From: Lactiplantibacillus plajomi
GTDB taxonomy: Bacteria > Bacillota > Bacilli > Lactobacillales > Lactobacillaceae
Reading direction: 5' to 3'
Assembly: GCF_005405405.1 (NCBI RefSeq)
Contig: NZ_BJDZ01000012.1
Span: 1 to 64,000, forward strand
DNA length: 64,000 bases
How positions within the stretch are numbered: the first letter of the stretch is position 1; each line of letters opens with the position of its first letter. A program made the position numbers and the translations under genes. Positions 1 to 64,000 of this stretch are shown one piece after another. The notes beneath the pieces were generated by a model that saw only the letters and a program-made list of their open reading frames with translations, did not search any database and was not told where the DNA came from.

Positions 1-36
1 CGTTCGTCCTGAGCCAGGATCAAACTCTCAAATTAA
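1..36 (-). rRNA. rrs: 16S ribosomal RNA, 5' end only
   Basis: The reverse complement of the first ~36 bases reads as the universal start of bacterial 16S rRNA, including the classic 27F primer region (AGAGTTTGATCCTGGCTCAG). The gene continues leftwards out of the window. The exact mature 5' end is uncertain by a few bases. It is transcribed away from oriC and is preceded by two tandem promoters. Confidence 0.95.
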
Positions 37-214
37 TGATGAGTTCTAAAAAGCTCATTTAAAGTTGTTCAAAAATTTATTTGCTAGCGAATTGACTTCG
101 CAAATGTTTGCTCTTGATTCAAGATCAAGAGACCCTACACATTTGATTCGTCGAAACTTTGTTCAGTTTTCAAAGGTCTAATTCGTAACGTTAATTCCTT
201 AACGCAACTTAATT

Positions 215-243
215 ATCATAACATCTAAGTTATTTTATGTCAA
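215..243 (-). promoter_or_regulatory. rRNA operon promoter P2
   Basis: On the minus strand, TTGACA (238-243) is followed after exactly 17 bases by TATGAT (215-220). Transcription would start near 207 and give a ~170-base leader to the 16S gene. The leader holds an 8-bp hairpin (111-118 with 124-131), perhaps used in pre-rRNA processing. Confidence 0.75.
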
Positions 244-306
244 CATCTTTTTTTCAAGAAGCAACTCAACTTAGAAATCATCATTGCCTTTGCGACAACA
301 AAAACT

Positions 307-335
307 ATCTTATCAATTCCTAAACTATCTGTCAA
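307..335 (-). promoter_or_regulatory. rRNA operon promoter P1
   Basis: On the minus strand, TTGACA (330-335) is followed after 17 bases by TAAGAT (307-312). An AT-rich stretch upstream (about 336-362) resembles an UP element. P1 and P2 are 92 bases apart, the usual tandem layout of Firmicutes rrn operons. Confidence 0.7.
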
Positions 336-455
336 CAATTAATTAAAATTAATTTTGATAACTGGAATTATTAAGTTAACCCGTTCCTGTCGTTGCAGCA
401 GCGTTTACTAATTTACCAATAATTTCAGCAACCGTCAACCTTTTATTTCAAAAAG

Positions 456-490
456 ACGGGTGCCAAATTTTGGCTACCCTGAGCACCCGT
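456..490 (-). terminator. Hairpin upstream of the rrn promoters, possible second terminator
   Basis: An 8-bp stem (456-463 with 483-490) has a run of U on its minus-strand 3' side. It would back up the terminator at 513-543 and insulate the rRNA promoters from the mannosidase operon. Confidence 0.5.
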
Positions 491-512
491 TTTAACGTTA
501 TCATCCGTAAAC

Positions 513-543
513 AAAAAGAAGTCGCGACCATCGTCACGACTTC
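513..543 (-). terminator. Intrinsic terminator of the GH125-GH38-ROK-GH1 operon
   Basis: Seven base pairs (518-524 with 537-543) are followed on the minus strand by five U residues (513-517), just after the stop codon of the GH1 gene. Confidence 0.75.
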
Positions 544-562
544 CCCTTCAATTCATTCAGTT

Positions 563-1954
563 CTAATTATCAAATTGGTTACTATCACTCAGCTGCTTAA
601 ACCAGCCCGCCGACTTTTTCAACGTCTTAGTCTGCGTGTGGATATCGTCGCGAATCAGACCGTAGCGGTTATGGTAGGCGTGGTTCCACGACCAGCAATC
701 GATCCCGCTCCAAACAAAGTAACCTAAACAGTTGGAACCGGCATCGATGCCCTTCGCTAACGCGGTCAGGTGGTCCTTCATAAAGTTGATCCGGTAATCG
801 TCCTGAACGACCCCGTCATCATTAAGAAAACGTTCTTCACCCGCAACCCCCATCCCGTTTTCTGAAATGAACCACGGGATATTATGGTAGTTCTCGCGAA
901 TGTTGTTCGCAATGTCGGTCATCGCCTGCGGATAAATTTCCCAACCGCGGTCCACGTTCATCACGCGTCCAGGCATCGCGTAGTCCTTAAAGTAGATGTC
1001 CGGGAACCACGGCTGGAGGCTCTTCGGGCTAATATCCGGTCGCTGCACGCGGAACGGGTGGTAGTAGTTCACACCCAGGTAGTCGACCGTGTTGGCCGCA
1101 ATAATTGTCGCTTCTTCCGGTGTCGCATCCCAAAGCACGCCATCACGTTTCAGGACCGTTTCCAACTCAGCCGGGAAGTGACCCAGAACGGCCGGATCCA
1201 GGAATAAGTTGTTCGACCATAACTCGGCGAACTTCGCCGCGGCTTGGTCGGCCGGATCATCCGACGCAGCGTAAGCCGGGGTTAAATTAATGATAATACC
1301 GATTTTTTTATCGTGACCCGGACACAACTGCCGAAAGGCCGCAATAACTTTGGCCGACGCCAAGTTCATGTTATACGCGACTTGGACCGCTTTCGGGCCG
1401 TCCTTTAAGCACGGATAGTGCCAACCATAGAGGTACTGACCGTCAACCACCACTTTCGGTTCATTGAACGTAAACCAGTCGTCGACCCGGTCACCGAACA
1501 GTTTGAAACACTGTTCGGCAAACTTCACAAATAGGTCGACAACGTGTTTGGACTCCCAACCGCCGTAACGATCGTACAGTTCAACCGGTAAGTCGAAATG
1601 GTGCAAGTTGATGTACGGCTTAATGTGGTGTGCCAACATGCTATCGATGACCCGGTTATAGAAGGCCACCCCGTCCGCGTTCAAACTAGCCGTTTCGAAA
1701 TCGTCAATTAAGCGGGTCCATTGAATCGACGTCCGCAGCCCCTTGATTCCGGCTTGCGCCATCAATTCCAAATCGTGGTCGTAGTCGTTATAAAAGTTCG
1801 ACGCCGTGTCCGGCCCAACGCCACTATCAAAGGCATCCGGTTCCGTTGCAAACCAGTAGTCAAAGACGTTTTGGTGCTGTTTATGGAAGTTACCTTCCGT
1901 TTGGGGTCCGGACGTCGCTGCACCCCAAATAAAGTCCTTTGGAAAAGTTACCAT
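563..1954 (-). CDS. GH1 family beta-glycosidase, atypical (no phosphate-binding Lys)
   Basis: Cytoplasmic glycoside hydrolase of family 1, 463 residues, full length and without signal peptide. The acid/base motif TFNEP (Glu165) and nucleophile motif ISENG (Glu365) are present. Relatives are usually annotated as 6-phospho-beta-glucosidase, but in the C-terminal phosphate-recognition motif (Ser..Lys.Tyr in LacG) Ser422 and Tyr431 are kept while the Lys is Asn429. It is the last gene of an operon starting 7 bases after a ROK sugar kinase, with GH38 and GH125 mannosidases upstream and no PTS gene nearby. This favours a non-phosphorylated substrate. A beta-mannosyl or beta-glucosyl core left after alpha-mannose removal is a hypothesis only. 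Confidence 0.85.
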   Translation of the reverse strand: MVTFPKDFIWGAATSGPQTEGNFHKQHQNVFDYWFATEPDAFDSGVGPDTASNFYNDYDHDLELMAQAGIKGLRTSIQWTRLIDDFETASLNADGVAFYNRVIDSMLAHHIKPYINLHHFDLPVELYDRYGGWESKHVVDLFVKFAEQCFKLFGDRVDDWFTFNEPKVVVDGQYLYGWHYPCLKDGPKAVQVAYNMNLASAKVIAAFRQLCPGHDKKIGIIINLTPAYAASDDPADQAAAKFAELWSNNLFLDPAVLGHFPAELETVLKRDGVLWDATPEEATIIAANTVDYLGVNYYHPFRVQRPDISPKSLQPWFPDIYFKDYAMPGRVMNVDRGWEIYPQAMTDIANNIRENYHNIPWFISENGMGVAGEERFLNDDGVVQDDYRINFMKDHLTALAKGIDAGSNCLGYFVWSGIDCWSWNHAYHNRYGLIRDDIHTQTKTLKKSAGWFKQLSDSNQFDN

Positions 1955-1961
1955 CGTTTTC

Positions 1962-2846
1962 TTACCCCGCTTTCGTTATTGACTGTTCAAAGTCGACCGC
2001 CGCACCACGCAGATTGGCTTCGTCAGTATAGTGACAAAGCGTTAACCGCGGCTTAATCGTCGCAATCTCGACTTGCTGATAAATGGCTTCCAGTGCTTTT
2101 TCAATTCCCGGAATCAACTGTGGGTTATTTGAAACCCCGCCACCGAGCACGATTTTTTCCGGGTCAAAACTGTATTGGAGGTTAAAGATGCCCTGGGCAA
2201 GCGCCGCGTACATCGTATTTAATTCACGCTGTGCGTCCAAATCGGCCTTGGCCGCTAAGGCGTAGAGCTCTTGACCGCTCATCGCCCCAGTCCGACCAGT
2301 CGCCGCTTGATAGCGCCGGATCGCGTTCGGAACGGTTCCCAGTTCGCTCAACGTCCCGTAGTCGTTAATTTTCGTGTACCCAAACTCGCCACCGAATAAG
2401 TGGGCACCGTGCCAAACCTGGCCGTTGAAAATCAACGCACCGCCGACACCGGTCCCAATCACCAGGAACGCTAGGCTGGTCACACCCTCAGCAGCGCCAC
2501 CATCCAATTCGGCTAAGGCCGCACAGTTCGCGTCGTTTTCTAAACTAACCGGTAAGCCGAAGCGGCTCTCCAATTCAGCTTGAATCGGGAAGTTATGAAT
2601 GTATGGAATCGCACTGGCCCCTTCAATGACCCCGGTCGTCTTGTTGACTGCTCCCGGTGAGCTGATGCCAACGCCCGTAATCGGTGCCTGCGCCTTCATC
2701 TTTTCAACCTCATCCGTTAATAAGGTCATGAACGCTTCCTTAGTTGCCGGCGTCTTAACGGCGTGGTGGTTCTTCAACTGGTGATCCTGCCAAAGGGCAA
2801 ACTTGATGGTCGTCCCACCAATATCAACGAGTGCTAAAGTTGCCAT
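1962..2846 (-). CDS. ROK family sugar kinase
   Basis: Predicted ATP-dependent hexose kinase, 294 residues. The N-terminal DIGGTTIKFALW phosphate-binding motif and the internal GTGVGGALI motif are typical of ROK proteins. The usual zinc-binding cysteine cluster is missing after the GGEFGYT segment, as in beta-glucoside-kinase-like ROK members. The ATG directly follows the TAG stop of the GH38 gene, with a ribosome binding site inside the GH38 end, so translation is probably coupled. It likely phosphorylates monosaccharide (mannose, glucose or N-acetylhexosamine) or a disaccharide released by the neighbouring glycosidases; the substrate cannot be read from the sequence. Confidence 0.85.
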   Translation of the reverse strand: MATLALVDIGGTTIKFALWQDHQLKNHHAVKTPATKEAFMTLLTDEVEKMKAQAPITGVGISSPGAVNKTTGVIEGASAIPYIHNFPIQAELESRFGLPVSLENDANCAALAELDGGAAEGVTSLAFLVIGTGVGGALIFNGQVWHGAHLFGGEFGYTKINDYGTLSELGTVPNAIRRYQAATGRTGAMSGQELYALAAKADLDAQRELNTMYAALAQGIFNLQYSFDPEKIVLGGGVSNNPQLIPGIEKALEAIYQQVEIATIKPRLTLCHYTDEANLRGAAVDFEQSITKAG

Positions 2847-5546
2847 CTACTTCGCCTCCGCATCTGGATAGAGCAGCGTCTTGATTTCTGCCGGCGCTAG
2901 TTGGTCAGCGGCAATGTCGAGCGGTTCCTCAAAGAAGTTGACCACTTGCGGTGTTTCACCCTTGAAGTCAACGTGTAAATCTTCGGCGTGGTGGCCAAGG
3001 TTGTACCCCCGGACCGTGACCCCGGTCGACTCGTTCGCCCGTTTAACACTCGTAATGGCAAAGGCCGGCGTAGTCGTCGTCAAATAGTGGCCTGTTTCCG
3101 GCAGTGCGCCACCATGAACGCCCGTTTGTTGAACGCTAAACGGTACTTGGACCGTTTGTGCCCGCTGGTAACTGGCAACCCGCTGGGCATGGCTGCCGTC
3201 GGTCAATTCCAAACTATAATGGAACGTAAATTCGCCTTGGCACTGGGCTTCCGGCGTAGCAAAGTAGCCCCAGTCGCCCATTTCGCCCACACAGCGCAGT
3301 AAGGTTACCGCAATCGTGTTATCATCCGGTAAAATTTCGTATTCGTTTAAGCCAAAGTTACCGACCGTGACCCCGTTATCCGCGTCAAACAAGCTGGTAA
3401 AGGTTTGCTGGTGTTGCGGGTTAGTTGGGTTTTGCCAAGTCTTAGCTGGCCGGTTCGGGCGGGTCACCGTTTCGTAAATCGCGTCGGTGGCGTTGGTCGT
3501 CGTATCCAAGTTGGTCGTGAAGCGTACCCGGACACGGTGATCCTTCATTTGATTATTTAACTGTGATTCGAACAACAACTGGCGGCTATTCGGTGTCAAC
3601 CGAATCCGGGTCGTAATCGTCAACGGCGCTAAGGTCGTAGAACGCTTAGCCGTCCGTTGGGTAATGTCGACAACCCCGTGGGTTTCCTTAGCCAGTTGGT
3701 CATCCGCACTAACCGGGACTTCCAAATAGTTCGTCAGTTCTAATTCACTACCCACCGCGTCGTTGTGGACGAGGCGCACCCGGCTTGGGAAGTCGGTCGA
3801 AAGTAGCGCCTGGTTATCCGCCGTTTGCCGGTAAATGTATTCGTTCCCCATGTCACCGGTGTCTTCAAAGACCAGCATCTGCTGATAAGTCCGACCGGTC
3901 TCACGGTTCGTAACCGTTAAGCTACCATCGGCTTCAACTTGGACCTTGAGCCACCGGTTGCTAATGGTACGGTCGTCCGCATCCGGTGCTGCAACCGGAG
4001 TCACCGCGGCTGTGGCCGGCTGAACGGCCAGTGCTTGCCAGCCGAACGCCGGTAGCTCCGCAACGTTAACGGCCAAGACCAGTTCGATCGACTGGTAGGC
4101 CACCCGGAAGCGGTCCTTCGGTAAGTCGTAGTGGAACTCGATGTTGCGGTCGACAACCCGGAACGGCACTTGCTGACCACTGGAATCAACTACGGTTAAC
4201 TCCGGCATGTCCGCTAATTCGCGTTCCAAGTCCGCGCGTTGTTCCTGAATCGTGCCGGCTTCGCTAAAGGCTCGCCGATCCCATTCGACCGTCACTTGGG
4301 CGGTACCGGACTTCGCAAAACCGGTCGTGTTAACGACGATAAACGGCTTCGCCGCCGAACCAAAGCCGGTGGTGGTGACCTTTGCCGCCAACGTTTCTAA
4401 GGCGTCCTTCGCGACAAACCGGGCCACTTCCTGCGACTTCGCAAAGCGGGTCAGCATTTCGCGGTGAACCGCGTCGACCGAACAGCCACAAATACTGTCA
4501 TGCGGGTGATTTTGCATCAATAATTTCCACGCGTAACGCAAGCGGTCGTGCGGGTAAGCGTTCGCCGGGTAGGCCATCGTTGCTAACGGTTCAGCCTGGT
4601 TTTCCAACAAGCGTTCCGTCTTGGTATTTTCCTGCTTCAAATAAACCCGACTAGACGACGTGTTGGCTAACGTGTACCAGCCGTCGGTTTCCTGACTGGT
4701 TAGTTCGCCGTGGATGGTACTCATATCCTTCGGCAAGTCCGCGCTGAGCGTCTTTAAATAATCAGTAAAGTTAGTATGAATAAATTCGTAGTCCGGGTAA
4801 AGTTCGTTAGCAACCTTGATTGCTTCGGTCACGTCTTTTTGAACCGGCTGGTGGTCGACCCCGTTCATCATTAGTAAGTTATCCGTCGAAGCGAACCTTT
4901 CCGCGTCGGCTAATTTTTGATCCCAGAAAGCCTTAGCTTGTTTGCGGTCGACCGGAATTTCGTTCCCGTTACTGTACCAGTTGGCAAAGAGTAGCCCTAA
5001 GATTTTTGAACCGTCGGGCCCCTGCCACCACATTTCGGAGTATTGGGACTCGTAGTCGGCGTCACTGACCTGGTTATTGAAGCCGGTTGGGGTGACCCCG
5101 CGGCCGAACGCCGCCGTGTGTAAGTTGGCTAACTTCATCATTTGCGGCGTCTGGCCCATGTTCCCGAAGGTGTCCGGGAAGTAGCCCAGTGGCACTTCCT
5201 GGCCGTATTCACGGGCCTGGTCGCGACCAACGATCATGTTACGGACGTTGGATTCCGGGCTGATCAGGAAATCGTCTTGTAAAATGTAAAACGGTCCGAT
5301 TCGGAGTTTGCCGGCTTGAATCGCCGCGGCTAATTCGGGTTTCCGTTCTGGCCGAACTTCTAGGTAGTCGTCCAGCGCAATCATTTGACCGTCTAAGTGG
5401 AAACTATCGAAGTCGGGGTCGTTCTTAAAAATATCCAATAAGTTGTCGATCAGGGTCACCAAGCGCATGTGGTGTTGTTCAAACGGCATGTACCATTCGC
5501 GGTCCCAGTGACTGTGGGAAATAATAAAGACTTTTTTCTTTGTCAT
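2847..5546 (-). CDS. GH38 alpha-mannosidase
   Basis: Exo-alpha-mannosidase of family 38, 899 residues, no signal peptide, so cytoplasmic. The zinc motif HSHWDREW lies at residues 11-18, the predicted nucleophile is Asp125 in PDTFGNMGQ, and the later NHPHDSICGC segment supplies another zinc-binding His. The C-terminal half has the beta-sandwich regions of the family. Its start lies 6 bases behind the GH125 stop codon and its Shine-Dalgarno AAAGG overlaps the GH125 end. In Streptococcus pneumoniae a GH38 enzyme with a GH125 and GH92 partner trims alpha-mannose from N-glycans; the same combination here suggests alpha-1,3-mannose removal (inference). Confidence 0.95.
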   Translation of the reverse strand: MTKKKVFIISHSHWDREWYMPFEQHHMRLVTLIDNLLDIFKNDPDFDSFHLDGQMIALDDYLEVRPERKPELAAAIQAGKLRIGPFYILQDDFLISPESNVRNMIVGRDQAREYGQEVPLGYFPDTFGNMGQTPQMMKLANLHTAAFGRGVTPTGFNNQVSDADYESQYSEMWWQGPDGSKILGLLFANWYSNGNEIPVDRKQAKAFWDQKLADAERFASTDNLLMMNGVDHQPVQKDVTEAIKVANELYPDYEFIHTNFTDYLKTLSADLPKDMSTIHGELTSQETDGWYTLANTSSSRVYLKQENTKTERLLENQAEPLATMAYPANAYPHDRLRYAWKLLMQNHPHDSICGCSVDAVHREMLTRFAKSQEVARFVAKDALETLAAKVTTTGFGSAAKPFIVVNTTGFAKSGTAQVTVEWDRRAFSEAGTIQEQRADLERELADMPELTVVDSSGQQVPFRVVDRNIEFHYDLPKDRFRVAYQSIELVLAVNVAELPAFGWQALAVQPATAAVTPVAAPDADDRTISNRWLKVQVEADGSLTVTNRETGRTYQQMLVFEDTGDMGNEYIYRQTADNQALLSTDFPSRVRLVHNDAVGSELELTNYLEVPVSADDQLAKETHGVVDITQRTAKRSTTLAPLTITTRIRLTPNSRQLLFESQLNNQMKDHRVRVRFTTNLDTTTNATDAIYETVTRPNRPAKTWQNPTNPQHQQTFTSLFDADNGVTVGNFGLNEYEILPDDNTIAVTLLRCVGEMGDWGYFATPEAQCQGEFTFHYSLELTDGSHAQRVASYQRAQTVQVPFSVQQTGVHGGALPETGHYLTTTTPAFAITSVKRANESTGVTVRGYNLGHHAEDLHVDFKGETPQVVNFFEEPLDIAADQLAPAEIKTLLYPDAEAK

Positions 5547-5552
5547 AATTAG

Positions 5553-6842
5553 CTACCTTTCAATTTTAAAACCTAGTGTCGTCAGCAATAATTCGCAATA
5601 CATCATGTTGGCCCAAGAGAACCATTCGCGGGTAAACTGATGGTCATCATCAACGTGGAACGATTCGTGCATTAAGTCGGTGCCACCGGTTGTCTTGATC
5701 AACGTCTGCAGAGCGGCCAACTGGTGGTCGCGACTACTAGTCGTCAGACCTTCCATGGCAATCGCAATCGGCCAGATATAATTTTCCGGCGTGTGGGGAC
5801 TCCCCTGACCAGCCGCTAAAGTTCCGCTATAATAGTAGGGATTTTCCGGACTCAGTAAGGTTTGGCGGGTCCGTTGGTAATTGGCGTCCTGCAAGTCGCA
5901 GTAGCCCAAGTACGGCGCACTGAGGAGGCTCGGGACGTTTCCGTCATCCATTAACTTGGCGTTGCCTAAACCGTCGACTTCATAGGCGTAAACCTTGTCG
6001 CCGTTCGCGTTAGTCGTGTAGCCGTACGTTTCGATTCCGTCACGGACGGTCGTCTGCAGGCGCTTAGCACGCGCAACAATTTCCGGATCGTCGAGTACGC
6101 TACTGAAAATCGTCTGTAAGTAACCAAGAATTACGACCGCAAACATGTTCGCCGGCACTAGGTAGCCGTATTCACAGGCGTCGTCACTCGGTCGAAAACC
6201 GGACCAGATCATGCCGGTATCGGCAACCGGTGTTCCGCGACCATCGCGAACCAAGGTATCTTCCGGCCGGTCAATCGTTCGAATAAAGCGGTATGGCGAG
6301 GTCGCGTGGTGTTGTTCAACTTCAAAGGTCGTCAACAATTTCTTGACCCCCGCTACGAAGTTATCATCAAACTGCGCGGTCACGCCGGTATTTTTATAAA
6401 GTAGGTAAGCGAGTTGTACCGGGTAACATAGGGAATCAATTTCAAATTTACGTTCCCAGATCCACGGGCCCATCTCCGTTTGGTCAGTTTGGTGACCGTG
6501 ACTGTTAGCGGTTTCATTAAAGGCGTTTGCGTAGGGGTCGATCGCCATGTTGAAGAACTGGCGTTGAACGACCCGCGTAATCAAATCAGCAATTTTCGGT
6601 TGTTCGTGGGCTAAGACGAGGTACGGCCGCACTTGGGCGGTCGAATCACGTTGCCACATGGCCGGAATATCCCCCGTTAAAATGAAAGCGTAGCCATTTT
6701 CGTCATCGGAAATCGTCGTTTCCAAGGTATTTAAGAACGTTTTTTGAAAGACCGTCCCAAACTTGGGGTCGAGCGGTTGACTGAGCTGGTCAACTTTAGA
6801 AACAAAGCCTTGAACTTGTGGATCAACGTAATTAGTCGTCAT
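5553..6842 (-). CDS. GH125 exo-alpha-1,6-mannosidase
   Basis: Family 125 glycosidase, 429 residues, cytoplasmic. The family hallmark GDIPAMWQRDSTAQVRPYL is near residue 57, followed by NSHGHQTDQTEMGPWIWERKF-type segments and the (alpha/alpha)6-barrel layout. Known members release terminal alpha-1,6-linked mannose from N-glycan cores. It is the first gene of a four-gene minus-strand operon with start context GAGGTGACAAA-ATG. The divergent GntR regulator gene shares its promoter region, which carries two palindromic operator candidates. Confidence 0.95.
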   Translation of the reverse strand: MTTNYVDPQVQGFVSKVDQLSQPLDPKFGTVFQKTFLNTLETTISDDENGYAFILTGDIPAMWQRDSTAQVRPYLVLAHEQPKIADLITRVVQRQFFNMAIDPYANAFNETANSHGHQTDQTEMGPWIWERKFEIDSLCYPVQLAYLLYKNTGVTAQFDDNFVAGVKKLLTTFEVEQHHATSPYRFIRTIDRPEDTLVRDGRGTPVADTGMIWSGFRPSDDACEYGYLVPANMFAVVILGYLQTIFSSVLDDPEIVARAKRLQTTVRDGIETYGYTTNANGDKVYAYEVDGLGNAKLMDDGNVPSLLSAPYLGYCDLQDANYQRTRQTLLSPENPYYYSGTLAAGQGSPHTPENYIWPIAIAMEGLTTSSRDHQLAALQTLIKTTGGTDLMHESFHVDDDHQFTREWFSWANMMYCELLLTTLGFKIER

Positions 6843-6858
6843 TTTGTCACCTCATATT

Positions 6859-6868
6859 TGATATATCA
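6859..6868. promoter_or_regulatory. Candidate GntR operator O1 (TGATATATCA)
   Basis: A perfect 10-bp palindrome located just downstream of the predicted -10 box of the GH125 operon, where a bound repressor would block transcription. Near-identical copies occur at 6945-6954, 17422-17431 and 34482-34491. Assignment to the GntR proteins is inferred. Confidence 0.5.
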
Positions 6869-6877
6869 TTTTCCATA

Positions 6878-6905
6878 ATTATACCATGGCTACCCCGGTT
6901 GTCTA
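6878..6905 (-). promoter_or_regulatory. Promoter of the GH125-GH38-ROK-GH1 operon
   Basis: On the minus strand, TAGACA (6900-6905) and a perfect TATAAT (6878-6883) are separated by 16 bases. Transcription would start next to operator O1. Confidence 0.6.
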
Positions 6906-6944
6906 TATCAAATACAACTTAATCTTCCCTTTTTTTCGTAAAAA

Positions 6945-6954
6945 TGATATATTA
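6945..6954. promoter_or_regulatory. Candidate GntR operator O2 (TGATATATTA)
   Basis: One mismatch from the O1 palindrome and 86 bases away from it, just upstream of the GntR gene. It overlaps a TATATT that may be the -10 box of that gene, suggesting autoregulation. Confidence 0.45.
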
Positions 6955-6988
6955 AATAATAACTTAACCCGAGAGAAAGGACCTCGCC

Positions 6989-8050
6989 ATGCCAAAGTCA
7001 GAACCACGTTACCTTACTATTTATAAACAGTTAAAAGAGCAGATCGTGTCGGGGACGCTGCAACCCAACGAACAATTACCGACCGAATTGCAGTTGGCCG
7101 ACACTTACGGGGTTAGTCGCATCACATCCAAGCGGGCCCTGACTGAGTTGGAAAGCCGTGGTCTAATTTATCGTAAGCAGGGTAGTGGGAGCTTCGTCCA
7201 ACCGAACAACCAGTTAACGCCCAATAAGCAACTGCTGTTCGTCCTGCCCTTCCCGACCGATGCCGGTCTGGGCGACTACGCGTCCGGCGTCAGCATCGCC
7301 GCCAATCGTCACCACTACCAAGCGGTAACGATGGACACCCATAGTTTCGCCCGCTTATCAATGACGGAGATTCGGCACAAGTATTCTGGGATCATCTACT
7401 TGCCGCAAGACTTGTACCAAGAAGCCGAATTAGTCTACCGTTTGAAGCTCGAGCGCATTCCGGTCGTCCTGCTTGATAAGTTATTCCCCGAGTTAGAAGT
7501 CCCGGTCGTCACCGCCGATAACTTCAACGGCGGGCAGTTGGCCACCCAGCATTTAATCGATTTAAAGCACCAACACATTCTATTTTATGCGAGTGCCCAA
7601 CCGGTCCTACCAAGCTCGGTTTACGACCGCTACTTTGGTTACCTTAAAGCCCTGCACCAAGCCAACTTGGCGCCGGCTGCCACCATGCACGACCTACCGG
7701 AACTCGGACACTTCACGCCCGAAGCCTGGTTGATCTACTTAAAGCAGCGTCACATTACTGCCATCGTGGTTGAAAATGACTTGGTCGCCATTAACTTGAT
7801 GAACAGCCTGCGGGCACTGGACCCGACCATTTGGGAACGGCTATCGATCGTCGGCTTTGATAATATTCAAGCCGCTAGCCTAACGTTCCCGTCCCTGACC
7901 ACGATTGCCCAGGATTTCAAGGGCATGGGCGAACGAGCTGTCGAGCTCCTGCTTAGCAATCCTAAGGAAGCTAGTGTCGTTCGCCTTCCAGTTCAACTCA
8001 TTCAACGTCACTCAACTCAACCACTTAATTTAAACCATCGGGAGGATTGA
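6989..8050 (+). CDS. GntR-family regulator with LacI-type sugar-binding domain
   Basis: Transcription factor of 353 residues. Residues ~5-72 form a GntR winged helix (YKQLKEQIVSGTL, then the recognition-helix region YGVSRITSKRALTEL). Residues ~78-345 form a periplasmic-binding-protein-like effector domain as in LacI and AraR, ending with the PVQLIQRHST segment. It starts at an ATG behind GAGAAAGGACCT. It is divergent from the GH125 operon and 3 bases upstream of the GH92 gene, so it probably controls both transcripts and responds to a mannoside or its degradation product. A close paralogue lies at 34574-35629 with an identical recognition helix. Confidence 0.9.
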   Translation: MPKSEPRYLTIYKQLKEQIVSGTLQPNEQLPTELQLADTYGVSRITSKRALTELESRGLIYRKQGSGSFVQPNNQLTPNKQLLFVLPFPTDAGLGDYASGVSIAANRHHYQAVTMDTHSFARLSMTEIRHKYSGIIYLPQDLYQEAELVYRLKLERIPVVLLDKLFPELEVPVVTADNFNGGQLATQHLIDLKHQHILFYASAQPVLPSSVYDRYFGYLKALHQANLAPAATMHDLPELGHFTPEAWLIYLKQRHITAIVVENDLVAINLMNSLRALDPTIWERLSIVGFDNIQAASLTFPSLTTIAQDFKGMGERAVELLLSNPKEASVVRLPVQLIQRHSTQPLNLNHRED

Positions 8051-8053
8051 ATC

Positions 8054-10189
8054 TTGCAAATCACTGATATTGATATTCGCCAAGGTACTGCCAACACGCC
8101 GGAACGCTCACACGGTAACTGCTTACCGTACGTCGGCGTTCCTTTCGGCATGAACTATTTTAGCGTCCAAACTAACGGTGCGGCCGGCGCCTGGTTCTTC
8201 CAACCGGCCAGTCCGCGCTTTGAAGGGATTCGCCTAACTCACCAACCCAGTCCCTGGATCGGTGATTACTGCCACTTATTACTGACGGCGGCGGCCTGGG
8301 AAGACCCAACGAAGCGCCCCGACCTCGTCGGTAACTACCGGCCAGCCGAAGCAACCTTTAACGCCCACCGGCTGGAAGTCTTCGACGACCACTTCAACGT
8401 CTTCACCAAGCTGGTGCCAACCACTTACGGGGCCGCCTTACGCTACACGTTCACAACGTTAGAAACCGCCCACCACGGGATTGCGCTCCAGCTTCCTGAC
8501 CAGGGGCAGTTTAAGCTAACCGATACCGGTATCAAACTCGCCGTATCCGACTACCACGGTGGTGAGGACCCGAACCTCACCATGTACGTCGAATTAACGG
8601 TACCCAACCTTGACGTGGCAAATTCTGGTTTTTATGATCAAGACAATCATTGGCACGCCGCGACTAGTGGTCAGGGGCAACGGTTAACAATCATGATTGC
8701 GACCAAGGCCGCCCAACTGGACTGCTACCTCACCACGTCGTACGTTAGCGCTGCGCAAGCCCAATTGAACTTAAGCCGGATTCAGGAACAACCGTTAGAA
8801 GCACTCGAAAATGAAAGCGCCAACAGTTGGAACGATTACTTAAACCGCGTTAGTGTCCGCGACCACCATCCGGCCGTTGTCAAGACGTTCTACACGTGCC
8901 TATACCGGCTCTTCTTATTCCCGCAACGCTTTTACGAACTGGATATCGATAACCAGCCGGTCCACTACGACACCACGGCGCAAACGGCTAAGGCCGGGGT
9001 TCTCTATACTAATAACGGCTTTTGGGACACGTCCAAAACGGTGTACAGTTTATTCTCGATTCTGGCACCAGAATTATTACCGAAATTCCTGCGCGGCTTC
9101 CTAACTAGCTACCAGGAAACTGGCTTTTTGCCACGCTGGCTGGCACCCGACGAACGTGGCATGATGCCGGGGAACTTAGTTGACTCGATCATTGCGGAAT
9201 GTGCAAAAAAGGGGATTGCCACCCAACTAATGCCCGAACTGTTAGCTGCCATGCGCGATAGCGATTCAAAGGCCGCGGCAAACGAACGTTACGGTCGCCA
9301 AGGGAGTGCCGACTACGACCTGCTTGGCTATATTCCGGCCGATAAGTATCCGGAAAGCGTCAACTGGACCCAGGACTACTCGTATAGCGATTACTGTATC
9401 GGTCAAGTTGCCGACACGCTTAAACAGCCGGCCGTTGCTGAAAAATATTGGCAGTTATCTAAGCGTTACTTAAACTTGCTAGACGCCGATAGTGGTTTCC
9501 TCCGCCCCAAAAATAGCGATGGTCAGTTCAAAGCCGACTTTGTGCCCGACCGCTGGGGCAGTGACTACACTGAGGGTAGCGCTTGGCAAAACAGTTACAG
9601 CGCCTTTCACGACATCCCCGGTTTAATGGTCGCACTGGGCGGTGCCGACCGCTTCGACGCCCAACTTACGGCACTGTGCAATACCAAGCCGAGTTACCAC
9701 GTCGGCGGTTACCAAATGGTGATCCACGAAATGGCGGAAATGGCGGCGGTCGACTACGGTCAGTTGGCGATTTCCAACCAACCAAGCTTCCACCTGCCGT
9801 ACCTCTTTGCTTACAGTGGCCACCCCGAAAAAACGCAGGTAACCGTCAAGCAACTACGGAAACTATTTAACGCCGGTCCGGAAGGCTTCCCTGGCGATGA
9901 AGACAACGGCTCAATGGCCGGCTGGTTCATCTTTGCCTGCCTCGGCTTCTACCCGGTTTGCCCGGCCAACGCCGAATACGTGCTGGGTATTCCAGCCTTT
10001 GACGCGGTTACGCTCCACCTCGATGGTCACGACCTCACACTGACCACCGCAAATAACCACGAGCATAACAACTTCGTCACTAGCGTTAAGGTTGACGGTC
10101 ACGACTATCACGACCAACTGATCAGTCACGCCCAGCTGATGACGGCTCACCACCTGGACGCCCGCTTAGGATTAGTGCCAAGCAAATAA
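8054..10189 (+). CDS. GH92 exo-alpha-mannosidase
   Basis: Family 92 calcium-dependent alpha-mannosidase, 711 residues, without signal peptide. Family features are the N-terminal beta-sandwich region with SHGNCLPYVGVPFG, YTNNGFWDTSKTVY in the catalytic domain, GSAWQNSYSAFHDIPGL, and GDEDNGSMAGWF near the C-terminus. Most GH92 enzymes cleave alpha-1,2-mannose of high-mannose glycans, but the linkage is not certain from sequence. The start is a TTG at 8054, supported by GGAGG at 8041-8045, three bases after the regulator's TGA. It forms a two-gene operon with the GntR regulator. Confidence 0.93.
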   Translation: MQITDIDIRQGTANTPERSHGNCLPYVGVPFGMNYFSVQTNGAAGAWFFQPASPRFEGIRLTHQPSPWIGDYCHLLLTAAAWEDPTKRPDLVGNYRPAEATFNAHRLEVFDDHFNVFTKLVPTTYGAALRYTFTTLETAHHGIALQLPDQGQFKLTDTGIKLAVSDYHGGEDPNLTMYVELTVPNLDVANSGFYDQDNHWHAATSGQGQRLTIMIATKAAQLDCYLTTSYVSAAQAQLNLSRIQEQPLEALENESANSWNDYLNRVSVRDHHPAVVKTFYTCLYRLFLFPQRFYELDIDNQPVHYDTTAQTAKAGVLYTNNGFWDTSKTVYSLFSILAPELLPKFLRGFLTSYQETGFLPRWLAPDERGMMPGNLVDSIIAECAKKGIATQLMPELLAAMRDSDSKAAANERYGRQGSADYDLLGYIPADKYPESVNWTQDYSYSDYCIGQVADTLKQPAVAEKYWQLSKRYLNLLDADSGFLRPKNSDGQFKADFVPDRWGSDYTEGSAWQNSYSAFHDIPGLMVALGGADRFDAQLTALCNTKPSYHVGGYQMVIHEMAEMAAVDYGQLAISNQPSFHLPYLFAYSGHPEKTQVTVKQLRKLFNAGPEGFPGDEDNGSMAGWFIFACLGFYPVCPANAEYVLGIPAFDAVTLHLDGHDLTLTTANNHEHNNFVTSVKVDGHDYHDQLISHAQLMTAHHLDARLGLVPSK

Positions 10190-10205
10190 AATCGTAATTT
10201 AGTAG

Positions 10206-10244
10206 AAAAACGCTAGTCAGCAAAGATTGTTGACTAGCGTTTTT
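10206..10244. terminator. Bidirectional terminator between GH92 and LPxTG genes
   Basis: A 14-bp stem (10206-10219 with 10231-10244) begins with five A and ends with five T, so it can terminate the plus-strand GH92 transcript and the convergent minus-strand LPxTG gene. A short TTAAG repeat follows at about 10270-10288. Confidence 0.8.
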
Positions 10245-10291
10245 CATTAGGGTTGTACATTTATCTATTCGTTAAGTTAAGTTAAGTTAAC

Positions 10292-12418
10292 TTACTTAGT
10301 CACCCGTTTTTTAGCGTTAAAACCGAACATCCCGGCAACGGCTAATACTAACGCGCCAATTAAGCTAAGGACACCGGTCGTCTTTTCATTAGTTTGTGGT
10401 AACGTTACAGCGTGGTTCCCAGCTGATGCGTCTACCGCATGGCCGTCACTAGTTGCAGCGGTCGTGGCCGCTGCAACGGGCACTACGGTTGTGTTCGCTG
10501 CACCGTGATCATTAATTGGATGACTTTCCGTTGAGTTAGTTTCACCGGCTGATTGATCAACCGATGAGGCTGGGGTCGTTGGGCATGGTTCCGGTGTTGG
10601 TGTTGAACCGTCAGGCGTTGTTGGATTATCGGTTGACGTGCTCGACGTTGTCGTCCCAAGGGTAGTTGAGTTGTCAGTGGTCTTGCCTGGCGCTGGTGTT
10701 GGCTGGGCCGTTAAACGAGCCAAAACAACTTGGCGCTTTTGTGCTAACGTTGCTTGCGCTTGTTCTAACGAAGCACTTAATTTTGCAACGGTTGCGGCCG
10801 TTGCAGTCGCCGTTGTTTTAGCTTTAGCAACTTCGGGACTGAGCGCCGCAACCTTATCTTGGTAATCGCGAATGGCCTGCTTAGCCACCCGAAAATCGGC
10901 TTCAGCTTTCGCAATTTCTTGGTCGGCAGTTGCTTCGTCGGCAGCCGCAGCGTCACCGGCTTGCTTGGCAGCGGTGAGGTCCGCTTGCGTTTTCGCCAAG
11001 GCGTCCTTAGCTTGATCTAACGCAATTAAGGCTTCGGCAACGGCGGCGTTGCTGTCGCCTTCAAGGTTATCAAGGTTGGCTTGGGCTTGCGTTAAACTTG
11101 CTTGATTCTTATTTAAATCAGCAGTTATCGTTGCTAGATTATCGTTAGCTTGTTTCAACGCTGCTTGAGCGTTAGTAGCGGTGTCTGCGACTTCTTCGGT
11201 ATTTTTAAGTGCCGTGTCTACCTGATCAACCGCGTTGTTTAACGCTTGCGCGTCATCGTAGATTCCTTTAAGAATTTCTTCCTTACCAGTTTCACCGGCA
11301 AGTGTCTCTTCTGCTTTTTGTAAGCGATCTGGTAACGTGGCCAAATCTTCAACGGCAGTAGCCGAATCAGCTGTCCCAGTCAATGCCGCCCGTGTGGCCG
11401 GTTGTTCCTCCATTGGGAATTGGGCACTCACTTGTTCACCAATTTCAGTAATGTTGGCTAACTGATTTTTTAAATCCGCAACTTTATCGGCTGCCGCCTT
11501 CGTAACTTTTGTTTGCTCCTCATAGTTTGTTTTGGCCTGGTCTAAGGTAACGTGATTTTCGGATTCAAAGTTGGCTTGGGCTCGTTGTGCGTCTGTTAAC
11601 GCCTTCTGAGCAGCTGGTAACTTCGCCTTTGCCGCGTTGGCGTCATCGAGTTTCTTTTGGGCGGCGTTGACGTTAGCGGTCGCATCAGCCACCATTACTT
11701 GTTCATTTGCAACGGCGTGCTTTAAATCAGCAATTTTTGCTTTGTCAGCCGTATGCGGATCGTTAGCTTCCGTAACCGCGTTTGCCTGGGCCTTATTCAG
11801 GGCCTGTTCGGCATCTTTCACGGCGGCTTGCTGTTTTGGTAACTTATTTAACGCGTCCGTGACCTGACTTTCAGCCGTTTGTTGGTCCTTTTGAGCTTGG
11901 GCTTTATGGTCATAGCCCTTGTCCCGCGCATCCTTAGCAGCCGTGAAGTCTTGTTCAGCTTGGTGTTGCTTGTCATGGGCAGCTTGGTAGGCGGCTTCTT
12001 GTTGCGCTAATTCATGTTGCGCCGCACTATCGGTCTTTTTTGCCGCGTCAAGTTGGGACTGAATCTTGTTCGTCGTCTGCTTAGCTGCTTGAGCGGTAGG
12101 ATCCTTTTCAACTTGCGATTGCACCGCGTCGTTTAAGGCCGTTGCGTTCAACGGAACTACTTTCCGCGTCGTTGGTTTAGCTGGCGTTACTTGATGGGAT
12201 TCAGTAGTGGTTGTCGGAGTCAATGAAGCCGACTTTTTAGTGGCTTGTACACTACCAGTAACTGTCTTACTTGCTGGCGCCGTCACAGTTTGGGTCGTTT
12301 GAACGTTGGCGTCAGCCACCGTTTGGTTAGTCGTATCCGCTGAAGCGTTCAGTGAGGTACTGGACAAAGTTCCGGCGAGTAAAGCGGCGCCGGTCAAGAT
12401 TTTGGTTGAAGTTTTCAC
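10292..12418 (-). CDS. LPxTG-anchored, Ala-rich coiled-coil surface protein
   Basis: Cell-wall-anchored protein of 708 residues. An N-terminal signal peptide (basic MKTSTK, hydrophobic core, likely cut after NASA near residue 27) is followed by a Thr/Ala-rich region and then long heptad-like Ala/Gln/Lys/Asp-rich coiled coil (about residues 90-580). A Pro/Thr/Ser-rich wall spacer follows, then the sortase signal LPQTN, a hydrophobic stretch and the KKRVTK tail. The start is GTG at 12418 with only a weak ribosome binding site. It has no recognisable binding or enzyme domain; a role in adhesion or wall spacing is inferred. It stands alone in the mannoside locus, convergent with GH92. Confidence 0.85.
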   Translation of the reverse strand: MKTSTKILTGAALLAGTLSSTSLNASADTTNQTVADANVQTTQTVTAPASKTVTGSVQATKKSASLTPTTTTESHQVTPAKPTTRKVVPLNATALNDAVQSQVEKDPTAQAAKQTTNKIQSQLDAAKKTDSAAQHELAQQEAAYQAAHDKQHQAEQDFTAAKDARDKGYDHKAQAQKDQQTAESQVTDALNKLPKQQAAVKDAEQALNKAQANAVTEANDPHTADKAKIADLKHAVANEQVMVADATANVNAAQKKLDDANAAKAKLPAAQKALTDAQRAQANFESENHVTLDQAKTNYEEQTKVTKAAADKVADLKNQLANITEIGEQVSAQFPMEEQPATRAALTGTADSATAVEDLATLPDRLQKAEETLAGETGKEEILKGIYDDAQALNNAVDQVDTALKNTEEVADTATNAQAALKQANDNLATITADLNKNQASLTQAQANLDNLEGDSNAAVAEALIALDQAKDALAKTQADLTAAKQAGDAAAADEATADQEIAKAEADFRVAKQAIRDYQDKVAALSPEVAKAKTTATATAATVAKLSASLEQAQATLAQKRQVVLARLTAQPTPAPGKTTDNSTTLGTTTSSTSTDNPTTPDGSTPTPEPCPTTPASSVDQSAGETNSTESHPINDHGAANTTVVPVAAATTAATSDGHAVDASAGNHAVTLPQTNEKTTGVLSLIGALVLAVAGMFGFNAKKRVTK

Positions 12419-13077
12419 AAAAAATCGCTCTTTTGGTAGGTTCCTACCGATTTAGTTTAGCCAATTTCTCATTTTAGTCGTTGGCTTGGTACGATTCCAT
12501 TCTGAACACAATCAACCAAAAATCAAGTTATAACCAGTTTTAGCGGGGATTTATCCGGGTAACCACTCACGGGTTATCCATTAGAAAATGATGAAAATTA
12601 TTGGTTGCCAACCACCGGTACGGGCATCCCGTTATCCGGGATCAGTATCCGTGCCACCCCAGGACGCAAGTATGCTGAGCCACTCAATACGTTTCCCGCT
12701 ACTCGGGCTAATTGGTGCGGTTGTTTATACTTAAAAACAGTTTTTAAATATCATTAATCCTTTATTTTTAAAAAAAATTAAATAATTTACCTATAAAAAT
12801 ACAAGCTAAACTTTTTTTATATTGATAATATTGACGGTCTAAGAACCGTGATTTATCAGTAATTTCATGGGTAAGTCTGTATTAACCCAGCGTTATAATC
12901 CAATTATTATCCTTATGGATATAATTTATATTGTTCTAGATTTTAAAATATAATGATCATTAACCATTACCATAATGTCAGTATTTTTTACCAATCATTA
13001 CCGCTGTTTCGGCATAGCAACGCGCGCCCTTGACCGCCGCCGCTTCACATACTCATTACCGCATACCCCCAGCCACT
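12419..13077. other. Long intergenic region without recognisable gene
   Basis: About 660 bases between the LPxTG gene and the response-regulator remnant. The part next to the LPxTG gene (about 12540-12720) is GC-richer and has several short inverted repeats, including GGTAGG/CCTACC near 12436-12449, and would be the 5' leader of that gene. The rest (12721-12970) is very AT-rich, with a small ACGGT/ACCGT hairpin near 12833-12849. I see no tRNA, known riboswitch or credible coding frame; a short frame at 12975-13205 lacks a ribosome binding site. Confidence 0.5.
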
Positions 13078-13113
13078 CAAAAAAACGGGTGCGACATCCG
13101 TCACACCCGTTTT
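13078..13113 (-). terminator. Terminator behind the YesN-like gene
   Basis: A 10-bp stem (13082-13091 with 13104-13113) is followed on the minus strand by a U-run, 13 bases after the stop codon at 13127. Confidence 0.75.
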
Positions 13114-13126
13114 GGCGCCTTCAACC

Positions 13127-13696
13127 CTACGATTTAACCCGCTTAACCGCTTTTTGCCGGTATTCTTTCGGCGAAATGTCGCAAATCAAGCGGAAATTTT
13201 TATAGAAATAGCCACTGTTAGAATAACCAATCGCCAGCGCAATGTTATTAATACTCTCGTCAGTGTTCACTAATAGCTGCTTGGCCTGGTCAATCCGGTA
13301 CTGGTTCAAATACTTGGAAAAGCTGGTATGGACCTCTTTTTTAAAGAGCTGTCCCAAATATACCGGGTTCAAGTGTAACCGCTCCGCAACCTGGGCCAGT
13401 GATAAATCCTGCGCGTACTCTTTGGCCACGATGTCAACGACCCGGTTAACGTTTTGTGAAAAGCTGGTTTGCTGTTTCGGTTCGTAACCACGAACCATGG
13501 CTAAAACGGCGTCTTTTAAGCTTGCAATCGTCGGCGCGTTGTCAATCAACGTCAATTGCTGTTCGTACTGCTGGTTGCTGAATAATTGATAATTTCCAAG
13601 AACGTTTAAGATTAAAAAGGCAACCTGGCGCGCGTACGACGGCACCACGTGTTCCGCACTCAACTGTTCAAAAATCGCCGTCACCGATTCGGCCAT
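13127..13696 (-). pseudogene. YesN-like response regulator, 3' part (AraC DNA-binding domain)
   Basis: This 189-codon frame carries the C-terminal half of a YesN-type regulator: an end of the linker domain and two AraC-type helix-turn-helix motifs (LSLAQVAERLHLNPVYLGQLF and INNIALAIGYSNSGYFYKNF). It is in the same reading frame as the upstream receiver-domain fragment, separated only by a TAG and nine codons. The ATG at 13696 has just a G-rich stretch upstream, so independent translation is possible but doubtful. Read together the two parts give 491 residues, the normal size of the family. Confidence 0.8.
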
Positions 13697-13723
13697 CGCC
13701 CCCCGGTCTTCGGTACCCAGGGC

Positions 13724-14602
13724 CTACTTAAAAGCAACCAGTGAAATTTTTGGGATTTCCGCCTGCCGCAACCATTCCGTCCGGGACGCACCGGATAGAA
13801 ACGGGACTCGGCCTTCGTAAAACTGGTAAAGTTCAGCTAACGTCTGCGCCTGTTCTAAGCTGTCCGCCAGTTGATCGAGTGTGTGGACCTGCTGGCCAAC
13901 GGTGACGAAGGAACGGCCGGAAATCAACTGGGTCGTTTCCAAGTACCGAATGAACTGTTTCAGGCGGGCGTGAGAACCTACAAAGACCACGATCAGCTGA
14001 TCCTGACTGCTGTAAAAAAGCTGTTGGTGCTGTTCCTGACAGGTACGGCTCAACGCTTCAAAATTATGCACGACGTTGCAGGCGAGCACTGTAAACTGGT
14101 CTTCATTAGCCGTCACGCCGGCACTGGCAAGCACCTCTGCACTTTGTGCCGCCGGTAAATCACCGGCTACCAGCCGCTCGGTCTGCATTTCTAAGTAATA
14201 CCGCTTAGTCGCGTCGATTTTAACCTGCTGATTCAAACGCTGGTGCGCTTTTTGCAACACCTTGACTAGCTCCTCGGCGTCAATCGGCTTAACTAGGTAG
14301 TCAATTGCACCATAGCGTAACGCTTCCTTAACGTAATCAAATTCCTGATACCCAGATAAAACGATGACCAGTGGCGCGTTCGGTTGGGCGTGCAACTGTT
14401 GCATCAACTCCAACCCGGTCGATCCCGGCATCCGAACGTCCGTGATTACCAAGTCGACCGGCCGTTGTTTAAATGCCGTCAGGGCTTGCTGACCGTTACG
14501 GGCGGTCTGAACGATTTCAAACCCGTTGGCCTGCCAGTCAACCACCTTCGCCATGCCTTTTAAAATCATGTATTCATCATCAACAATCATGACACTATGC
14601 AT
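13724..14602 (-). pseudogene. YesN-like response regulator, 5' part (receiver domain), ends at in-frame TAG
   Basis: A 292-residue frame with a CheY-like receiver domain (MIVDDEY acidic pair, phospho-acceptor Asp in LVITDVRMPG, VKP Lys) and part of the linker region. It stops at TAG (13724-13726) in the context ...VAFK-stop-ALGTED..., and the same frame continues into the AraC domain. A single C to T change of a CAG Gln codon would explain it. The start overlaps the sensor kinase gene by 8 bases behind GAGGGTGG. As read, the phospho-receiver is made without a DNA-binding domain, so the system is probably inactive unless the stop is read through or is a sequencing error. Confidence 0.85.
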
Positions 14603-15965
14603 TTAATCCACCCTCTTTTAAAAACGCTAGTTCAACCGTTAGACCACCCATTGCATTCGTTTGAACGGTTAAATCGGCAGACGCACCAAAGTAGCTCCGT
14701 AATCGTTCCAAAACGTTGCGCATTCCAATATGTTGACGCCGTTGTTCGGCACCAAGCGACCCGGTGAGCTGCTGGCGTAATCCGGCTAAAGCCGCTGGAG
14801 TCATGCCCTTACCGTTATCCCGGACTTGCAGGCGGACCCGGTCGTCCTCATCCACCCAACCACGCACGTCAATGGCGTTATCCTGACGACTATAATCGAT
14901 CCCGTGCATAAAATAATTCTCAACAATCGGCTGTAAAATTAGCTTAGGCAAGCGTAAAGTTGCCAACTGTGGCTCAACTTGAAACCCGTACGCGACCTGG
15001 TCAGGAAAGCGCATTTGATAAAGATACATATATTTCCTAACGAAACTAATCTCCTGATCCAGCGTTGCCACCGGTGCTTGGTCCGCATCACTGCGTAGTA
15101 ACGTCGCAAAGGCCACCACCACGTTGGCCAGTTCCGGTTCGGCCTCCGCCACGGCGTACATTCGAATGTATTCCAAGGTGTTATATAAAAAGTGCGGCTT
15201 AATCTGGGCCTGCAACCGCTGCAGGTTAGCTTGGTTCGGCGTGGACTGGGGCTGATTAACCTGGTGACCGTACTGTTGAACGTCGGTCAGCAACCGTTCA
15301 ACGGCGGTCGTCATCGCACCGACGTCCGCGACCGGTCGGCCAGTATCATCCAGCGTCCCGCTAACGGCGGCCAACCGGTGACGATACCGGCGGAAAGTCA
15401 GCCACAGCCCCCTAATCAGGACCGCGTCCACTAGTGTTGCCATACCAACTAGGCGTAAAATCCGGACCGTCTGCCGCTGGGTCACCGCTTGTTTCGCCGT
15501 TAACGCAATCAGCCGACTGCCATCCGGTAAACGGCGTTGCCGGAAGTGGTAGCTGGTGCGTAAATCCGCGTTAACAGCTCCGATTGGCGCTAGCTGCGCA
15601 AGTAATTGCCGGTGTTCAGTCGGCAAAACATCCTGACCGCGATACGCATAACGCACATCAGACGCTTGAACGACGGCCAACTGCAAGTCCGGATTAGTCG
15701 CCCCGGTTGCCCGTTTTAGTTCACGGGTCATCGTTGCCCGTTGTGGCGCAAGCACCAAGCTTGGTGATTGGTGCCGAGGTGCTAGCGCTAGCTGATCCGC
15801 CACTTCATCTAGCCCGGTCGTTAAACTTTCAGTGACGGCTTGCTGACCATGGTAAACCAGCCCCGTACTACCAATAATTGTAACTAGACCAGTTAGCAAG
15901 ATCACCAACCCCGTATAGCGTCCCATCACCCGTTCCAAAGTATCCTTGCGCCGCAACTTACCCAT
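14595..15965 (-). CDS. YesM-like sensor histidine kinase 1
   Basis: Membrane sensor kinase of 456 residues. One transmembrane segment lies near residues 17-38, an extracellular region of about 120 residues follows, and a second membrane segment lies near 165-190 (ending GLWLTFRRYRHRL). The His_kinase domain has QIKPHFLYNTLEYIRMYA with the phospho-His, and a HATPase domain follows with VENYFMHGIDYSR (N box) and DNGKGM (G1). It is translated together with the broken YesN-like regulator. Its start lies behind GGGGGA at a distance of ten bases. Such pairs usually sense extracellular oligosaccharides and activate an adjacent ABC importer. Its core closely resembles kinase 2 at 18424-20190. Confidence 0.9.
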   Translation of the reverse strand: MGKLRRKDTLERVMGRYTGLVILLTGLVTIIGSTGLVYHGQQAVTESLTTGLDEVADQLALAPRHQSPSLVLAPQRATMTRELKRATGATNPDLQLAVVQASDVRYAYRGQDVLPTEHRQLLAQLAPIGAVNADLRTSYHFRQRRLPDGSRLIALTAKQAVTQRQTVRILRLVGMATLVDAVLIRGLWLTFRRYRHRLAAVSGTLDDTGRPVADVGAMTTAVERLLTDVQQYGHQVNQPQSTPNQANLQRLQAQIKPHFLYNTLEYIRMYAVAEAEPELANVVVAFATLLRSDADQAPVATLDQEISFVRKYMYLYQMRFPDQVAYGFQVEPQLATLRLPKLILQPIVENYFMHGIDYSRQDNAIDVRGWVDEDDRVRLQVRDNGKGMTPAALAGLRQQLTGSLGAEQRRQHIGMRNVLERLRSYFGASADLTVQTNAMGGLTVELAFLKEGGLNA

Positions 15966-16059
15966 TAGCCGATCGTCCCCCGTTATCCTGACACTCCCAA
16001 TTTTGTCAGCAATTTGAACTAATAAATTGATTATAACTACCCTAATTATGGCATATTAC

Positions 16060-16073
16060 GTTAGCGCTTTTAA
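16060..16073 (-). promoter_or_regulatory. Candidate cre (CcpA) site upstream of sensor kinase 1
   Basis: The minus strand reads TTAAAAGCGCTAAC, close to the catabolite-responsive element consensus around the AAGCGCT core. It lies about 95 bases upstream of the kinase start. Confidence 0.45.
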
Positions 16074-16153
16074 AATTTCTAAAAGTTTGATTAGTCTAAG
16101 TGCCTTTGCTTGGTAATTTCTATCATAATAATCGGGTTGTCTTTACACCAGCA

Positions 16154-16183
16154 AAAGCGCTCGCATGTTTATGCGAGCGCTTT
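16154..16183 (-). terminator. Terminator of the msmK-like gene
   Basis: A perfect 13-bp stem (16154-16166 with 16171-16183) with a four-base loop, 46 bases downstream of the ATPase stop. The U-run is short. Confidence 0.65.
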
Positions 16184-16228
16184 GACTAGATATTATAGTG
16201 GGATATCTCAAAAAATTAGGTAGACCAA

Positions 16229-17356
16229 TTAGGCGTTTTCTTCTTCTTCGTCCAACATGATCGAGTTCTTGGTTTCCTTATCAAAGAAGTGCGCCTTGTT
16301 AATGTCAAAGCCCATTTCAACGACCGAACCCGGCTCGTGTAAGTCCCGCGTGTCTACGTTAGCCACGAATTCCGTATCGCCAACTTGGCAATATAGTTGA
16401 CTCGTTGCCCCTAATAATTCGGAAACGTTGATGGTTGCCTTGACTACTGAATCCGGCCAAGTCTTCAGGAAGATCTCTTCCGTGTGAATGTTTTCCGGCC
16501 GAATCCCGAAGACAAGGTCCTTACCGTTATAGCCGCGCTTGTCCAAGACCTTCGACATCCCTTCTGGAATGTGTAGGTGAATCCCCTTATGGTCGTCAAC
16601 CACGCCATCTTGGTAGCGAACGTTAAAGAAGTTCATCGCTGGTGAACCGATGAACCCGGCAACGAACATGTTCCGTGGCCGGTCATAAATTTCGGACGGG
16701 GTCCCAATTTGTTGGACTTCCCCAACCGACATAACTACCACCCGGTCGGCCATCGTCATCGCTTCGGTTTGGTCGTGGGTAACGTAAATGGTCGTCGTCT
16801 TCAGGCGCCGGTGGAGCTTTGCAATTTCAGCCCGCATGGAAACCCGCAACTTGGCATCCAAGTTAGAGAGCGGTTCGTCCATCAAGAAGATTGGGGCATC
16901 CCGCACGATTGCCCGGCCTAAAGCAACCCGTTGCCGTTGACCACCAGACAAGTCGGCCGGTTTACGATCTAGGAAGTCGGTCAATCCCAAAATTTTAGCG
17001 GCTTCTAAAACTCGCTTATCGATGTCTTCCTTACTGTACTTCCGCAGTTTTAGCCCGAAAGCCATGTTACCGGCCACGGTCATGTGGGGGTAGAGGGCGT
17101 AGCTTTGGAACACCATCGCGATGTCACGATCCTTCGGTGGCACGTCGTTCATGACCTTGCCATCAATCTTCAAATCGCCCTTACTGATTTCTTCTAGCCC
17201 GGCAATCATCCGTAACGTCGTCGACTTCCCACAACCGGAAGGGCCAACGAACACGATGAATTCCTTATCCTTTACGTGTAAATCAAAGTCGTTAACCGAG
17301 TTCTTTTCCGCGTTTGGGTAACGCTTGTAAATGTGATCTAAGTCAATTTCAACCAT
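16229..17356 (-). CDS. msmK: MsmK/MsmX/UgpC-type sugar ABC transporter ATPase
   Basis: ATP-binding subunit of 375 residues that powers CUT1 carbohydrate importers. It shows Walker [11 protein letters not shown], signature LSGGQRQR, Walker [16 protein letters not shown], the H-loop YVTHDQTEA, and a C-terminal regulatory TOBE/OB domain with the FGIRPENI segment. Such ATPases often serve several importers. The importer operon at 22.5-26.0 kb has no ATPase of its own, so this is its likely partner. It appears to be transcribed alone, with a candidate GntR operator (17422-17431) and a strong cre box (17456-17469) upstream. Confidence 0.93.
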
Positions 17357-17421
17357 TGTGCGTCTCCGCCTTTCTCATCTTTTACCCGATCAATATCAAA
17401 TTATCGGTATTTTTTTAAATT

Positions 17422-17431
17422 TAATATATCA
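17422..17431. promoter_or_regulatory. Candidate GntR operator upstream of msmK (TAATATATCA)
   Basis: Reverse complement of TGATATATTA, identical to operator O2 at 6945-6954. It lies 66 bases before the ATPase start and would tie the importer's ATPase to the mannosidase regulator. Confidence 0.45.
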
Positions 17432-17455
17432 ATTCCTTACAAGCCTTATTGTATA

Positions 17456-17469
17456 TGAAAACGCTATCA
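17456..17469. promoter_or_regulatory. cre (CcpA) site upstream of msmK
   Basis: TGAAAACGCTATCA matches the cre consensus TGAAARCGNTWNCA well. It indicates glucose repression of the importer ATPase. Confidence 0.65.
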
Positions 17470-17557
17470 TATTGAATGGGCACCTTGTACAAAATGCCGG
17501 CAAAGTTCCGGTCAATATACCAAAAGTGCCCACTAACGCAGCGTGTGACATACCAAG

Positions 17558-18424
17558 TTACTTCAGAAGTGACGCCGCCAACGCAAAGTCGCCGACCGTT
17601 GCCGACGCGTTATCGGCAAAGTGACTATGCACAATCAAGTTATCCGGCACCTGAACGTAGCCGTTGTTGAGTTCGTCAAAGTACTTTTGAACCCGTGGCA
17701 TGTCACCGTCGTTAATGACCGAACCACCAAAAATAATCTTTGCCGGTGCCAAGTTAACGTAGGCGTTGAACGCCATCTGAGCAGCGTAGTAGTCAATAAA
17801 GTCGAACACTTGGTTATCACGGGCTAAGGTTTCCCCCCGTTGACCCGTCCGACCTTCAATGGTTGGGCCGGCTGCGACCCCTTCAAAACAGCGGTTACCA
17901 TGGAACGGGCAAAAGCCCTCGTAATGATCATCCGGATGCATCATCACCGGCGCGTGGCCCATTTCCAAGTGAGAATAGCCGCCAATGAACTTACCGTCCT
18001 GAATGGCACCGCCACCGATCCCGGTCCCAATCGTGAAGTAAACCGCGGAATCAACGTCCTTGGCTTCGCCGGCAATGTATTCTCCGTATACTGAAGCATT
18101 GACGTCGGTCGTAAAGAAGACCGGCACGTTCAACGCGTCCGTCAAAATCTTAACGATGTTGGTGCCCGCCCAGCCGGGTTTCGGCGTCGCTAAAATGTGT
18201 CCGTAATCGCTAGTCCCTTGCTTAATCCCAATCGGACCAAACGAGCCCAAGCCGATTGCGTCGACCGGATTTTCTTTGAAAAAGGCGATGCAGGCCGCCA
18301 GCGTTTTGTCCGGCAACGTGGTTGGAATCCGCTTCTTGGCGCTCACCCGGTAGGTTTCATCGGCAACGGCTAAAACAAACTTCGTACCGCCAGCTTCAAT
18401 ACTTCCTAATGTCTTACTCATCAT
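17558..18424 (-). CDS. scrK: ROK-family fructokinase/mannokinase
   Basis: ATP-dependent hexokinase of 288 residues. The N-terminal GSIEAGGTKFVLAV motif, TIGTGIGGGAI, and the zinc-binding cluster (His in LEMGHAPV, then CPFHGNRCFEG) match the ScrK/GmuE fructokinase group. Members often accept mannose as well as fructose, which suits a locus that releases mannose. The start overlaps the sensor kinase stop by one base (TAATG), so the two are translationally coupled. The gene symbol reflects the family; the true substrate is untested. Confidence 0.88.
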   Translation of the reverse strand: MMSKTLGSIEAGGTKFVLAVADETYRVSAKKRIPTTLPDKTLAACIAFFKENPVDAIGLGSFGPIGIKQGTSDYGHILATPKPGWAGTNIVKILTDALNVPVFFTTDVNASVYGEYIAGEAKDVDSAVYFTIGTGIGGGAIQDGKFIGGYSHLEMGHAPVMMHPDDHYEGFCPFHGNRCFEGVAAGPTIEGRTGQRGETLARDNQVFDFIDYYAAQMAFNAYVNLAPAKIIFGGSVINDGDMPRVQKYFDELNNGYVQVPDNLIVHSHFADNASATVGDFALAASLLK

Positions 18425-20190
18425 TAATCATCCTCACTCTTAATTCCGGCTTGGCCGGATTGATTTTTAGTTGTTAATTGATCACTGAACTGAACGTTGA
18501 CCGTCACACCAAGGGGCTCGTCGTGGCTCAGCGTCATCATGAACGACGCCCCGAAGTAGTCGGCCATCCGCGAATAAACGTTTTGTAACCCGATCGAACG
18601 GTGCTGACCGGCGTCAAACGGTTCTTGCATGCGGGCGTTGATCGACGCAATTTGCTTGTCGGTCAGTCCCTTACCGTTATTGCGGATTTTAATCCGCACC
18701 AGGGACCCTTCCCGCCACGCCTTAACGCTCACGGCGTTATCGAAGCGGGTAAAGTCAATGCCGTGCACGAAGTAGTTTTCCACCAACGGCTGCAAACTGA
18801 ACTTCGGCACTTCGACGTCGGCCACCGCCGGATCGATTTGAAACTGGTAGGCAATTTGATCCGGGAACCGCACCTGGTACAAGAACACGTATTTTTCAAT
18901 AAAGCTTAATTCCTGCTTAATCGTCGTTCGCGACGATAAGTCGGTATTATTTCGTAATAACGCCGCAAAGCTGTAAACCACTTCCGCGAGTTCCGGTTGA
19001 TCGGCGTCTAAGGCGGCCATCCGGATATACTCCAACGTATTAGACATGAAGTGCGGGTTGATTTGTGATTGAAGCGCCTTGCGATTAGCCTCCTGCTGGG
19101 CAATTTGTAGCTGATAAATCGTATGAATGTGGCGGTGGATTTCCGTCAGCATCACGTTGATACCATCGGCCAAAGTGTGCAGATCGGTCGGTTTCAAATC
19201 AACCGGTACGCGGGCGTCATAATCGCCCGCCGAAACCGTCTTAACGGTTGCCACAATGGTGTCCAGCTGGTGCTGGTAGCGCCGAAAGGTTAACCATAAC
19301 CCGACACTCAACCCAACGAACAATAAGATTCCCAGTACCACGACCGGTAGCACCCGCCCGAACAACAAGCCGAACAGCGCCGACTGGTTGACGGCCATCG
19401 TCAGCTGGTACCCGGACGGCAACGTCTTTTCGGTAACGTGATAACCTTTCAGACTAGTCGCGTTACCCGTACTGAGCGCCCGTTTAAACGCCCGTTGCTG
19501 TTGCGCGTTGACCCGGACACCGGCGAAGTAGAATAACTGGTCATTGGCGTCGGAGCGGACCGCAATTTGTAACGGTCGGACTGCCATTAAGTGGTTCAAC
19601 TGGTCCTTCAGCGCACTTTGATCAAAGCTCATGCTAATGACCCCGTCCGTTTGCAACGTGTAGGGGTTGATCAGCGGGGCGCTTAGCGCAAAGGCTTGCT
19701 TGACGCGTTTCTCATTAACCAGCTGTCCACCGGTATTTTTAGTGGTTGCCACGAAGACCCTCGGCTGGTTTGCGAGCCGCAGCGTTAATTGTGATAGCGA
19801 CTCATTTTGAACAAAGAGCTGGCGGGCTTCCGTTGGCCAGTAAAAGTACTTACGCCCTCTCAGGCTTTCATCGATGGCGTAATCGCTATACGCCCCCGGT
19901 GATAAACTAAAATACTTGGTTAAGCTAGTTAAGTTATCGGTGGCGTCAGGGAGCTGGGTCGCTGTCTGGTTCACGACCTGTTGATTACGCGCCAGCGTCT
20001 GACTAATTTGGCGTTCAGCCGTACTTTCCGCCTGTGAAACTTCCGCGTTGTAGGTGCGAATACTGACGCCTACAAAAATTCCAGTGGCTAAGATGACCAT
20101 TACCGAAATAATGATCGTATAAAGCTTAATTAAATGGGTAAAGCTCGACCGCTGAACGTGGTTCGAAAACGGCATGGGGCTAGGCCGCAC
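18424..20190 (-). CDS. YesM-like sensor histidine kinase 2
   Basis: Membrane sensor kinase of 588 residues: membrane segment near residues 22-45, a ~240-residue extracellular sensor domain, a second segment ending GLWLTFRRYQHQL, a HAMP-like region (TVKTVSAGDYDARVPVDLK), QINPHFMSNTLEYIR with the phospho-His, and a HATPase domain (VENYFVHGIDFTR, NNGKGL). The start is either GTG at 20190 or ATG at 20175; both overlap or abut the preceding DUF624 gene. No response regulator gene adjoins it. The nearest one, 4 kb downstream, is broken. Its core and membrane-exit sequence are very similar to kinase 1, pointing to duplication. Confidence 0.9.
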   Translation of the reverse strand: MRPSPMPFSNHVQRSSFTHLIKLYTIIISVMVILATGIFVGVSIRTYNAEVSQAESTAERQISQTLARNQQVVNQTATQLPDATDNLTSLTKYFSLSPGAYSDYAIDESLRGRKYFYWPTEARQLFVQNESLSQLTLRLANQPRVFVATTKNTGGQLVNEKRVKQAFALSAPLINPYTLQTDGVISMSFDQSALKDQLNHLMAVRPLQIAVRSDANDQLFYFAGVRVNAQQQRAFKRALSTGNATSLKGYHVTEKTLPSGYQLTMAVNQSALFGLLFGRVLPVVVLGILLFVGLSVGLWLTFRRYQHQLDTIVATVKTVSAGDYDARVPVDLKPTDLHTLADGINVMLTEIHRHIHTIYQLQIAQQEANRKALQSQINPHFMSNTLEYIRMAALDADQPELAEVVYSFAALLRNNTDLSSRTTIKQELSFIEKYVFLYQVRFPDQIAYQFQIDPAVADVEVPKFSLQPLVENYFVHGIDFTRFDNAVSVKAWREGSLVRIKIRNNGKGLTDKQIASINARMQEPFDAGQHRSIGLQNVYSRMADYFGASFMMTLSHDEPLGVTVNVQFSDQLTTKNQSGQAGIKSEDD

Positions 20191-20797
20191 CTAACATCTG
20201 ATCGATTTTTTCATACCAGTGCTTGGATAAAATATCCGCGACCACCATGTAAATACCGGGGCTCATAAAGAGGATCATCCCCGGCCACTTCATGGAGATC
20301 ATAATCATGATCGCGGTCATCACGACGAACACTAGCAGTTGCATAAAGTTATTAAAAAATTGAACGATGGCTAATTTAATGGCGTCTTTGAAAGCGACGT
20401 CGTAGTGGGACCGCAGCATTAACGTGAAGATGGCTAGGCAAAAATCAAATAGCAGTGCAAACACGATAATGAACTGACTAAAGATCACCCAGTAAGCGCC
20501 CCGAATCTGAGTACTCAGGTACAGGTTATAGGCTAGAATCGCGCCGGCACCAATGAACAGCCAAGCGTGTAAGTTGATTTGCCAGAAATTGGTTTTAAAA
20601 CGGTGCCAGCCGTCCTTAAAACTATATAACCGGTAGTCCCATTCCTTATCCATGTACATTTCCGTTACCGTACGGGCGGCCGGCCCGATTCCGAAGATGA
20701 CCAACCCGGCGACGGTGTAAATCCAAAAGTAAACTGACATGATCAAAACGATAAAGACCCGGGTAAAAATTTTATCCGCTGCGCGTCCAATTGACAT
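20180..20797 (-). CDS. YesL-like DUF624 membrane protein
   Basis: Integral membrane protein of 205 residues with about five hydrophobic segments. YesL/DUF624 proteins are commonly encoded beside YesMN sensors and LplABC-type sugar importers; their role is unknown, possibly in transporter or sensor assembly. The start ATG follows GAGGGGG by eight bases, and the gene lies 13 bases behind GH13 and overlaps the kinase gene. Its stop TAG is inside the kinase start region. Confidence 0.8.
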   Translation of the reverse strand: MSIGRAADKIFTRVFIVLIMSVYFWIYTVAGLVIFGIGPAARTVTEMYMDKEWDYRLYSFKDGWHRFKTNFWQINLHAWLFIGAGAILAYNLYLSTQIRGAYWVIFSQFIIVFALLFDFCLAIFTLMLRSHYDVAFKDAIKLAIVQFFNNFMQLLVFVVMTAIMIMISMKWPGMILFMSPGIYMVVADILSKHWYEKIDQMLGAA

Positions 20798-20810
20798 GTT
20801 TGATTCCCCC

Positions 20811-22442
20811 TCATTCCTCTGTTATGTCTAAAATCATTGCTTCGTACGGCCGTAACTGCACCGTGCCCAACTGGGTCGGTGCGTCCGGATAATTGGCGAT
20901 GATCACCTTAGCGGTTTTTGCCGGTAAGGTCACCATCGTCGGTGCGGCCGTGAAGTTGCTACAAATTAACCAGCGGGTCGTCCCCAGTGTTCGGGTGTAC
21001 GCGAAGACCGTTGCTGGGACGTTGGCTAGGGCGTAAAAGCGACCGGTTTGGAGGACCGGGCACGTCCGCCGTAGCTCAATCAGCCGTTGGTACGTGTAAA
21101 ATAACGAACCCGGCGTGGTAACCGCGGCGTCCACGTTAATCGTGCGGTAGTTAGGGTTAACTGCCAACCACGGCTGGCCGGTCGTAAAGCCGGCGTTTGC
21201 CGCCGGCGACCACTGCATTGGTGTGCGGGCGTTGTCGCGGCTAAAGGTGTTGAGCTTCGCCATTGCTTGCGCCGCTGAATCACCACGTTCACGTAACTGC
21301 CGGTAAATCGTGCGGGCCTCAACGTCGTCAACTTGGTCGATTGACGTGACTGGGCAGTCGGTCATCCCGATTTCTTCACCCTGGTATAAGTACGGCGTCC
21401 CCTTCAACCCGTGTAGCGTGATGGCCAGCATCTTGGCACTCAGTTCCCGTTGCGGACCGGTCGTGCCAAAACGCGAGACCGCCCGTGGTAAATCGTGGTT
21501 ATTCCAGAATAGACTGTTCCAGCCGCTAGTCGCCAGCGTCGTTTGATCATCATACAACGCCTGCTTCAACTGCCCCACGTCGAGCGGGCGGGTCTCCCAC
21601 TTCTCACCGCCAACTTTGCGGTCCGCCCACATGTGGCCGAATTGAAAAATCATGCTAAGTTCTTGGTGAGCGGCGTCGCTATACTGCAACGCGTCCTTAG
21701 GCCCGGCACTCCAAGCTTCGCCGACCGTTAAGAAGTCGCGGTCGCCCCAGGTCCGGCGGTTCATTTCGTGCAGGTACTCGTGCAGGTGCGGACCGTTGAC
21801 CTGAATTTTTTTGAGCGGCTCCTTGGCGATCATATCGATGACGTCCATTCGAAAGCCCCCGATGCCCTTGTCGATCCAAAAGTTCATCATGTCGTAGACC
21901 GCCTGCCGGAGCTTAGGGCTTTGCCAGTTCAAGTCAATTTGCTTTTTTGAAAAGAGGTGCAAAAAGTACTGGTGGGTCTTGGGTTCATATTCCCACGCCG
22001 AGCCGCCGATAAAGCCCGACGTTAAGTCGTTAGGTTCGTGGCCGTCGACCGGGTCGGCCCAGACGTAGTAGTCGCGGGTCGCAGCGTCACGATCCTGCTT
22101 GGCACTCACGAACCAGCGGTGTTCATCACTCGTATGGTTAACAACTAGGTCCATCACGATGCGGATCCCGCGTTGCCGGGCTTCGGCAATTAAGCGGTCC
22201 ATATCGGCCATCGTCCCGTATTCCGGGTTAATCGCCTGATAATCCGCAATGTCGTAGCCGTTGTCGGCGTTCGGGCTTTGATAAACCGGACTGAGCCAAA
22301 TTGCGCCGACGCCCAGTTGTTGCAAATAATCAAGCCGACTAATGATGCCCGCTAAGTCCCCAATGCCGTCACCGTTACTATCCTGAAAGCTGCGGGGGTA
22401 AATTTGGTAAACGACGGCGCTTTGCCACCAGTGTTTCGTCAT
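20811..22442 (-). CDS. GH13 oligo-1,6-glucosidase / alpha-glucosidase
   Basis: Cytoplasmic GH13 enzyme of 543 residues. Catalytic residues are Asp200 (GFRMDVID), Glu242 (FLTVGEAW) and Asp317 (WNNHDLPR). The residue after the nucleophile is Val201; in GH13_31 enzymes Val at this site goes with alpha-1,6 preference, while Thr or Ala goes with alpha-1,4. I chose the ATG at 22442 because the upstream AAAGG abuts the alternative ATG at 22451 but is nine bases from this one. It sits between the importer lipoprotein and the YesL-like gene, so isomalto-type or glucosylated oligosaccharides may be part of what the importer carries. Confidence 0.9.
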   Translation of the reverse strand: MTKHWWQSAVVYQIYPRSFQDSNGDGIGDLAGIISRLDYLQQLGVGAIWLSPVYQSPNADNGYDIADYQAINPEYGTMADMDRLIAEARQRGIRIVMDLVVNHTSDEHRWFVSAKQDRDAATRDYYVWADPVDGHEPNDLTSGFIGGSAWEYEPKTHQYFLHLFSKKQIDLNWQSPKLRQAVYDMMNFWIDKGIGGFRMDVIDMIAKEPLKKIQVNGPHLHEYLHEMNRRTWGDRDFLTVGEAWSAGPKDALQYSDAAHQELSMIFQFGHMWADRKVGGEKWETRPLDVGQLKQALYDDQTTLATSGWNSLFWNNHDLPRAVSRFGTTGPQRELSAKMLAITLHGLKGTPYLYQGEEIGMTDCPVTSIDQVDDVEARTIYRQLRERGDSAAQAMAKLNTFSRDNARTPMQWSPAANAGFTTGQPWLAVNPNYRTINVDAAVTTPGSLFYTYQRLIELRRTCPVLQTGRFYALANVPATVFAYTRTLGTTRWLICSNFTAAPTMVTLPAKTAKVIIANYPDAPTQLGTVQLRPYEAMILDITEE

Positions 22443-22540
22443 GTCGACCATCCTTTCAATACTTGCCTAAATTAGTTGGTGCTATGTAGACAAAGAAGTC
22501 GTAGTGCCCAGCACCCGACTTCTCTGCAAATCATCATGAA

Positions 22541-24010
22541 TTAGTTCTTGTCAAGAAAGGCGTCGTATTGCTTCTGCAATTCTTTTTGAACCTTGTCATA
22601 ACCGGCCGTCTTCAATTCCTTATCCATCTTCTTGATGGTTGGTACTGGATCGGCAGTCCCGGTATTCAAAATATCGAGGTACTTACTCATGACGTTATTT
22701 AAGTTCGTGATTTCAGTCTTAAGCTTGCTGGTATCTGGGTTGAAACCAAGGGCAGCTGAAGTCTTGGATTCCTTAATGTCCTTGTCACGTTTCTTGATCA
22801 TCGCGTTAGTCGTCGTATCAAGCGTGTACAAGTTCTTGTTGTTCCCCATCATCCAAGCACCGATGAAGTAGTTTGGTTTGTACTTCTTAGTAAGTTTGAT
22901 CTTACCCTTTTCTTTATCGGTGAAGTTCCATTGTTGACCTTCAAGACCCCAAGTAATGTTGTTCAATAAGGTCTTATCCGTGTTCAACAGGTTCAAGACT
23001 TGCATAGCTTCCTTCTTGTGCTTAGAAGTCTTGGAAATGCTCCAAACCGCAACTTGGGCTTGTGCAGAGGACTTGTAAGGGTCGGTGATGGCTTTCGATT
23101 GCATCTTCTTACCACCGGCGTTGTTGATCAAGGTTGAATCGCCGTAGTCGTAAGGACCTTGGGTTTCTTGACGTACGAACCAAGTGTTATCTTGCAAGTT
23201 GTATTGGGTACTTGAAGTAGCCGCATCCTTAGGAATGTAACCCTTTTGGTAGTAGCTGTGCAAGGTCTTCAAGATATCGCGCATTTCGGTGGTATCGTAA
23301 GCGTTAACGACCTTCTTGCTCTTACCACTTGAATCGATGGCGAATGGTAGCCCGTTACCCAGCGGGAAGTCCATGTGGGCTGGGGAAGCTTTGAAGCCTT
23401 GACCAATGGCAAAGCCGGCCGTCCCAGGGTTTTGCTTGTGGAACTTCGCCAAAGCGGGTTCCATGCTTGCGTAGGAGTTAACGTCGTTAATATTAATATT
23501 ATATTTCTTAACAAATTCTGAATTGAATGTTAACATGTTTTGCGCGTAAACGTTGGCGTTGATTGGGAAACCGTAGATCTTATTGTTAATCTTCAAGCCT
23601 TTCCAGTAAGCTGGATCGACTTCTTGGTAAGCCTTCTTTGCAACGCCACTCTTTAATTCACTGGTCATATCGGCGTAAGCGCCCTTTAAAGCGTTATTAG
23701 TGTAGTTTTGGGAGAAGGCTAAGTCGTAGTCGTTCCCTGAAGTGACCATAACGTTATATTTCTGGGTGTAGTCCCCCCAGCCGATAAAGTTCATCTTGAT
23801 GTTGATGTTCTTGTAGGTCTTGTGGATCCGGTTGTTAGCCTTCTTAATCATTGCATCATAGTTCTTCGGCTTATCCCCCGGCATATACATGCTGACCGTT
23901 GTCTTCTTTGAAGAATCGGAGCTTGAGTTGGACTTGCCACAACCAGCAAGTGCAATGGTTCCTAACGCAGCGATACTGACAACCGTCGCGCCCTTCAATA
24001 ATTTATTCAT
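22541..24010 (-). CDS. Sugar ABC transporter solute-binding lipoprotein
   Basis: Extracellular lipid-anchored binding protein of 489 residues. The signal ends in the lipobox IALAGC, followed by a Ser/Lys linker and a two-lobed solute-binding domain (IKMNFIGWGDYTQKYN, SGNDYDLAFSQNY, then a C-terminal DUF3502-like region). The second ATG (24010) is nine bases from GGAGG and preferred over 24019. Size and neighbours resemble NgtS of the pneumococcal N-glycan importer NgtS-P1-P2 and other LplA-type proteins. The ligand is not readable from the sequence; mannose-rich oligosaccharides are the contextual guess. Confidence 0.9.
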   Translation of the reverse strand: MNKLLKGATVVSIAALGTIALAGCGKSNSSSDSSKKTTVSMYMPGDKPKNYDAMIKKANNRIHKTYKNINIKMNFIGWGDYTQKYNVMVTSGNDYDLAFSQNYTNNALKGAYADMTSELKSGVAKKAYQEVDPAYWKGLKINNKIYGFPINANVYAQNMLTFNSEFVKKYNININDVNSYASMEPALAKFHKQNPGTAGFAIGQGFKASPAHMDFPLGNGLPFAIDSSGKSKKVVNAYDTTEMRDILKTLHSYYQKGYIPKDAATSSTQYNLQDNTWFVRQETQGPYDYGDSTLINNAGGKKMQSKAITDPYKSSAQAQVAVWSISKTSKHKKEAMQVLNLLNTDKTLLNNITWGLEGQQWNFTDKEKGKIKLTKKYKPNYFIGAWMMGNNKNLYTLDTTTNAMIKKRDKDIKESKTSAALGFNPDTSKLKTEITNLNNVMSKYLDILNTGTADPVPTIKKMDKELKTAGYDKVQKELQKQYDAFLDKN

Positions 24011-24104
24011 AGCTTTCATCCTCCTCAGGATATTAGTTTATTGAACTACCGCTTTTAGTTGGTGGTTAATTTCGGATAGCGTTTTCAATTTCAAGTGCTA
24101 CCGA

Positions 24105-25031
24105 TTACCCCTTGACCCCACCAATGGTCATCCCTTTAACAAAGTACTTCTGGAAGAATGGGTAAGTTAACGCAATTGGCAAGGTGGCAACCACAACGAT
24201 GGCAAAACGCATCCCTTCGCTTGGCACGTTAGCTGCACCGGCTACGGCTCCATTATTCGCCATGTTTTGCGTCATAAACTGAATGTTATTTTGAATCTTA
24301 ACTAACAAGTATTGTAACGGTGTAACGCTGTCCTTGTTGATGTACAGCAAGGCGTTCATCCAGTCGTTCCAGTAACCGAGCGACGTGAACAAACTAATCG
24401 TCGCAATCCCTGGAATTGCCAGTGGCACAACGATTGTCCAGAAAATCTTGAACTCGCTGGCCCCGTCGATCCGGGCCGATTCGATAATTGGTTCCGGAAT
24501 CGACGTTTTGAAGAACGTCCGCATGATCAACACGTTGTAAACCCCAAAACTCATTGGCAAAATCAAGGCCCAGATATTATCTTGCAAGCCCAACATTTGG
24601 GTCACGATCAAGTAAGTCGGAACCATGCCGGGAACAAACAACATTGAAATCAAGGCGAAGATGGTGAAGAACCGCGCGTAGGCAAAGTCCTTCCGTGAAA
24701 TCGCGTAAGCATAAGTGGAACTAAACAAACTGTTCATAATCGTCCCGACAACCGTGACAAAGATGGTAACCCCTAAGGAAACCAGTACTTGGTGTCCCAT
24801 TTTGGATAAGTACTGGTAACTGGCAAAGGTCCAATGCTTCGGCCAGAACTGATAACCATAAGTCGTGATATCTGATTCCTGCGTCAACGATAAAATAATG
24901 ATGAAGAAGAATGGCAGAATACAACTTAGGGCAAAGATACCGAGAAAAATGTTGAAAAACAGGTTGGCGCCAGGTCCGAACTTGCGGATTTCAACTGCTG
25001 TAATTTGCTTCTTTTTACGCAATGGCGTCAC
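24105..25031 (-). CDS. Sugar ABC transporter permease (LplC/YtcP type)
   Basis: CUT1 permease of about 305 residues with six transmembrane segments and the EAA loop (ESARIDGASEFKIFWTIVVPLAIP). The longest frame starts at GTG 25031, but GGGGGTG before a TTG at 25022 makes the latter a better start. It follows the partner permease by 3 bases. It forms the membrane channel with the 326-residue permease and is driven by the MsmK-like ATPase. Confidence 0.92.
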   Translation of the reverse strand: MTPLRKKKQITAVEIRKFGPGANLFFNIFLGIFALSCILPFFFIIILSLTQESDITTYGYQFWPKHWTFASYQYLSKMGHQVLVSLGVTIFVTVVGTIMNSLFSSTYAYAISRKDFAYARFFTIFALISMLFVPGMVPTYLIVTQMLGLQDNIWALILPMSFGVYNVLIMRTFFKTSIPEPIIESARIDGASEFKIFWTIVVPLAIPGIATISLFTSLGYWNDWMNALLYINKDSVTPLQYLLVKIQNNIQFMTQNMANNGAVAGAANVPSEGMRFAIVVVATLPIALTYPFFQKYFVKGMTIGGVKG

Positions 25032-25034
25032 CCC

Positions 25035-26015
25035 CTAAAATAGTGCTGATTCTGGTTGCTTGCGACGAACGACCCAGTTGCTGATAAAGATCAGTAACGC
25101 ACCGACGATGGATTGTAATAACCCGGCGGCCGTTGACATCCCAATATCGTTAGTCGTTGTCAAAGCACGGTAAATAAAGGTATCGAACGTTTGGGTCACG
25201 TTGATCAGTGCCCCTGAAGAACGTGGAATCAAGTAGAACAGCCCGAAGTCACTCCGGAAGATCCCCCCGATGTTCAAGATCAACATCAGCGTGGCAACCG
25301 GTAAGATATGTGGCAAGGTCACGTTCTTAATTTGTTGCCACTTGTTGGCACCATCGATCATCGCCGCGTCGTAGTATGACGGGTCGATTCCCATGGCGGT
25401 CGCGAAGTACAGGATACTGTTGTAACCGATCCCTTTCCAAACCCCCAGGAAGATGATGATAAACGGCCAGACCCACGGTGAGTTGTAGAAGTCGATTGGC
25501 GTTCCGCCCATCGCTTGGATCATGTGGTTCAAGATCCCCTTATCAGAGCTCAAGAAGGCGTAAACGAAGTACGACAGGATGGCCCATGACAGGAAGTACG
25601 GGAACAACATTGACGTTTGGTAAACCTTGAGGAGCCGCTGATTCCGCATCTGACTCATAACGACCCCAAAGAAAATGGCGAAGAAGAAATTCAGTAGCAG
25701 GAACGTCAAATTGTACCCGACCGTGTTACGGAGAACGAGCCAGAAGTCGGCCGACTTGAAGAAGAACTTAAAGTTCTGGAAGCCAACGAACGGGCTGTGC
25801 AACACACTGTAAATAAATCCTTGATCTGAATACTGGAAATCCTGGAAGGCCACAACGTTGGCCAGCACCGGAATATAGAAGAAAACGATTAGAAAGATCG
25901 ATCCTGGTAAAACCATTAGTAAAAATACCCGGTTAGCCCACAATCGCTGGAAAAAGTTCAGGTCTGGCTTTTGCGAGACCGGAACTGGATCCGTATTCGT
26001 AACACCTTGTGTCAT
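25035..26015 (-). CDS. Sugar ABC transporter permease (LplB type)
   Basis: CUT1 permease of 326 residues with an N-terminal cytoplasmic tail and six membrane spans; the EAA-loop segment is YDAAMIDGANKWQQIKNVTLP. It is the first gene of the importer operon (permease, permease, lipoprotein, GH13, DUF624, kinase, ROK kinase). The ATG is placed behind AAAGGAGGGAGAAACG. A cre-like box overlaps its predicted promoter. Confidence 0.92.
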   Translation of the reverse strand: MTQGVTNTDPVPVSQKPDLNFFQRLWANRVFLLMVLPGSIFLIVFFYIPVLANVVAFQDFQYSDQGFIYSVLHSPFVGFQNFKFFFKSADFWLVLRNTVGYNLTFLLLNFFFAIFFGVVMSQMRNQRLLKVYQTSMLFPYFLSWAILSYFVYAFLSSDKGILNHMIQAMGGTPIDFYNSPWVWPFIIIFLGVWKGIGYNSILYFATAMGIDPSYYDAAMIDGANKWQQIKNVTLPHILPVATLMLILNIGGIFRSDFGLFYLIPRSSGALINVTQTFDTFIYRALTTTNDIGMSTAAGLLQSIVGALLIFISNWVVRRKQPESALF

Positions 26016-26049
26016 CGTTTCTCCCTCCTTTCATTTAATTACAGCTCTA

Positions 26050-26078
26050 ATAGTAACCGCTTTCTTTTTTGGCAACAA
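26050..26078 (-). promoter_or_regulatory. Promoter of the importer operon with overlapping cre box
   Basis: On the minus strand, TTGTTG (26073-26078) and TACTAT (26050-26055) are 17 bases apart. A cre-like AGAAAGCGGTTACT lies between and over the -10 (26052-26065), so CcpA could block the promoter directly. The promoter is weak by consensus, which suits activation by a regulator. Confidence 0.5.
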
Positions 26079-26146
26079 TCCACGTATTTAAGGTAATTGT
26101 TAACAAATTTAAGGTTTTAAAAAAATTAGGTATATTTTTTATACTA

Positions 26147-26199
26147 AAACCGACAATTACGATTATTATTACCTCTAAAAAAATCGTAATTGTCGGTTT
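26147..26199 (-). terminator. Terminator of the GH20 gene
   Basis: A perfect 18-bp stem (26147-26164 with 26182-26199) with a 17-base loop and U residues after it, 73 bases beyond the GH20 stop. It separates GH20 from the importer operon. Confidence 0.7.
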
Positions 26200-26271
26200 A
26201 ATTGACAGTTTAAGTCTTTATGTTCAATTAACTAAACATGTTTCCACTAAGTTGGTATAGGTGCCGTACCT

Positions 26272-28122
26272 TTAGAACGACAAGTCACAGGCACTAACGA
26301 TTTGCTTATACAACCCGTGGCCAACGATACCGTTATTGAACTTATCCATTGGTAATAGCGGTTCTTGCAACTCGGCCAGCTGGTCATGGCCCAACCGCCA
26401 TTCTTGAATCCGCCAGCTAACGGTCGCACAGCGCATAAACTGCCCGCCTAAGCGAACGTCGATGACTTCGTAGCCGTTACCGCGCCGTTGGTCATGCCAG
26501 ACCGTCCGGAACGCGGGAATAAACGTCTCTAAGGCTTGTCGGTAAGTGGCTACCGCCTGCAACGCACGCTCGGCTTGCGCATCGTCGGCATCCGGTTGGC
26601 CTAAACTGGCCACCGCTTTTAGCGCCCGTTGCTTGGCCAGTACCGTTTTTGCGAGTTGCCGGTAAAAGGTTAAGGTTACCCGGTTTTCCGGCCGTAGTTG
26701 GACTTGGCCCAGTTGGGTGATCAGGTCCTGATACTGGCTTTCGAGGTCGATCGCCTGTAAGTTCTGCCGGTACTTTTGTAATAACAAATCTTCGTATAAG
26801 ACAATCTTGCTGACGTTGTCGGCGTCGACGTTGACCTTGCCGGTGAAGTTATCGAACTGGTCTAACAAGTGGTAGAACGTCGGGGCTTCGCCCTGGGTCA
26901 GCGCGTACTCGGCATCGATGGTCGCCGGCGTAACGTCGGCGTGGTACTGGTAAGCGGCGAACGCTTGCAACCCGTACCAGGCCGCGCTTAACGGTACTTC
27001 GGCACCATCATCAAACCACATGGTCGCAACCACTTGTTGCACGCCACTGGCCTTGGCCGCGCTCAATCCGGCCTTAACCGTCGCCATCATCTTACTTTGG
27101 TCGGGCGCCAGCGCACTCCAAGTCCAGATGCCACCCGCAAAGACCACGTTATCACTAAGTTCGAAGTGTTGCGCAAAGCGGTCACGGTAAGTTTGTTCGT
27201 CTTCGTGGTAGTAGTCCCAATAAACCTGACCAACCGGTGGCAGGCTCGCCTTAAAGTCGGCGTCAAAGTGCACGTCCGGATCATACATTTCGTTTTTCGG
27301 TGAGGCAAAGGTGAACCACAAATCACTCCACATGTAAGCGTCGAGCCCCAATTGCTGGGTCAACCCGACCACCATTTTTAATTGTTCCAAAATCAGGGTC
27401 TGCTGGTCGGTAAAGCCGTTTTGATCCAAATAGCGCCCGCGGCCTAACTGGTAAGCTTCGTCCATCCCAATATGAATCTTGTTGGTCGTAAACGGCGCGC
27501 TGGCCGCCTTGAGTAAGTGGGTCATAAACGTCTTGGTTGCCGGCGCCCCGACTAACAAGGTGTCGTCGGTATCCTTAACTGGATTATGGGCTTCCCACTT
27601 CAACGCGTTATGCATGTGCGCTAAGGTTTGGACCGCCGGCACCAACTTAACCCCGAACTGGTCACCGTACACGGCAAGTTCGTGCAGTTCGGCCTGCGAA
27701 TAACGGCCACGTTCGCGCCCAAAGTACGGTTCTTCCGGAATTTCAAATAAATCTTCTAAGTATAACCACAGTTCGTTGTAGCCCATGCTGGCTAACCGCC
27801 GGATCATCCGTTTGATCATCGCAACCGTCGGTACCCCGTTACGAGCAACGTCCAGCATCGCCGCTAACACTTTAAACTGCGGCGTTTGTTGCAGGTCGAA
27901 CTGCTCGGTCGTCTGCGCTTTGGCACTTAATAACGCGGCTCCGCGCATCAAATCAGTCGTCGTACCGTACGTTAAGGTCGCCTGCCGACCATCGCGGCTG
28001 AGTTTAACGCCGCTAGCCCCCTGCTGGCAGGTCACCGTTAAATCCAGCACCCGCGTTTCGGGTAAACAAACGGCGGACACCGCCAACCGTTGCTCCGCAC
28101 TTAATCCACGCCATTCAATCAT
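26272..28122 (-). CDS. GH20 beta-N-acetylhexosaminidase
   Basis: Family 20 exo-hexosaminidase, 616 residues, no signal peptide. The catalytic Asp221-Glu222 pair is in IHIGMDEAYQLGRGRY; the family's N-terminal domain and (beta/alpha)8 barrel precede the substrate-assisted active site, and a helical C-terminal region is present. The layout resembles the cytoplasmic GH20C of Streptococcus pneumoniae, which has broad beta-hexosaminidase activity. It would remove GlcNAc (or GalNAc) from imported glycan fragments. It has its own promoter region with a cre-like box, and its ATG is behind AAGGAGGAAGAATAGC. Confidence 0.9.
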   Translation of the reverse strand: MIEWRGLSAEQRLAVSAVCLPETRVLDLTVTCQQGASGVKLSRDGRQATLTYGTTTDLMRGAALLSAKAQTTEQFDLQQTPQFKVLAAMLDVARNGVPTVAMIKRMIRRLASMGYNELWLYLEDLFEIPEEPYFGRERGRYSQAELHELAVYGDQFGVKLVPAVQTLAHMHNALKWEAHNPVKDTDDTLLVGAPATKTFMTHLLKAASAPFTTNKIHIGMDEAYQLGRGRYLDQNGFTDQQTLILEQLKMVVGLTQQLGLDAYMWSDLWFTFASPKNEMYDPDVHFDADFKASLPPVGQVYWDYYHEDEQTYRDRFAQHFELSDNVVFAGGIWTWSALAPDQSKMMATVKAGLSAAKASGVQQVVATMWFDDGAEVPLSAAWYGLQAFAAYQYHADVTPATIDAEYALTQGEAPTFYHLLDQFDNFTGKVNVDADNVSKIVLYEDLLLQKYRQNLQAIDLESQYQDLITQLGQVQLRPENRVTLTFYRQLAKTVLAKQRALKAVASLGQPDADDAQAERALQAVATYRQALETFIPAFRTVWHDQRRGNGYEVIDVRLGGQFMRCATVSWRIQEWRLGHDQLAELQEPLLPMDKFNNGIVGHGLYKQIVSACDLSF

Positions 28123-28181
28123 GCTATTCTTCCTCCTTGGGGATTGACCCCGTTCTATTTACAATCCAGTTATTCGTTTAG

Positions 28182-28195
28182 TATAGCGCTTACAT
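28182..28195 (-). promoter_or_regulatory. Candidate cre (CcpA) site upstream of GH20
   Basis: The minus strand reads ATGTAAGCGCTATA. Its first 11 bases (ATGTAAGCGCT) are identical to the candidate cre upstream of the second GntR gene at 34491. Confidence 0.5.
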
Positions 28196-28196
28196 T

Positions 28197-28805
28197 TTAC
28201 GCAAGTGCCCGCCGTTGCTGTCGCTTCATCACGACCGCTAACGTCTGCGTATAAATCAAAATAAAACCTAAGCCGAGTATAAATGACCGTAACCCAAATT
28301 GCCAAGCCCCCAGTAACAAGACGGCTAAGTTAATGACCCGTAAACTATGGGCCACCGGAATCCGCGGCCAAAACCGGTGGACCACTAACGCCAAGACGTC
28401 CAGTCCGGCCGTCGATGCGTGGTGCGTCAAACACAGCGCGTAGCCGAGCCCAACCAGTAGACCGGCTAGTGGTAAGCCCCACCATAGCGAAATCGATAGT
28501 GGTGGTGGCCACGCCTGCGCCACGCTGAACCAACCGACGTAGCTGAGGCTGGAAACGATAGAATTAATAAAGTTGTGCCCACCTAGGAACCCTAACGCAA
28601 CCAGTAAACAACTAACCGTGATCAGGTTCGTCCAACCGGTGACGCTCCAGCCACTAAGTCGCGCGGCAACCATCGCCGTTGCGGTGACCCCACCGCTAAT
28701 AACGTTTGCCCGGACCAGCACCCACGAATAGGCCCAAGCCGTCAACCCGTTACCGATAACGATTGCGAGCATTTCTCGGCCGACCGTTTTAACCTTAAAT
28801 TTCAA
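28197..28805 (-). CDS. YitT/YczE-like integral membrane protein
   Basis: Membrane protein of 202 residues with about five or six hydrophobic segments and the conserved RANVISGGVTATA segment of the YitT-type family, ending in a short basic tail. The function of the family is unknown. The ATG overlaps the end of the metallo-beta-lactamase-fold gene by 11 bases, so the two form an operon. Placement in the glycan locus may be coincidental. Confidence 0.75.
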   Translation of the reverse strand: MKFKVKTVGREMLAIVIGNGLTAWAYSWVLVRANVISGGVTATAMVAARLSGWSVTGWTNLITVSCLLVALGFLGGHNFINSIVSSLSYVGWFSVAQAWPPPLSISLWWGLPLAGLLVGLGYALCLTHHASTAGLDVLALVVHRFWPRIPVAHSLRVINLAVLLLGAWQFGLRSFILGLGFILIYTQTLAVVMKRQQRRALA

Positions 28806-29307
28806 CCGTTAACCCGTCGTAAGCAACCGTCACGCCGCTACCGGCAACTAAATTTTCCATCTGGGCGTGGGTCAAGCCGGAATTATGCGAAAAGTGGTTC
28901 ACCACGTAGCGGGTCTGATCATCCGCCAGCCCGAGCGCTTTAAAGCGGGCCATCATCCGTTGGTCATCCGGCCAGCCCATATGGGGACCGCCCGGTTGGC
29001 CGGCGTGGGGCTGGTTATTACAGTCTAGCGAAACGAAGTCGAAGTGCAGGTGCTGGTCGACTAAGTATTGGAACATCTCCTCGCTAAAGTAGGCGCAATC
29101 GTGGGTCCATAACAGCGTCTTACCCGCCTGGTCGCGAATCGCGTAAATCGAGCAGTCGCCCTGATAATGACCATGCTGAGCCGCCAAGATCCAAACTTGG
29201 TACCCGGCGACCATAAACGTCGTGAAATTCTTCTGCGGGTGGTACTGCAGCCGCTGCGGATCGTCACGCCCTTCCAAGTCAAACGCGCGGTCGTAAAACT
29301 TTTGCAC
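28795..29307 (-). pseudogene. MBL-fold hydrolase, 3' part after frameshift
   Basis: A 170-codon frame starting at a GTG carries the C-terminal part of a metallo-beta-lactamase-fold protein: WILAAQHGHYQGDCSIYAI, LLWTHDCAYFSEE and the late metal-binding HFSHNSGLTHAQME. It picks up exactly where the upstream frame loses homology. The combined region from 29636 to 28795 is 842 bases, one short of 281 codons, consistent with loss of one base near 29308-29312. Confidence 0.75.
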
Positions 29308-29636
29308 GTACGGTTACCATAAACGTGAAGGACCGACCCCAAGGATTGCCCGTAACCGTGCATCCGTAGCGCCAGGTCTTCAGCGTATAAATGGTCGCTG
29401 TGCCAGTGGGTGATCAATAGTTGGTGTATCTGGCCAAAGTCCAACCCGTCATTCAGGGCGTGCAAATAACTATCCCCCGGAAAATCGATCATTAACCGGC
29501 CGTCATCGATCAGCGCCTGCGTCTGGGTGCGAACGTCCTTTCCACCGTGTTCACGGGCGTAGCGACACACTTTACAATGACAAAATAACGCGGGGACCCG
29601 TTCGGCGGCACCGGTCCCTAAATATTGCAGTTTCAT
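29308..29636 (-). pseudogene. MBL-fold hydrolase (PhnP-like), 5' part before frameshift
   Basis: The start (MKLQYLGTGAAERVPALFCHC) and the metal-binding motif THWHSDHLY are those of PhnP-like metallo-beta-lactamase-fold phosphodiesterases. The frame reads sensibly up to LHVYGNR and then runs on as unrelated Arg/Ser/Thr-rich sequence to a stop at 29061, while the true continuation is in another frame. An intact ancestor would have about 280 residues and be followed by the YitT-like gene. A sequencing error is an alternative. Confidence 0.8.
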
Positions 29637-29738
29637 TAAAGCTAACCTCCTTAACGTCGTGATATCCCCCCGAGTATACCCATCTTGCCTGCTAATTTGA
29701 ACCGCGGGACGCCAAAAACTTGGCTGGTCGGGGTATAC

Positions 29739-30584
29739 CTAATCACCGCGTAACGACTTACCCAGTAGCGTTGGTGCGGCGCCGAAGTAGCGCTTAAAAA
29801 GTTTGCTGAAATAGTACGGGTCCTGGTAGCCAACTGCTTGGGCAACCGCCGTTACCGTCAGCTGCTCGTTGGCCAATAAGTGCTTGGCCCGCCGCATCCG
29901 CAGCCCGGTCAAGTAGTTAATCGGGCTGGTCCCCTGCACGCTTTTAAAGGTCCGCGACAGGTAGGCGGCGCTAACGTGTAGTTGCTGAGCCAGTTCACTT
30001 AAGGTCACGTCTTCGTTATAGTGGGCTTCCAAGTAGTAGGTCGCCGCACTGACCAGTGCCAAGCGGTCCGCCTTGGGATCACCCGCTTCGTTGACCGATA
30101 AGTAATCGCTGCTAACGTTATTTTCCGGTAACGCCCGTAACAGGAGGCAGAGTTGCTGCACGACCATCGCCTGAATCAGTAAATCATGGCCGAACGCGGT
30201 CGGGCGCTGGCTTTCCGTCACGATCCGGCGGGCACCCGCCATGAACTCCTCGCGGTAAGCGCCCAAGTCAATTAAGCTATCCGCAAACGGTAAGTGGTCC
30301 GGCGTTTGTCCCGGTAAGACCACGTGACGAAAACCAATGTGCAGTTGCAAGCTCTGGGTGTGCGGTGGTTGGGTCTCCTGGTGGTGCACCCCGGGATTAA
30401 AGAGTAGCGCCTGCCCAGCCACGACCCGCCGCCAGCGGCCCTCCACGTTATAGTCGGAGTAGCCTTCAAGCATGGTCGATAACTCTAAAAAAGTATGTTT
30501 GTGGTACACGTAGGTGCCCGGCTGCTCGTTGCGGTACGGAAACGCGTAGAGCACTTCCGGTGTAAAGTCACTGAGTGCTAGCAA
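29739..30584 (-). CDS. AraC-family regulator with cupin sensor domain
   Basis: Transcription factor of about 281 residues. An N-terminal cupin-like sugar-sensing domain (HKHTFLELSTMLEGYSDYNV, then VHHQETQPP) is followed by a C-terminal AraC domain with two helix-turn-helix motifs (LSELAQQLHVSAAYLSRTFK; VAQAVGYQDPYYFSKLFKR). I prefer the TTG at 30584, seven bases behind GGGGGG, to the TTG at 30605 whose codons contain that site. It is divergent from the ABC exporter pair by about 140 bases and precedes the MBL gene on the same strand; either could be its target. Confidence 0.85.
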   Translation of the reverse strand: MLALSDFTPEVLYAFPYRNEQPGTYVYHKHTFLELSTMLEGYSDYNVEGRWRRVVAGQALLFNPGVHHQETQPPHTQSLQLHIGFRHVVLPGQTPDHLPFADSLIDLGAYREEFMAGARRIVTESQRPTAFGHDLLIQAMVVQQLCLLLRALPENNVSSDYLSVNEAGDPKADRLALVSAATYYLEAHYNEDVTLSELAQQLHVSAAYLSRTFKSVQGTSPINYLTGLRMRRAKHLLANEQLTVTAVAQAVGYQDPYYFSKLFKRYFGAAPTLLGKSLRGD

Positions 30585-30721
30585 GTCACTTCCCCCCTTT
30601 CGCAAAAAAAGACATGCTATTAGTCAAAAACGTCTATTCAACCGCCCCCGCCTTCCCCGCATACTAAGATTAAACTCGCGGGTGGTCCGGCGACCAGCCG
30701 CACCGTTAGGAGGCCATCGAT

Positions 30722-32473
30722 ATGAACCCTTACCAGTGGATCTGGCAATACGCTAAGCGGAGCCGGATTCAGATTATTCTCGCCATCATTTTAATCGTTA
30801 TTAACGCCGCCGGAATCGTCATCGTTCCCCTATTTGGCGGTTTCATCGTCGACCAGGTCATTAACCAGGGCCACTTGGAACGCTTGGTGCCGTTACTGGC
30901 TGCCATGGTCGGCGTTACCCTACTAAGAACCATTATGCGCTATTGTTACATCATTTTGTGGGAACGGGTCGGTCAAAATTCACTGTTTGCCATCCGTCAC
31001 GACCTGTTCAGCAAGTTGCAATCCTTGGACTACACTTTCTTTAACTCGGTCACCAGCGGCGACATCATGGCGCGCCTGACCGGTGACACCGACGCCATTC
31101 GCCACTTTCTCTGTTGGGTGACCTATAACTCATCGGAATGCGTCCTGTGGTTTTTAACCGCGGTCGTTGTCATGGGCATGATCAACTGGCAGTTGATGCT
31201 GGCGCTGGTCATCCTGACTCCGGCGATCTGGTACCTGACCCAACGGATGAGCACCGAAGCCCACACCGTCTTCTTCAACATCCGGCAAAGTTTCGCCCGC
31301 CTGAACGCGATGGTGGAAGAAAACATTTCCGGTAACCGGGTCATCCGCGCCTTCGCCCGTGAAGACTTCGAAATCAAGAAATTCCAAAAATTGAATTACG
31401 ACTACCGCGATAAGAACATGGCTTCGGCCGCCGTTTCGCGTCGGTACTTACCCGCACTGGACCTGCTAGCCTCGCTGCTCTCGGTTATCGTCTTGTTATT
31501 CGGGAGCTTTCTCGTCATCACCAAGCACATGACCCTCGGGGAACTCGTGTCCTTTAACGGGTTCCTATGGCTACTCAACCAACCGATGCGGATGAGTGGC
31601 TGGCTGATTAACGATATTCAACGCTTCTCCGCCGCCACCATTAAGATTCGCGCAATGTTGGACGCCGAGCCGGCCATCGTACCGGCAACCAGCACCACGA
31701 GTGCCCCGCTGCACGGTGCCGTAAAGTTCGAACACGTGGACTTCGCCTTTCCGGACGCGCCCGAAGTTAAGGTCTTAGACGACATCAACTTCAGCGTTCA
31801 ACCTGGTCAGACCCTCGGGATTCTTGGTGAGACCGGTTCCGGTAAATCAACCTTAATGAACATGATTGCCCGCTTTTACGACCCGACACACGGTCGCGTC
31901 CTGATCGACGGCCGTGACGTGCGCGACTGGCCGGCCGAACAACTACGTAATCAAATCACCATCGTGACGCAAGACCTGTTCCTCTTCTCGGATTCGATTG
32001 CGGATAACATCAGTTACGGTAACCAGGACGCCTCGGCACCGTTCATGCGCGAAATGGCAACCGTGGCCGACGCCGACAACTTCATCCGCACGATGCCCGA
32101 CGGCTACGATACGGTCGTGGGCGAACGCGGCGTCGGCTTGTCCGGTGGGCAAAAGCAACGGATTTCGCTGACGCGGGCACTGGTCAAGGACCCGCAAGTC
32201 CTGATTTTGGACGATACGACCAGTGCACTGGACATGGAAACCGAAGCGACGATCCAAAAGCGGTTGAAAAAAATTACCGCTGATAAGACGGTCTTCATCA
32301 TCGCCTCACGGATTTCGTCATTGCGCCGAGCGGACCAGATCATCGTTTTACGTCACGGTCAAATCGTCGAACACGGCACCCACGAAAGTTTATTAGCGGA
32401 AAACGGCTACTACGCCGAAACCTACCGCCGGCAACTCGGCTTACTCAAAGAAGCGAAGGGAGGGGAACATTAA
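30722..32473 (+). CDS. Heterodimeric ABC exporter subunit with degenerate ATP site
   Basis: Half-transporter of 583 residues: six transmembrane helices (residues ~15-310) and one nucleotide-binding domain. Walker A is GETGSGKST and the signature VGLSGGQKQR is canonical, but the Walker B reads VLILDDTTSALD (Asp in place of catalytic Glu) and the switch His is Ser (IIASRISS). This is the pattern of the degenerate-site partner in BmrC/LmrC/TM287-type exporters. It overlaps its partner by one base (TAATG). Substrates of such pairs are drugs or lipids; none can be named here. Confidence 0.9.
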   Translation: MNPYQWIWQYAKRSRIQIILAIILIVINAAGIVIVPLFGGFIVDQVINQGHLERLVPLLAAMVGVTLLRTIMRYCYIILWERVGQNSLFAIRHDLFSKLQSLDYTFFNSVTSGDIMARLTGDTDAIRHFLCWVTYNSSECVLWFLTAVVVMGMINWQLMLALVILTPAIWYLTQRMSTEAHTVFFNIRQSFARLNAMVEENISGNRVIRAFAREDFEIKKFQKLNYDYRDKNMASAAVSRRYLPALDLLASLLSVIVLLFGSFLVITKHMTLGELVSFNGFLWLLNQPMRMSGWLINDIQRFSAATIKIRAMLDAEPAIVPATSTTSAPLHGAVKFEHVDFAFPDAPEVKVLDDINFSVQPGQTLGILGETGSGKSTLMNMIARFYDPTHGRVLIDGRDVRDWPAEQLRNQITIVTQDLFLFSDSIADNISYGNQDASAPFMREMATVADADNFIRTMPDGYDTVVGERGVGLSGGQKQRISLTRALVKDPQVLILDDTTSALDMETEATIQKRLKKITADKTVFIIASRISSLRRADQIIVLRHGQIVEHGTHESLLAENGYYAETYRRQLGLLKEAKGGEH

Positions 32474-34260
32474 TGGCAAAACGCAACACTTATAACCAGG
32501 ATGAAAGTCTACGCCAACGGTTTAACTGGCACGACTACGCCCGGTTAGGTCATTACCTCAAACCTTACGCTGGCCAAATGTTATTAGTTCTGGGTTCAAT
32601 TTTGCTCGGTAACGTGGCCGTCATTTTAGGCCCCTACTTGATGAAGGTGGCGATTGACCAAGCAATTCCCAACCGTGATTTTCACCAGCTATGGCTGCTT
32701 GGCGGCATCTTTCTCACCAGCCTGCTGGTGGCCTTTGGCTGTTTCCGTTACCGCATCTGGTCCATTACGAAAATCGGTCAGGACCTACTGATCGATATGC
32801 GGACCGACCTGTTTACCAACATTCAGCGACTCCCCTTTTCCTACTTTGATTCGCGCCCACACGGTAAAATTTTGATTCGGGTCGTCAACTACATCAACAC
32901 GCTGAGTGACTTACTGGCTAACGGACTGGTCAACCTAATTTCCGACATCATCTCGGTGATCATCACGTTGATCTTCATGTTTGCCATCAACTGGAAGCTG
33001 ACGTTCGACAGCCTAGTGCTGATTCCGGTCCTGATTCTTTGGGCCTACGTAATCCAGAAAAAGCAGCGGGTCGCCTTCCGCGAACTAAGCAACAAGCAAT
33101 CCAACCTGAACGCCTACATCCACGAAAGCATCGATGGCATCAAGATTACCCAGGGCTTTGCGCAGGAAGAAAATGCGATTCAAGCCTTTGACGACGTCGC
33201 TAACGACAACCGCGATTCCTACATGCGGGCGGTTAAAATTCAGTACGCGCTGGGGCCGGGGGTCCAAAACGTGTCGACGATCACGACCGCGCTGATTTAC
33301 TTTATCGGGATTCAGCAACTTGGCGTGGTCGTTAGTACCGGGACGCTGATCGCCTTTATCGGTTACATCAACAACTTCTGGAACCCGATCATTAACATCG
33401 GTAACTTCTATAATTCACTCATTACCGCGACCGCCTACCTCGAGCGAATCTTTGAAACGATGGACGAAAAGTCAACCGTGATCGACGCCCCCGACGCGTT
33501 CGACCTGCCACCGATTAAGGGCGACGTGCGCTTTAACGACGTCTCGTTTCGTTACGACCAAGATGAGCCGATGATTTTAAAGCACGTCTTGTTTCACGCC
33601 AAACCGGGGCAAACGATTGCGCTAGTTGGTGAGACCGGTGCCGGTAAGTCGACGATCATCAACCTCCTCTCCCGCTTTTACAACGTTTCTGAGGGGCAGG
33701 TCACCATCGACAACGTCGATATTAGCCAGATTACGCTGGATTCGTTGCGAACCCAGATGGGCGTCATGCAACAGGACACTTTCATCTTTTCTGGGACGAT
33801 TATGGATAACATTCGCTACGGTCGTTTAGACGCAACCGATGATGAAGTCGTGCAGGCGGCTAAGGTCGCCCGGGCGGATGATTTCATCCGAACCCTCCCG
33901 GATGGTTACCAAACGACCGTTCAAGAACGTGGTGGCAGCATGTCGGCCGGGCAGCGGCAACTGATCGCCTTTGCCCGCGTCCTACTCGCCGACCCGCGCA
34001 TCCTGATTTTGGACGAAGCCACCGCCGCGATCGATACCAAGACTGAAGCCTTGTTACAAGAAGGCCTTAACGAGCTACTCAAAGGCCGGACTAGCTTCAT
34101 CGTGGCGCACCGCTTATCGACCATTCAACGAGCCGACCAGATCCTCGTCGTTGATGACGGCCAGATTGTTGAAGCCGGGACCCACGCCGAATTGATGGCC
34201 CAACGTGGTCAGTACTACGAACTATACGATTCGCAGTACCGCATGTTGCAAGCAACTTAA
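32473..34260 (+). CDS. Heterodimeric ABC exporter subunit with consensus Walker B
   Basis: Half-transporter of 595 residues with six helices and one nucleotide-binding domain. Walker A GETGAGKST, Walker B ILILDEATAAID and switch His (IVAHRLST) are canonical, while the signature is altered to SMSAGQRQ. It therefore completes one active and one degenerate ATP site with the upstream subunit, as in BmrD/LmrD/TM288. GGGAGG precedes the ATG inside the upstream gene end. Confidence 0.9.
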   Translation: MAKRNTYNQDESLRQRFNWHDYARLGHYLKPYAGQMLLVLGSILLGNVAVILGPYLMKVAIDQAIPNRDFHQLWLLGGIFLTSLLVAFGCFRYRIWSITKIGQDLLIDMRTDLFTNIQRLPFSYFDSRPHGKILIRVVNYINTLSDLLANGLVNLISDIISVIITLIFMFAINWKLTFDSLVLIPVLILWAYVIQKKQRVAFRELSNKQSNLNAYIHESIDGIKITQGFAQEENAIQAFDDVANDNRDSYMRAVKIQYALGPGVQNVSTITTALIYFIGIQQLGVVVSTGTLIAFIGYINNFWNPIINIGNFYNSLITATAYLERIFETMDEKSTVIDAPDAFDLPPIKGDVRFNDVSFRYDQDEPMILKHVLFHAKPGQTIALVGETGAGKSTIINLLSRFYNVSEGQVTIDNVDISQITLDSLRTQMGVMQQDTFIFSGTIMDNIRYGRLDATDDEVVQAAKVARADDFIRTLPDGYQTTVQERGGSMSAGQRQLIAFARVLLADPRILILDEATAAIDTKTEALLQEGLNELLKGRTSFIVAHRLSTIQRADQILVVDDGQIVEAGTHAELMAQRGQYYELYDSQYRMLQAT

Positions 34261-34314
34261 TACGTACGCAAAACTTTTGGCGCACGTTTTGGCTATCAAT
34301 ATTCGGAGACGCAC

Positions 34315-34344
34315 AAGAGGCTGTGACTAATGTCACGGCCTCTT
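34315..34344 (+). terminator. Terminator of the ABC exporter operon
   Basis: A 13-bp stem (34315-34327 with 34332-34344) with loop TAAT and a short U stretch, 55 bases after the stop codon. Confidence 0.55.
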
Positions 34345-34424
34345 TGCGTTTCCGTCCGCTAATCGTCGAACTGCGTGCCAAAAATCAGCTGACTTTAATC
34401 ACAGGATCACTCGTTTCATCCGAT

Positions 34425-34440
34425 TGTTTCACGTGAAACA
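34425..34440. other. parS chromosome-partition site 1
   Basis: TGTTTCACGTGAAACA is a perfect 16-bp match to the bacterial parS consensus bound by ParB/Spo0J. It is intergenic, 20.7 kb from dnaA. A second perfect copy is at 44138-44153. The parA and parB genes are not in this window. Confidence 0.9.
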
Positions 34441-34462
34441 TAGTCAATATTTAAAGGTAAGT

Positions 34463-34491
34463 TGATATACTTTGTCACTTGAAATATATCA
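34463..34491. promoter_or_regulatory. Candidate GntR operator pair upstream of the second GntR gene
   Basis: TGATATAC (34463-34470) and AAATATATCA (34482-34491) form an imperfect inverted pair resembling operators O1/O2 near the first GntR gene. Given identical recognition helices in the two regulators, autoregulation or cross-regulation is plausible. Confidence 0.4.
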
Positions 34492-34506
34492 TGTAAGCGC
34501 TTAAAA
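34491..34506. promoter_or_regulatory. Candidate cre (CcpA) site upstream of the second GntR gene
   Basis: ATGTAAGCGCTTAAAA fits the cre consensus and shares ATGTAAGCGCT with the site upstream of GH20. It lies about 70 bases before the start codon. Confidence 0.5.
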
Positions 34507-34573
34507 TCATACTAAATTTAAGGCAATTGACGAAAAAAGTTGTTTTCGTCGGTATACCAGGTGGAGGGATACG

Positions 34574-35629
34574 ATGGCAAAGTACGCGGTTCTATATCAA
34601 CAACTTCGGATGGCGATTCTGCGTGGCGAGTACGCACCTAACGACCGCCTTCCTAGTGAAAATGCCGTGGCAATCAAGTACGGTGTCAGTCGGATCACCT
34701 CTAAGCGGGCGCTCAACGAACTGGCCGCGGCCGACCTGGTCTATCGGGTTCGCGGCGGCGGTACTTACGTGAAACCGCATAAAAGTACGAGCCAGCGTGA
34801 AATCCTGTTAGTACTACCATTTGAAGCACCGGCTTTCGGGGATTACCAAAGCGGTATCCAGGCGACCCTTGCCGGTACGACCTGGCAACTGCGCTTAATG
34901 GCTAACGACAGCTTTCTGCAACGGGACCCGCTCGACTTGGCGCACCACGTTGCCGGGGTGATCTATTACCCCCAAAACTTAGCAACCGAGTTGCCCCTAC
35001 TGATGGCGTTACACGCTCACCGGTTACCGCTCGTCGTGCTGGATAAGCGGCCGGCCGCGCTGGCAGTGCCCAGCATCGTCAGTGATAACGTTGCCGGCGG
35101 CCAGTTAGCCTGCGCCCACCTACAACGCCACGGCCACCAACGGATCGCCTTTTTACCCGAGACCCCGTTTTGGCAAACGTTCACCGGGACCGTCAGCGAC
35201 CGCTTCATGGGGTACTTCAACCAGTTGAAGCTAGCGGACACGGACGTCACGCTCCCGCTACGTTGGGCACAGGCGCTTCAGACTTGTACCGACGCAGTTC
35301 AGCTTGAAGGTTACCTCCACGCCCAGAAAATTACGGCGTTAATTGCCGAAAACGACGTGGTGGCCCTAAAAGCGATGCACCGGTTACAGGAAGTAACGCC
35401 GACCATTTTAGACCAGTTGGCGATTATCGGCTTTGATAACTTGCCGGCCGCCGCGAAAAACGACCCCGCGCTGACCACCGTCGTCCAGGACTTTGCCGGT
35501 ATCGGTGCTAAGGCCGTCGAAGCGTTGCTGGATCAGATCAACAACCCCGAACGCACCTTTAACAACCCCGAAACGGTCGCCGTCAAGTTGGTAGCGCGGG
35601 CCTCAACGACCGAAACCGTTCGTAACTAG
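34574..35629 (+). CDS. GntR-family regulator with LacI-type domain (paralogue 2)
   Basis: Transcription factor of 351 residues with the same design as the regulator at 6989-8050: a GntR winged helix (residues 4-70, with YGVSRITSKRALNEL) and a LacI-like effector domain (LACAHLQRHGHQRIAFLPE, IIGFDNLPAAAK). The recognition-helix segment YGVSRITSKRAL is identical in the two proteins, so they probably recognise related operators, while effector domains differ. The ATG follows GTGGAGGGATACG. It is followed after 26 bases by the PucR-like regulator in an apparent two-gene operon. Confidence 0.88.
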   Translation: MAKYAVLYQQLRMAILRGEYAPNDRLPSENAVAIKYGVSRITSKRALNELAAADLVYRVRGGGTYVKPHKSTSQREILLVLPFEAPAFGDYQSGIQATLAGTTWQLRLMANDSFLQRDPLDLAHHVAGVIYYPQNLATELPLLMALHAHRLPLVVLDKRPAALAVPSIVSDNVAGGQLACAHLQRHGHQRIAFLPETPFWQTFTGTVSDRFMGYFNQLKLADTDVTLPLRWAQALQTCTDAVQLEGYLHAQKITALIAENDVVALKAMHRLQEVTPTILDQLAIIGFDNLPAAAKNDPALTTVVQDFAGIGAKAVEALLDQINNPERTFNNPETVAVKLVARASTTETVRN

Positions 35630-35655
35630 CTCACCCACACATAGGAGGGATCTTC

Positions 35656-36504
35656 ATGGATGCTCAACAATTAATGGCAATTTATCCGCACGCGACGGTT
35701 CAGTCCGCCCCGGCGTTAAGCGACCATACCGTTTGCGTTAAGCTAGCCGCCGGTAAGTACCTGTGCATCGATACGACGAACTTGGAAGACCGCGAGCTCG
35801 CCCTCCTAGAATTGCTAGCCACGCCAAAGGCCAGCGTCCAAACCGACGACTGGACCGCCTACTTACTCGGAAAAACGGCGCACGCGCCGCAAACCACCGC
35901 TGAACAGTTTCAGCTCGTCTATTTCCGGGTACGGTTTACCGACGCTACCCAGAGCCGGACCGCTTGGTTGCAAGCCTTCGCCGCCCTCTTTGACGGCTGC
36001 CTGCACCAAGCTTGGACGGCTAAAACGGCAGGGTACTTACTATTGAAGCAACCGGTCAGCGCCGAAACCGACCTGCCCGCCATGCTGGCACTTCTAGACG
36101 ATGACTTTGCAACCAATACCACCGTATTACTAGGAAGCCAGCAACCGCACGATGCCAAGTTGCCCCGCGTCTATACCGTTGAGCAGCAGTTGTTCAGTCA
36201 AGAGCACCAGCAAGCGGTCACCACGGTTACGGCGCAACTACTGCCCGCGTTAGCTGGACCGCGCAAGCTGGAATTACGGGCGCTGTGTACCCCGCTGCTA
36301 CGAGTGCCCGAAAACCAGCAGTTGATCCGGGCGCTTTACCAAACTTTAGGCAACGTCCGTCAGGCGGCCGCCCACCTCTTCGTCCATCGGAATACCCTGC
36401 TTTACCGCATCGACAAGTTCGAACGCGCCAGCGGGTTCGATTTGAAAAACATGGACGATTTAATCTATTGTTACCTCCTCGTGCTGGCTGCACCCAGCAC
36501 TTAG
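35656..36504 (+). CDS. PucR/CdaR-type helix-turn-helix regulator
   Basis: Protein of 282 residues. The C-terminal ~60 residues form the PucR/CdaR helix-turn-helix (LIRALYQTLGNVRQAAAHLF, VHRNTLLYRIDKFERASGFDL). The rest has no domain I recognise but contains the variable region usual for this group. The ATG follows TAGGAGGGATCTTC. It is co-transcribed with a GntR regulator; two regulators in one operon suggests an integrated carbon-control circuit, but its targets are unknown. Confidence 0.75.
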   Translation: MDAQQLMAIYPHATVQSAPALSDHTVCVKLAAGKYLCIDTTNLEDRELALLELLATPKASVQTDDWTAYLLGKTAHAPQTTAEQFQLVYFRVRFTDATQSRTAWLQAFAALFDGCLHQAWTAKTAGYLLLKQPVSAETDLPAMLALLDDDFATNTTVLLGSQQPHDAKLPRVYTVEQQLFSQEHQQAVTTVTAQLLPALAGPRKLELRALCTPLLRVPENQQLIRALYQTLGNVRQAAAHLFVHRNTLLYRIDKFERASGFDLKNMDDLIYCYLLVLAAPST

Positions 36505-36520
36505 TTTATTAGTTCTACCC

Positions 36521-36571
36521 AAAAGGGCCGGTGTTCACAAAACTGAACACTGGCCCTTTTGGACTTTTTTT
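36521..36571 (+). terminator. Terminator of the GntR2-PucR operon
   Basis: A 17-bp stem with few mismatches (36521-36537 with 36544-36560) followed by GGAC and a run of eight T. It is convergent with the serine hydrolase gene, whose stop codon is at 36578. Confidence 0.85.
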
Positions 36572-36577
36572 TAACTG

Positions 36578-38011
36578 TTAATAAACGATTTGTTGTACTT
36601 TTTTCGTAATCTTGGCAATCCGCGGGAAACCACTGAAACCGGATTGATGGTGGCCCCAAGTCAAGACAACCAGCAAGTAGCGCTGACCGTTCGGTAACCG
36701 CACGATTCCGGCGTCGCCGTTGTTACTTTCCAAGAAACCGACCTTATCCTGCACCTTGGTACCCTTATTAGCCCGCGCGGCGCCAGTTGGAATTCCCTTC
36801 CGGTAAACCTGCTTGCCCATCAATTTCAAAATGAAGGCGCGGTCCGATTTATTCGAAAAGGCCTTTTTACCATTTTGTAAGTCCTTAAGCACCTTGATCA
36901 GGCTGTTAGCCGTCGTCCGCGATGCCCGGGTCGCGCTAAACGTATTGCCGTAATAGCCCTGCGATGCAAGCCAGCGGTTGATGTTAGTCCGGCCGTACTT
37001 GCGTAAAATGCTGACCGGGTAGTCGTTGGCGGAATTAACGATCATCCGCGTGACTCCCGCCCGGTTCGCCTTAGTCCACTTGAAACGCTTCTGTTGCTTT
37101 AAGTGCAAGACGTAGGCCGCGATGTACAGCTTATAAGTGCTGGCCGAAACGGTTGAATACTTACCGCAAGCGTTGACCGCCAGCTTACCCGCTTTATAAA
37201 CCGAGGCGTGCGGCGCCTTTGCGGCTTTACTGCCCTTAACTGGTGACAGATTGTAAAACGCCACTTCGGCAGTTTTATCCTTGGTCACCGACGTTAAATA
37301 CGTTTTGAGCCGTTTGCGAATCGCGGCTTGGTGCTTGGCTACGTCGTAATAGGTGCCCTTCTTAAGGTCCTTATGCCAGACCCAGCCCTTGGTTTTACCA
37401 CTCGTGACGTAGTAGTAGCAGTAGGTTTTCCCGTTTTGATAGTAATGGCGCTTCTTAGTCGCCCGGTAAGTCTTCTTCTTACTAATGGTTTGGCCCTTGA
37501 CCCAGTGCATCGCACTATTTTTACCAGAAAGTTGATAAATTTTTTGCGTCGGCGCCTTTGCCTTCTTAAAGCTCGTCGCCCGAACGTAATTTTTGGCCTT
37601 GATCTTTTGCGCCCCGTTGACCTGGTAATGGCGGCCAGCCTTCATCAGCTTAGCCGCGACCCAGCCGGTTGCCCCGTTACGCGCGTTCTTAACGTACAAG
37701 TAACGGGTCGTTTGCCCGTTCGGCGTTGTTACATCACTCCGTCCGGTCGCCGTCCAAGTCGTCTGGCGGTAATTTTTCAAATCATGGTTTGCACTCAACT
37801 TGACCTGCGCGTGCGCATCCGTAAAGCGGTACGTTTTTCCCGCCCGCACACTGTAATACGCGGTTGGCCGTAACTTGACCGTTGCCGTACGAGTTGTTGG
37901 GCGCGTGGCCGTCGCATTGTCAGCAGTCGCGCTTGGCGTCGCCAGTAGCCCCCCACTGATAACGCCAGCTAACAATAGCCCAAGCCCCCGTTTAGTTACC
38001 GATAACTTCAT
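36578..38011 (-). CDS. Secreted serine hydrolase (class A beta-lactamase fold) with SH3-like repeats
   Basis: Exported protein of 477 residues. A signal peptide (cut near ATPSATA, residue ~30) is followed by basic Tyr-rich SH3-like/GW-like repeats (~40-220), each with a KGWVxxKxLKKG-type segment, which typically bind the cell wall. The C-terminal ~250 residues have a penicilloyl-serine-transferase-type active site: STYK (Ser291, Lys294), SAN (327-329) and a KVG triad, then a LPNGQRYLLVVLTWG strand. It may be a D,D-peptidase-like or beta-lactamase-related wall enzyme. The atypical SAN and KVG make true beta-lactamase activity unlikely. Confidence 0.8.
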   Translation of the reverse strand: MKLSVTKRGLGLLLAGVISGGLLATPSATADNATATRPTTRTATVKLRPTAYYSVRAGKTYRFTDAHAQVKLSANHDLKNYRQTTWTATGRSDVTTPNGQTTRYLYVKNARNGATGWVAAKLMKAGRHYQVNGAQKIKAKNYVRATSFKKAKAPTQKIYQLSGKNSAMHWVKGQTISKKKTYRATKKRHYYQNGKTYCYYYVTSGKTKGWVWHKDLKKGTYYDVAKHQAAIRKRLKTYLTSVTKDKTAEVAFYNLSPVKGSKAAKAPHASVYKAGKLAVNACGKYSTVSASTYKLYIAAYVLHLKQQKRFKWTKANRAGVTRMIVNSANDYPVSILRKYGRTNINRWLASQGYYGNTFSATRASRTTANSLIKVLKDLQNGKKAFSNKSDRAFILKLMGKQVYRKGIPTGAARANKGTKVQDKVGFLESNNGDAGIVRLPNGQRYLLVVLTWGHHQSGFSGFPRIAKITKKVQQIVY

Positions 38012-38120
38012 TTAGAAGTCCCCCTTCGTTATAAGGTTGAGTTGCATTTACCTTATCCGTCATAAGTATAGGTTAGTTTGGATATAAAAGGAACTAATAT
38101 TTCAATTAATTATGAACACC

Positions 38121-38164
38121 AAAAAGGCCCCCGTTTTGGTGGCTAGCCACCAAAACGAGAGCCT
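38121..38164 (-). terminator. Terminator of adhE
   Basis: A long hairpin with a perfect 26-bp palindrome core (38132-38157), flanked by AGGC/GCCT and followed on the minus strand by five U residues. Confidence 0.85.
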
Positions 38165-38200
38165 AATGATGAAATTAGAGGAACCCGTATTTAATTAACC

Positions 38201-40807
38201 CTATTTTTCCACTCCTTGGCCGTCCCATTCGCGTTCGAGTAAGGCCTTCAATTCCTTAATGAGTGGTTCACGCGGGTTAGCCGTGGTGCATTGATCTTCG
38301 TATGCTAATTCAGCAAGGTGATCAACACTCGCATCGAAATGCTTCTTTTCAACCCGGTTAGCCTTGAGTGATAACGTGACGTCCATTGAATGTGCTAAGT
38401 CAATGAATGCCTTAACTAAGCTTTCCTTGAGTTCTTCGTCGGTCTTGCCTGGTAAGCCAATGGCCCGGGCAATATCAGCGTAGTCGCCTAAAGCGGTATT
38501 GTAGTTGTACTTCGGCCACATTGCCAGCTTCGTTGGGATTTCCGCATTGTAACGAACAACTTGTGGGTAAGTGATCGCAATCGCTAACCCGTGAGGAAGG
38601 TTGAATTCCCCACCAAGTTTGTGGGCGATTGAGTGGTTAATGCCCAGGTAGGCGTTCGCAAAGGCCATCCCGGCCATCGTGGACGCATTGTGCATGTGTT
38701 CACGCGCTTCCTGGTCACCATCGTAGGACGCTTTCAAGTACTTGAAGGCTAACTTCAAGGCTTGAATCGACCATGCGCGACTGTAGTCGGTAGCCATGAC
38801 TGAAACGTAGGCTTCGGTAGCGTGGGTAATCACGTCCAACCCAGTCCAAGCAGTCGTGCGTGGTGGTACCGTTTCAACGAATTGTGGGTCAACGATGGCA
38901 ATGTCTGGTTGCATTGCGTAGTCGGTGATCGGGTACTTAACGTGCGTCTGGGAGTCAGTAATAACCGCGTATGGCGTTACTTCTGACCCGGTCCCGGAAG
39001 TCGTTGGGATCCCAATGTAAGTTACTTTGTTCGGTACTGGGACCTTGTAAGCCCGTTTCCGAATATCCAAGAACTTCTGCTTAGCACCTAAGAAGGAAGC
39101 TTCTGGATGTTCGTAGAAGAGCCACATCCCCTTGGCGGCGTCCATTGCGGACCCACCACCTAAGGCAATGATCGTGTCTGGTTCGAAGGCCTTCATGCGT
39201 TCGACCCCTTTGAAGACCGTATCCGATGACGGGTTCGGTTCAACTTCGGAGAAGATGTCGATATCAACCGGTTCAACCCGTTGATTCAAGACGGCCGTTA
39301 CTCGGTCAGCGTAGCCGAACTTAACCATCCCAGGGTCACAAACTAGAAAAACCTTTTTGATGCCAGCCATTGTTTCAAGGTAGCGGAGAGAATTGGGCTC
39401 AAAGTAGACCTTGGGAGGCATCTTTACCCATTGGATATTGTTCCGACGCTTCGCCACCGTTTTGATGTTGATCAAGTCCATGTCAGAAACGTTGTGAGAA
39501 ATCGAGTTACCACCGTAAGAACCCGTGCCCAGAGTTAACGATGGGGTCATGTTGTTGTAAATGTTACCTAACCCACCAACTGAAGATGGTGTGTTAACCA
39601 AGATCCGGCAAGCTGGCATGGCCAGGCCGAACTTCTTAACTAAGTCGTCGTCAGTCGTGTGAATGCCGGCCGTGTGACCTAAACCACCATAATGAAGTAA
39701 GTCGTCACAAATCTTGAAGGCTTCTTCGTTCGAGCTGGACTTGTAAACCGTCAGAACTGGTGATAATTTTTCACCGGAAAGTGGGAATTTCAAGCCGACA
39801 CCCTTTAATTCGGCGATCAGAACGCGGCATTCAGGGTCAACGTCCTTTAAGCCGGCCATTTGAGCAATTTCGTAAGCGGATTTCCCGGCAACCGGACCAC
39901 GAACGGTGTGGCGGTTCGGATCAATAACCGCGTCACTCAACGCTTGGACGTCCTTAGGCTTTACAATGTAGCAACCTAAGCGTTTGAATTCTGCCATTAA
40001 ATCGGCGTAGATTTCTTTATCAATAACGGCACTGTTTTCTGACGCACAAATCATCCCGTTATCAAAGGTCTTAGAAAGAACGATGTCGTTAGCCGCCTGC
40101 TTGATGTTAGCGGACTTTTCAACGTAAGTCGGGCCGTTACCAGGACCAACCCCTAAGGCTGGCTTCCCTGATGAGTAAGCGGCGGTAACCATGCTTGGAC
40201 CACCGGTTGCCAAGATCGTGGCAACGTCCGGATGGTGCATTAAAGCGCTGGTAGCGTCAATGCTTGGGTGTTCAATGTAGAGCACCGCGTCAGCCGGGCC
40301 ACCGGCAGCTGCAATCGCCGTCTGAATAATCCGGGCAGTTTCCGCACAGCACTTTTGAGCTTGTGGGTGGAAACCAAAGACAATCGTGTTCCGTCCTTTT
40401 AATGAGATTAAAGTTTTGAAAACAACCGTTGAAGTTGGGTTCGTAACCGGCGTAACCCCGGCAACGATGCCGACTGGTTCGGCAATCTTCATCATTTTCT
40501 TTTCGGCATCTTCTTCTAAGATCCCAACGGTCTTATCATGACGCATACTATTCCAAATATATTCACTAGCATAAATGTTCTTGATGGCCTTATCTTCAAC
40601 GACCCCACGGCCAGTTTCTTCAACGGCCATCTTGGCCAGTTTCATGTGGTTATCCAGAGCGGCCACCGCGACCTTTTCACACAGTTCATCAATCTGTGCT
40701 TGGTCGTACGATTTTAATTCCGCTAAGGCTTTCTTAGAACGCTTAACGAGTTCATCAACCTCGTTAGTCGTTTTCTTGGTTTCTTTGGTGTCTGCAGCTT
40801 TCATCAT
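38201..40807 (-). CDS. adhE: Bifunctional acetaldehyde-CoA/alcohol dehydrogenase
   Basis: Enzyme of 868 residues that reduces acetyl-CoA to acetaldehyde and then ethanol, regenerating NAD+ in heterofermentation. The N-terminal aldehyde dehydrogenase domain (~1-440) has the catalytic Cys in NGMICASENS. The C-terminal iron alcohol dehydrogenase domain (~450-868) has GGGSAMDAAK and the iron-binding His in GINHSIAHKLGGEFNLPHG. The start is at 40807, nine bases behind GGAGG; an upstream in-frame ATG at 40828 would overlap that site. It is monocistronic and preceded by a Rex box over its transcription start. Confidence 0.97.
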   Translation of the reverse strand: MMKAADTKETKKTTNEVDELVKRSKKALAELKSYDQAQIDELCEKVAVAALDNHMKLAKMAVEETGRGVVEDKAIKNIYASEYIWNSMRHDKTVGILEEDAEKKMMKIAEPVGIVAGVTPVTNPTSTVVFKTLISLKGRNTIVFGFHPQAQKCCAETARIIQTAIAAAGGPADAVLYIEHPSIDATSALMHHPDVATILATGGPSMVTAAYSSGKPALGVGPGNGPTYVEKSANIKQAANDIVLSKTFDNGMICASENSAVIDKEIYADLMAEFKRLGCYIVKPKDVQALSDAVIDPNRHTVRGPVAGKSAYEIAQMAGLKDVDPECRVLIAELKGVGLKFPLSGEKLSPVLTVYKSSSNEEAFKICDDLLHYGGLGHTAGIHTTDDDLVKKFGLAMPACRILVNTPSSVGGLGNIYNNMTPSLTLGTGSYGGNSISHNVSDMDLINIKTVAKRRNNIQWVKMPPKVYFEPNSLRYLETMAGIKKVFLVCDPGMVKFGYADRVTAVLNQRVEPVDIDIFSEVEPNPSSDTVFKGVERMKAFEPDTIIALGGGSAMDAAKGMWLFYEHPEASFLGAKQKFLDIRKRAYKVPVPNKVTYIGIPTTSGTGSEVTPYAVITDSQTHVKYPITDYAMQPDIAIVDPQFVETVPPRTTAWTGLDVITHATEAYVSVMATDYSRAWSIQALKLAFKYLKASYDGDQEAREHMHNASTMAGMAFANAYLGINHSIAHKLGGEFNLPHGLAIAITYPQVVRYNAEIPTKLAMWPKYNYNTALGDYADIARAIGLPGKTDEELKESLVKAFIDLAHSMDVTLSLKANRVEKKHFDASVDHLAELAYEDQCTTANPREPLIKELKALLEREWDGQGVEK

Positions 40808-40831
40808 GGTTCGGTTCCTCCATTCCATTCT

Positions 40832-40849
40832 TTGTGAATCAATTTACAA
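40832..40849. promoter_or_regulatory. Rex operator upstream of adhE
   Basis: TTGTGAATCAATTTACAA differs from the Rex consensus half-sites (TTGTGAA...TTCACAA) at one base. It lies just downstream of the -10 box, where the NADH-sensing repressor Rex would block transcription when NADH is low. Confidence 0.8.
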
Positions 40850-40854
40850 ACTTT

Positions 40855-40860
40855 ATTATA
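40855..40860 (-). promoter_or_regulatory. -10 box of the adhE promoter
   Basis: A perfect TATAAT on the minus strand, five bases upstream of the Rex box. No strong -35 hexamer is seen; TTGCAT 16 bases upstream is the best candidate. Confidence 0.6.
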
Positions 40861-41044
40861 GCGAGCTTTGTTCAAAATGCAACAACCAATTTGAAATTTT
40901 TTCAAAAATTATGTTCTTTACCGTTTGTAATCGCTTATATTAAGGGATTTTAGATTTTTAAATAAATTTAAAATCAAGCTCACACATACACAAGTCTGGA
41001 CGGTTTGTTTGCCTATCTGGACATAAAATGTCCCACAAAACCAT

Positions 41045-41095
41045 AAAAAAAACGTTCCGCCCATGCTAATTAAAGCTTGGTTCGAAACGTTTTTT
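41045..41095 (-). terminator. Terminator of the universal stress protein gene
   Basis: A 10-bp outer stem (41047-41056 with 41086-41095) encloses an imperfect inner stem, with a U-run on the minus-strand side, 24 bases beyond the usp stop. Confidence 0.65.
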
Positions 41096-41118
41096 CAAAA
41101 TTTTATTTCGTATCCGCC

Positions 41119-41580
41119 TTAGCGCACAACGATAACGGAGACCGGTGCCTTTTTAGCTAACCGCGGACCAATTGCCCCCGAAATTTTCGAATGGGCAAAC
41201 TGGGTGTCGGCGCCCGTGACTAACAGATCCGGCTTGAAGTCCGGAATGACCTGTTCCAAAATAACGTCATCGACGTCGCCGCCTTCGTAGACCAGTGGTT
41301 CCACGTGTTCCACGCCGTTGGCCTCCGCCAATTTAACGTAGTCGGCCACGACTTGTTCCACGTGCCGCCGCTTTTCTTGCAACTTGGACGGTGTCAGTGA
41401 GTCAAAAATATTGATATCTTCACTTTCTAACACCGAACAAATTCCGAGGTGTACCGCGTAGTCGCGGGCCAGCGTCGTGGCATACCGAAATGCCCGTTCG
41501 GACGACGTATTATCATCTTCATCCACCGTTAGTAATACCCGCCGGTAGACTAACGGTTCCTGCATAGCTTGGTTTTCCAT
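41119..41580 (-). CDS. Universal stress protein, UspA family
   Basis: Cytoplasmic protein of 153 residues with the Usp alpha/beta fold: RRVLLTVDEDDNTSSERAFRYA at the start and LLVTGADTQFAHSKI near the end. The usual glycine-rich ATP motif (G-2x-G-9x-G-S/T) is degenerate. It lies 49 bases behind padR on the same strand. A usp gene beside padR and the phenolic acid decarboxylase gene is also known from Lactiplantibacillus plantarum, which points to a phenolic-acid stress module. Confidence 0.88.
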   Translation of the reverse strand: MENQAMQEPLVYRRVLLTVDEDDNTSSERAFRYATTLARDYAVHLGICSVLESEDINIFDSLTPSKLQEKRRHVEQVVADYVKLAEANGVEHVEPLVYEGGDVDDVILEQVIPDFKPDLLVTGADTQFAHSKISGAIGPRLAKKAPVSVIVVR

Positions 41581-41629
41581 TGCTAACGCCCCTATCTGCT
41601 AATTGAGTTGTAACACTGTCATTATACCG

Positions 41630-42184
41630 CTAAGCTTGCGCGTGCTTCACGGTTTTCAACGTCTGCTTGAGCCAGTTCACGTAGTAACTTTCCCGGCCGA
41701 CCGCGTGTTGCAAGATCAAGTAATGGCCGTAGTTGTCCGCGATTTGCTGGTCGTCGCCAAAGACGGTTGTCATCCGCCCCTTTAAATGGGTCAGCTTCGC
41801 CGTATGCAATCGCAACTGTTCGTGCAACATTACGGATAACCGCGGATCAGTACTTTTGCGGATAAAGTAGAGTTTTAAAATAAATTCATCCTTAGTCGCT
41901 GTTAATTCCGGTGTTCCGACCGTGATCCAGTCGCGCAGGCGCGCCGTTCCCAAGTCGGTAATGTGATACAGTTTCTTTTCCAGTTTTTCACCGCTCACCA
42001 TCACTTCGTGGGTAATGGCGCCCTGTTCCTCTAAACGTTTTAATTGCGGGTAAATTTGGCTGTGCTGCGCTTGCCAAAACTCGCCGATTTCGTTATCAAA
42101 CGACTTTGTCAGGTCGTAACCGGTCAGGGGCCGCTGATTTAATAGCCCTAAAATAATAAACTGTAATTTATTTTTTTGTGCCAT
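41630..42184 (-). CDS. padR: PadR-family repressor of phenolic acid decarboxylase
   Basis: Phenolic-acid-responsive repressor, 184 residues. The N-terminal winged helix reads LQFIILGLLNQRPLTGYDL, then HSQIYPQLKRLEEQG; the C-terminal helical Vir_act_alpha_C domain follows. I chose the ATG at 42184, five bases behind GGAGGG; a longer frame to 42226 would include the ribosome binding site. It is divergent from padA, with a perfect 20-bp palindrome in the shared promoter region. Confidence 0.93.
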   Translation of the reverse strand: MAQKNKLQFIILGLLNQRPLTGYDLTKSFDNEIGEFWQAQHSQIYPQLKRLEEQGAITHEVMVSGEKLEKKLYHITDLGTARLRDWITVGTPELTATKDEFILKLYFIRKSTDPRLSVMLHEQLRLHTAKLTHLKGRMTTVFGDDQQIADNYGHYLILQHAVGRESYYVNWLKQTLKTVKHAQA

Positions 42185-42317
42185 AAAATCCCTCCCTCGC
42201 TCCCAGTATACACTAATTAGCGGCACAAAACCGGTTGTTAACGACAGGTTAACAATGACTGCTTAAGGCCCCGGGCTTGACGGATAGCCCGAATCGGTTT
42301 ATGCTTAATTCCGTCGC

Positions 42318-42347
42318 TTAACATGTAATTAATTACATGTATATAAA
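42318..42347 (+). promoter_or_regulatory. padA promoter
   Basis: TTAACA (42318-42323) and TATAAA (42342-42347) are 18 bases apart and enclose the palindromic PadR site. Confidence 0.65.
42321..42340. promoter_or_regulatory. padO: PadR operator
   Basis: ACATGTAATTAATTACATGT is a perfect 20-bp palindrome carrying the ATGTAA...TTACAT dyad known from PadR operators. It fills the -35/-10 spacer of padA, so repressor binding would exclude RNA polymerase until phenolic acid is present. Confidence 0.85.
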
Positions 42348-42373
42348 ATCATAAAACTAGAGGAGCTCATCAC

Positions 42374-42910
42374 ATGACTAAAACATTCAAAACGCTCGCT
42401 GACTTTTTAGGCACCCACTTCATTTACACCTACGATAACGGGTGGGAATACGAATGGTACGCTAAAAATGACCACACCGTCGACTACCGGATCCACGGTG
42501 GGATGGTTGCCGGCCGCTGGGTCAAGGATCAGGAAGCCAACATCGTGATGCTGACCGAAGGCATCTACAAGGTCGCTTGGACCGAACCAACCGGGACCGA
42601 CGTTGCCCTAGATTTTCTGCCTAATGATAACAAGGTCAACGGCACGATTTTCTTCCCAAAATGGGTGCAAGACCATCCTGAAATTACCGTTACCTTCCAA
42701 AACGACCACATCGATTTAATGGAAGAAGCCCGCGAAAAATACGCGACCTACCCGAAGCTTGTCGTTCCCGAATTTGCCACGATCACCTACGCGGGCGACG
42801 CCGGTCAAAATAACGACGACGTCATTGCTGAAGCCCCTTACGCCGGCTTACCCGACGACATCCGTAACGGCAAGTACTTTGATCAAAATTATCACCGTAT
42901 TAACGCGTAG
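42374..42910 (+). CDS. padA: Phenolic acid decarboxylase
   Basis: Decarboxylates p-coumaric, caffeic and ferulic acid to vinyl phenols, a detoxification step of plant-associated lactobacilli. The protein has 178 residues, normal for the family, and the known catalytic residues Tyr18, Tyr20, Arg48 and Glu71 are all present. The ATG follows AGAGGAGCTCATCAC. It is monocistronic, under PadR control. Confidence 0.97.
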
Positions 42911-42969
42911 TTAACCGGTATTGCAGCAGGTTTTATAACAATGTATTAAAAGAGGTTTTATAACCAGCA

Positions 42970-43020
42970 TTAAACCGCGCACTGTAACCGTCTAGCGACA
43001 AGTTGCAGTGCGCGGTTTAA
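42970..43020. terminator. Bidirectional terminator between padA and the S41 remnant
   Basis: A perfect 15-bp stem (42970-42984 with 43006-43020) between convergent genes, with short U-rich flanks. Confidence 0.7.
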
Positions 43021-43026
43021 TTTAGT

Positions 43027-43341
43027 TTAGTTTCCAGTTTTTGCGGATTGTCGTGGTAACTGCTGAACCAATTCATCCCAAAAATCAGCATCGAGCGGCT
43101 GTTGCTTGCGGTACTGACTGCCCCGCGGTGCGACCGGTGCATACAAGGTCTGGACATCCGGCTTAAGCGGTTGGTTATTGAACTGCCTTTGACCATTGAT
43201 CGCGACCTGACTAGTAATCGTGCCGACCGTCAGCACGGCCGCCGCTTTTTTAGACTTGGCAACGTAGCCCGTATTCACACTCGTATACCCGGCTGTCGGG
43301 TGGCCAATCGTCGTCACGTTCGGATTACGTTTCAAAGCCAT
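43027..43341 (-). pseudogene. S41 peptidase, 3' part
   Basis: A 104-codon frame with the end of an S41 (tail-specific protease-like) domain: ALKRNPNVTTIGHPTAGYTSVN and a C-terminal strand region. It continues in the same frame as the upstream part, separated only by TAA and two codons (Thr-Val). There is no convincing ribosome binding site in front of the ATG. Confidence 0.75.
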
Positions 43342-43347
43342 AACCGT

Positions 43348-44028
43348 TTATTCGGCGGCACTACCGGTGCGATTATCCATAATCAACAGCACCTTTTGGT
43401 CGGTTCGCTGCCGCGGCGCCCGGTACGTCATTGACTGCTTATTCAGACCACCGTAGATGCGTTTAGTGGTCATGACTACCGGTTTGGCGTGACCGTGCTT
43501 ATCAACTTCTGACCATAACGTTCCCCGGGGAATGACAGCCGCCAGCCCCGCAATCATCGGACGGTAATCGCCACCCCGATTATGGGCAAAGTTCAAAATC
43601 AGGACCGGTTCGTCCTTCAACTTAGTCACGCACCGGCGTAATTGCTGCTGATACTTCTGCGTCTGCGCATCGTCAGTCGAAAAAAACGACGGCACGTTCA
43701 GGACCCGGTAACCGCGAACGGCACTAATCGATGGCGCGTTAATATCTTCGAATTGTTTGGGCGTTGTCGCTACGAACGAGTGCCGGTTACCCTGCTGTAA
43801 AACTTGGTTAAGTTCGCGCACACTTTTAATTTTTTGGCCGTGTTCGGTTTGTTTCATTAACGCCGCCCACCGCTTAGGATGTTCAATAATTCCGGTACGA
43901 TCCATCTTCGTTACGATGGCGGGCGCATCAATGTCCGGCGTTGCCCGCGTCGCCTTATGACACCCAGTTAGCACCAGTAACAAGCTAACTGTGAATAATG
44001 TTAACCCTCGCGATTTAGCTATTAGCAC
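43348..44028 (-). pseudogene. S41 peptidase lipoprotein, 5' part, ends at in-frame TAA
   Basis: From a GTG start (nine bases behind GGGGG) a lipoprotein signal runs to the lipobox LVLTGC. An S41 domain follows, with LNFAHNRGGDYR and the active-site region VLLIMDNRTGSAAE including the catalytic Ser. A TAA directly after SAAE interrupts the gene, and the same frame continues at 43347-43027. The whole would be 333 residues. One base change, for example CAA to TAA, accounts for the stop. The catalytic Ser is upstream of the stop, but the missing 105 residues should abolish folding. Confidence 0.8.
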
Positions 44029-44137
44029 GCCACCTATCCCCCTTTTATCCGTTTCGTTCGGTCGCCAATCAAGCGCACCGCAACGTCCACACCCACAGTA
44101 TACCGGTGTCCCCACTGGCCGCCTACCACGACCTGAA

Positions 44138-44153
44138 TGTTTCACGTGAAACA
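44138..44153. other. parS chromosome-partition site 2
   Basis: TGTTTCACGTGAAACA is identical to the site at 34425-34440 and a perfect parS consensus, 11 kb from dnaA, in the spacer upstream of the S41 remnant. Confidence 0.9.
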
Positions 44154-44160
44154 TTGGCAG

Positions 44161-44193
44161 AAAAAAAGCCGTTACGCAAATGCGCAACGGCTT
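44161..44193 (-). terminator. Terminator of the hydratase gene
   Basis: An 8-bp stem (44166-44173 with 44186-44193) with extra GCG/CGC pairs in the loop, followed on the minus strand by seven U residues. Confidence 0.8.
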
Positions 44194-44200
44194 AACTATT

Positions 44201-45001
44201 TTAATCGTTAGTCATCTCTAATTGAACGCTTCCGAGTTGATGATCAAAATCCGCTTGCCAGTGACCGACCGTTAAATGCGGCGGTAGCACGAACGTACCG
44301 GAAGAGACCCGCTGACCGGCCGTCAGCTGCTTATGCTGACTTGCCAGTTTACCCACTAACCAGTGCAACGATTTTAACGGGTTACCCAGCACTTCGCTGG
44401 CAACCCCGGTTTTCAACGTTTCCCCATCGTGAACCAAGGTACACTTAGGGGTCGCCACGTCCGCAACCGAATCAAAGACGCTGTCGGTATCCCGTTCAGT
44501 GCCGTAAACGACTAGGCCGCCAACCGCGGCATCCGCCACGACTAAGTTCTTAGGTAAATCTGGGAACCAGTCCGAAAAACGCGAATCTGGTAATTCCAGC
44601 GCCGGTGCGACCGTCGTTTTGTGGAACAAATCGGTTAGGCTGTCTTCAGCGGTCAGCGTCTGTTTGGCCTTAAAAACCAGTTCAACTTCTACGAGTGGAT
44701 CCATCAATTGGCTTTGCCGGACCGTGGCCGGGGCCGCTAAGAAATGATCAGCAACCTGCGCCCCGTATAGCGGCGCATCGGCGTCAAACATCTTTTGGGT
44801 CTGTTCACTAGTCAGTGAAACTTTATACCCGCCCAACGGTTGATTCTTGAGCACAGTGAGCGCGGCTTGAACCCGGTAAGCAGCGTCTTCATCCGGTACT
44901 TGGTTGGCTAAGTCGGCCATGTTAAGCGGTTGTTGGTGGCGGTACGCGTCAAAAAGTTGTTGTGCGACTTGGGTTTCGGTTACTGTCATTGTTTTGGTCA
45001 T
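44201..45001 (-). CDS. 2-keto-4-pentenoate hydratase family protein (MhpD/HpcG-like)
   Basis: Enzyme of 266 residues related to 2-oxopent-4-enoate hydratases and 2-oxo-3-hexenedioate decarboxylases of aromatic meta-cleavage. Family segments include GYKVSLTSEQTQKMF, a probable metal-binding VEVELVFKAK, PALELPDSRFSDW and a late GNPLKSLHWL-VSSGTF region. No other meta-cleavage gene is present, as is common for this family in lactobacilli, so the physiological substrate is unknown. The ATG follows GGAGG by eight bases. The upstream region has six ACACATA repeats and a T-box leader further out. Confidence 0.85.
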   Translation of the reverse strand: MTKTMTVTETQVAQQLFDAYRHQQPLNMADLANQVPDEDAAYRVQAALTVLKNQPLGGYKVSLTSEQTQKMFDADAPLYGAQVADHFLAAPATVRQSQLMDPLVEVELVFKAKQTLTAEDSLTDLFHKTTVAPALELPDSRFSDWFPDLPKNLVVADAAVGGLVVYGTERDTDSVFDSVADVATPKCTLVHDGETLKTGVASEVLGNPLKSLHWLVGKLASQHKQLTAGQRVSSGTFVLPPHLTVGHWQADFDHQLGSVQLEMTND

Positions 45002-45017
45002 AAGTGCTACCTCCGTC

Positions 45018-45152
45018 TATGTGTTGGTGTTGGTGTTAGTGCTGTAACTATGTGTGATTGCTATGTGTTAATCGTTTGAGTTGTCCTTAATAATATGTGT
45101 AACGCCTAAAATATGTGTGGCTACGTTCGTAACCGCTAAAATCAATATGTGT
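45018..45152 (-). repeat. Six ACACATA repeats upstream of the hydratase gene
   Basis: On the minus strand, ACACATA occurs at 45018-45024, 45049-45055, 45062-45068, 45094-45100, 45112-45118 and 45146-45152, all in the same orientation. Start-to-start distances are 31, 13, 32, 18 and 34 bases. Most copies extend to ACACATAT or ACACATAG. They fill the space between the small open frame and the hydratase start and may be binding sites for an unknown regulator. Confidence 0.6.
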
Positions 45153-45159
45153 CAGCAAT

Positions 45160-45264
45160 TTACCCTAACGCAACGAGGATGCTGACCCCTCGCCCAAGGT
45201 TAATGCGACTAGCCACCGTTGCCCACTGTTGGTAACTAGCCACCTGAATGTCCGATTTCATCAT
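45160..45264 (-). CDS. Small open frame behind the T-box, 34 codons, possible gene remnant
   Basis: The frame starts at two adjacent ATGs right behind AAAGGTGGTGAGG and ends at a TAA. It begins MMKSDIQVASYQQWATVASR. The good ribosome binding site and position just after the T-box terminator are what one expects of the first structural gene of a T-box operon, but the frame is very short and I recognise no family. It could be the start of a deleted amino-acid gene or a true small peptide. Confidence 0.4.
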   Translation of the reverse strand: MMKSDIQVASYQQWATVASRINLGRGVSILVALG

Positions 45265-45284
45265 CCTCACCACCTTTAATTGAC

Positions 45285-45565
45285 TAAAAAAACGTCCTTC
45301 AACTAACTCTACCGAGTTAATTAAAGGACGTCTGTAACGGGTTACCACCTTTATTCGTGTCAGCTTCGCAGCCAACACCTTAGCACGTACGGCACACTGG
45401 GTGCGATACGCCGGTACACTAATGGGTACCATCCAACGCCTTCTCCAAATCATTTCGGGGCGCAACTCCAAGGTGATCCGCGCTGAGACGTTTTGACTGC
45501 CTTTCACCAACCTGCAGCTCGCTGACTAACGTTTCCAGTGCCGTTCCTCATCACAGTTTTTAATC
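45285..45565 (-). promoter_or_regulatory. T-box riboswitch leader, possibly methionine-specific
   Basis: The minus strand carries typical T-box parts in order: a stem I start (GTGATGAGGAACGG), the distal-loop segment GGTTGGTGAAAGG, the conserved T-box sequence AAAGGTGGTAACCCGTTAC (45334-45352), and an intrinsic terminator with an 18-bp stem (45292-45309 with 45314-45331) and seven U. In the likely specifier loop CCCGAAATGATT, the GAA-NNN-A pattern would put AUG (Met) as specifier; this reading is tentative. No amino-acid gene follows: only a 34-codon frame and the hydratase. Confidence 0.8.
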
Positions 45566-45639
45566 TTAATTTAATTAATGATTAGAGTTTAGCGCCGGTT
45601 TTTACCGATGTCAACCCCAAAATTAAAAAATAATTAGAT

Positions 45640-46125
45640 TTAATTAAAGTGGTGATGAGTTAGTGCGTTTAAGTCAACAAGGGCCACGTATTGCTCCGTG
45701 CGGGTATCCCGCAGCGTGTAATTCGGCGGTACCGCGTCCTCATCAGTTTGTACGATTTCAAAGCCGACCTGGGCGTAGAAATCCAGCGCCGCCTGGTTAG
45801 CAATTACGCATTTCAGCGTCAACGGCGCCGTTGCGTACTGCCGCATTTCCATCAACAAACGCTCGCCAACTTTTAAATGGCGAAAGTCCGGACTAACAAA
45901 TAATAGGTGAATGAAGTTGGCCAGCCGGTATAATGAACAAAAACCGGCGCGCTGGCCATCGATCCACGCCACCAGGACGAATTCACCACGGCTATCCTGG
46001 TCGAAATCTGCCAATTGCGGGTGGCTAACCCACGGAAATTCGCGTTGGCGATCAATTAGGTAAATTTCAGCTAACGCCGCCTGATCCGCCGCCGTCGCTG
46101 GTTTTATCGTCATCTGAGCTGTCAT
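45640..46125 (-). CDS. GNAT-family N-acetyltransferase
   Basis: Acetyltransferase of 161 residues with the GNAT fold: the N-terminal TIKPATAADQAALAEIY, the acetyl-CoA loop region LFVSPDFRHLKVGERLLMEM (motif A), and the C-terminal NQAALDFYAQVGFEIVQ (motif B). The ATG at 46125 follows GGAAGGGTGG. It stands alone; acceptor unknown. Confidence 0.85.
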   Translation of the reverse strand: MTAQMTIKPATAADQAALAEIYLIDRQREFPWVSHPQLADFDQDSRGEFVLVAWIDGQRAGFCSLYRLANFIHLLFVSPDFRHLKVGERLLMEMRQYATAPLTLKCVIANQAALDFYAQVGFEIVQTDEDAVPPNYTLRDTRTEQYVALVDLNALTHHHFN

Positions 46126-46276
46126 CAAACCACCCTTCCTAGCAATTAATTGTTTTCATTATGCCGGTTTCAATCCCCGATTACAACTCGGGATTTTGGA
46201 ACCTGAAAGACGCTAGATTCGGGTATTAACAAGCGTTATAATACAGTATAAATTCTTTCACAAGATGGGAGCCACT

Positions 46277-47149
46277 ATGAAAACCGCAATTGTCACGGAT
46301 AGTGCTAGTTATTTATCGGCAGCCGATATCCAGAAATACAATATCCACGTTGTTCCAATCACGGTCATCTTTGGTAAGCAGACCTACCTCGAAAACGTCG
46401 AGATCACTTCCAAAGAATTTTACGAACGAATGCGCACCGCGCCCGAATTGCCAACAACGACGCAGATCACCCTGGGTCAGATGCAAACAATGTATGATCA
46501 ACTCGCCGATGAGGGCTACGATGCCGTAATCAGCATCCACCTATCTTCCGGGATCACTAGTTTTATCAATAATCTAGAAAGCTTTCTCCCGAACGTCACG
46601 AACATTAAAGTTTACCCGTTCGATTCCAAAATTACCGCGGCCGGTGAGGCTTACATGGTCCTACTCGCCGCCAAACTCGTCGCGGCCGGCTACACTCCCG
46701 AAGAAGTTATTGACCAATTGGTAAAAATTCGGGAAACGACCCAAGTTTTCTTCGTCGTTGACAACCTTAGCCACCTTGTCCGCACCGGGCGCTTATCCAA
46801 CGCTTCCGGATTAGTTGGCAACCTGTTACGCATCAAACCAGTGTTAACCTTTGAAGATGGCAAGATTGTGGCGATTGAAAAAGAACGGACGATGCGCCGC
46901 GCCTACACCGCTATTAAAGCTAAACTGGCCGCGGCGGTGGCCGCCGCCGACTACCCGCTGCGCGTCACCATTGAAAACGGGAATAATCCCAAGCTTCAGG
47001 CCGAATGGACCGCTGACCTAACCGCCAGTTTTCCCGACATTACCATTGATGAAGGTGAAATCGGACCGGTTGTTGGCGTCCACGTTGGCGAAGGCGTGAT
47101 GGGGCTCATTTGGGCCAAGGACTGGGAACGCTGGCCAGTTGAAAAATAA
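46277..47149 (+). CDS. DegV family fatty-acid-binding protein
   Basis: Protein of 290 residues that binds a fatty acid; FakB-type members present it to the FakA kinase for incorporation into phospholipid. Features are TAIVTDSASYLS at the start, the lipid-binding IHLSSGITSFINN, HLVRTGRLSNASGLVGNLLRIKPVL in the middle and the ending GPVVGVHVGEGVMGLIW. I chose the ATG at 46277 behind GGGAG at five bases; an upstream in-frame ATG at 46265 overlaps that site. Monocistronic. Confidence 0.9.
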   Translation: MKTAIVTDSASYLSAADIQKYNIHVVPITVIFGKQTYLENVEITSKEFYERMRTAPELPTTTQITLGQMQTMYDQLADEGYDAVISIHLSSGITSFINNLESFLPNVTNIKVYPFDSKITAAGEAYMVLLAAKLVAAGYTPEEVIDQLVKIRETTQVFFVVDNLSHLVRTGRLSNASGLVGNLLRIKPVLTFEDGKIVAIEKERTMRRAYTAIKAKLAAAVAAADYPLRVTIENGNNPKLQAEWTADLTASFPDITIDEGEIGPVVGVHVGEGVMGLIWAKDWERWPVEK

Positions 47150-47161
47150 CCATTAACTGAT

Positions 47162-47203
47162 AAGGACCGTATTATGAAGCGTTCACTTCATAACACGGCC
47201 CTT
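47162..47203. terminator. Bidirectional terminator between degV and the XRE gene
   Basis: An 18-bp inverted repeat (47162-47179 with 47186-47203), with two positions that pair as G-U in the minus-strand transcript, between convergent stop codons. Confidence 0.7.
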
Positions 47204-47208
47204 TAACG

Positions 47209-47625
47209 TTACTTTTTCTTCGACTTTTTCTTTTTCTTCTTGGCTTTCCGCTTCCCCTTACCGGTTTCCTGAACTTCCTTCGCCAGTAACTTATTGGCCT
47301 TTTTCAGCAACTTGGCCCGCTGCGGTTCGTCGAGTTGCTGCCACAATGCGACTAGTTGTGGATCAACTGGCGGGGTCGCCTCAACGACTGGTTCCACCGG
47401 CAAGGTCGCTGGCGGGGTCGGCTGGTCAGTCAAACCTACCAGCCATTCCGGGTCAACCGCTAACGCTTCTGCCAAAGTGACGACCTTATCGTGCTTCGCC
47501 ACGTACTTTTCACTTAGCCACTGACTGATTGATGAACGGCCAATCCCCGTTTGTTTTGCAAGCTGCGCTGAACTCAGCTCCGCTTGCTGCATTGCCGTCT
47601 TTAATCGTTCTGCAAATACGCCCAT
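47209..47625 (-). CDS. XRE-family regulator with Pro-rich linker and poly-lysine tail
   Basis: Small DNA-binding protein of 138 residues. An N-terminal Cro/CI-type helix-turn-helix (AQLAKQTGIGRSSISQWL) is followed by a Pro/Val-rich linker (~70-95), a short helix (LVALWQQLDEPQRAKLLKKA) and a highly basic tail of mostly Lys (last ~16 residues). The ATG at 47625 follows GGAGGCACCAGC. The lysine tail may add non-specific DNA or RNA binding. Target unknown. Confidence 0.8.
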   Translation of the reverse strand: MGVFAERLKTAMQQAELSSAQLAKQTGIGRSSISQWLSEKYVAKHDKVVTLAEALAVDPEWLVGLTDQPTPPATLPVEPVVEATPPVDPQLVALWQQLDEPQRAKLLKKANKLLAKEVQETGKGKRKAKKKKKKSKKK

Positions 47626-47717
47626 GCTGGTGCCTCCTGTCAATTAATTAGTTTATATTTTAGGCTTGTTCATTGCTAAACACAATAATTGTTTACTTTT
47701 CTGAACAGTTACCGCTC

Positions 47718-47758
47718 AAAAACGGGTGATACGCCATTCCGGTGCATCACCCGTTTTT
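47718..47758 (-). terminator. Terminator of lepB
   Basis: A 13-bp stem (47718-47730 with 47746-47758) immediately after the lepB stop codon, with five U on the distal side. Confidence 0.8.
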
Positions 47759-48343
47759 TTAATAACCCAGACTATTAACGTTATGCCGGCGGGTCGCGTT
47801 CGTATCCCACAGTGGGACTTTAACGACGCCAATCACCTTTTTCGCCGGTACGAAGCCCCAGTAGCGACTATCGTTTGAGACCGACCGGTGATCGCCTAAT
47901 ACAAAGTAACTATTTTTCGGTACTTTGACCGTCTTATCGGCCCATTCATTGCGATTCCCTAACGCGTAGAGGTCCCAGTTGCCAGTCCCCTGTGTTCGTT
48001 CAAACTGACTGATAAACTTTTGCGAAACGACCTTACCATTGACGTAAATCTTACCGTCCTGCGCTTTAACCGTATCCCCGGGCATCCCAATCACCCGCTT
48101 CACGTACTTCACCCCGGTCTTCGCAATCGGATCAACCTTATGGGCGTTGAACACGATCACACTGAGGTGTCGAATCTTTGCCGTTTTAACCACGGCGACC
48201 CGTTCATTATTTTCTAAGTTCGGTTCCATCGAGGGTCCGTCAACCCGAACTAATGTAAATACAAAGTAACGAATAATCGTGGCCACCAGCAGCCCGATGA
48301 CGATCGGAACTACCCAGCTCATGATACTCTTGAACACTCTCAT
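47759..48343 (-). CDS. lepB: Type I signal peptidase
   Basis: Membrane-anchored protease of 194 residues that removes signal peptides from secreted proteins. One N-terminal membrane segment (residues ~9-30) is followed by the catalytic Ser motif VDGPSMEPNL, the Lys motif KYVKRVIGMPGD and the late LGDHRSVSNDSR box. The ATG follows GGGAGCTGCAGAA. It sits downstream of mnmG but behind a separate terminator. Confidence 0.95.
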   Translation of the reverse strand: MRVFKSIMSWVVPIVIGLLVATIIRYFVFTLVRVDGPSMEPNLENNERVAVVKTAKIRHLSVIVFNAHKVDPIAKTGVKYVKRVIGMPGDTVKAQDGKIYVNGKVVSQKFISQFERTQGTGNWDLYALGNRNEWADKTVKVPKNSYFVLGDHRSVSNDSRYWGFVPAKKVIGVVKVPLWDTNATRRHNVNSLGY

Positions 48344-48433
48344 TTCTGCAGCTCCCTAACCGTTAACTTCCCATAATTATAATCCAAACGGCGCCGCTTG
48401 TCTGTGCCGGTCCTTTATTTTTTTACGAAAAAA

Positions 48434-48461
48434 ACGCGCCTGCCAAACTTGGCGGGCGCGT
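48434..48461 (-). terminator. Terminator of the mnmEG operon
   Basis: A 13-bp GC-rich stem (48434-48446 with 48449-48461) followed on the minus strand by seven U, 15 bases beyond the mnmG stop. Confidence 0.85.
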
Positions 48462-48475
48462 CCCGTTTTGCTTCA

Positions 48476-50389
48476 TTAATCTTCAACTTTAGCAATGCGC
48501 CCGCGCTGAATGTAAACACTCAAAATCGCGATATCGGCAGGGTTAACTCCACTGATCCGGGATGCCTGGGCAATCGTCGTTGGTTGAATTTTCTTTAGTT
48601 TTTGGTGGGCTTCGGTTGCGAGTCCGTCGATCGCATAGTAATCGATACGGTCCGGAATCTTCTTGGCTTCCAACTTCTTCAAGTGGTCGACCCGTTCCTC
48701 GGCCTTGGTAATGTAACCCGCGTACTTAATTTGGATTTCAACTTGTTCGATAATGTGTCGTTCTAGCGGTTGCGGCGCTGCCGGAATGAACTTCATCAAA
48801 TCGGCGTAGCGCACTTCCGGCCGCTTCAAGAAGTCGGCTGCTAAGACGCCGTCCTTTAAGATGCCGGAATGGTGGGCTTCTAAGAAACTGTTGACCGCAT
48901 CGTTAGGCTTAATACGGATTTTGCCTAACCGGTCAAGCTCATCCTTGATAGCCTGGCGTTTAGCTTCAAACGCGGCGTAACGGTCATCATCGATCAAGCC
49001 GAGGTCGCGTCCCTTATCGGTCAAGCGTAAATCAGCATTGTCGTGCCGTAAGATCAAGCGGTATTCCGCCCGACTCGTTAATAATCGGTACGGTTCGCTA
49101 GTTCCCTTAGTGACCAAGTCATCGATCATGACCCCAATGTAGGCGTCACTGCGCTTAAGCGTCAGCTGGTCACGGTCTAGGGCCCGCAAACCAGCGTTAA
49201 TGCCGGCGATTAGGCCTTGTCCGGCCGCTTCTTCGTAACCGGACGTCCCGTTAGTTTGCCCCGCCGTGTAAAGGTTCTTCACCAATTTAGTTTCGAGCGT
49301 GGCTTTCAACTGGTAAGGCGATACGACGTCGTATTCGATGGCGTATCCCGGCCGCATCATTTCGGCCTTTTCCAGGCCCGCAATCGAGTGCAGAATGCGT
49401 TGTTGGACTTCTTCGGGCATCGAGGTGGACAAGCCTTGTACGTACCATTCATCCGTATTGCGACCTTCTGGTTCCAAGAAAAGTTGGTGACGCTTCTTGT
49501 CTGCGAAACGGACGATTTTGTCTTCAATCGACGGGCAGTAACGCGGCCCGACCCCTTCGATCACGCCGGTAAACATCGGTGCACGGTCAAGGTTGTCATG
49601 AATAATCTTGTGAGTAGTTTCGTTGGTATACGTCAACCAGCAAGACAGTTGGTGCTTTAAATCGAGGTAGTCCTCGTCCTTAGTTTCAAAGCTAAAGTGG
49701 TGTGGTTCCGGATCACCGGGCTGTTCTTCGGTCACGCCGTAGTCAATGGTATTACCATCAACCCGTGGCGGCGTCCCGGTCTTAAAGCGTTCCAGGTTAA
49801 AGCCAAGGCGTTCCAAATCACCCGAAAGTTTCATCGCCGGTTGGGAGTTGTTCGGACCCGAAGAATACATCAATTCACCAATGATGATTTTCCCACGGGC
49901 GGCCGTCCCGGTCGTCAACACTACGCTCTTGGCGGAGTAGTGGGCGCCGGTATTGGTAATAACCCCCTTGCAGACGCCGTCTTCGACGATCAAGCCGTCG
50001 ACGATTCCCTGGCGTAAGGTCAAGTTGGGTTCGCGTTCGATCGTGTGCTTCATTTCAGCGCTGTAAGCGTGCTTATCGGCCTGTGCCCGCAGTGCCCGGA
50101 CAGCCGGACCCTTCCCGGTATTTAACATCCGCATTTGGACGTAAGTCTTATCGATGTTGCGGCCCATTTCGCCACCCAACGCGTCGATTTCGCGCACAAC
50201 GATCCCCTTCGCCGGGCCACCCACGGACGGGTTGCAAGGCATAAAGGCGACCATGTCTAAGTTAATGGTCATTAATAAGGTCCGGTTTCCCATCCGGGCG
50301 GCGGCTAAGGCCGCTTCTGAGCCGGCGTGGCCGGCACCCACAACGATGACGTCGTAGTCGCGACCCTGATACTGCTTTACTTCTGTCAT
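48476..50389 (-). CDS. mnmG: tRNA uridine-5-carboxymethylaminomethyl modification enzyme MnmG
   Basis: FAD-dependent partner of MnmE in making cmnm5U34 at the wobble base of certain tRNAs. The protein has 637 residues, normal for MnmG/GidA. The FAD-binding [31 protein letters not shown], and GLITGINAGL-type region ([12 protein letters not shown]) are present, and the C-terminal helical domain is complete. The ATG follows GGAGG, 21 bases behind mnmE, in a two-gene operon. Confidence 0.98.
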
Positions 50390-50410
50390 GATTCTCTTTT
50401 TCCTCCTACA

Positions 50411-51802
50411 CTACTTACCCAAGCAGAACTGGCTAAATAGCTGGTCTAATAATTCATCTTCATAGCTGTCCCCGGTAATTTGACCGAGAAATTCCCAACA
50501 ACGAGTCATATCAATTTGTACGAGGTCGACCGGCATCCCCGCCGCGATCCCCGTCTGAACGTCGCTCAGCGCCTGCTTGGCCTGGTTTAATAACCCAATG
50601 TGGCGGGCGTTCGTGACCATGACGTTATTTTGACTGCTTTCAATGCCTTCGTTGAAGAACATCTTGGCAATCCGCTGTTCCAACTGTTCAACACCGGACT
50701 GTTGCAGGACCGACATGCTTAACACGTCGGCGGGATCAACCAATTGGTCTAGCTGCTTGCGGTCCAACTGGGTCGGTAAATCGGTTTTATTTAAAATCAC
50801 GATCCGCTTCGACTCAGCGGTTTGCTTCAACAATTCCTGGTCTTCGTTGGTTAGCGGCTGGCTGCTATCCAGCACTAACAAGACGAGGTCGGCGGCCCCG
50901 ATCGCCTTGCGACTGCGTTCAACCCCGATTTTTTCGACCTTGTCTTCCGTATCGCGAATGCCGGCCGTATCAACTAACTTCAACGGTACCCCGCGGACGT
51001 TCACGTATTCCTCAATCACGTCCCGAGTCGTTCCGGCTACGTCGGTCACGATGGCCTTATCTTCGTGTAATAAGTGGTTTAGTAAACTCGACTTACCCAC
51101 GTTCGGCCGGCCGATAATTGCCGTTGCCAACCCTTCACGCAGGACTTTCCCCTGCTTAGCGGTTGCCAACAGCTGGTCGATACTTTGTCCGACCTCGACC
51201 GCCTTTTCTTTAAGCATCTTAGTCGTCATCGCTTCGACCGCGTCGTATTCCGGGTAGTCGATGTTGACTTCGACCTGTGCCAATACGTCTAAAATATCTT
51301 GGCGGAGGTGGCGAATGAGTTTCGAGAGGTCCCCGTCCAACTGATTCAACGCAACTTTCATTGATTTATCAGTCTTCGCGCGGATCAGGTCCATGACGGC
51401 TTCCGCCTGTGAAAGGTCCAAGCGACCGTTTAAAAAGGCCCGTTTGGTAAATTCACCCGGTTCGGCCATCCGTGCGCCGTGACTTAAAATCAATTGCAAA
51501 ATTTTGTTGGTCGCCACTAAGCCACCGTGACAGTTGATTTCCACCACGTCTTCACGGGTGTAAGTTTTCGGTGCCCGCATGACCGAAGCCATCACTTCAT
51601 CGACTTCCTGATGGGTGTCCGGGTCAACGATGTGACCGTAGTTAATGGTATGGGACTGAACTTTGCTCAGGTCCTTGCCCTTAAAGATTTGCGCGACAAC
51701 GTTGAACGTCTGGTCACCGCTAATTCGAATAATTGAAATACCACCTTCGCCAGGTGGCGTGGAAATCGCCGCAATCGTATCAAATTCCGTGGTCGTTGGC
51801 AT
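50411..51802 (-). CDS. mnmE: tRNA modification GTPase MnmE
   Basis: GTPase of 463 residues that works with MnmG on wobble uridines. The N-terminal formyl-THF-binding domain begins [22 protein letters not shown]; the G domain is inserted in the helical domain with G1 [10 protein letters not shown]3 DTAGI and G4 NKTD; the C-terminus ends with the CLGK motif whose Cys is needed for activity. Confidence 0.98.
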
Positions 51803-51951
51803 CTTTCATCATGTCCTTTCTCTAAACATCCGTACGGTGGGGCTCGCCCCACAATTAAGTCAGTAGTGCTGGGAAATTCCCGTCATACCGCCTAATACCA
51901 TACCAAAAAACACTTCTAATTAGTTAACAATATGTCCTAAAAAGCATAAAA

Positions 51952-51996
51952 AAAGCGCCTAGTCCACGCCACCTTAAAGCGTGGATAAAGCACTTT
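51952..51996 (-). terminator. Terminator of jag
   Basis: An 18-bp stem with mismatches (51952-51969 with 51979-51996) and a minus-strand U-run, about 90 bases beyond the jag stop and before mnmE. Confidence 0.75.
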
Positions 51997-52089
51997 GACT
52001 ACTTTATCTAAAAGATAAGAATGATTAATACTTACTATAATAGCTCATTTGACGTTTGTCAAACGCCTGTTTGCGTTCATTTACGCCGA

Positions 52090-53010
52090 CTATTTACGAA
52101 TCGTTACCACGACGGCACGGTGCGGGTCGCGGCCCTCCGAAAAAGTGGTGACGTGGCGGTTATTCGCCAATTCCGCGTGAATCAACTTGCGCTCAAACGA
52201 CGGCATCGGGTCCAAAAAGACCTGCTTGCCAGTCGCAATCGCTTCACGGGCGGTACTTTCCGCTAACCGTTTCAAGGTCGCGGCCCGCCGTTCCCGGTAG
52301 TCGTCGACGTCCAACACGACGTTAACGTGCGAAGCGCCGTGATGATTCATATAAACTTGGGCTAAATCCTGCAAAGCGTTGATCGTACGCCCGTGCTTAC
52401 CAATCAGCAGCCCTTGCTTAGCCGTATCGAAATTCAGGGTCGCGTGGCGATTGCCGAAGTCGACGTCTAGGTCCGCAACGATACCGAGCTGCTTAACGAT
52501 TTCTAACAAGTACGCACTGAGATCGCGAACCGCTTGTTCGTTAGCCGCTTGCCGGGCCGCAATTTCTTGCGGTGAGCGCACCGGAATGGCTTGGTCAGCT
52601 GTCCGTGCGGGCTGATCCGCCTTTTTAGCCGATTTTATGGTTGCGGACTTTGCAGCCTTGGTCGCCTTAGCGGCCGGCGACTGCTTAGCCACGGCCGGCT
52701 TTTTCGGTGCGGCCGTCGTTTTAATCCCGGCCTGCGTCTGAATAACCGCCGCCGGCTTCACTTTTGGTGCGGGCGTCACTTTCAACTGTGGCTGAACGGT
52801 CACTTTTGGTGCCGCCGGTTTCTTCGGCGCTGGCGCTGCGGAGGCTGGCACCGCCGTTAACTTAACTTGGGCGGGTTTCTTACCCAGTCCCAAAAAGCCC
52901 TTCTTCGGTTCCGCAACCACGTCAATCGTGACCTGGTCACGCGTCACTTGCATGGCTTTTAAGCCGGCCGCGATGGCGGCTTCGACGGTATTACCTTCAA
53001 ATACTGTCAT
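52090..53010 (-). CDS. jag: Jag/KhpB RNA-binding protein
   Basis: RNA-binding protein of 306 residues (KhpB/EloR), which affects cell elongation in streptococci and lactobacilli. The N-terminal Jag_N domain (MTVFEGNTVEAAIAAGLKAM) ends in KKGFLGLGKK. A long Ala/Pro/Lys-rich linker (~55-165) follows, then a KH domain (GLLIGKHGRTINALQDLAQVY) and an R3H domain (ERKLIHAELANNRHVTTFSEG). The ATG at 53010 follows GAGGAGG. The linker is longer and more repetitive than the two folded domains need. Confidence 0.93.
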   Translation of the reverse strand: MTVFEGNTVEAAIAAGLKAMQVTRDQVTIDVVAEPKKGFLGLGKKPAQVKLTAVPASAAPAPKKPAAPKVTVQPQLKVTPAPKVKPAAVIQTQAGIKTTAAPKKPAVAKQSPAAKATKAAKSATIKSAKKADQPARTADQAIPVRSPQEIAARQAANEQAVRDLSAYLLEIVKQLGIVADLDVDFGNRHATLNFDTAKQGLLIGKHGRTINALQDLAQVYMNHHGASHVNVVLDVDDYRERRAATLKRLAESTAREAIATGKQVFLDPMPSFERKLIHAELANNRHVTTFSEGRDPHRAVVVTIRK

Positions 53011-53189
53011 TCGTGTTTCCTCCTCATAAAAAATACCTGCGTCCATTATAGCATTTCAGCACGACTGCCGGTGAAGAAGGTTGACCGGGGTTAAGCATAT
53101 TAATTAGGGTTGATGCTCAAATTCGTTTTTGACCATCTAGTAAACATCACTGCAAAGATTGGGCGTTGGTCCTTCAAAAGGAACCCACA

Positions 53190-53214
53190 AAAAAGACCCA
53201 CCGCATGGCAGGTC
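53190..53214 (-). terminator. Terminator of the rnpA-yidC transcript
   Basis: An 8-bp stem (53195-53202 with 53207-53214) with two G-U pairs in the minus transcript, followed by six U, ten bases beyond the yidC stop. Confidence 0.65.
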
Positions 53215-53223
53215 CATTTGTAT

Positions 53224-54057
53224 TTAACGTTTGTGATTGCGAATCGCACGTTTTCTAGCTTTTTCAAGTGCTTTCTTACGATCACGTTCCGCTTGCTTCT
53301 TTTCCGCCCGTTCGCGATTGATCTTGAATGGGTTTTGTAATAACAAGGTTTGTCCAACTTGGAACGCGTTGGAAATTACCCAGTAGAGGGATAACGCGGA
53401 TGGGACGTTGATGGCCGTAATTAAAATTACGATCGGCATCAAGTACGTCATCGAAGTGGTCATCCCGTTGGTTTCCGGTTGTGACTTCATCGCTAACCAC
53501 GAACTTGCGAACGTGAACAGCGCGGCCAGAATCGGTAACACGTAGTACGGGTCCTTGCTCCCTAATTGGAGCCAGAGGAACGTTCCGCTCTTCAAGACTT
53601 GCGTCCGCCAGATGGCTTGGTACAACGCAATCAGGATTGGCAATTGAACGAGTAATGGCAACATGCTGGCCATTGGATGAACGCCGTGCTTAGCGTACAG
53701 TTGCTTCATCTCGGCCTGCAACTTTTGCTGAGTTTCCATATCGCGTGACGAATACTTTTTCTGAATCGCCTTTAACTGCGGTTGGATCTCTTGCATGGCG
53801 ACCATGTTACGCGTCTGGAAGATCATTAACGGTAAGATAATGATCCGGATAATCAACGTAAAGAGGATAATCCCCATACCGTAACTTTGGCCAAATAAGT
53901 TTGATAACCAAATAATCGCCCGTGAGAAGTTCAAGATGATCAAGCCATCCCAAAAGCCGGTGCTATTCTCCGTAATCGGCGCATTACTACATCCGGTTAA
54001 CACTAGTGCGATGGCTAGTACGGCCAGCATTGCCAGTATTTTTTTGTACTTTTTCAA
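53224..54057 (-). CDS. yidC: Membrane protein insertase YidC/OxaA1
   Basis: Inserts and folds membrane proteins, with or without SecYEG. The 277-residue precursor has a lipoprotein signal with lipobox LVLTGC, the five-helix 60KD_IMP domain with the hydrophilic-groove Arg region near IIRIIILPLMIF, and a basic C-terminal tail (RKKALEKARKRA) that binds ribosomes. The start is TTG at 54057 behind GTGAGGACATTCG, 15 bases after rnpA. Confidence 0.95.
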   Translation of the reverse strand: MKKYKKILAMLAVLAIALVLTGCSNAPITENSTGFWDGLIILNFSRAIIWLSNLFGQSYGMGIILFTLIIRIIILPLMIFQTRNMVAMQEIQPQLKAIQKKYSSRDMETQQKLQAEMKQLYAKHGVHPMASMLPLLVQLPILIALYQAIWRTQVLKSGTFLWLQLGSKDPYYVLPILAALFTFASSWLAMKSQPETNGMTTSMTYLMPIVILITAINVPSALSLYWVISNAFQVGQTLLLQNPFKINRERAEKKQAERDRKKALEKARKRAIRNHKR

Positions 54058-54072
54058 ACGAATGTCCTCACT

Positions 54073-54417
54073 TTAATCATTGTCCAGCAGGTGCGCTAGC
54101 TTTAGCGCATGGCTTAGATAAGCTTTGGTTTCGGCTTGCGACTTACCGGCAACGGTTGGTCGGGCAATGACGAGGAAGTCGGCATCTTGCTTAAGCTGCG
54201 GCTTTAACTCGGTGATTGATTGCCGAATCCGGCGTTTCACCCAATTACGTGCAACGGCGTTCCCAATCTTTTTACCGACTGAGATGCCCACGCGGAAATG
54301 GGGTTGCCCCGGTTTTTCCAAAACGTAAATGACAAATTGACGATTGGCATACGAGTTGCGGGTCTCAAAAACTTGTTGAAATTCAGTTTCCTTTTTTACC
54401 CGATATGATTTTCGCAT
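54073..54417 (-). CDS. rnpA: Ribonuclease P protein component
   Basis: Protein subunit of RNase P, which matures tRNA 5' ends. It has 114 residues, with RKSYRVKKETEFQQVFETR at the start and the RNR motif region GNAVARNWVKRRIRQ. The ATG follows GGAGATGGATT. It lies between rpmH and yidC as in most bacteria. Confidence 0.96.
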   Translation of the reverse strand: MRKSYRVKKETEFQQVFETRNSYANRQFVIYVLEKPGQPHFRVGISVGKKIGNAVARNWVKRRIRQSITELKPQLKQDADFLVIARPTVAGKSQAETKAYLSHALKLAHLLDND

Positions 54418-54468
54418 AATCCATCTCCATGTGTGCGCTCAAGCTAACCTGAGCGAATTGCTACACAA

Positions 54469-54506
54469 CTTTACAGCCCTAAACGCAACGGTCTAGGACT
54501 GTAAAG
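54469..54506 (-). terminator. Second hairpin between rpmH and rnpA
   Basis: A 13-bp stem with one mismatch (54469-54481 with 54494-54506), without a clear U-run, directly after the rpmH terminator. It may be an attenuator or processing site between rpmH and rnpA. Confidence 0.5.
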
Positions 54507-54530
54507 AAAAAGCCACTGATTATCAGTGGC
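54507..54530 (-). terminator. Terminator or attenuator behind rpmH
   Basis: A perfect 8-bp stem (54512-54519 with 54523-54530) with a three-base loop and five U, starting right after the rpmH stop codon. Confidence 0.75.
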
Positions 54531-54665
54531 CTATGCAGACAATACTTTTCTGCCTCGTTGGCGGCGACGAGCTAACACTTTACGGCCATTGCTGGTGCTC
54601 ATCCGTTTGCGGAAGCCATGTACACGTTGACGATGACGCTTCTTTGGTTGGTAAGTTCTCTTCAT
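54531..54665 (-). CDS. rpmH: 50S ribosomal protein L34
   Basis: Ribosomal protein of 44 residues, highly basic ([19 protein letters not shown]...), identical in layout to bacterial L34. The ATG at 54665 follows GGAGGTGTCATC. A longer open frame to 54749 lacks support, because L34 is always about 44-46 residues. Confidence 0.98.
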
Positions 54666-54884
54666 GATGACACCTCCTTCTCCATAATGACATGAATCGG
54701 TACGATTTAAGTCGTTAGTTTCAAAACGCAGTCTAAATCCTAAACGCATTTCCTGACTACTATAGCATAGAATGCCAAATTTGAAAACAAAAAGTTAAAA
54801 TTTTCACCGCTAATACCGACCAGCTGATCGATTTATTTTGGGGGCAACGTTGGGGATGGTCCGCGAACAACTTTCCGGTATCCC

Positions 54885-55172
54885 CAAACTGTGAACAGGC
54901 TTTTGCACAGAATCACTGGTTGTGATTAAAGTTATCCACAGCCCCATTTTATCGTGTGCATAACTCTGAGATGCCTTGCTACGTTAGGCTTAATTTTAAA
55001 CTTAATTTTGTGGATAACTGGCAGCTTATGAAATTTCGGCTGACTTTTCGACAAGCTGTGATTATTTTAAAAACAGCCTGTGATTTATTCTAACTTCAGT
55101 TGTCCACCTGTGGAAAACTCAATACGTTCATGCTAAAATAGAATTACGTTTTTTAAGAAAAGGGGTATCCAC
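54885..55172. other. oriC: oriC, part upstream of dnaA (DnaA box cluster)
   Basis: DnaA boxes: TTATCCACA (54932-54940), TGTGCATAA (54955-54963, reverse) and TGTGGATAA (55009-55017, reverse) are perfect matches to TTATNCACA. TGTGATTAA (54921-54929) has one mismatch, and TTGTCCACC/TGTGGAAAA near 55100-55118 are weaker. AT-rich DNA surrounds them. The dnaA promoter must also lie here, so DnaA likely represses its own gene. Confidence 0.85.
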
Positions 55173-56534
55173 GTGCTGGAACGTAATGACTTATGGAATC
55201 TCATTAAGTTCTCCATGGAACAGGATCTGTCCAAGATCACGTTCCAAACGTTTGTCGAACCCGCGAAACCACTCCAGCTCGATAACTCCCAAATGACGAT
55301 CGAAGTGCCAACTAATTTACACCGCGATTATTGGGAAAAGAACCTGGCTGCCAAATTTACGGACCTCGCAATGCAGGCAACCAACGAGCAAATTCGCCCG
55401 GTCATGATAACGGAAGAAGAACATCAGCAACTTACGAAAGATTCGCAAGTGACTACCGGTAACGTTGCGGCTGGTCAATCCGCCAACGCAACTACCCCCA
55501 CATTTATGCGGGAAACGAAACTCAACCCGAAATATACGTTCGATACTTTCGTGATCGGCAAGGGCAACCAAATGGCCCACGCCGCCGCGTTAGTGGTGTC
55601 GGAAGAACCCGGCTCCATGTATAATCCGTTGTTTTTCTATGGGGGCGTTGGTCTGGGCAAAACCCACCTAATGCACGCTATCGGTAACAAATTATTAGAA
55701 TCGGACCCGACGCGTAACGTCAAGTACGTGACCAGCGAGTCCTTTACCAACGAACTGATCAATGCGATCCAAACTAAAAAACAAGAAGCGTTTCGGGAAG
55801 AGTACCGTAACGTCGACTTGCTTTTGGTCGATGATATTCAGTTCTTTGCTAACAAGGAAGCCACTCAAGAAGAGTTCTTCCATACGTTTAACGCTTTATA
55901 TGAAGAGAACAAGCAAATCGTCTTAACGTCCGACCGCTTGCCGAACGAAATTCCGCAACTGCAAGACCGACTCGTATCACGGTTCAAATGGGGCTTATCC
56001 GTTGATATCACCCCACCAGACCTCGAAACCCGGATTGCAATTTTACGGAATAAAGCGGATCTGGAAGGCATTACCATTCCCGACGATACGTTAAGTTACA
56101 TCGCCGGCCAAATCGACTCCAACGTGCGTGAACTTGAGGGCGCCCTTGCCCGGGTTCAGGCTTATTCGCGCCTTAATAACTCACCAATCACCACGAGTTT
56201 AGTGGCCGATGCTTTGAAAAGCCTACACCTTAACTCGAAGCTATCCGAAGTCTCGATTCCGGTCATTCAGGAAAAGGTCGCTAAGTATTTCCACGTGACC
56301 GTGGCGGAACTTAAGGGGAAGAAACGGAATAAACAAATCGTGATCCCGCGCCAAATCGCCATGTACCTATCACGCGAACTGACCGACAGTTCACTACCGC
56401 GAATCGGTAACGAATTCGGCGGGAAGGATCATACGACCGTTATTCACGCCTATGATAAGATTGAAGCGGCCCTTAAAACCGACACCGAGATGCAAAAATC
56501 AGTTGGTGATTTGAAGGGGCAGCTCAAAGCCTAA
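55173..56534 (+). CDS. dnaA: Chromosomal replication initiator DnaA
   Basis: Initiator ATPase of 453 residues that opens oriC. Domain I (1-80) is followed by a short variable linker, then the AAA+ domain III with Walker [11 protein letters not shown] and Walker [11 protein letters not shown], and domain IV with the DnaA signature [15 protein letters not shown]. The start is GTG at 55173 behind AAAAGGGG. DnaA boxes lie on both sides of the gene. Confidence 0.99.
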
Positions 56535-56655
56535 TGTGGATAAAAATGAATAAGTTGCTAAATTGTCCACAAGTTATGCACATGTGGACAATTCAAGTCA
56601 GACAGGCTTTTTGCAAACTTTTCCACAATATCCACCGCACTACTAGTACTACGAA
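56535..56655. other. oriC: oriC, part between dnaA and dnaN, with DnaA-trio-like unwinding element
   Basis: Perfect DnaA boxes lie at 56535-56543 (TGTGGATAA, reverse, overlapping the end of dnaA's stop region) and 56574-56582 (TTATGCACA). One-mismatch boxes lie at 56563-56571, 56583-56591 and 56619-56627. After the last box comes a short GC-rich stretch and CTACTAGTACTA (56640-56651), whose other strand reads as 3'-GAT-GAT-CAT-GAT, the DnaA-trio pattern of the Bacillus subtilis unwinding element. AT-rich DNA follows. Confidence 0.8.
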
Positions 56656-56710
56656 CTTTAATTACTAATCTATATTTAACCGCACCGTTACTAGAAGAGA
56701 GGATCAACTT

Positions 56711-57850
56711 ATGAAATTCACGATCAACCGATCAGCATTCATTAAAGAATTAAACAACGTCCAACGGGCAATTTCTTCTAAAACCACGATTCCAATTTTA
56801 ACTGGTTTAAAGCTAGACGTTGCTAGTGACGCCATTACCTTAACCGGTAGTGACGCCGATATTTCAATTGAAACCACGATTCCAGCTGTCGACGACAACA
56901 ATACGTTAGTCGTGGAAGCGGAAGGCTCCATCGTCTTACCCGCACGTTTCTTCAGCGAAATCGTTAAGAAATTACCTGAAGATACCATGACGGTCAACGT
57001 TGAAGACGGCTTTCAAACCCAGATCACCTCGGGGGCCGCGTCCTTTACGATCAACGGCTTAGATCCGGAAAACTACCCGCACCTACCCGAAATTGATACG
57101 ACCAACACCGTGACCCTAGCCGGCGACGTCTTTAAAGAATTGATCGGTCAAACGGTTATCGCCGTTTCAACCCAGGAAAGCCGGCCGATTCTGACCGGGG
57201 TCCACTTTATTTTGAAGGACGGCGAATTTTTAGCCGTTGCAACCGATTCACACCGCTTAAGTCAACGTAAAATTAAGTTACCGGAAGCTAATAACGCCGA
57301 TTATGACGTGATTATTCCGGGGAAAAGCTTAACCGAACTTTCCCGGATGATCGGTGACAACAACCCCGACGTTCAGATGCGCTTATCCGAAAACCAAGTG
57401 TTGTTCGTGTTGGGTAACACTTCGTTTTATTCCCGCTTACTGGAGGGGAACTATCCCGATACATCGCGCTTGATTCCAAAAGAATCGAGTACAACCGTGG
57501 AAATCGAAGCGCCGGCGCTCTCCGCTGCAATTGAACGGGCATCATTACTGTCACACGAAAGCCGCAATAACGTGGTTCGGTTCTCGGTCAACCCAAGTGA
57601 TAAGACGGTGACGATTTTTGGGAACTCGCCGGACGTCGGTGAAGTCACCGAACAGTTGCAACCAGCCGAATTAACCGGTGATGAACTGGAAATTTCGTTT
57701 AACCCGGACTACATGAAGGAAGCCTTACGTTCGTTCGGCCAAGCCATGATTCGGATTTCGTTCACGATGGCGTTACGACCATTTACGTTGGTCCCAACCG
57801 AAGACGGCGAAAACTTTATTCAGTTGATCACGCCGGTACGGACTTTTTAA
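56711..57850 (+). CDS. dnaN: DNA polymerase III subunit beta (sliding clamp)
   Basis: Sliding clamp of 379 residues with the three repeated clamp domains; NRSAFIKELNNVQRAIS starts the first and the C-terminus ends with the conserved QLITPVRTF. It holds polymerase on DNA and serves as docking platform. The ATG follows AGAGAGGATCAACTT. Confidence 0.99.
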   Translation: MKFTINRSAFIKELNNVQRAISSKTTIPILTGLKLDVASDAITLTGSDADISIETTIPAVDDNNTLVVEAEGSIVLPARFFSEIVKKLPEDTMTVNVEDGFQTQITSGAASFTINGLDPENYPHLPEIDTTNTVTLAGDVFKELIGQTVIAVSTQESRPILTGVHFILKDGEFLAVATDSHRLSQRKIKLPEANNADYDVIIPGKSLTELSRMIGDNNPDVQMRLSENQVLFVLGNTSFYSRLLEGNYPDTSRLIPKESSTTVEIEAPALSAAIERASLLSHESRNNVVRFSVNPSDKTVTIFGNSPDVGEVTEQLQPAELTGDELEISFNPDYMKEALRSFGQAMIRISFTMALRPFTLVPTEDGENFIQLITPVRTF

Positions 57851-57879
57851 GCACTGAATAAATATCCAAATTCAAGTAA

Positions 57880-57916
57880 AGCCCCGTCATTTCAAGCTGA
57901 AATGACGGGGCTTTTT
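57880..57916 (+). terminator. Terminator of dnaN
   Basis: A perfect 15-bp stem (57880-57894 with 57898-57912) with a three-base loop and a T-run, 30 bases beyond the stop codon. Confidence 0.9.
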
Positions 57917-58317
57917 AACGCGTGTAAGTAATGCTAAGGCCATGGGCAGCACGCTTTTTAACAGTGCTGTAACTATTGAAGTTCGTGTAAATGCATAAAC
58001 TAGTCGTTACGGAAATCGGCTGATTATGGATCGGGTGACGGATTGTTAGGTTGAAGGGCGGGCGTTACCCCTGAATTTTGCGGTAAAAAATCACGGAACT
58101 TTTAGCAAAAACGCAAAATTCGGGAATTTTAGCAAATTTACCCCCGGGTTAGTACCCCGACATTAAAATGGCTTAAATCGGCTTAAAATGGCTCTGAGCA
58201 CGGTTACAAATTGAATTTTCATGAAAAAACAAGTATAATATAACCTGTTGAAGCGTGTCTTTTGACGCGTTAATAGATGCTCGATAGCTTGTGAGGAAAG
58301 GTTAGGCAGGTGACATT
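57917..58317. other. Intergenic region between dnaN and yaaA
   Basis: About 400 bases without a credible gene. It contains three tandem 10-base units of TTAAAATGGC type (58163-58192), two copies of TTTTAGCAAA near 58100-58135, and the promoter of the yaaA-recF-gyrB-gyrA cluster (58211-58239). A DNA-bending or initiation-control role of the 10-base repeats is conceivable. Confidence 0.5.
58211..58239 (+). promoter_or_regulatory. Promoter of the yaaA-recF-gyrB-gyrA cluster
   Basis: TTGAAT (58211-58216) and a perfect TATAAT (58234-58239) are exactly 17 bases apart, 78 bases before the yaaA start. Confidence 0.8.
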
Positions 58318-58551
58318 GTGAAACAGCCAGTAGATATCAGAACGTCCTACATCACGTTAGGACAGCTTCTGAAAGAAACGGCCATCATTGGATCGGGTGG
58401 TCAAGCAAAGTGGTTCTTAAAAGAAACGACCGTTCTCGTGAATGGTGAACCAGATGATCGGCGGGGTCGTAAACTTTATCCGGGCGACACGATTGAAGTT
58501 GCGGACAACGGATCATTTTTTATTCGCTCGGAACAAGAAACGACTGATTAG
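58318..58551 (+). CDS. yaaA: S4-domain RNA-binding protein YaaA
   Basis: Protein of 77 residues with an S4 RNA-binding fold (ITLGQLLKETAIIGSGGQAKWFLKE, VLVNGEPDDRRGRKLYPGDTI). It is conserved between dnaN and recF in Firmicutes; some relatives are linked to ribosome assembly. The start is GTG at 58318, with AGGTGA upstream. Its stop codon abuts the recF ATG. Confidence 0.93.
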   Translation: MKQPVDIRTSYITLGQLLKETAIIGSGGQAKWFLKETTVLVNGEPDDRRGRKLYPGDTIEVADNGSFFIRSEQETTD

Positions 58552-61619
<3,068 letters not shown>

Positions 61620-61685
61620 TCACGTGCTGACTAACGGCTTGCGCTTTAACAAACAACAACGGCAGTCAAGAAGGAGGACACTACT

Positions 61686-64000
61686 TTGGCTGATTCAGAT
61701 TTATCGAACAATCGAATAACAGACGTGAACCTCTCCAAGACCATGCGGACGTCATTTTTAAGCTACGCAATGAGTGTTATCGTTGCGCGGGCGTTACCGG
61801 ATGTGCGGGATGGTTTAAAGCCAGTTCACCGCCGGATTCTTTACGGCATGAGCGAACTCGGGGTCACTCCGGACAAACCTTATAAGAAGTCTGCCCGGAT
61901 CGTCGGCGACGTCATGGGGAAGTACCATCCCCACGGTGACTCCGCAATTTACGAATCAATGGTACGGATGGCCCAGGACTTTAGTTACCGGTACATGTTA
62001 GTTGACGGTCACGGGAACTTCGGGTCGGTCGACGGTGATGGTGCCGCGGCGATGCGGTATACCGAAGCCCGGATGAGTAAGATCGCGGTTGAAATGTTAC
62101 GTGATATTAATAAAGACACGGTTGATTGGCAACCCAACTACGACGATACCGAACGGGAACCCGAAGTTTTACCAGCGCGCTTCCCGAACCTGCTCGTTAA
62201 CGGGGCAACTGGGATCGCCGTTGGGATGACGACCAACATTCCGCCGCATAACTTGTCCGAAGTTATTTCGGCCATTCACATGCTGATGGATAATCCGGAC
62301 GCAACGACGACCGACTTGATGGAAGTCTTACCCGGTCCCGATTTTCCAACCGGTGGGATCGTGATGGGGAAGTCCGGGATTCGCCGGGCTTACGAGACCG
62401 GTCGCGGTAACATTATCGTCCGCGCTAAGGTCGATATCAAAGAAGAAAAGAACGGCAAACAGCGGATCATCGTTAACGAGTTACCGTACATGGTCAACAA
62501 GGCGAAGCTGATCGAACGGATCGCCTCGTTAGCCCGTGATAAGGAAATCGAAGGGATTACCGACATCAACGATGAAAGTGACCGCGAAGGGATGCGGGTC
62601 GTGATTGACGTGCGGCGCGATGCGAGTGCTTCGGTGATCTTAAACAACCTTTACAAGATGACCCTGATGCAGACCAACTTTGGCTTCAACATGTTAGCCA
62701 TCGTTAAGGGTGCGCCGAAAGTGTTGAGCTTGAAGCAAATCTTGACGTACTACTTGGAACACCAAGAAGACGTGATTCGCCGGCGGACACAATTCGACTT
62801 GAAGAAGGCCCAAGCACGGGCCCACATTCTAGAAGGGTTGCGCATCGCGCTCGATCACATTGACGAAATTATTCGGATCATTCGCCAGTCGCAAACTAGC
62901 GAAATCGCGAAGAACCAGTTAATGGACAATTTCGGCCTATCTGATAAGCAGGCCCAAGCAATCTTGGACATGCGATTAGTGCGGTTGACTGGTTTGGAAC
63001 GTGAAAAGATCGAGAGTGAATACCAAGACCTCTTGAAGGCCATCGCTGACTACAAGGCCATCTTGGCTAGTCGGGAACGGATTAACCAAATTATTTACGA
63101 AGAATTGCTTGAGATTCAACGTAAATTTGGCGACCCGCGCCGGACCGAGTTGATGGTCGGGGAAGTCCTGAGTATTGAAGACGAAGACTTGATCGAAGAA
63201 GAAGAAGTTGCGGTCACGCTGACCCATAACGGCTACATTAAGCGGCTCCCAACGACTGAATTTAAGTCGCAACACCGTGGTGGTCGCGGTATTCAAGGGA
63301 TGGACGTGCACGATGACGACTTCATCGAACACTTACTGACCACGTCGACCCACGACGTGCTGCTATTCTTTACCAACGCTGGTAAAGTTTACCGGATGAA
63401 GGCTTACGAGATTCCGGAATACGGCCGAACGGCGAAGGGAATTCCGGTCATCAACTTACTGGGTGTTAACTCCGGCGAAAAGATTCAGGCGGTGGTTAAC
63501 GTTTCCGGTAAGGCGGATGATACTGACAAGTACCTGTTCTTTACGACCGTTAACGGGGTCGTTAAGCGGACGCCGGTTCAAGAATTCGCCAACATTCGTA
63601 GTAACGGGTTGAAGGCCATTACGTTGAAGGACGGCGATGAACTGATCGGTGTGCGGATTACCGATGGCGACCAAAACGTCATTATCGGGACCCACGATGG
63701 TTACGCGGTCAGCTTCCAAGAAGAAGCCGTTCGTTCAATGGGCCGGACCGCAACCGGGGTCCGCGGGATTCGGTTACGGGATAACGACTTCGTAATCGGT
63801 TTTGATGTCCTGAAACCGGACAGTAAGGTCTTTGTTATCACCGAAAAGGGTTACGGCAAACAAACGCCGGCCGCGGAATACCCGATTAAGGGCCGTGGCG
63901 GTAAGGGAATCAAGACCGCTAACGTGACCGACAAGAACGGGCATTTAGCTGGGTTGACGACCGTTACCGGCGATGAAGACATCATGGTCATGACGGACCA
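61686..64000 (+). CDS. gyrA: DNA gyrase subunit A, 3' end beyond the window
   Basis: Cleavage-rejoining subunit of gyrase; 771 codons are visible and the gene runs off the right edge before a stop. It starts at TTG (61686) eight bases behind GGAGG, 66 bases after gyrB. The N-terminal part is standard ([29 protein letters not shown]), the active-site Tyr is in [11 protein letters not shown], and the quinolone region [11 protein letters not shown] has the Ser and Glu of susceptible enzymes. The GyrA box in the C-terminal wrapping domain reads QHRGGRG, with His where Arg or Lys is usual. Confidence 0.98.

Follow-up and report, generated by a model that had tools for sequence, protein, structure and literature searches.

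A probable N-glycan catabolic locus of the pneumococcal kind in Lactiplantibacillus plajomi, with a candidate enzyme pair for its end step

The window is a 64,000-nucleotide stretch of the L. plajomi genome, and the locus described here occupies positions 563-28122. A preliminary description had placed GH38, GH125, GH92, and GH20 enzymes, two ROK kinases, a CUT1 importer, an MsmK-type ATPase, and a GntR-type regulator there, and all of them are present. Every named family scores above its cutoff in a Pfam scan, the reading frames of the locus genes are full length, and alignments with solved homologues run end to end or nearly so. Also encoded, and unnamed earlier, are a GH1 enzyme, a GH13 enzyme, two YesM-type histidine kinases, a YesN-type regulator, a DUF624 protein, and a surface protein with an LPQTNE motif. 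Judged by eye, no glycoside hydrolase of the locus carries a signal peptide.

The GH38 enzyme (2847..5546, minus strand) is of the alpha-1,3-mannosidase type by its Pfam and PDB matches; five Pfam domains are found in it, and the equivalent of Asp232, the acid/base residue named in the SpyGH38 paper, is conserved. Its best PDB chains by phmmer are 3lvt (1086 bits) and 2wyh (1063 bits). Mannosylglycerate hydrolase was rejected as an assignment, with 464 bits against a cutoff of 1138 and those two GH38 chains above 1060 bits. Next to it lies a predicted exo-alpha-1,6-mannosidase of GH125 (5553..6842, minus strand; Pfam 502 bits, PDB 3qpf 528 bits). The GH92 enzyme (8054..10189, plus strand, TTG start; Pfam 415 bits) is of the alpha-1,2-mannosidase type and matches PDB 6dwo and 5swi at 674 and 564 bits. 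At the far end is GH20C (26272..28122, minus strand), an exo-beta-N-acetylhexosaminidase type with the Pfam GH20 and GH20C C-terminal domains, a match to PDB 5a6b at 264 bits, and a conserved DE pair. The active-site motifs of GH125, GH92, and GH20C are the same as in the aligned structures. Neither a GH29 fucosidase nor a GH76 endo-mannanase was found among the 20 window proteins scanned.

The importer comprises an NgtS-type solute-binding lipoprotein (22541..24019, minus strand; Pfam SBP and DUF3502), which carries a lipobox, and two CUT1 permeases (24105..25031 and 25035..26015, both minus strand; Pfam BPD). The binding protein matches PDB 5swa (NgtS) at 395 bits, with the next family at only 41, and is 43% identical to NgtS; Trp81 and Trp386 of NgtS are both conserved. 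The sugar-contacting tryptophans of NgtS are published, and its pocket is described as burying Man-beta-1,4-GlcNAc, with Trp386 stacking on that disaccharide (PMC5215778, in part). The match to NgtS, taken with the retention of both tryptophans, suggested to us that the locus is a system of the pneumococcal "CPL + NgtS" kind. An MsmK/MalK-type ATPase (16229..17356, minus strand; Pfam) presumably serves this importer, and excerpts of the same paper suggest MsmK as the ATPase of the pneumococcal Ngt importer (PMC5215778). Beside the binding protein is a GH13 alpha-glucosidase (20811..22451, minus strand) that scores 643 against TIGR02403, below the cutoff of 799, but 609 against subfamily PRK10933, above the cutoff of 535; its closest PDB chains are glucan-1,6-alpha-glucosidases. 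It is a candidate for either of two roles, glucan-1,6-alpha-glucosidase-like or trehalose-6-P hydrolase (TreC-like).

The putative regulators are of two kinds. Divergent from GH125 is a GntR regulator with a LacI-type sugar-binding (effector) domain (6989..8050, plus strand; Pfam), for which a match of at least 35% exists in 38 of 43 named Lactobacillales loci. Two YesM-type histidine kinases (14595..15965, and 18424..20190 with a HAMP domain; both minus strand, Pfam) accompany a YesN-type response regulator with receiver and AraC domains (13127..14602, minus strand; Pfam), and pneumococcal TCS07 is of the same YesMN type. The YesN-type gene has an in-frame stop. It is a single frame in 11 of 12 relatives compared, L006 being the exception. 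With no other YesN-type regulator found in the locus, the stop makes it uncertain whether this strain expresses the genes. In the gaps between genes, a search for palindromes with exact arms returned no operator common to both gene blocks. The remaining genes encode a DUF624 membrane protein (20180..20797, minus strand; Pfam) and the LPQTNE surface protein (10292-12418).

Two ROK kinases and the GH1 enzyme complete the inventory. ROK2 (17558..18424, minus strand; Pfam ROK) is a ScrK-like fructokinase by family, with 342 bits against an NCBIfam ScrK cutoff of 400, and is likely, we infer, a mannokinase. ROK1 (1962..2846, minus strand; Pfam ROK) is BglK-like: its best NCBIfam model is BglK (145 bits, below the cutoff of 550), and its PDB matches are 2gup (195 bits) and then the beta-glucoside kinase 4htl (131). 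These matches make it a candidate kinase for the residual disaccharide, for GlcNAc, or for mannose. ROK1 adjoins GH1 (563..1954, minus strand; Pfam 377 bits), a candidate (6-phospho-)beta-glycosidase for Man-beta-1,4-GlcNAc, and none of the locus proteins scanned belongs to a PTS. The GH1 protein has the NEP and ENG motifs and the clade motif DCWSWNHAYHNRYG. Among PDB chains it ranks 5naq at 936 bits, 4b3k and 5foo (titled "6-phospho-beta-D glycosidase") at 664 and 663, and the next at 326; this Streptococcus pyogenes relative in the clade was deposited as a 6-phospho-beta-glycosidase. We take 4b3k/5foo, of the same clade as the window GH1, to be the GH1 of the S. pyogenes GH38 operon. Of the phosphate-binding triad Ser...Lys.Tyr, Ser and Tyr are present and Lys is replaced by Asn, in the window and in 64/64 clade loci; the same Asn occurs in the structure titled 6-phospho-beta-D glycosidase.

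A parallel with the pneumococcal GH38/GH92/GH125/GH20 enzymes and the NgtS-P1-P2 importer had been proposed, and it holds, as the best solved matches are NgtS and streptococcal or enterococcal enzymes. Judged by these alignments, it is stronger than the preliminary description could know. In Streptococcus pneumoniae the CPL (SP_2141-2146), NgtS-P1-P2, and EndoD share with the window GH20C, ROK, GH38, GH125, GH92, and an NgtS-type importer (PMC5215778, in part). The excerpted TCS07 regulon contains NgtSP1P2, EndoD, GH20, ROK, GH38, GH125, GH92, BglA3, ManA, and ScrK, under two-component control (PMC7075642). The window genes lie in one physical locus, whereas the pneumococcal ones are scattered; GH1, the ScrK-like ROK2, GH13, and MsmK are inside it, with a GntR/LacI-type regulator. 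Unlike pneumococcus, the locus has no GH29, and the genome has no EndoD/GH85 or other tested endoglycosidase. The GH38 operon of S. pyogenes (Spy1604) resembles the window in carrying GH38 with GH1, two sugar transporters, regulators, and a histidine kinase, but it has a GH84 (Spy1600), and GH92, GH125, and GH20C are not named in the excerpts consulted (PMC2815779).

Two statements about novelty gave way. The preliminary description knew of no well-described lactobacillar equivalent, but Figure S2 of Robb et al. 2017, by its legend, already takes in Lactobacillus plantarum, of the window's genus, whose locus is CPL-type and includes additional ORFs; for three species together the legend names regulators, sensors, and a truncated transposase (PMC5215778). 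In a 2026 genome paper, in the part available, four L. plantarum strains have GH20, GH38, GH92, and GH125, and three of the four have GH85 as well (PMC13095006). The supposed rarity was checked by a genome search of lactobacilli: of 396 Lactobacillaceae genomes, 55 carry GH125, and the window's own genus has 16 carriers among 21 genomes, one of them with no more than a fragment. GH125, GH38, GH92, and GntR share one piece (≤21.3 kb) in 34 of 43 named Lactobacillales loci, and 20 of the 43 have the NgtS-type importer gene on it as well. The N-glycan kit itself is already known, and its carriage by lactobacilli is neither rare nor unreported. No functional work on the locus in lactobacilli came up in the literature searched, and mannosidase, GH38, and GH125 do not occur in the available part of a 2018 review on how lactobacilli use host glycans (PMC6109692).

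The locus had also been called complete, yet a known release step is absent: a genome-wide search for endoglycosidases found none of the GH85, GH18, or EndoS type, which makes it probable that the cell relies on glycans that are already freed. Some full loci elsewhere contain signal-bearing endoglycosidases, either GH85 (L129) or an EndoS-type GH18 (Companilactobacillus L024, L026, and L030; Pfam-confirmed in L024, where its N-terminus is signal-like). The Companilactobacillus CPL loci share modules with the window, including GH1, ROK1, MsmK, and a YesMN-type system, but ROK1 stands apart from GH1, and with their EndoS-type GH18 those bacteria can probably free N-glycans themselves. Excerpts of Robb 2017 describe the EndoD homologue as only sometimes in the locus yet frequently co-occurring in Firmicutes (PMC5215778). 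The glycan may originate from a host, a plant, or yeast. Genera known as food or plant isolates are among the named GH125 carriers. We therefore did not use the claim that free-living lactobacilli lack GH125/GH38, from an excerpt (PMC8461469), to deduce a host niche.

Taken together, these data support the notion, to which we assign a probability of about 0.75, that 563-28122 encodes cytoplasmic N-glycan catabolism of the kind represented by the pneumococcal CPL/NgtS system. We infer all of its biochemical steps from relatives, the observations here being gene content and residues. The lipoprotein would capture free mannose-rich glycans ending in one GlcNAc (Man(x)GlcNAc), probably freed by other organisms or occurring unbound in plants or yeasts, for import by the two permeases and MsmK. 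GH92, GH38, and GH125 would trim alpha-1,2-, alpha-1,3-, and alpha-1,6-linked mannose, ROK2 would phosphorylate the free mannose, GH20C would take beta-linked GlcNAc/GalNAc, and the GntR protein and YesM/YesN system would sense the substrate. ROK1 would then phosphorylate the mannose C6 of the leftover Man-beta-1,4-GlcNAc, and GH1 would split the product into mannose-6-P and GlcNAc. We hold it an even chance that GH1 acts on this disaccharide, and somewhat less than that for ROK1 as its kinase.

The end step may extend to Lactobacillales at large. We propose, tentatively, that the GH1 clade (D[CNG]WSW...Y.NRYG) and a BglK-like ROK supply a missing step, in which ROK1 would make Man6P-beta-1,4-GlcNAc and GH1 would be a 6-phospho-beta-mannosidase, with a PTS-fed version (L112) doing the same job without an ABC importer. 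In its favor, no GH2 or GH130 was found in the own genome, its four weak GH5 matches bear GH1 motifs, and the clade co-occurs with GH125 and GH85: a match at E ≤ 1e-100 is present in 180 of 188 GH125-bearing Lactobacillales genomes, in 41 of 55 such Lactobacillaceae genomes (absent from 14), and in 8/8 of the GH85-bearing genomes (8 of 396). GH1 and ROK also cluster with two unrelated endoglycosidases, GH85 in L123 and an EndoS-type GH18 in L112, where the order is EIIC-GH38-GH125-ROK-GH1-EIIB-EIIA-EndoS-type GH18. The rival account, which has a comparable claim, has ROK1 phosphorylate GlcNAc or mannose and GH1 act on a different sugar as a beta-glucosidase, plain or phospho-, with Man-beta-1,4-GlcNAc wasted or cut otherwise. 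It draws on ROK1-GH1 pairs in mannosidase-free PTS loci (9 of L132-L141), where a disaccharide would come in already phosphorylated. Presumably 5naq is the structure of Lp_3629, a GH1 of L. plantarum. Lp_3629 is a weak beta-galactosidase with undetected 6P-beta-galactosidase activity in the available part of the report, whose abstract has 6P-beta-glucosidase activity demonstrated for 11 GH1 proteins (PMC10360150). Against that account stand the co-occurrence and co-location given above and the place of pneumococcal BglA3, a possible member of the clade, in the excerpted N-glycan regulon (PMC7075642).

The wider clade bears on both readings. In 64 clade loci, hand-picked from matches rather than drawn at random and excluding the window, short loci L082-L111, sequence duplicates, and matches below 40% identity or 80% coverage, the motif D[CN]WSW...Y.NRYG is common to 64/64. 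ROK1 is within 4 kb of GH1 in 29/64 and PTS genes within 9 kb in 29/64, 21 of these latter pieces being without GH38 or GH125; 26/64 have neither a PTS nor an NgtS-type importer nearby. Of 21 GH125+GH1 loci, 4 (L003, L017, L018, L131) lack ROK1 on the piece that was fetched. The clade is broad, including PTS loci without mannosidases, and hence not N-glycan specific. In a GH1 tree made by a quick method, with SH-aLRT support only and linkage labels assigned by hand (L165 from importer genes alone; L146 and L148 dropped for want of a single open frame), GH125-linked GH1s spread over several sub-clades, with 9 changes, at least 6 of them forced, which indicates that the link was not inherited as a single block.

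Two other readings concern the locus as a whole. That the locus serves yeast mannoprotein or fragments of alpha-mannan, and not N-glycan cores, seems unlikely to us. Lactobacilli and yeasts do occupy common niches. A gut Bacteroides uses GH92, GH38, and GH125 on yeast alpha-mannan as well (PMC10154615, in part), but an NgtS-like binding protein with the Trp386 that stacks on Man-beta-1,4-GlcNAc (PMC5215778, in part), GH20C, and the GH1/ROK link to endo-beta-GlcNAcases elsewhere suit a GlcNAc end better. Less probable still is that two unrelated loci adjoin here, one of mannosidases (563-10189) and a separate one for sugar import (16229-28122). The blocks are indeed set apart by the surface protein and by regulator genes spanning 3 kb, and GH13 sits beside the binding protein; however, the two blocks lie side by side in L007 and L008 and share one piece (≤21.3 kb) in 20 of the 43 named loci, the binding protein is NgtS-like, and the intervening surface protein has no match covering 35% of its length in the fetched loci.

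According to the 2017 literature, in part, no enzyme for Man-beta-1,4-GlcNAc cleavage was known in pneumococcus. The literature searched, with most subscription papers outside its reach, assigned neither BglA3 nor the GH1 clade to Man-GlcNAc and had no paper on a "phospho-beta-mannosidase". The clustering here of genes that are scattered in pneumococcus is what points to GH1 and ROK1 as the candidate pair. These findings indicate that the pathway, known mainly from work on pneumococcus as a virulence-linked trait, occurs in many lactobacilli, some of which retain just its import and digestion half, and they propose a candidate enzyme pair for its final step, for which no pneumococcal enzyme was known in 2017.

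Every family named in the preliminary description (GH38, GH125, GH92, GH20, ROK, CUT1, MsmK and GntR) was confirmed by Pfam in the locus at 563-28122 of the window, which holds 64 kb, from contig C12, of a 2.76-Mb genome (completeness 99.99%). The leftmost block, assigned by Pfam and on the minus strand, reads GH1 (563-1954), ROK1 (1962-2846, a BglK-like ROK kinase), GH38 and GH125; to its right, a GntR/LacI-type regulator and GH92 lie on the plus strand, again by Pfam. After GH92 the minus strand carries, in order, an LPQTNE surface protein, a YesN-type regulator, a YesM-type kinase, MsmK, ROK2 (ScrK-like), a second YesM-type kinase, DUF624, GH13, two permeases with a binding protein, and GH20C. 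The best solved matches are 3lvt (1086 bits) and 2wyh (1063 bits) for GH38, 3qpf (528 bits) for GH125, 6dwo (674 bits) and 5swi (564 bits) for GH92, and 5a6b (264 bits) for GH20C, all of which we take to be enterococcal and streptococcal proteins, 2wyh being the GH38 of S. pyogenes. Against the NgtS structures 5swa, 5mlt and 5suo the binding protein scores 387-395 bits, with the next family at 41; it is 43% identical to NgtS and keeps both Trp81 and Trp386, sugar contacts of NgtS (PMC5215778). The nearest structures and this NgtS match thus bear out the parallel drawn earlier to the pneumococcal GH38/GH92/GH125/GH20 enzymes and NgtS-P1-P2. Robb et al. describe the Carbohydrate Processing Locus (CPL) of Streptococcus pneumoniae as GH20C, ROK, GH38, GH125, GH92 and GH29, tie it to NgtS-P1-P2 and EndoD, and report similar loci in other Firmicutes, the S2 Fig legend naming Lactobacillus plantarum (PMC5215778). 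Given these matches and that legend, the locus is of the CPL kind already known, and drawn before for this genus. Gene content, family membership and the conserved catalytic and NgtS-contact residues can be read from the sequence.

The surface protein (10292-12418, minus strand), Ala/Gln-rich with a sortase-type LPQTNE motif, separates the enzyme and importer blocks. It has no Pfam match, and the fetched loci give no match covering 35% of its length. With the two halves adjoining in the relatives L007 and L008, it appears to have been inserted locally. In the YesN-type response regulator (13127-14602, minus strand) an in-frame stop splits the receiver part from the AraC part; 11 of 12 relatives compared have a single open frame, the exception being L006. 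Should this stop prove genuine, the strain may have only the GntR protein left for induction. At 28795-29636 (minus strand), two overlapping frames are apparently one metallo-beta-lactamase-fold protein broken by a frameshift, with a weak Pfam match, below cut-off, to the downstream piece only.

GH125 is present in 55/396 Lactobacillaceae genomes and 10/38 genera, including 16 of the 21 genomes of the window's genus (one a fragment); the window's copy shares 82-91% identity with the copies in eight loci, seven of them Lactiplantibacillus by title, which puts the window in that genus. Among the best 80 of 132 relatives, 43 are Lactobacillales by title; GH125, GH38, GH92 and GntR share one stretch no longer than 21.3 kb in 34 of these 43, and 20 additionally hold an NgtS-type importer gene on such a stretch. 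Two loci, L005 and L006, have an extra GH125 copy (48-49% identity) just past GH1. Four L. plantarum strains are listed with GH20, GH38, GH92 and GH125, three of them with GH85 too (2026, PMC13095006). The earlier statement that lactobacilli have no well-described equivalent does not survive the S2 Fig legend and these GH125 counts, and the co-location survey proposed to gauge rarity instead finds the enzymes together in most of the 43 Lactobacillales loci.

In their discussion of Man1GlcNAc, Robb et al. leave its fate unknown because S. pneumoniae had no identified candidate beta-1,4-mannosidase (PMC5215778), a gap restated in 2018 (PMC6160142). Families with examples cutting Man-beta-1,4-GlcNAc are GH2, GH5_18 and GH130 (2023 review, PMC10154615). 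Searches of the window's genome found no GH2 or GH130, and four weak GH5 matches, one above cut-off; these look like GH1, with NE and ENG motifs in 4/4 and the usual S...KRYG in 3/4. The pneumococcal TCS07 N-glycan regulon holds BglA3, ROK, ManA and ScrK, and the published model stops at ManGlcNAc, apparently with no step for BglA3 or ROK (PMC7075642). The S. pyogenes GH38 operon includes a GH1 "putative beta-glucosidase" (PMC2815779). The window's GH1 is nearest to 5naq (936 bits), then 4b3k/5foo (664/663), the following structure scoring 326; 5foo was deposited as a 6-phospho-beta-D glycosidase. We take 5naq to be an L. plantarum enzyme and 4b3k to be SPy1599; SPy1599 and BglA3 are both reportedly 6-phospho-beta-glucosidases, by the titles of their papers.

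Relatives of this GH1 (the GH1 clade) were counted in genomes at E <= 1e-100; their motif, D[CN]WSW...Y.NRYG, read in fetched loci only, is common to 64/64 distinct loci counted, and the S. pyogenes GH1 structure has G at the C/N position. The clade occurs in 68/396 family genomes, in 41 of the 55 with GH125 (Fisher p 9e-26) and, outside the window's genus, in 26/39 (p 9e-17), both values ignoring shared ancestry. GH1 lies within 20 kb of GH125 in 24 of the 41 genomes having both. Against the association count the 14/55 GH125 carriers lacking the clade and the 27 genomes with the clade and no GH125. An order sample of 395 genomes, overlapping the family sample, has the clade in 180/188 genomes with GH125 versus 92/207 without (p 1e-31, shared ancestry ignored), and in 173/174 GH125 genomes outside the family. 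GH85 genomes have it in 8/8 cases (p 5e-7, shared ancestry ignored).

ROK1 adjoins GH1 in 28/64 loci. PTS genes lie within 9 kb of GH1 in 29/64, 21 of these 29 having no GH38 or GH125 on the piece; 9/64 have an NgtS-type importer and 26/64 neither. L123 (Pfam-scanned) and L150, from genomes lacking GH125, share the order EIIC, GH38, GH1, ROK, EIIB, EIIA, GH85. L112 (about 4717-14038) reads EIIC, GH38, GH125, ROK, GH1, EIIB, EIIA, followed by an EndoS-type GH18 that bears a signal. L113 and L114 have a similar arrangement, and each of these Lactobacillaceae loci is a putative PTS-fed N-glycan operon; the EndoS-type match of L113 is in two pieces. The GH38 proteins of L123 and L112 (638 and 670 bits, both below the cut-off of 1138) come nearer to mannosylglycerate hydrolase than the window's GH38 does (464 bits). 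Nine of the ten loci L132-L141 combine PTS Lac/Cel-type genes, ROK1 and GH1 (67-71% identity to the window's) without GH38/GH125; in L132 a SASA-type esterase is interposed.

The scanned proteins of the window's locus include an ABC importer but no PTS, so a phospho-glycosidase would require a kinase, and ROK1, adjacent to GH1, is the candidate for supplying phosphorylated substrate. The beta-glucoside kinase BglK ranks first for the four ROK1-type proteins compared, the window's included, at scores far under its cut-off (145-161 versus 550). A role for ROK1 as a kinase of GlcNAc or mannose is about equally likely, because 4/21 comparable loci lack it and PTS loci carry it. With ROK1 as the kinase for GH1, the two would in turn perform the end step on Man-beta-1,4-GlcNAc. 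Substrate, import, trimming order and sensing we likewise infer. ROK2 would act as a mannokinase, as suggested for ScrK (PMC7075642).

The locus had been called complete, yet a known release step is absent: GH85, GH18 and the EndoS TIM barrel, the three sought, gave no match in the genome. GH85 occurs in 8/396 family genomes, six of them with GH125, and one (G234) has an internal stop in it. An EndoS-type GH18, 43-44% identical to that of L112, adjoins the locus in the Companilactobacillus relatives L024 (Pfam 292 bits, N-terminus signal-like), L026 and L030, and in L129 GH85 sits between MsmK and the permeases; from their gene content these four look self-sufficient for glycan release. Since none of the three releasing types was found, the window's strain probably depends on free glycans, released by other microbes or from plant tissue, which holds free N-glycans ending in GlcNAc1. 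According to Robb et al., an SpGH92 inside the pneumococcal cell would have no substrate to act on (PMC5215778); under a supply of free glycans, an intracellular GH92 would have a use.
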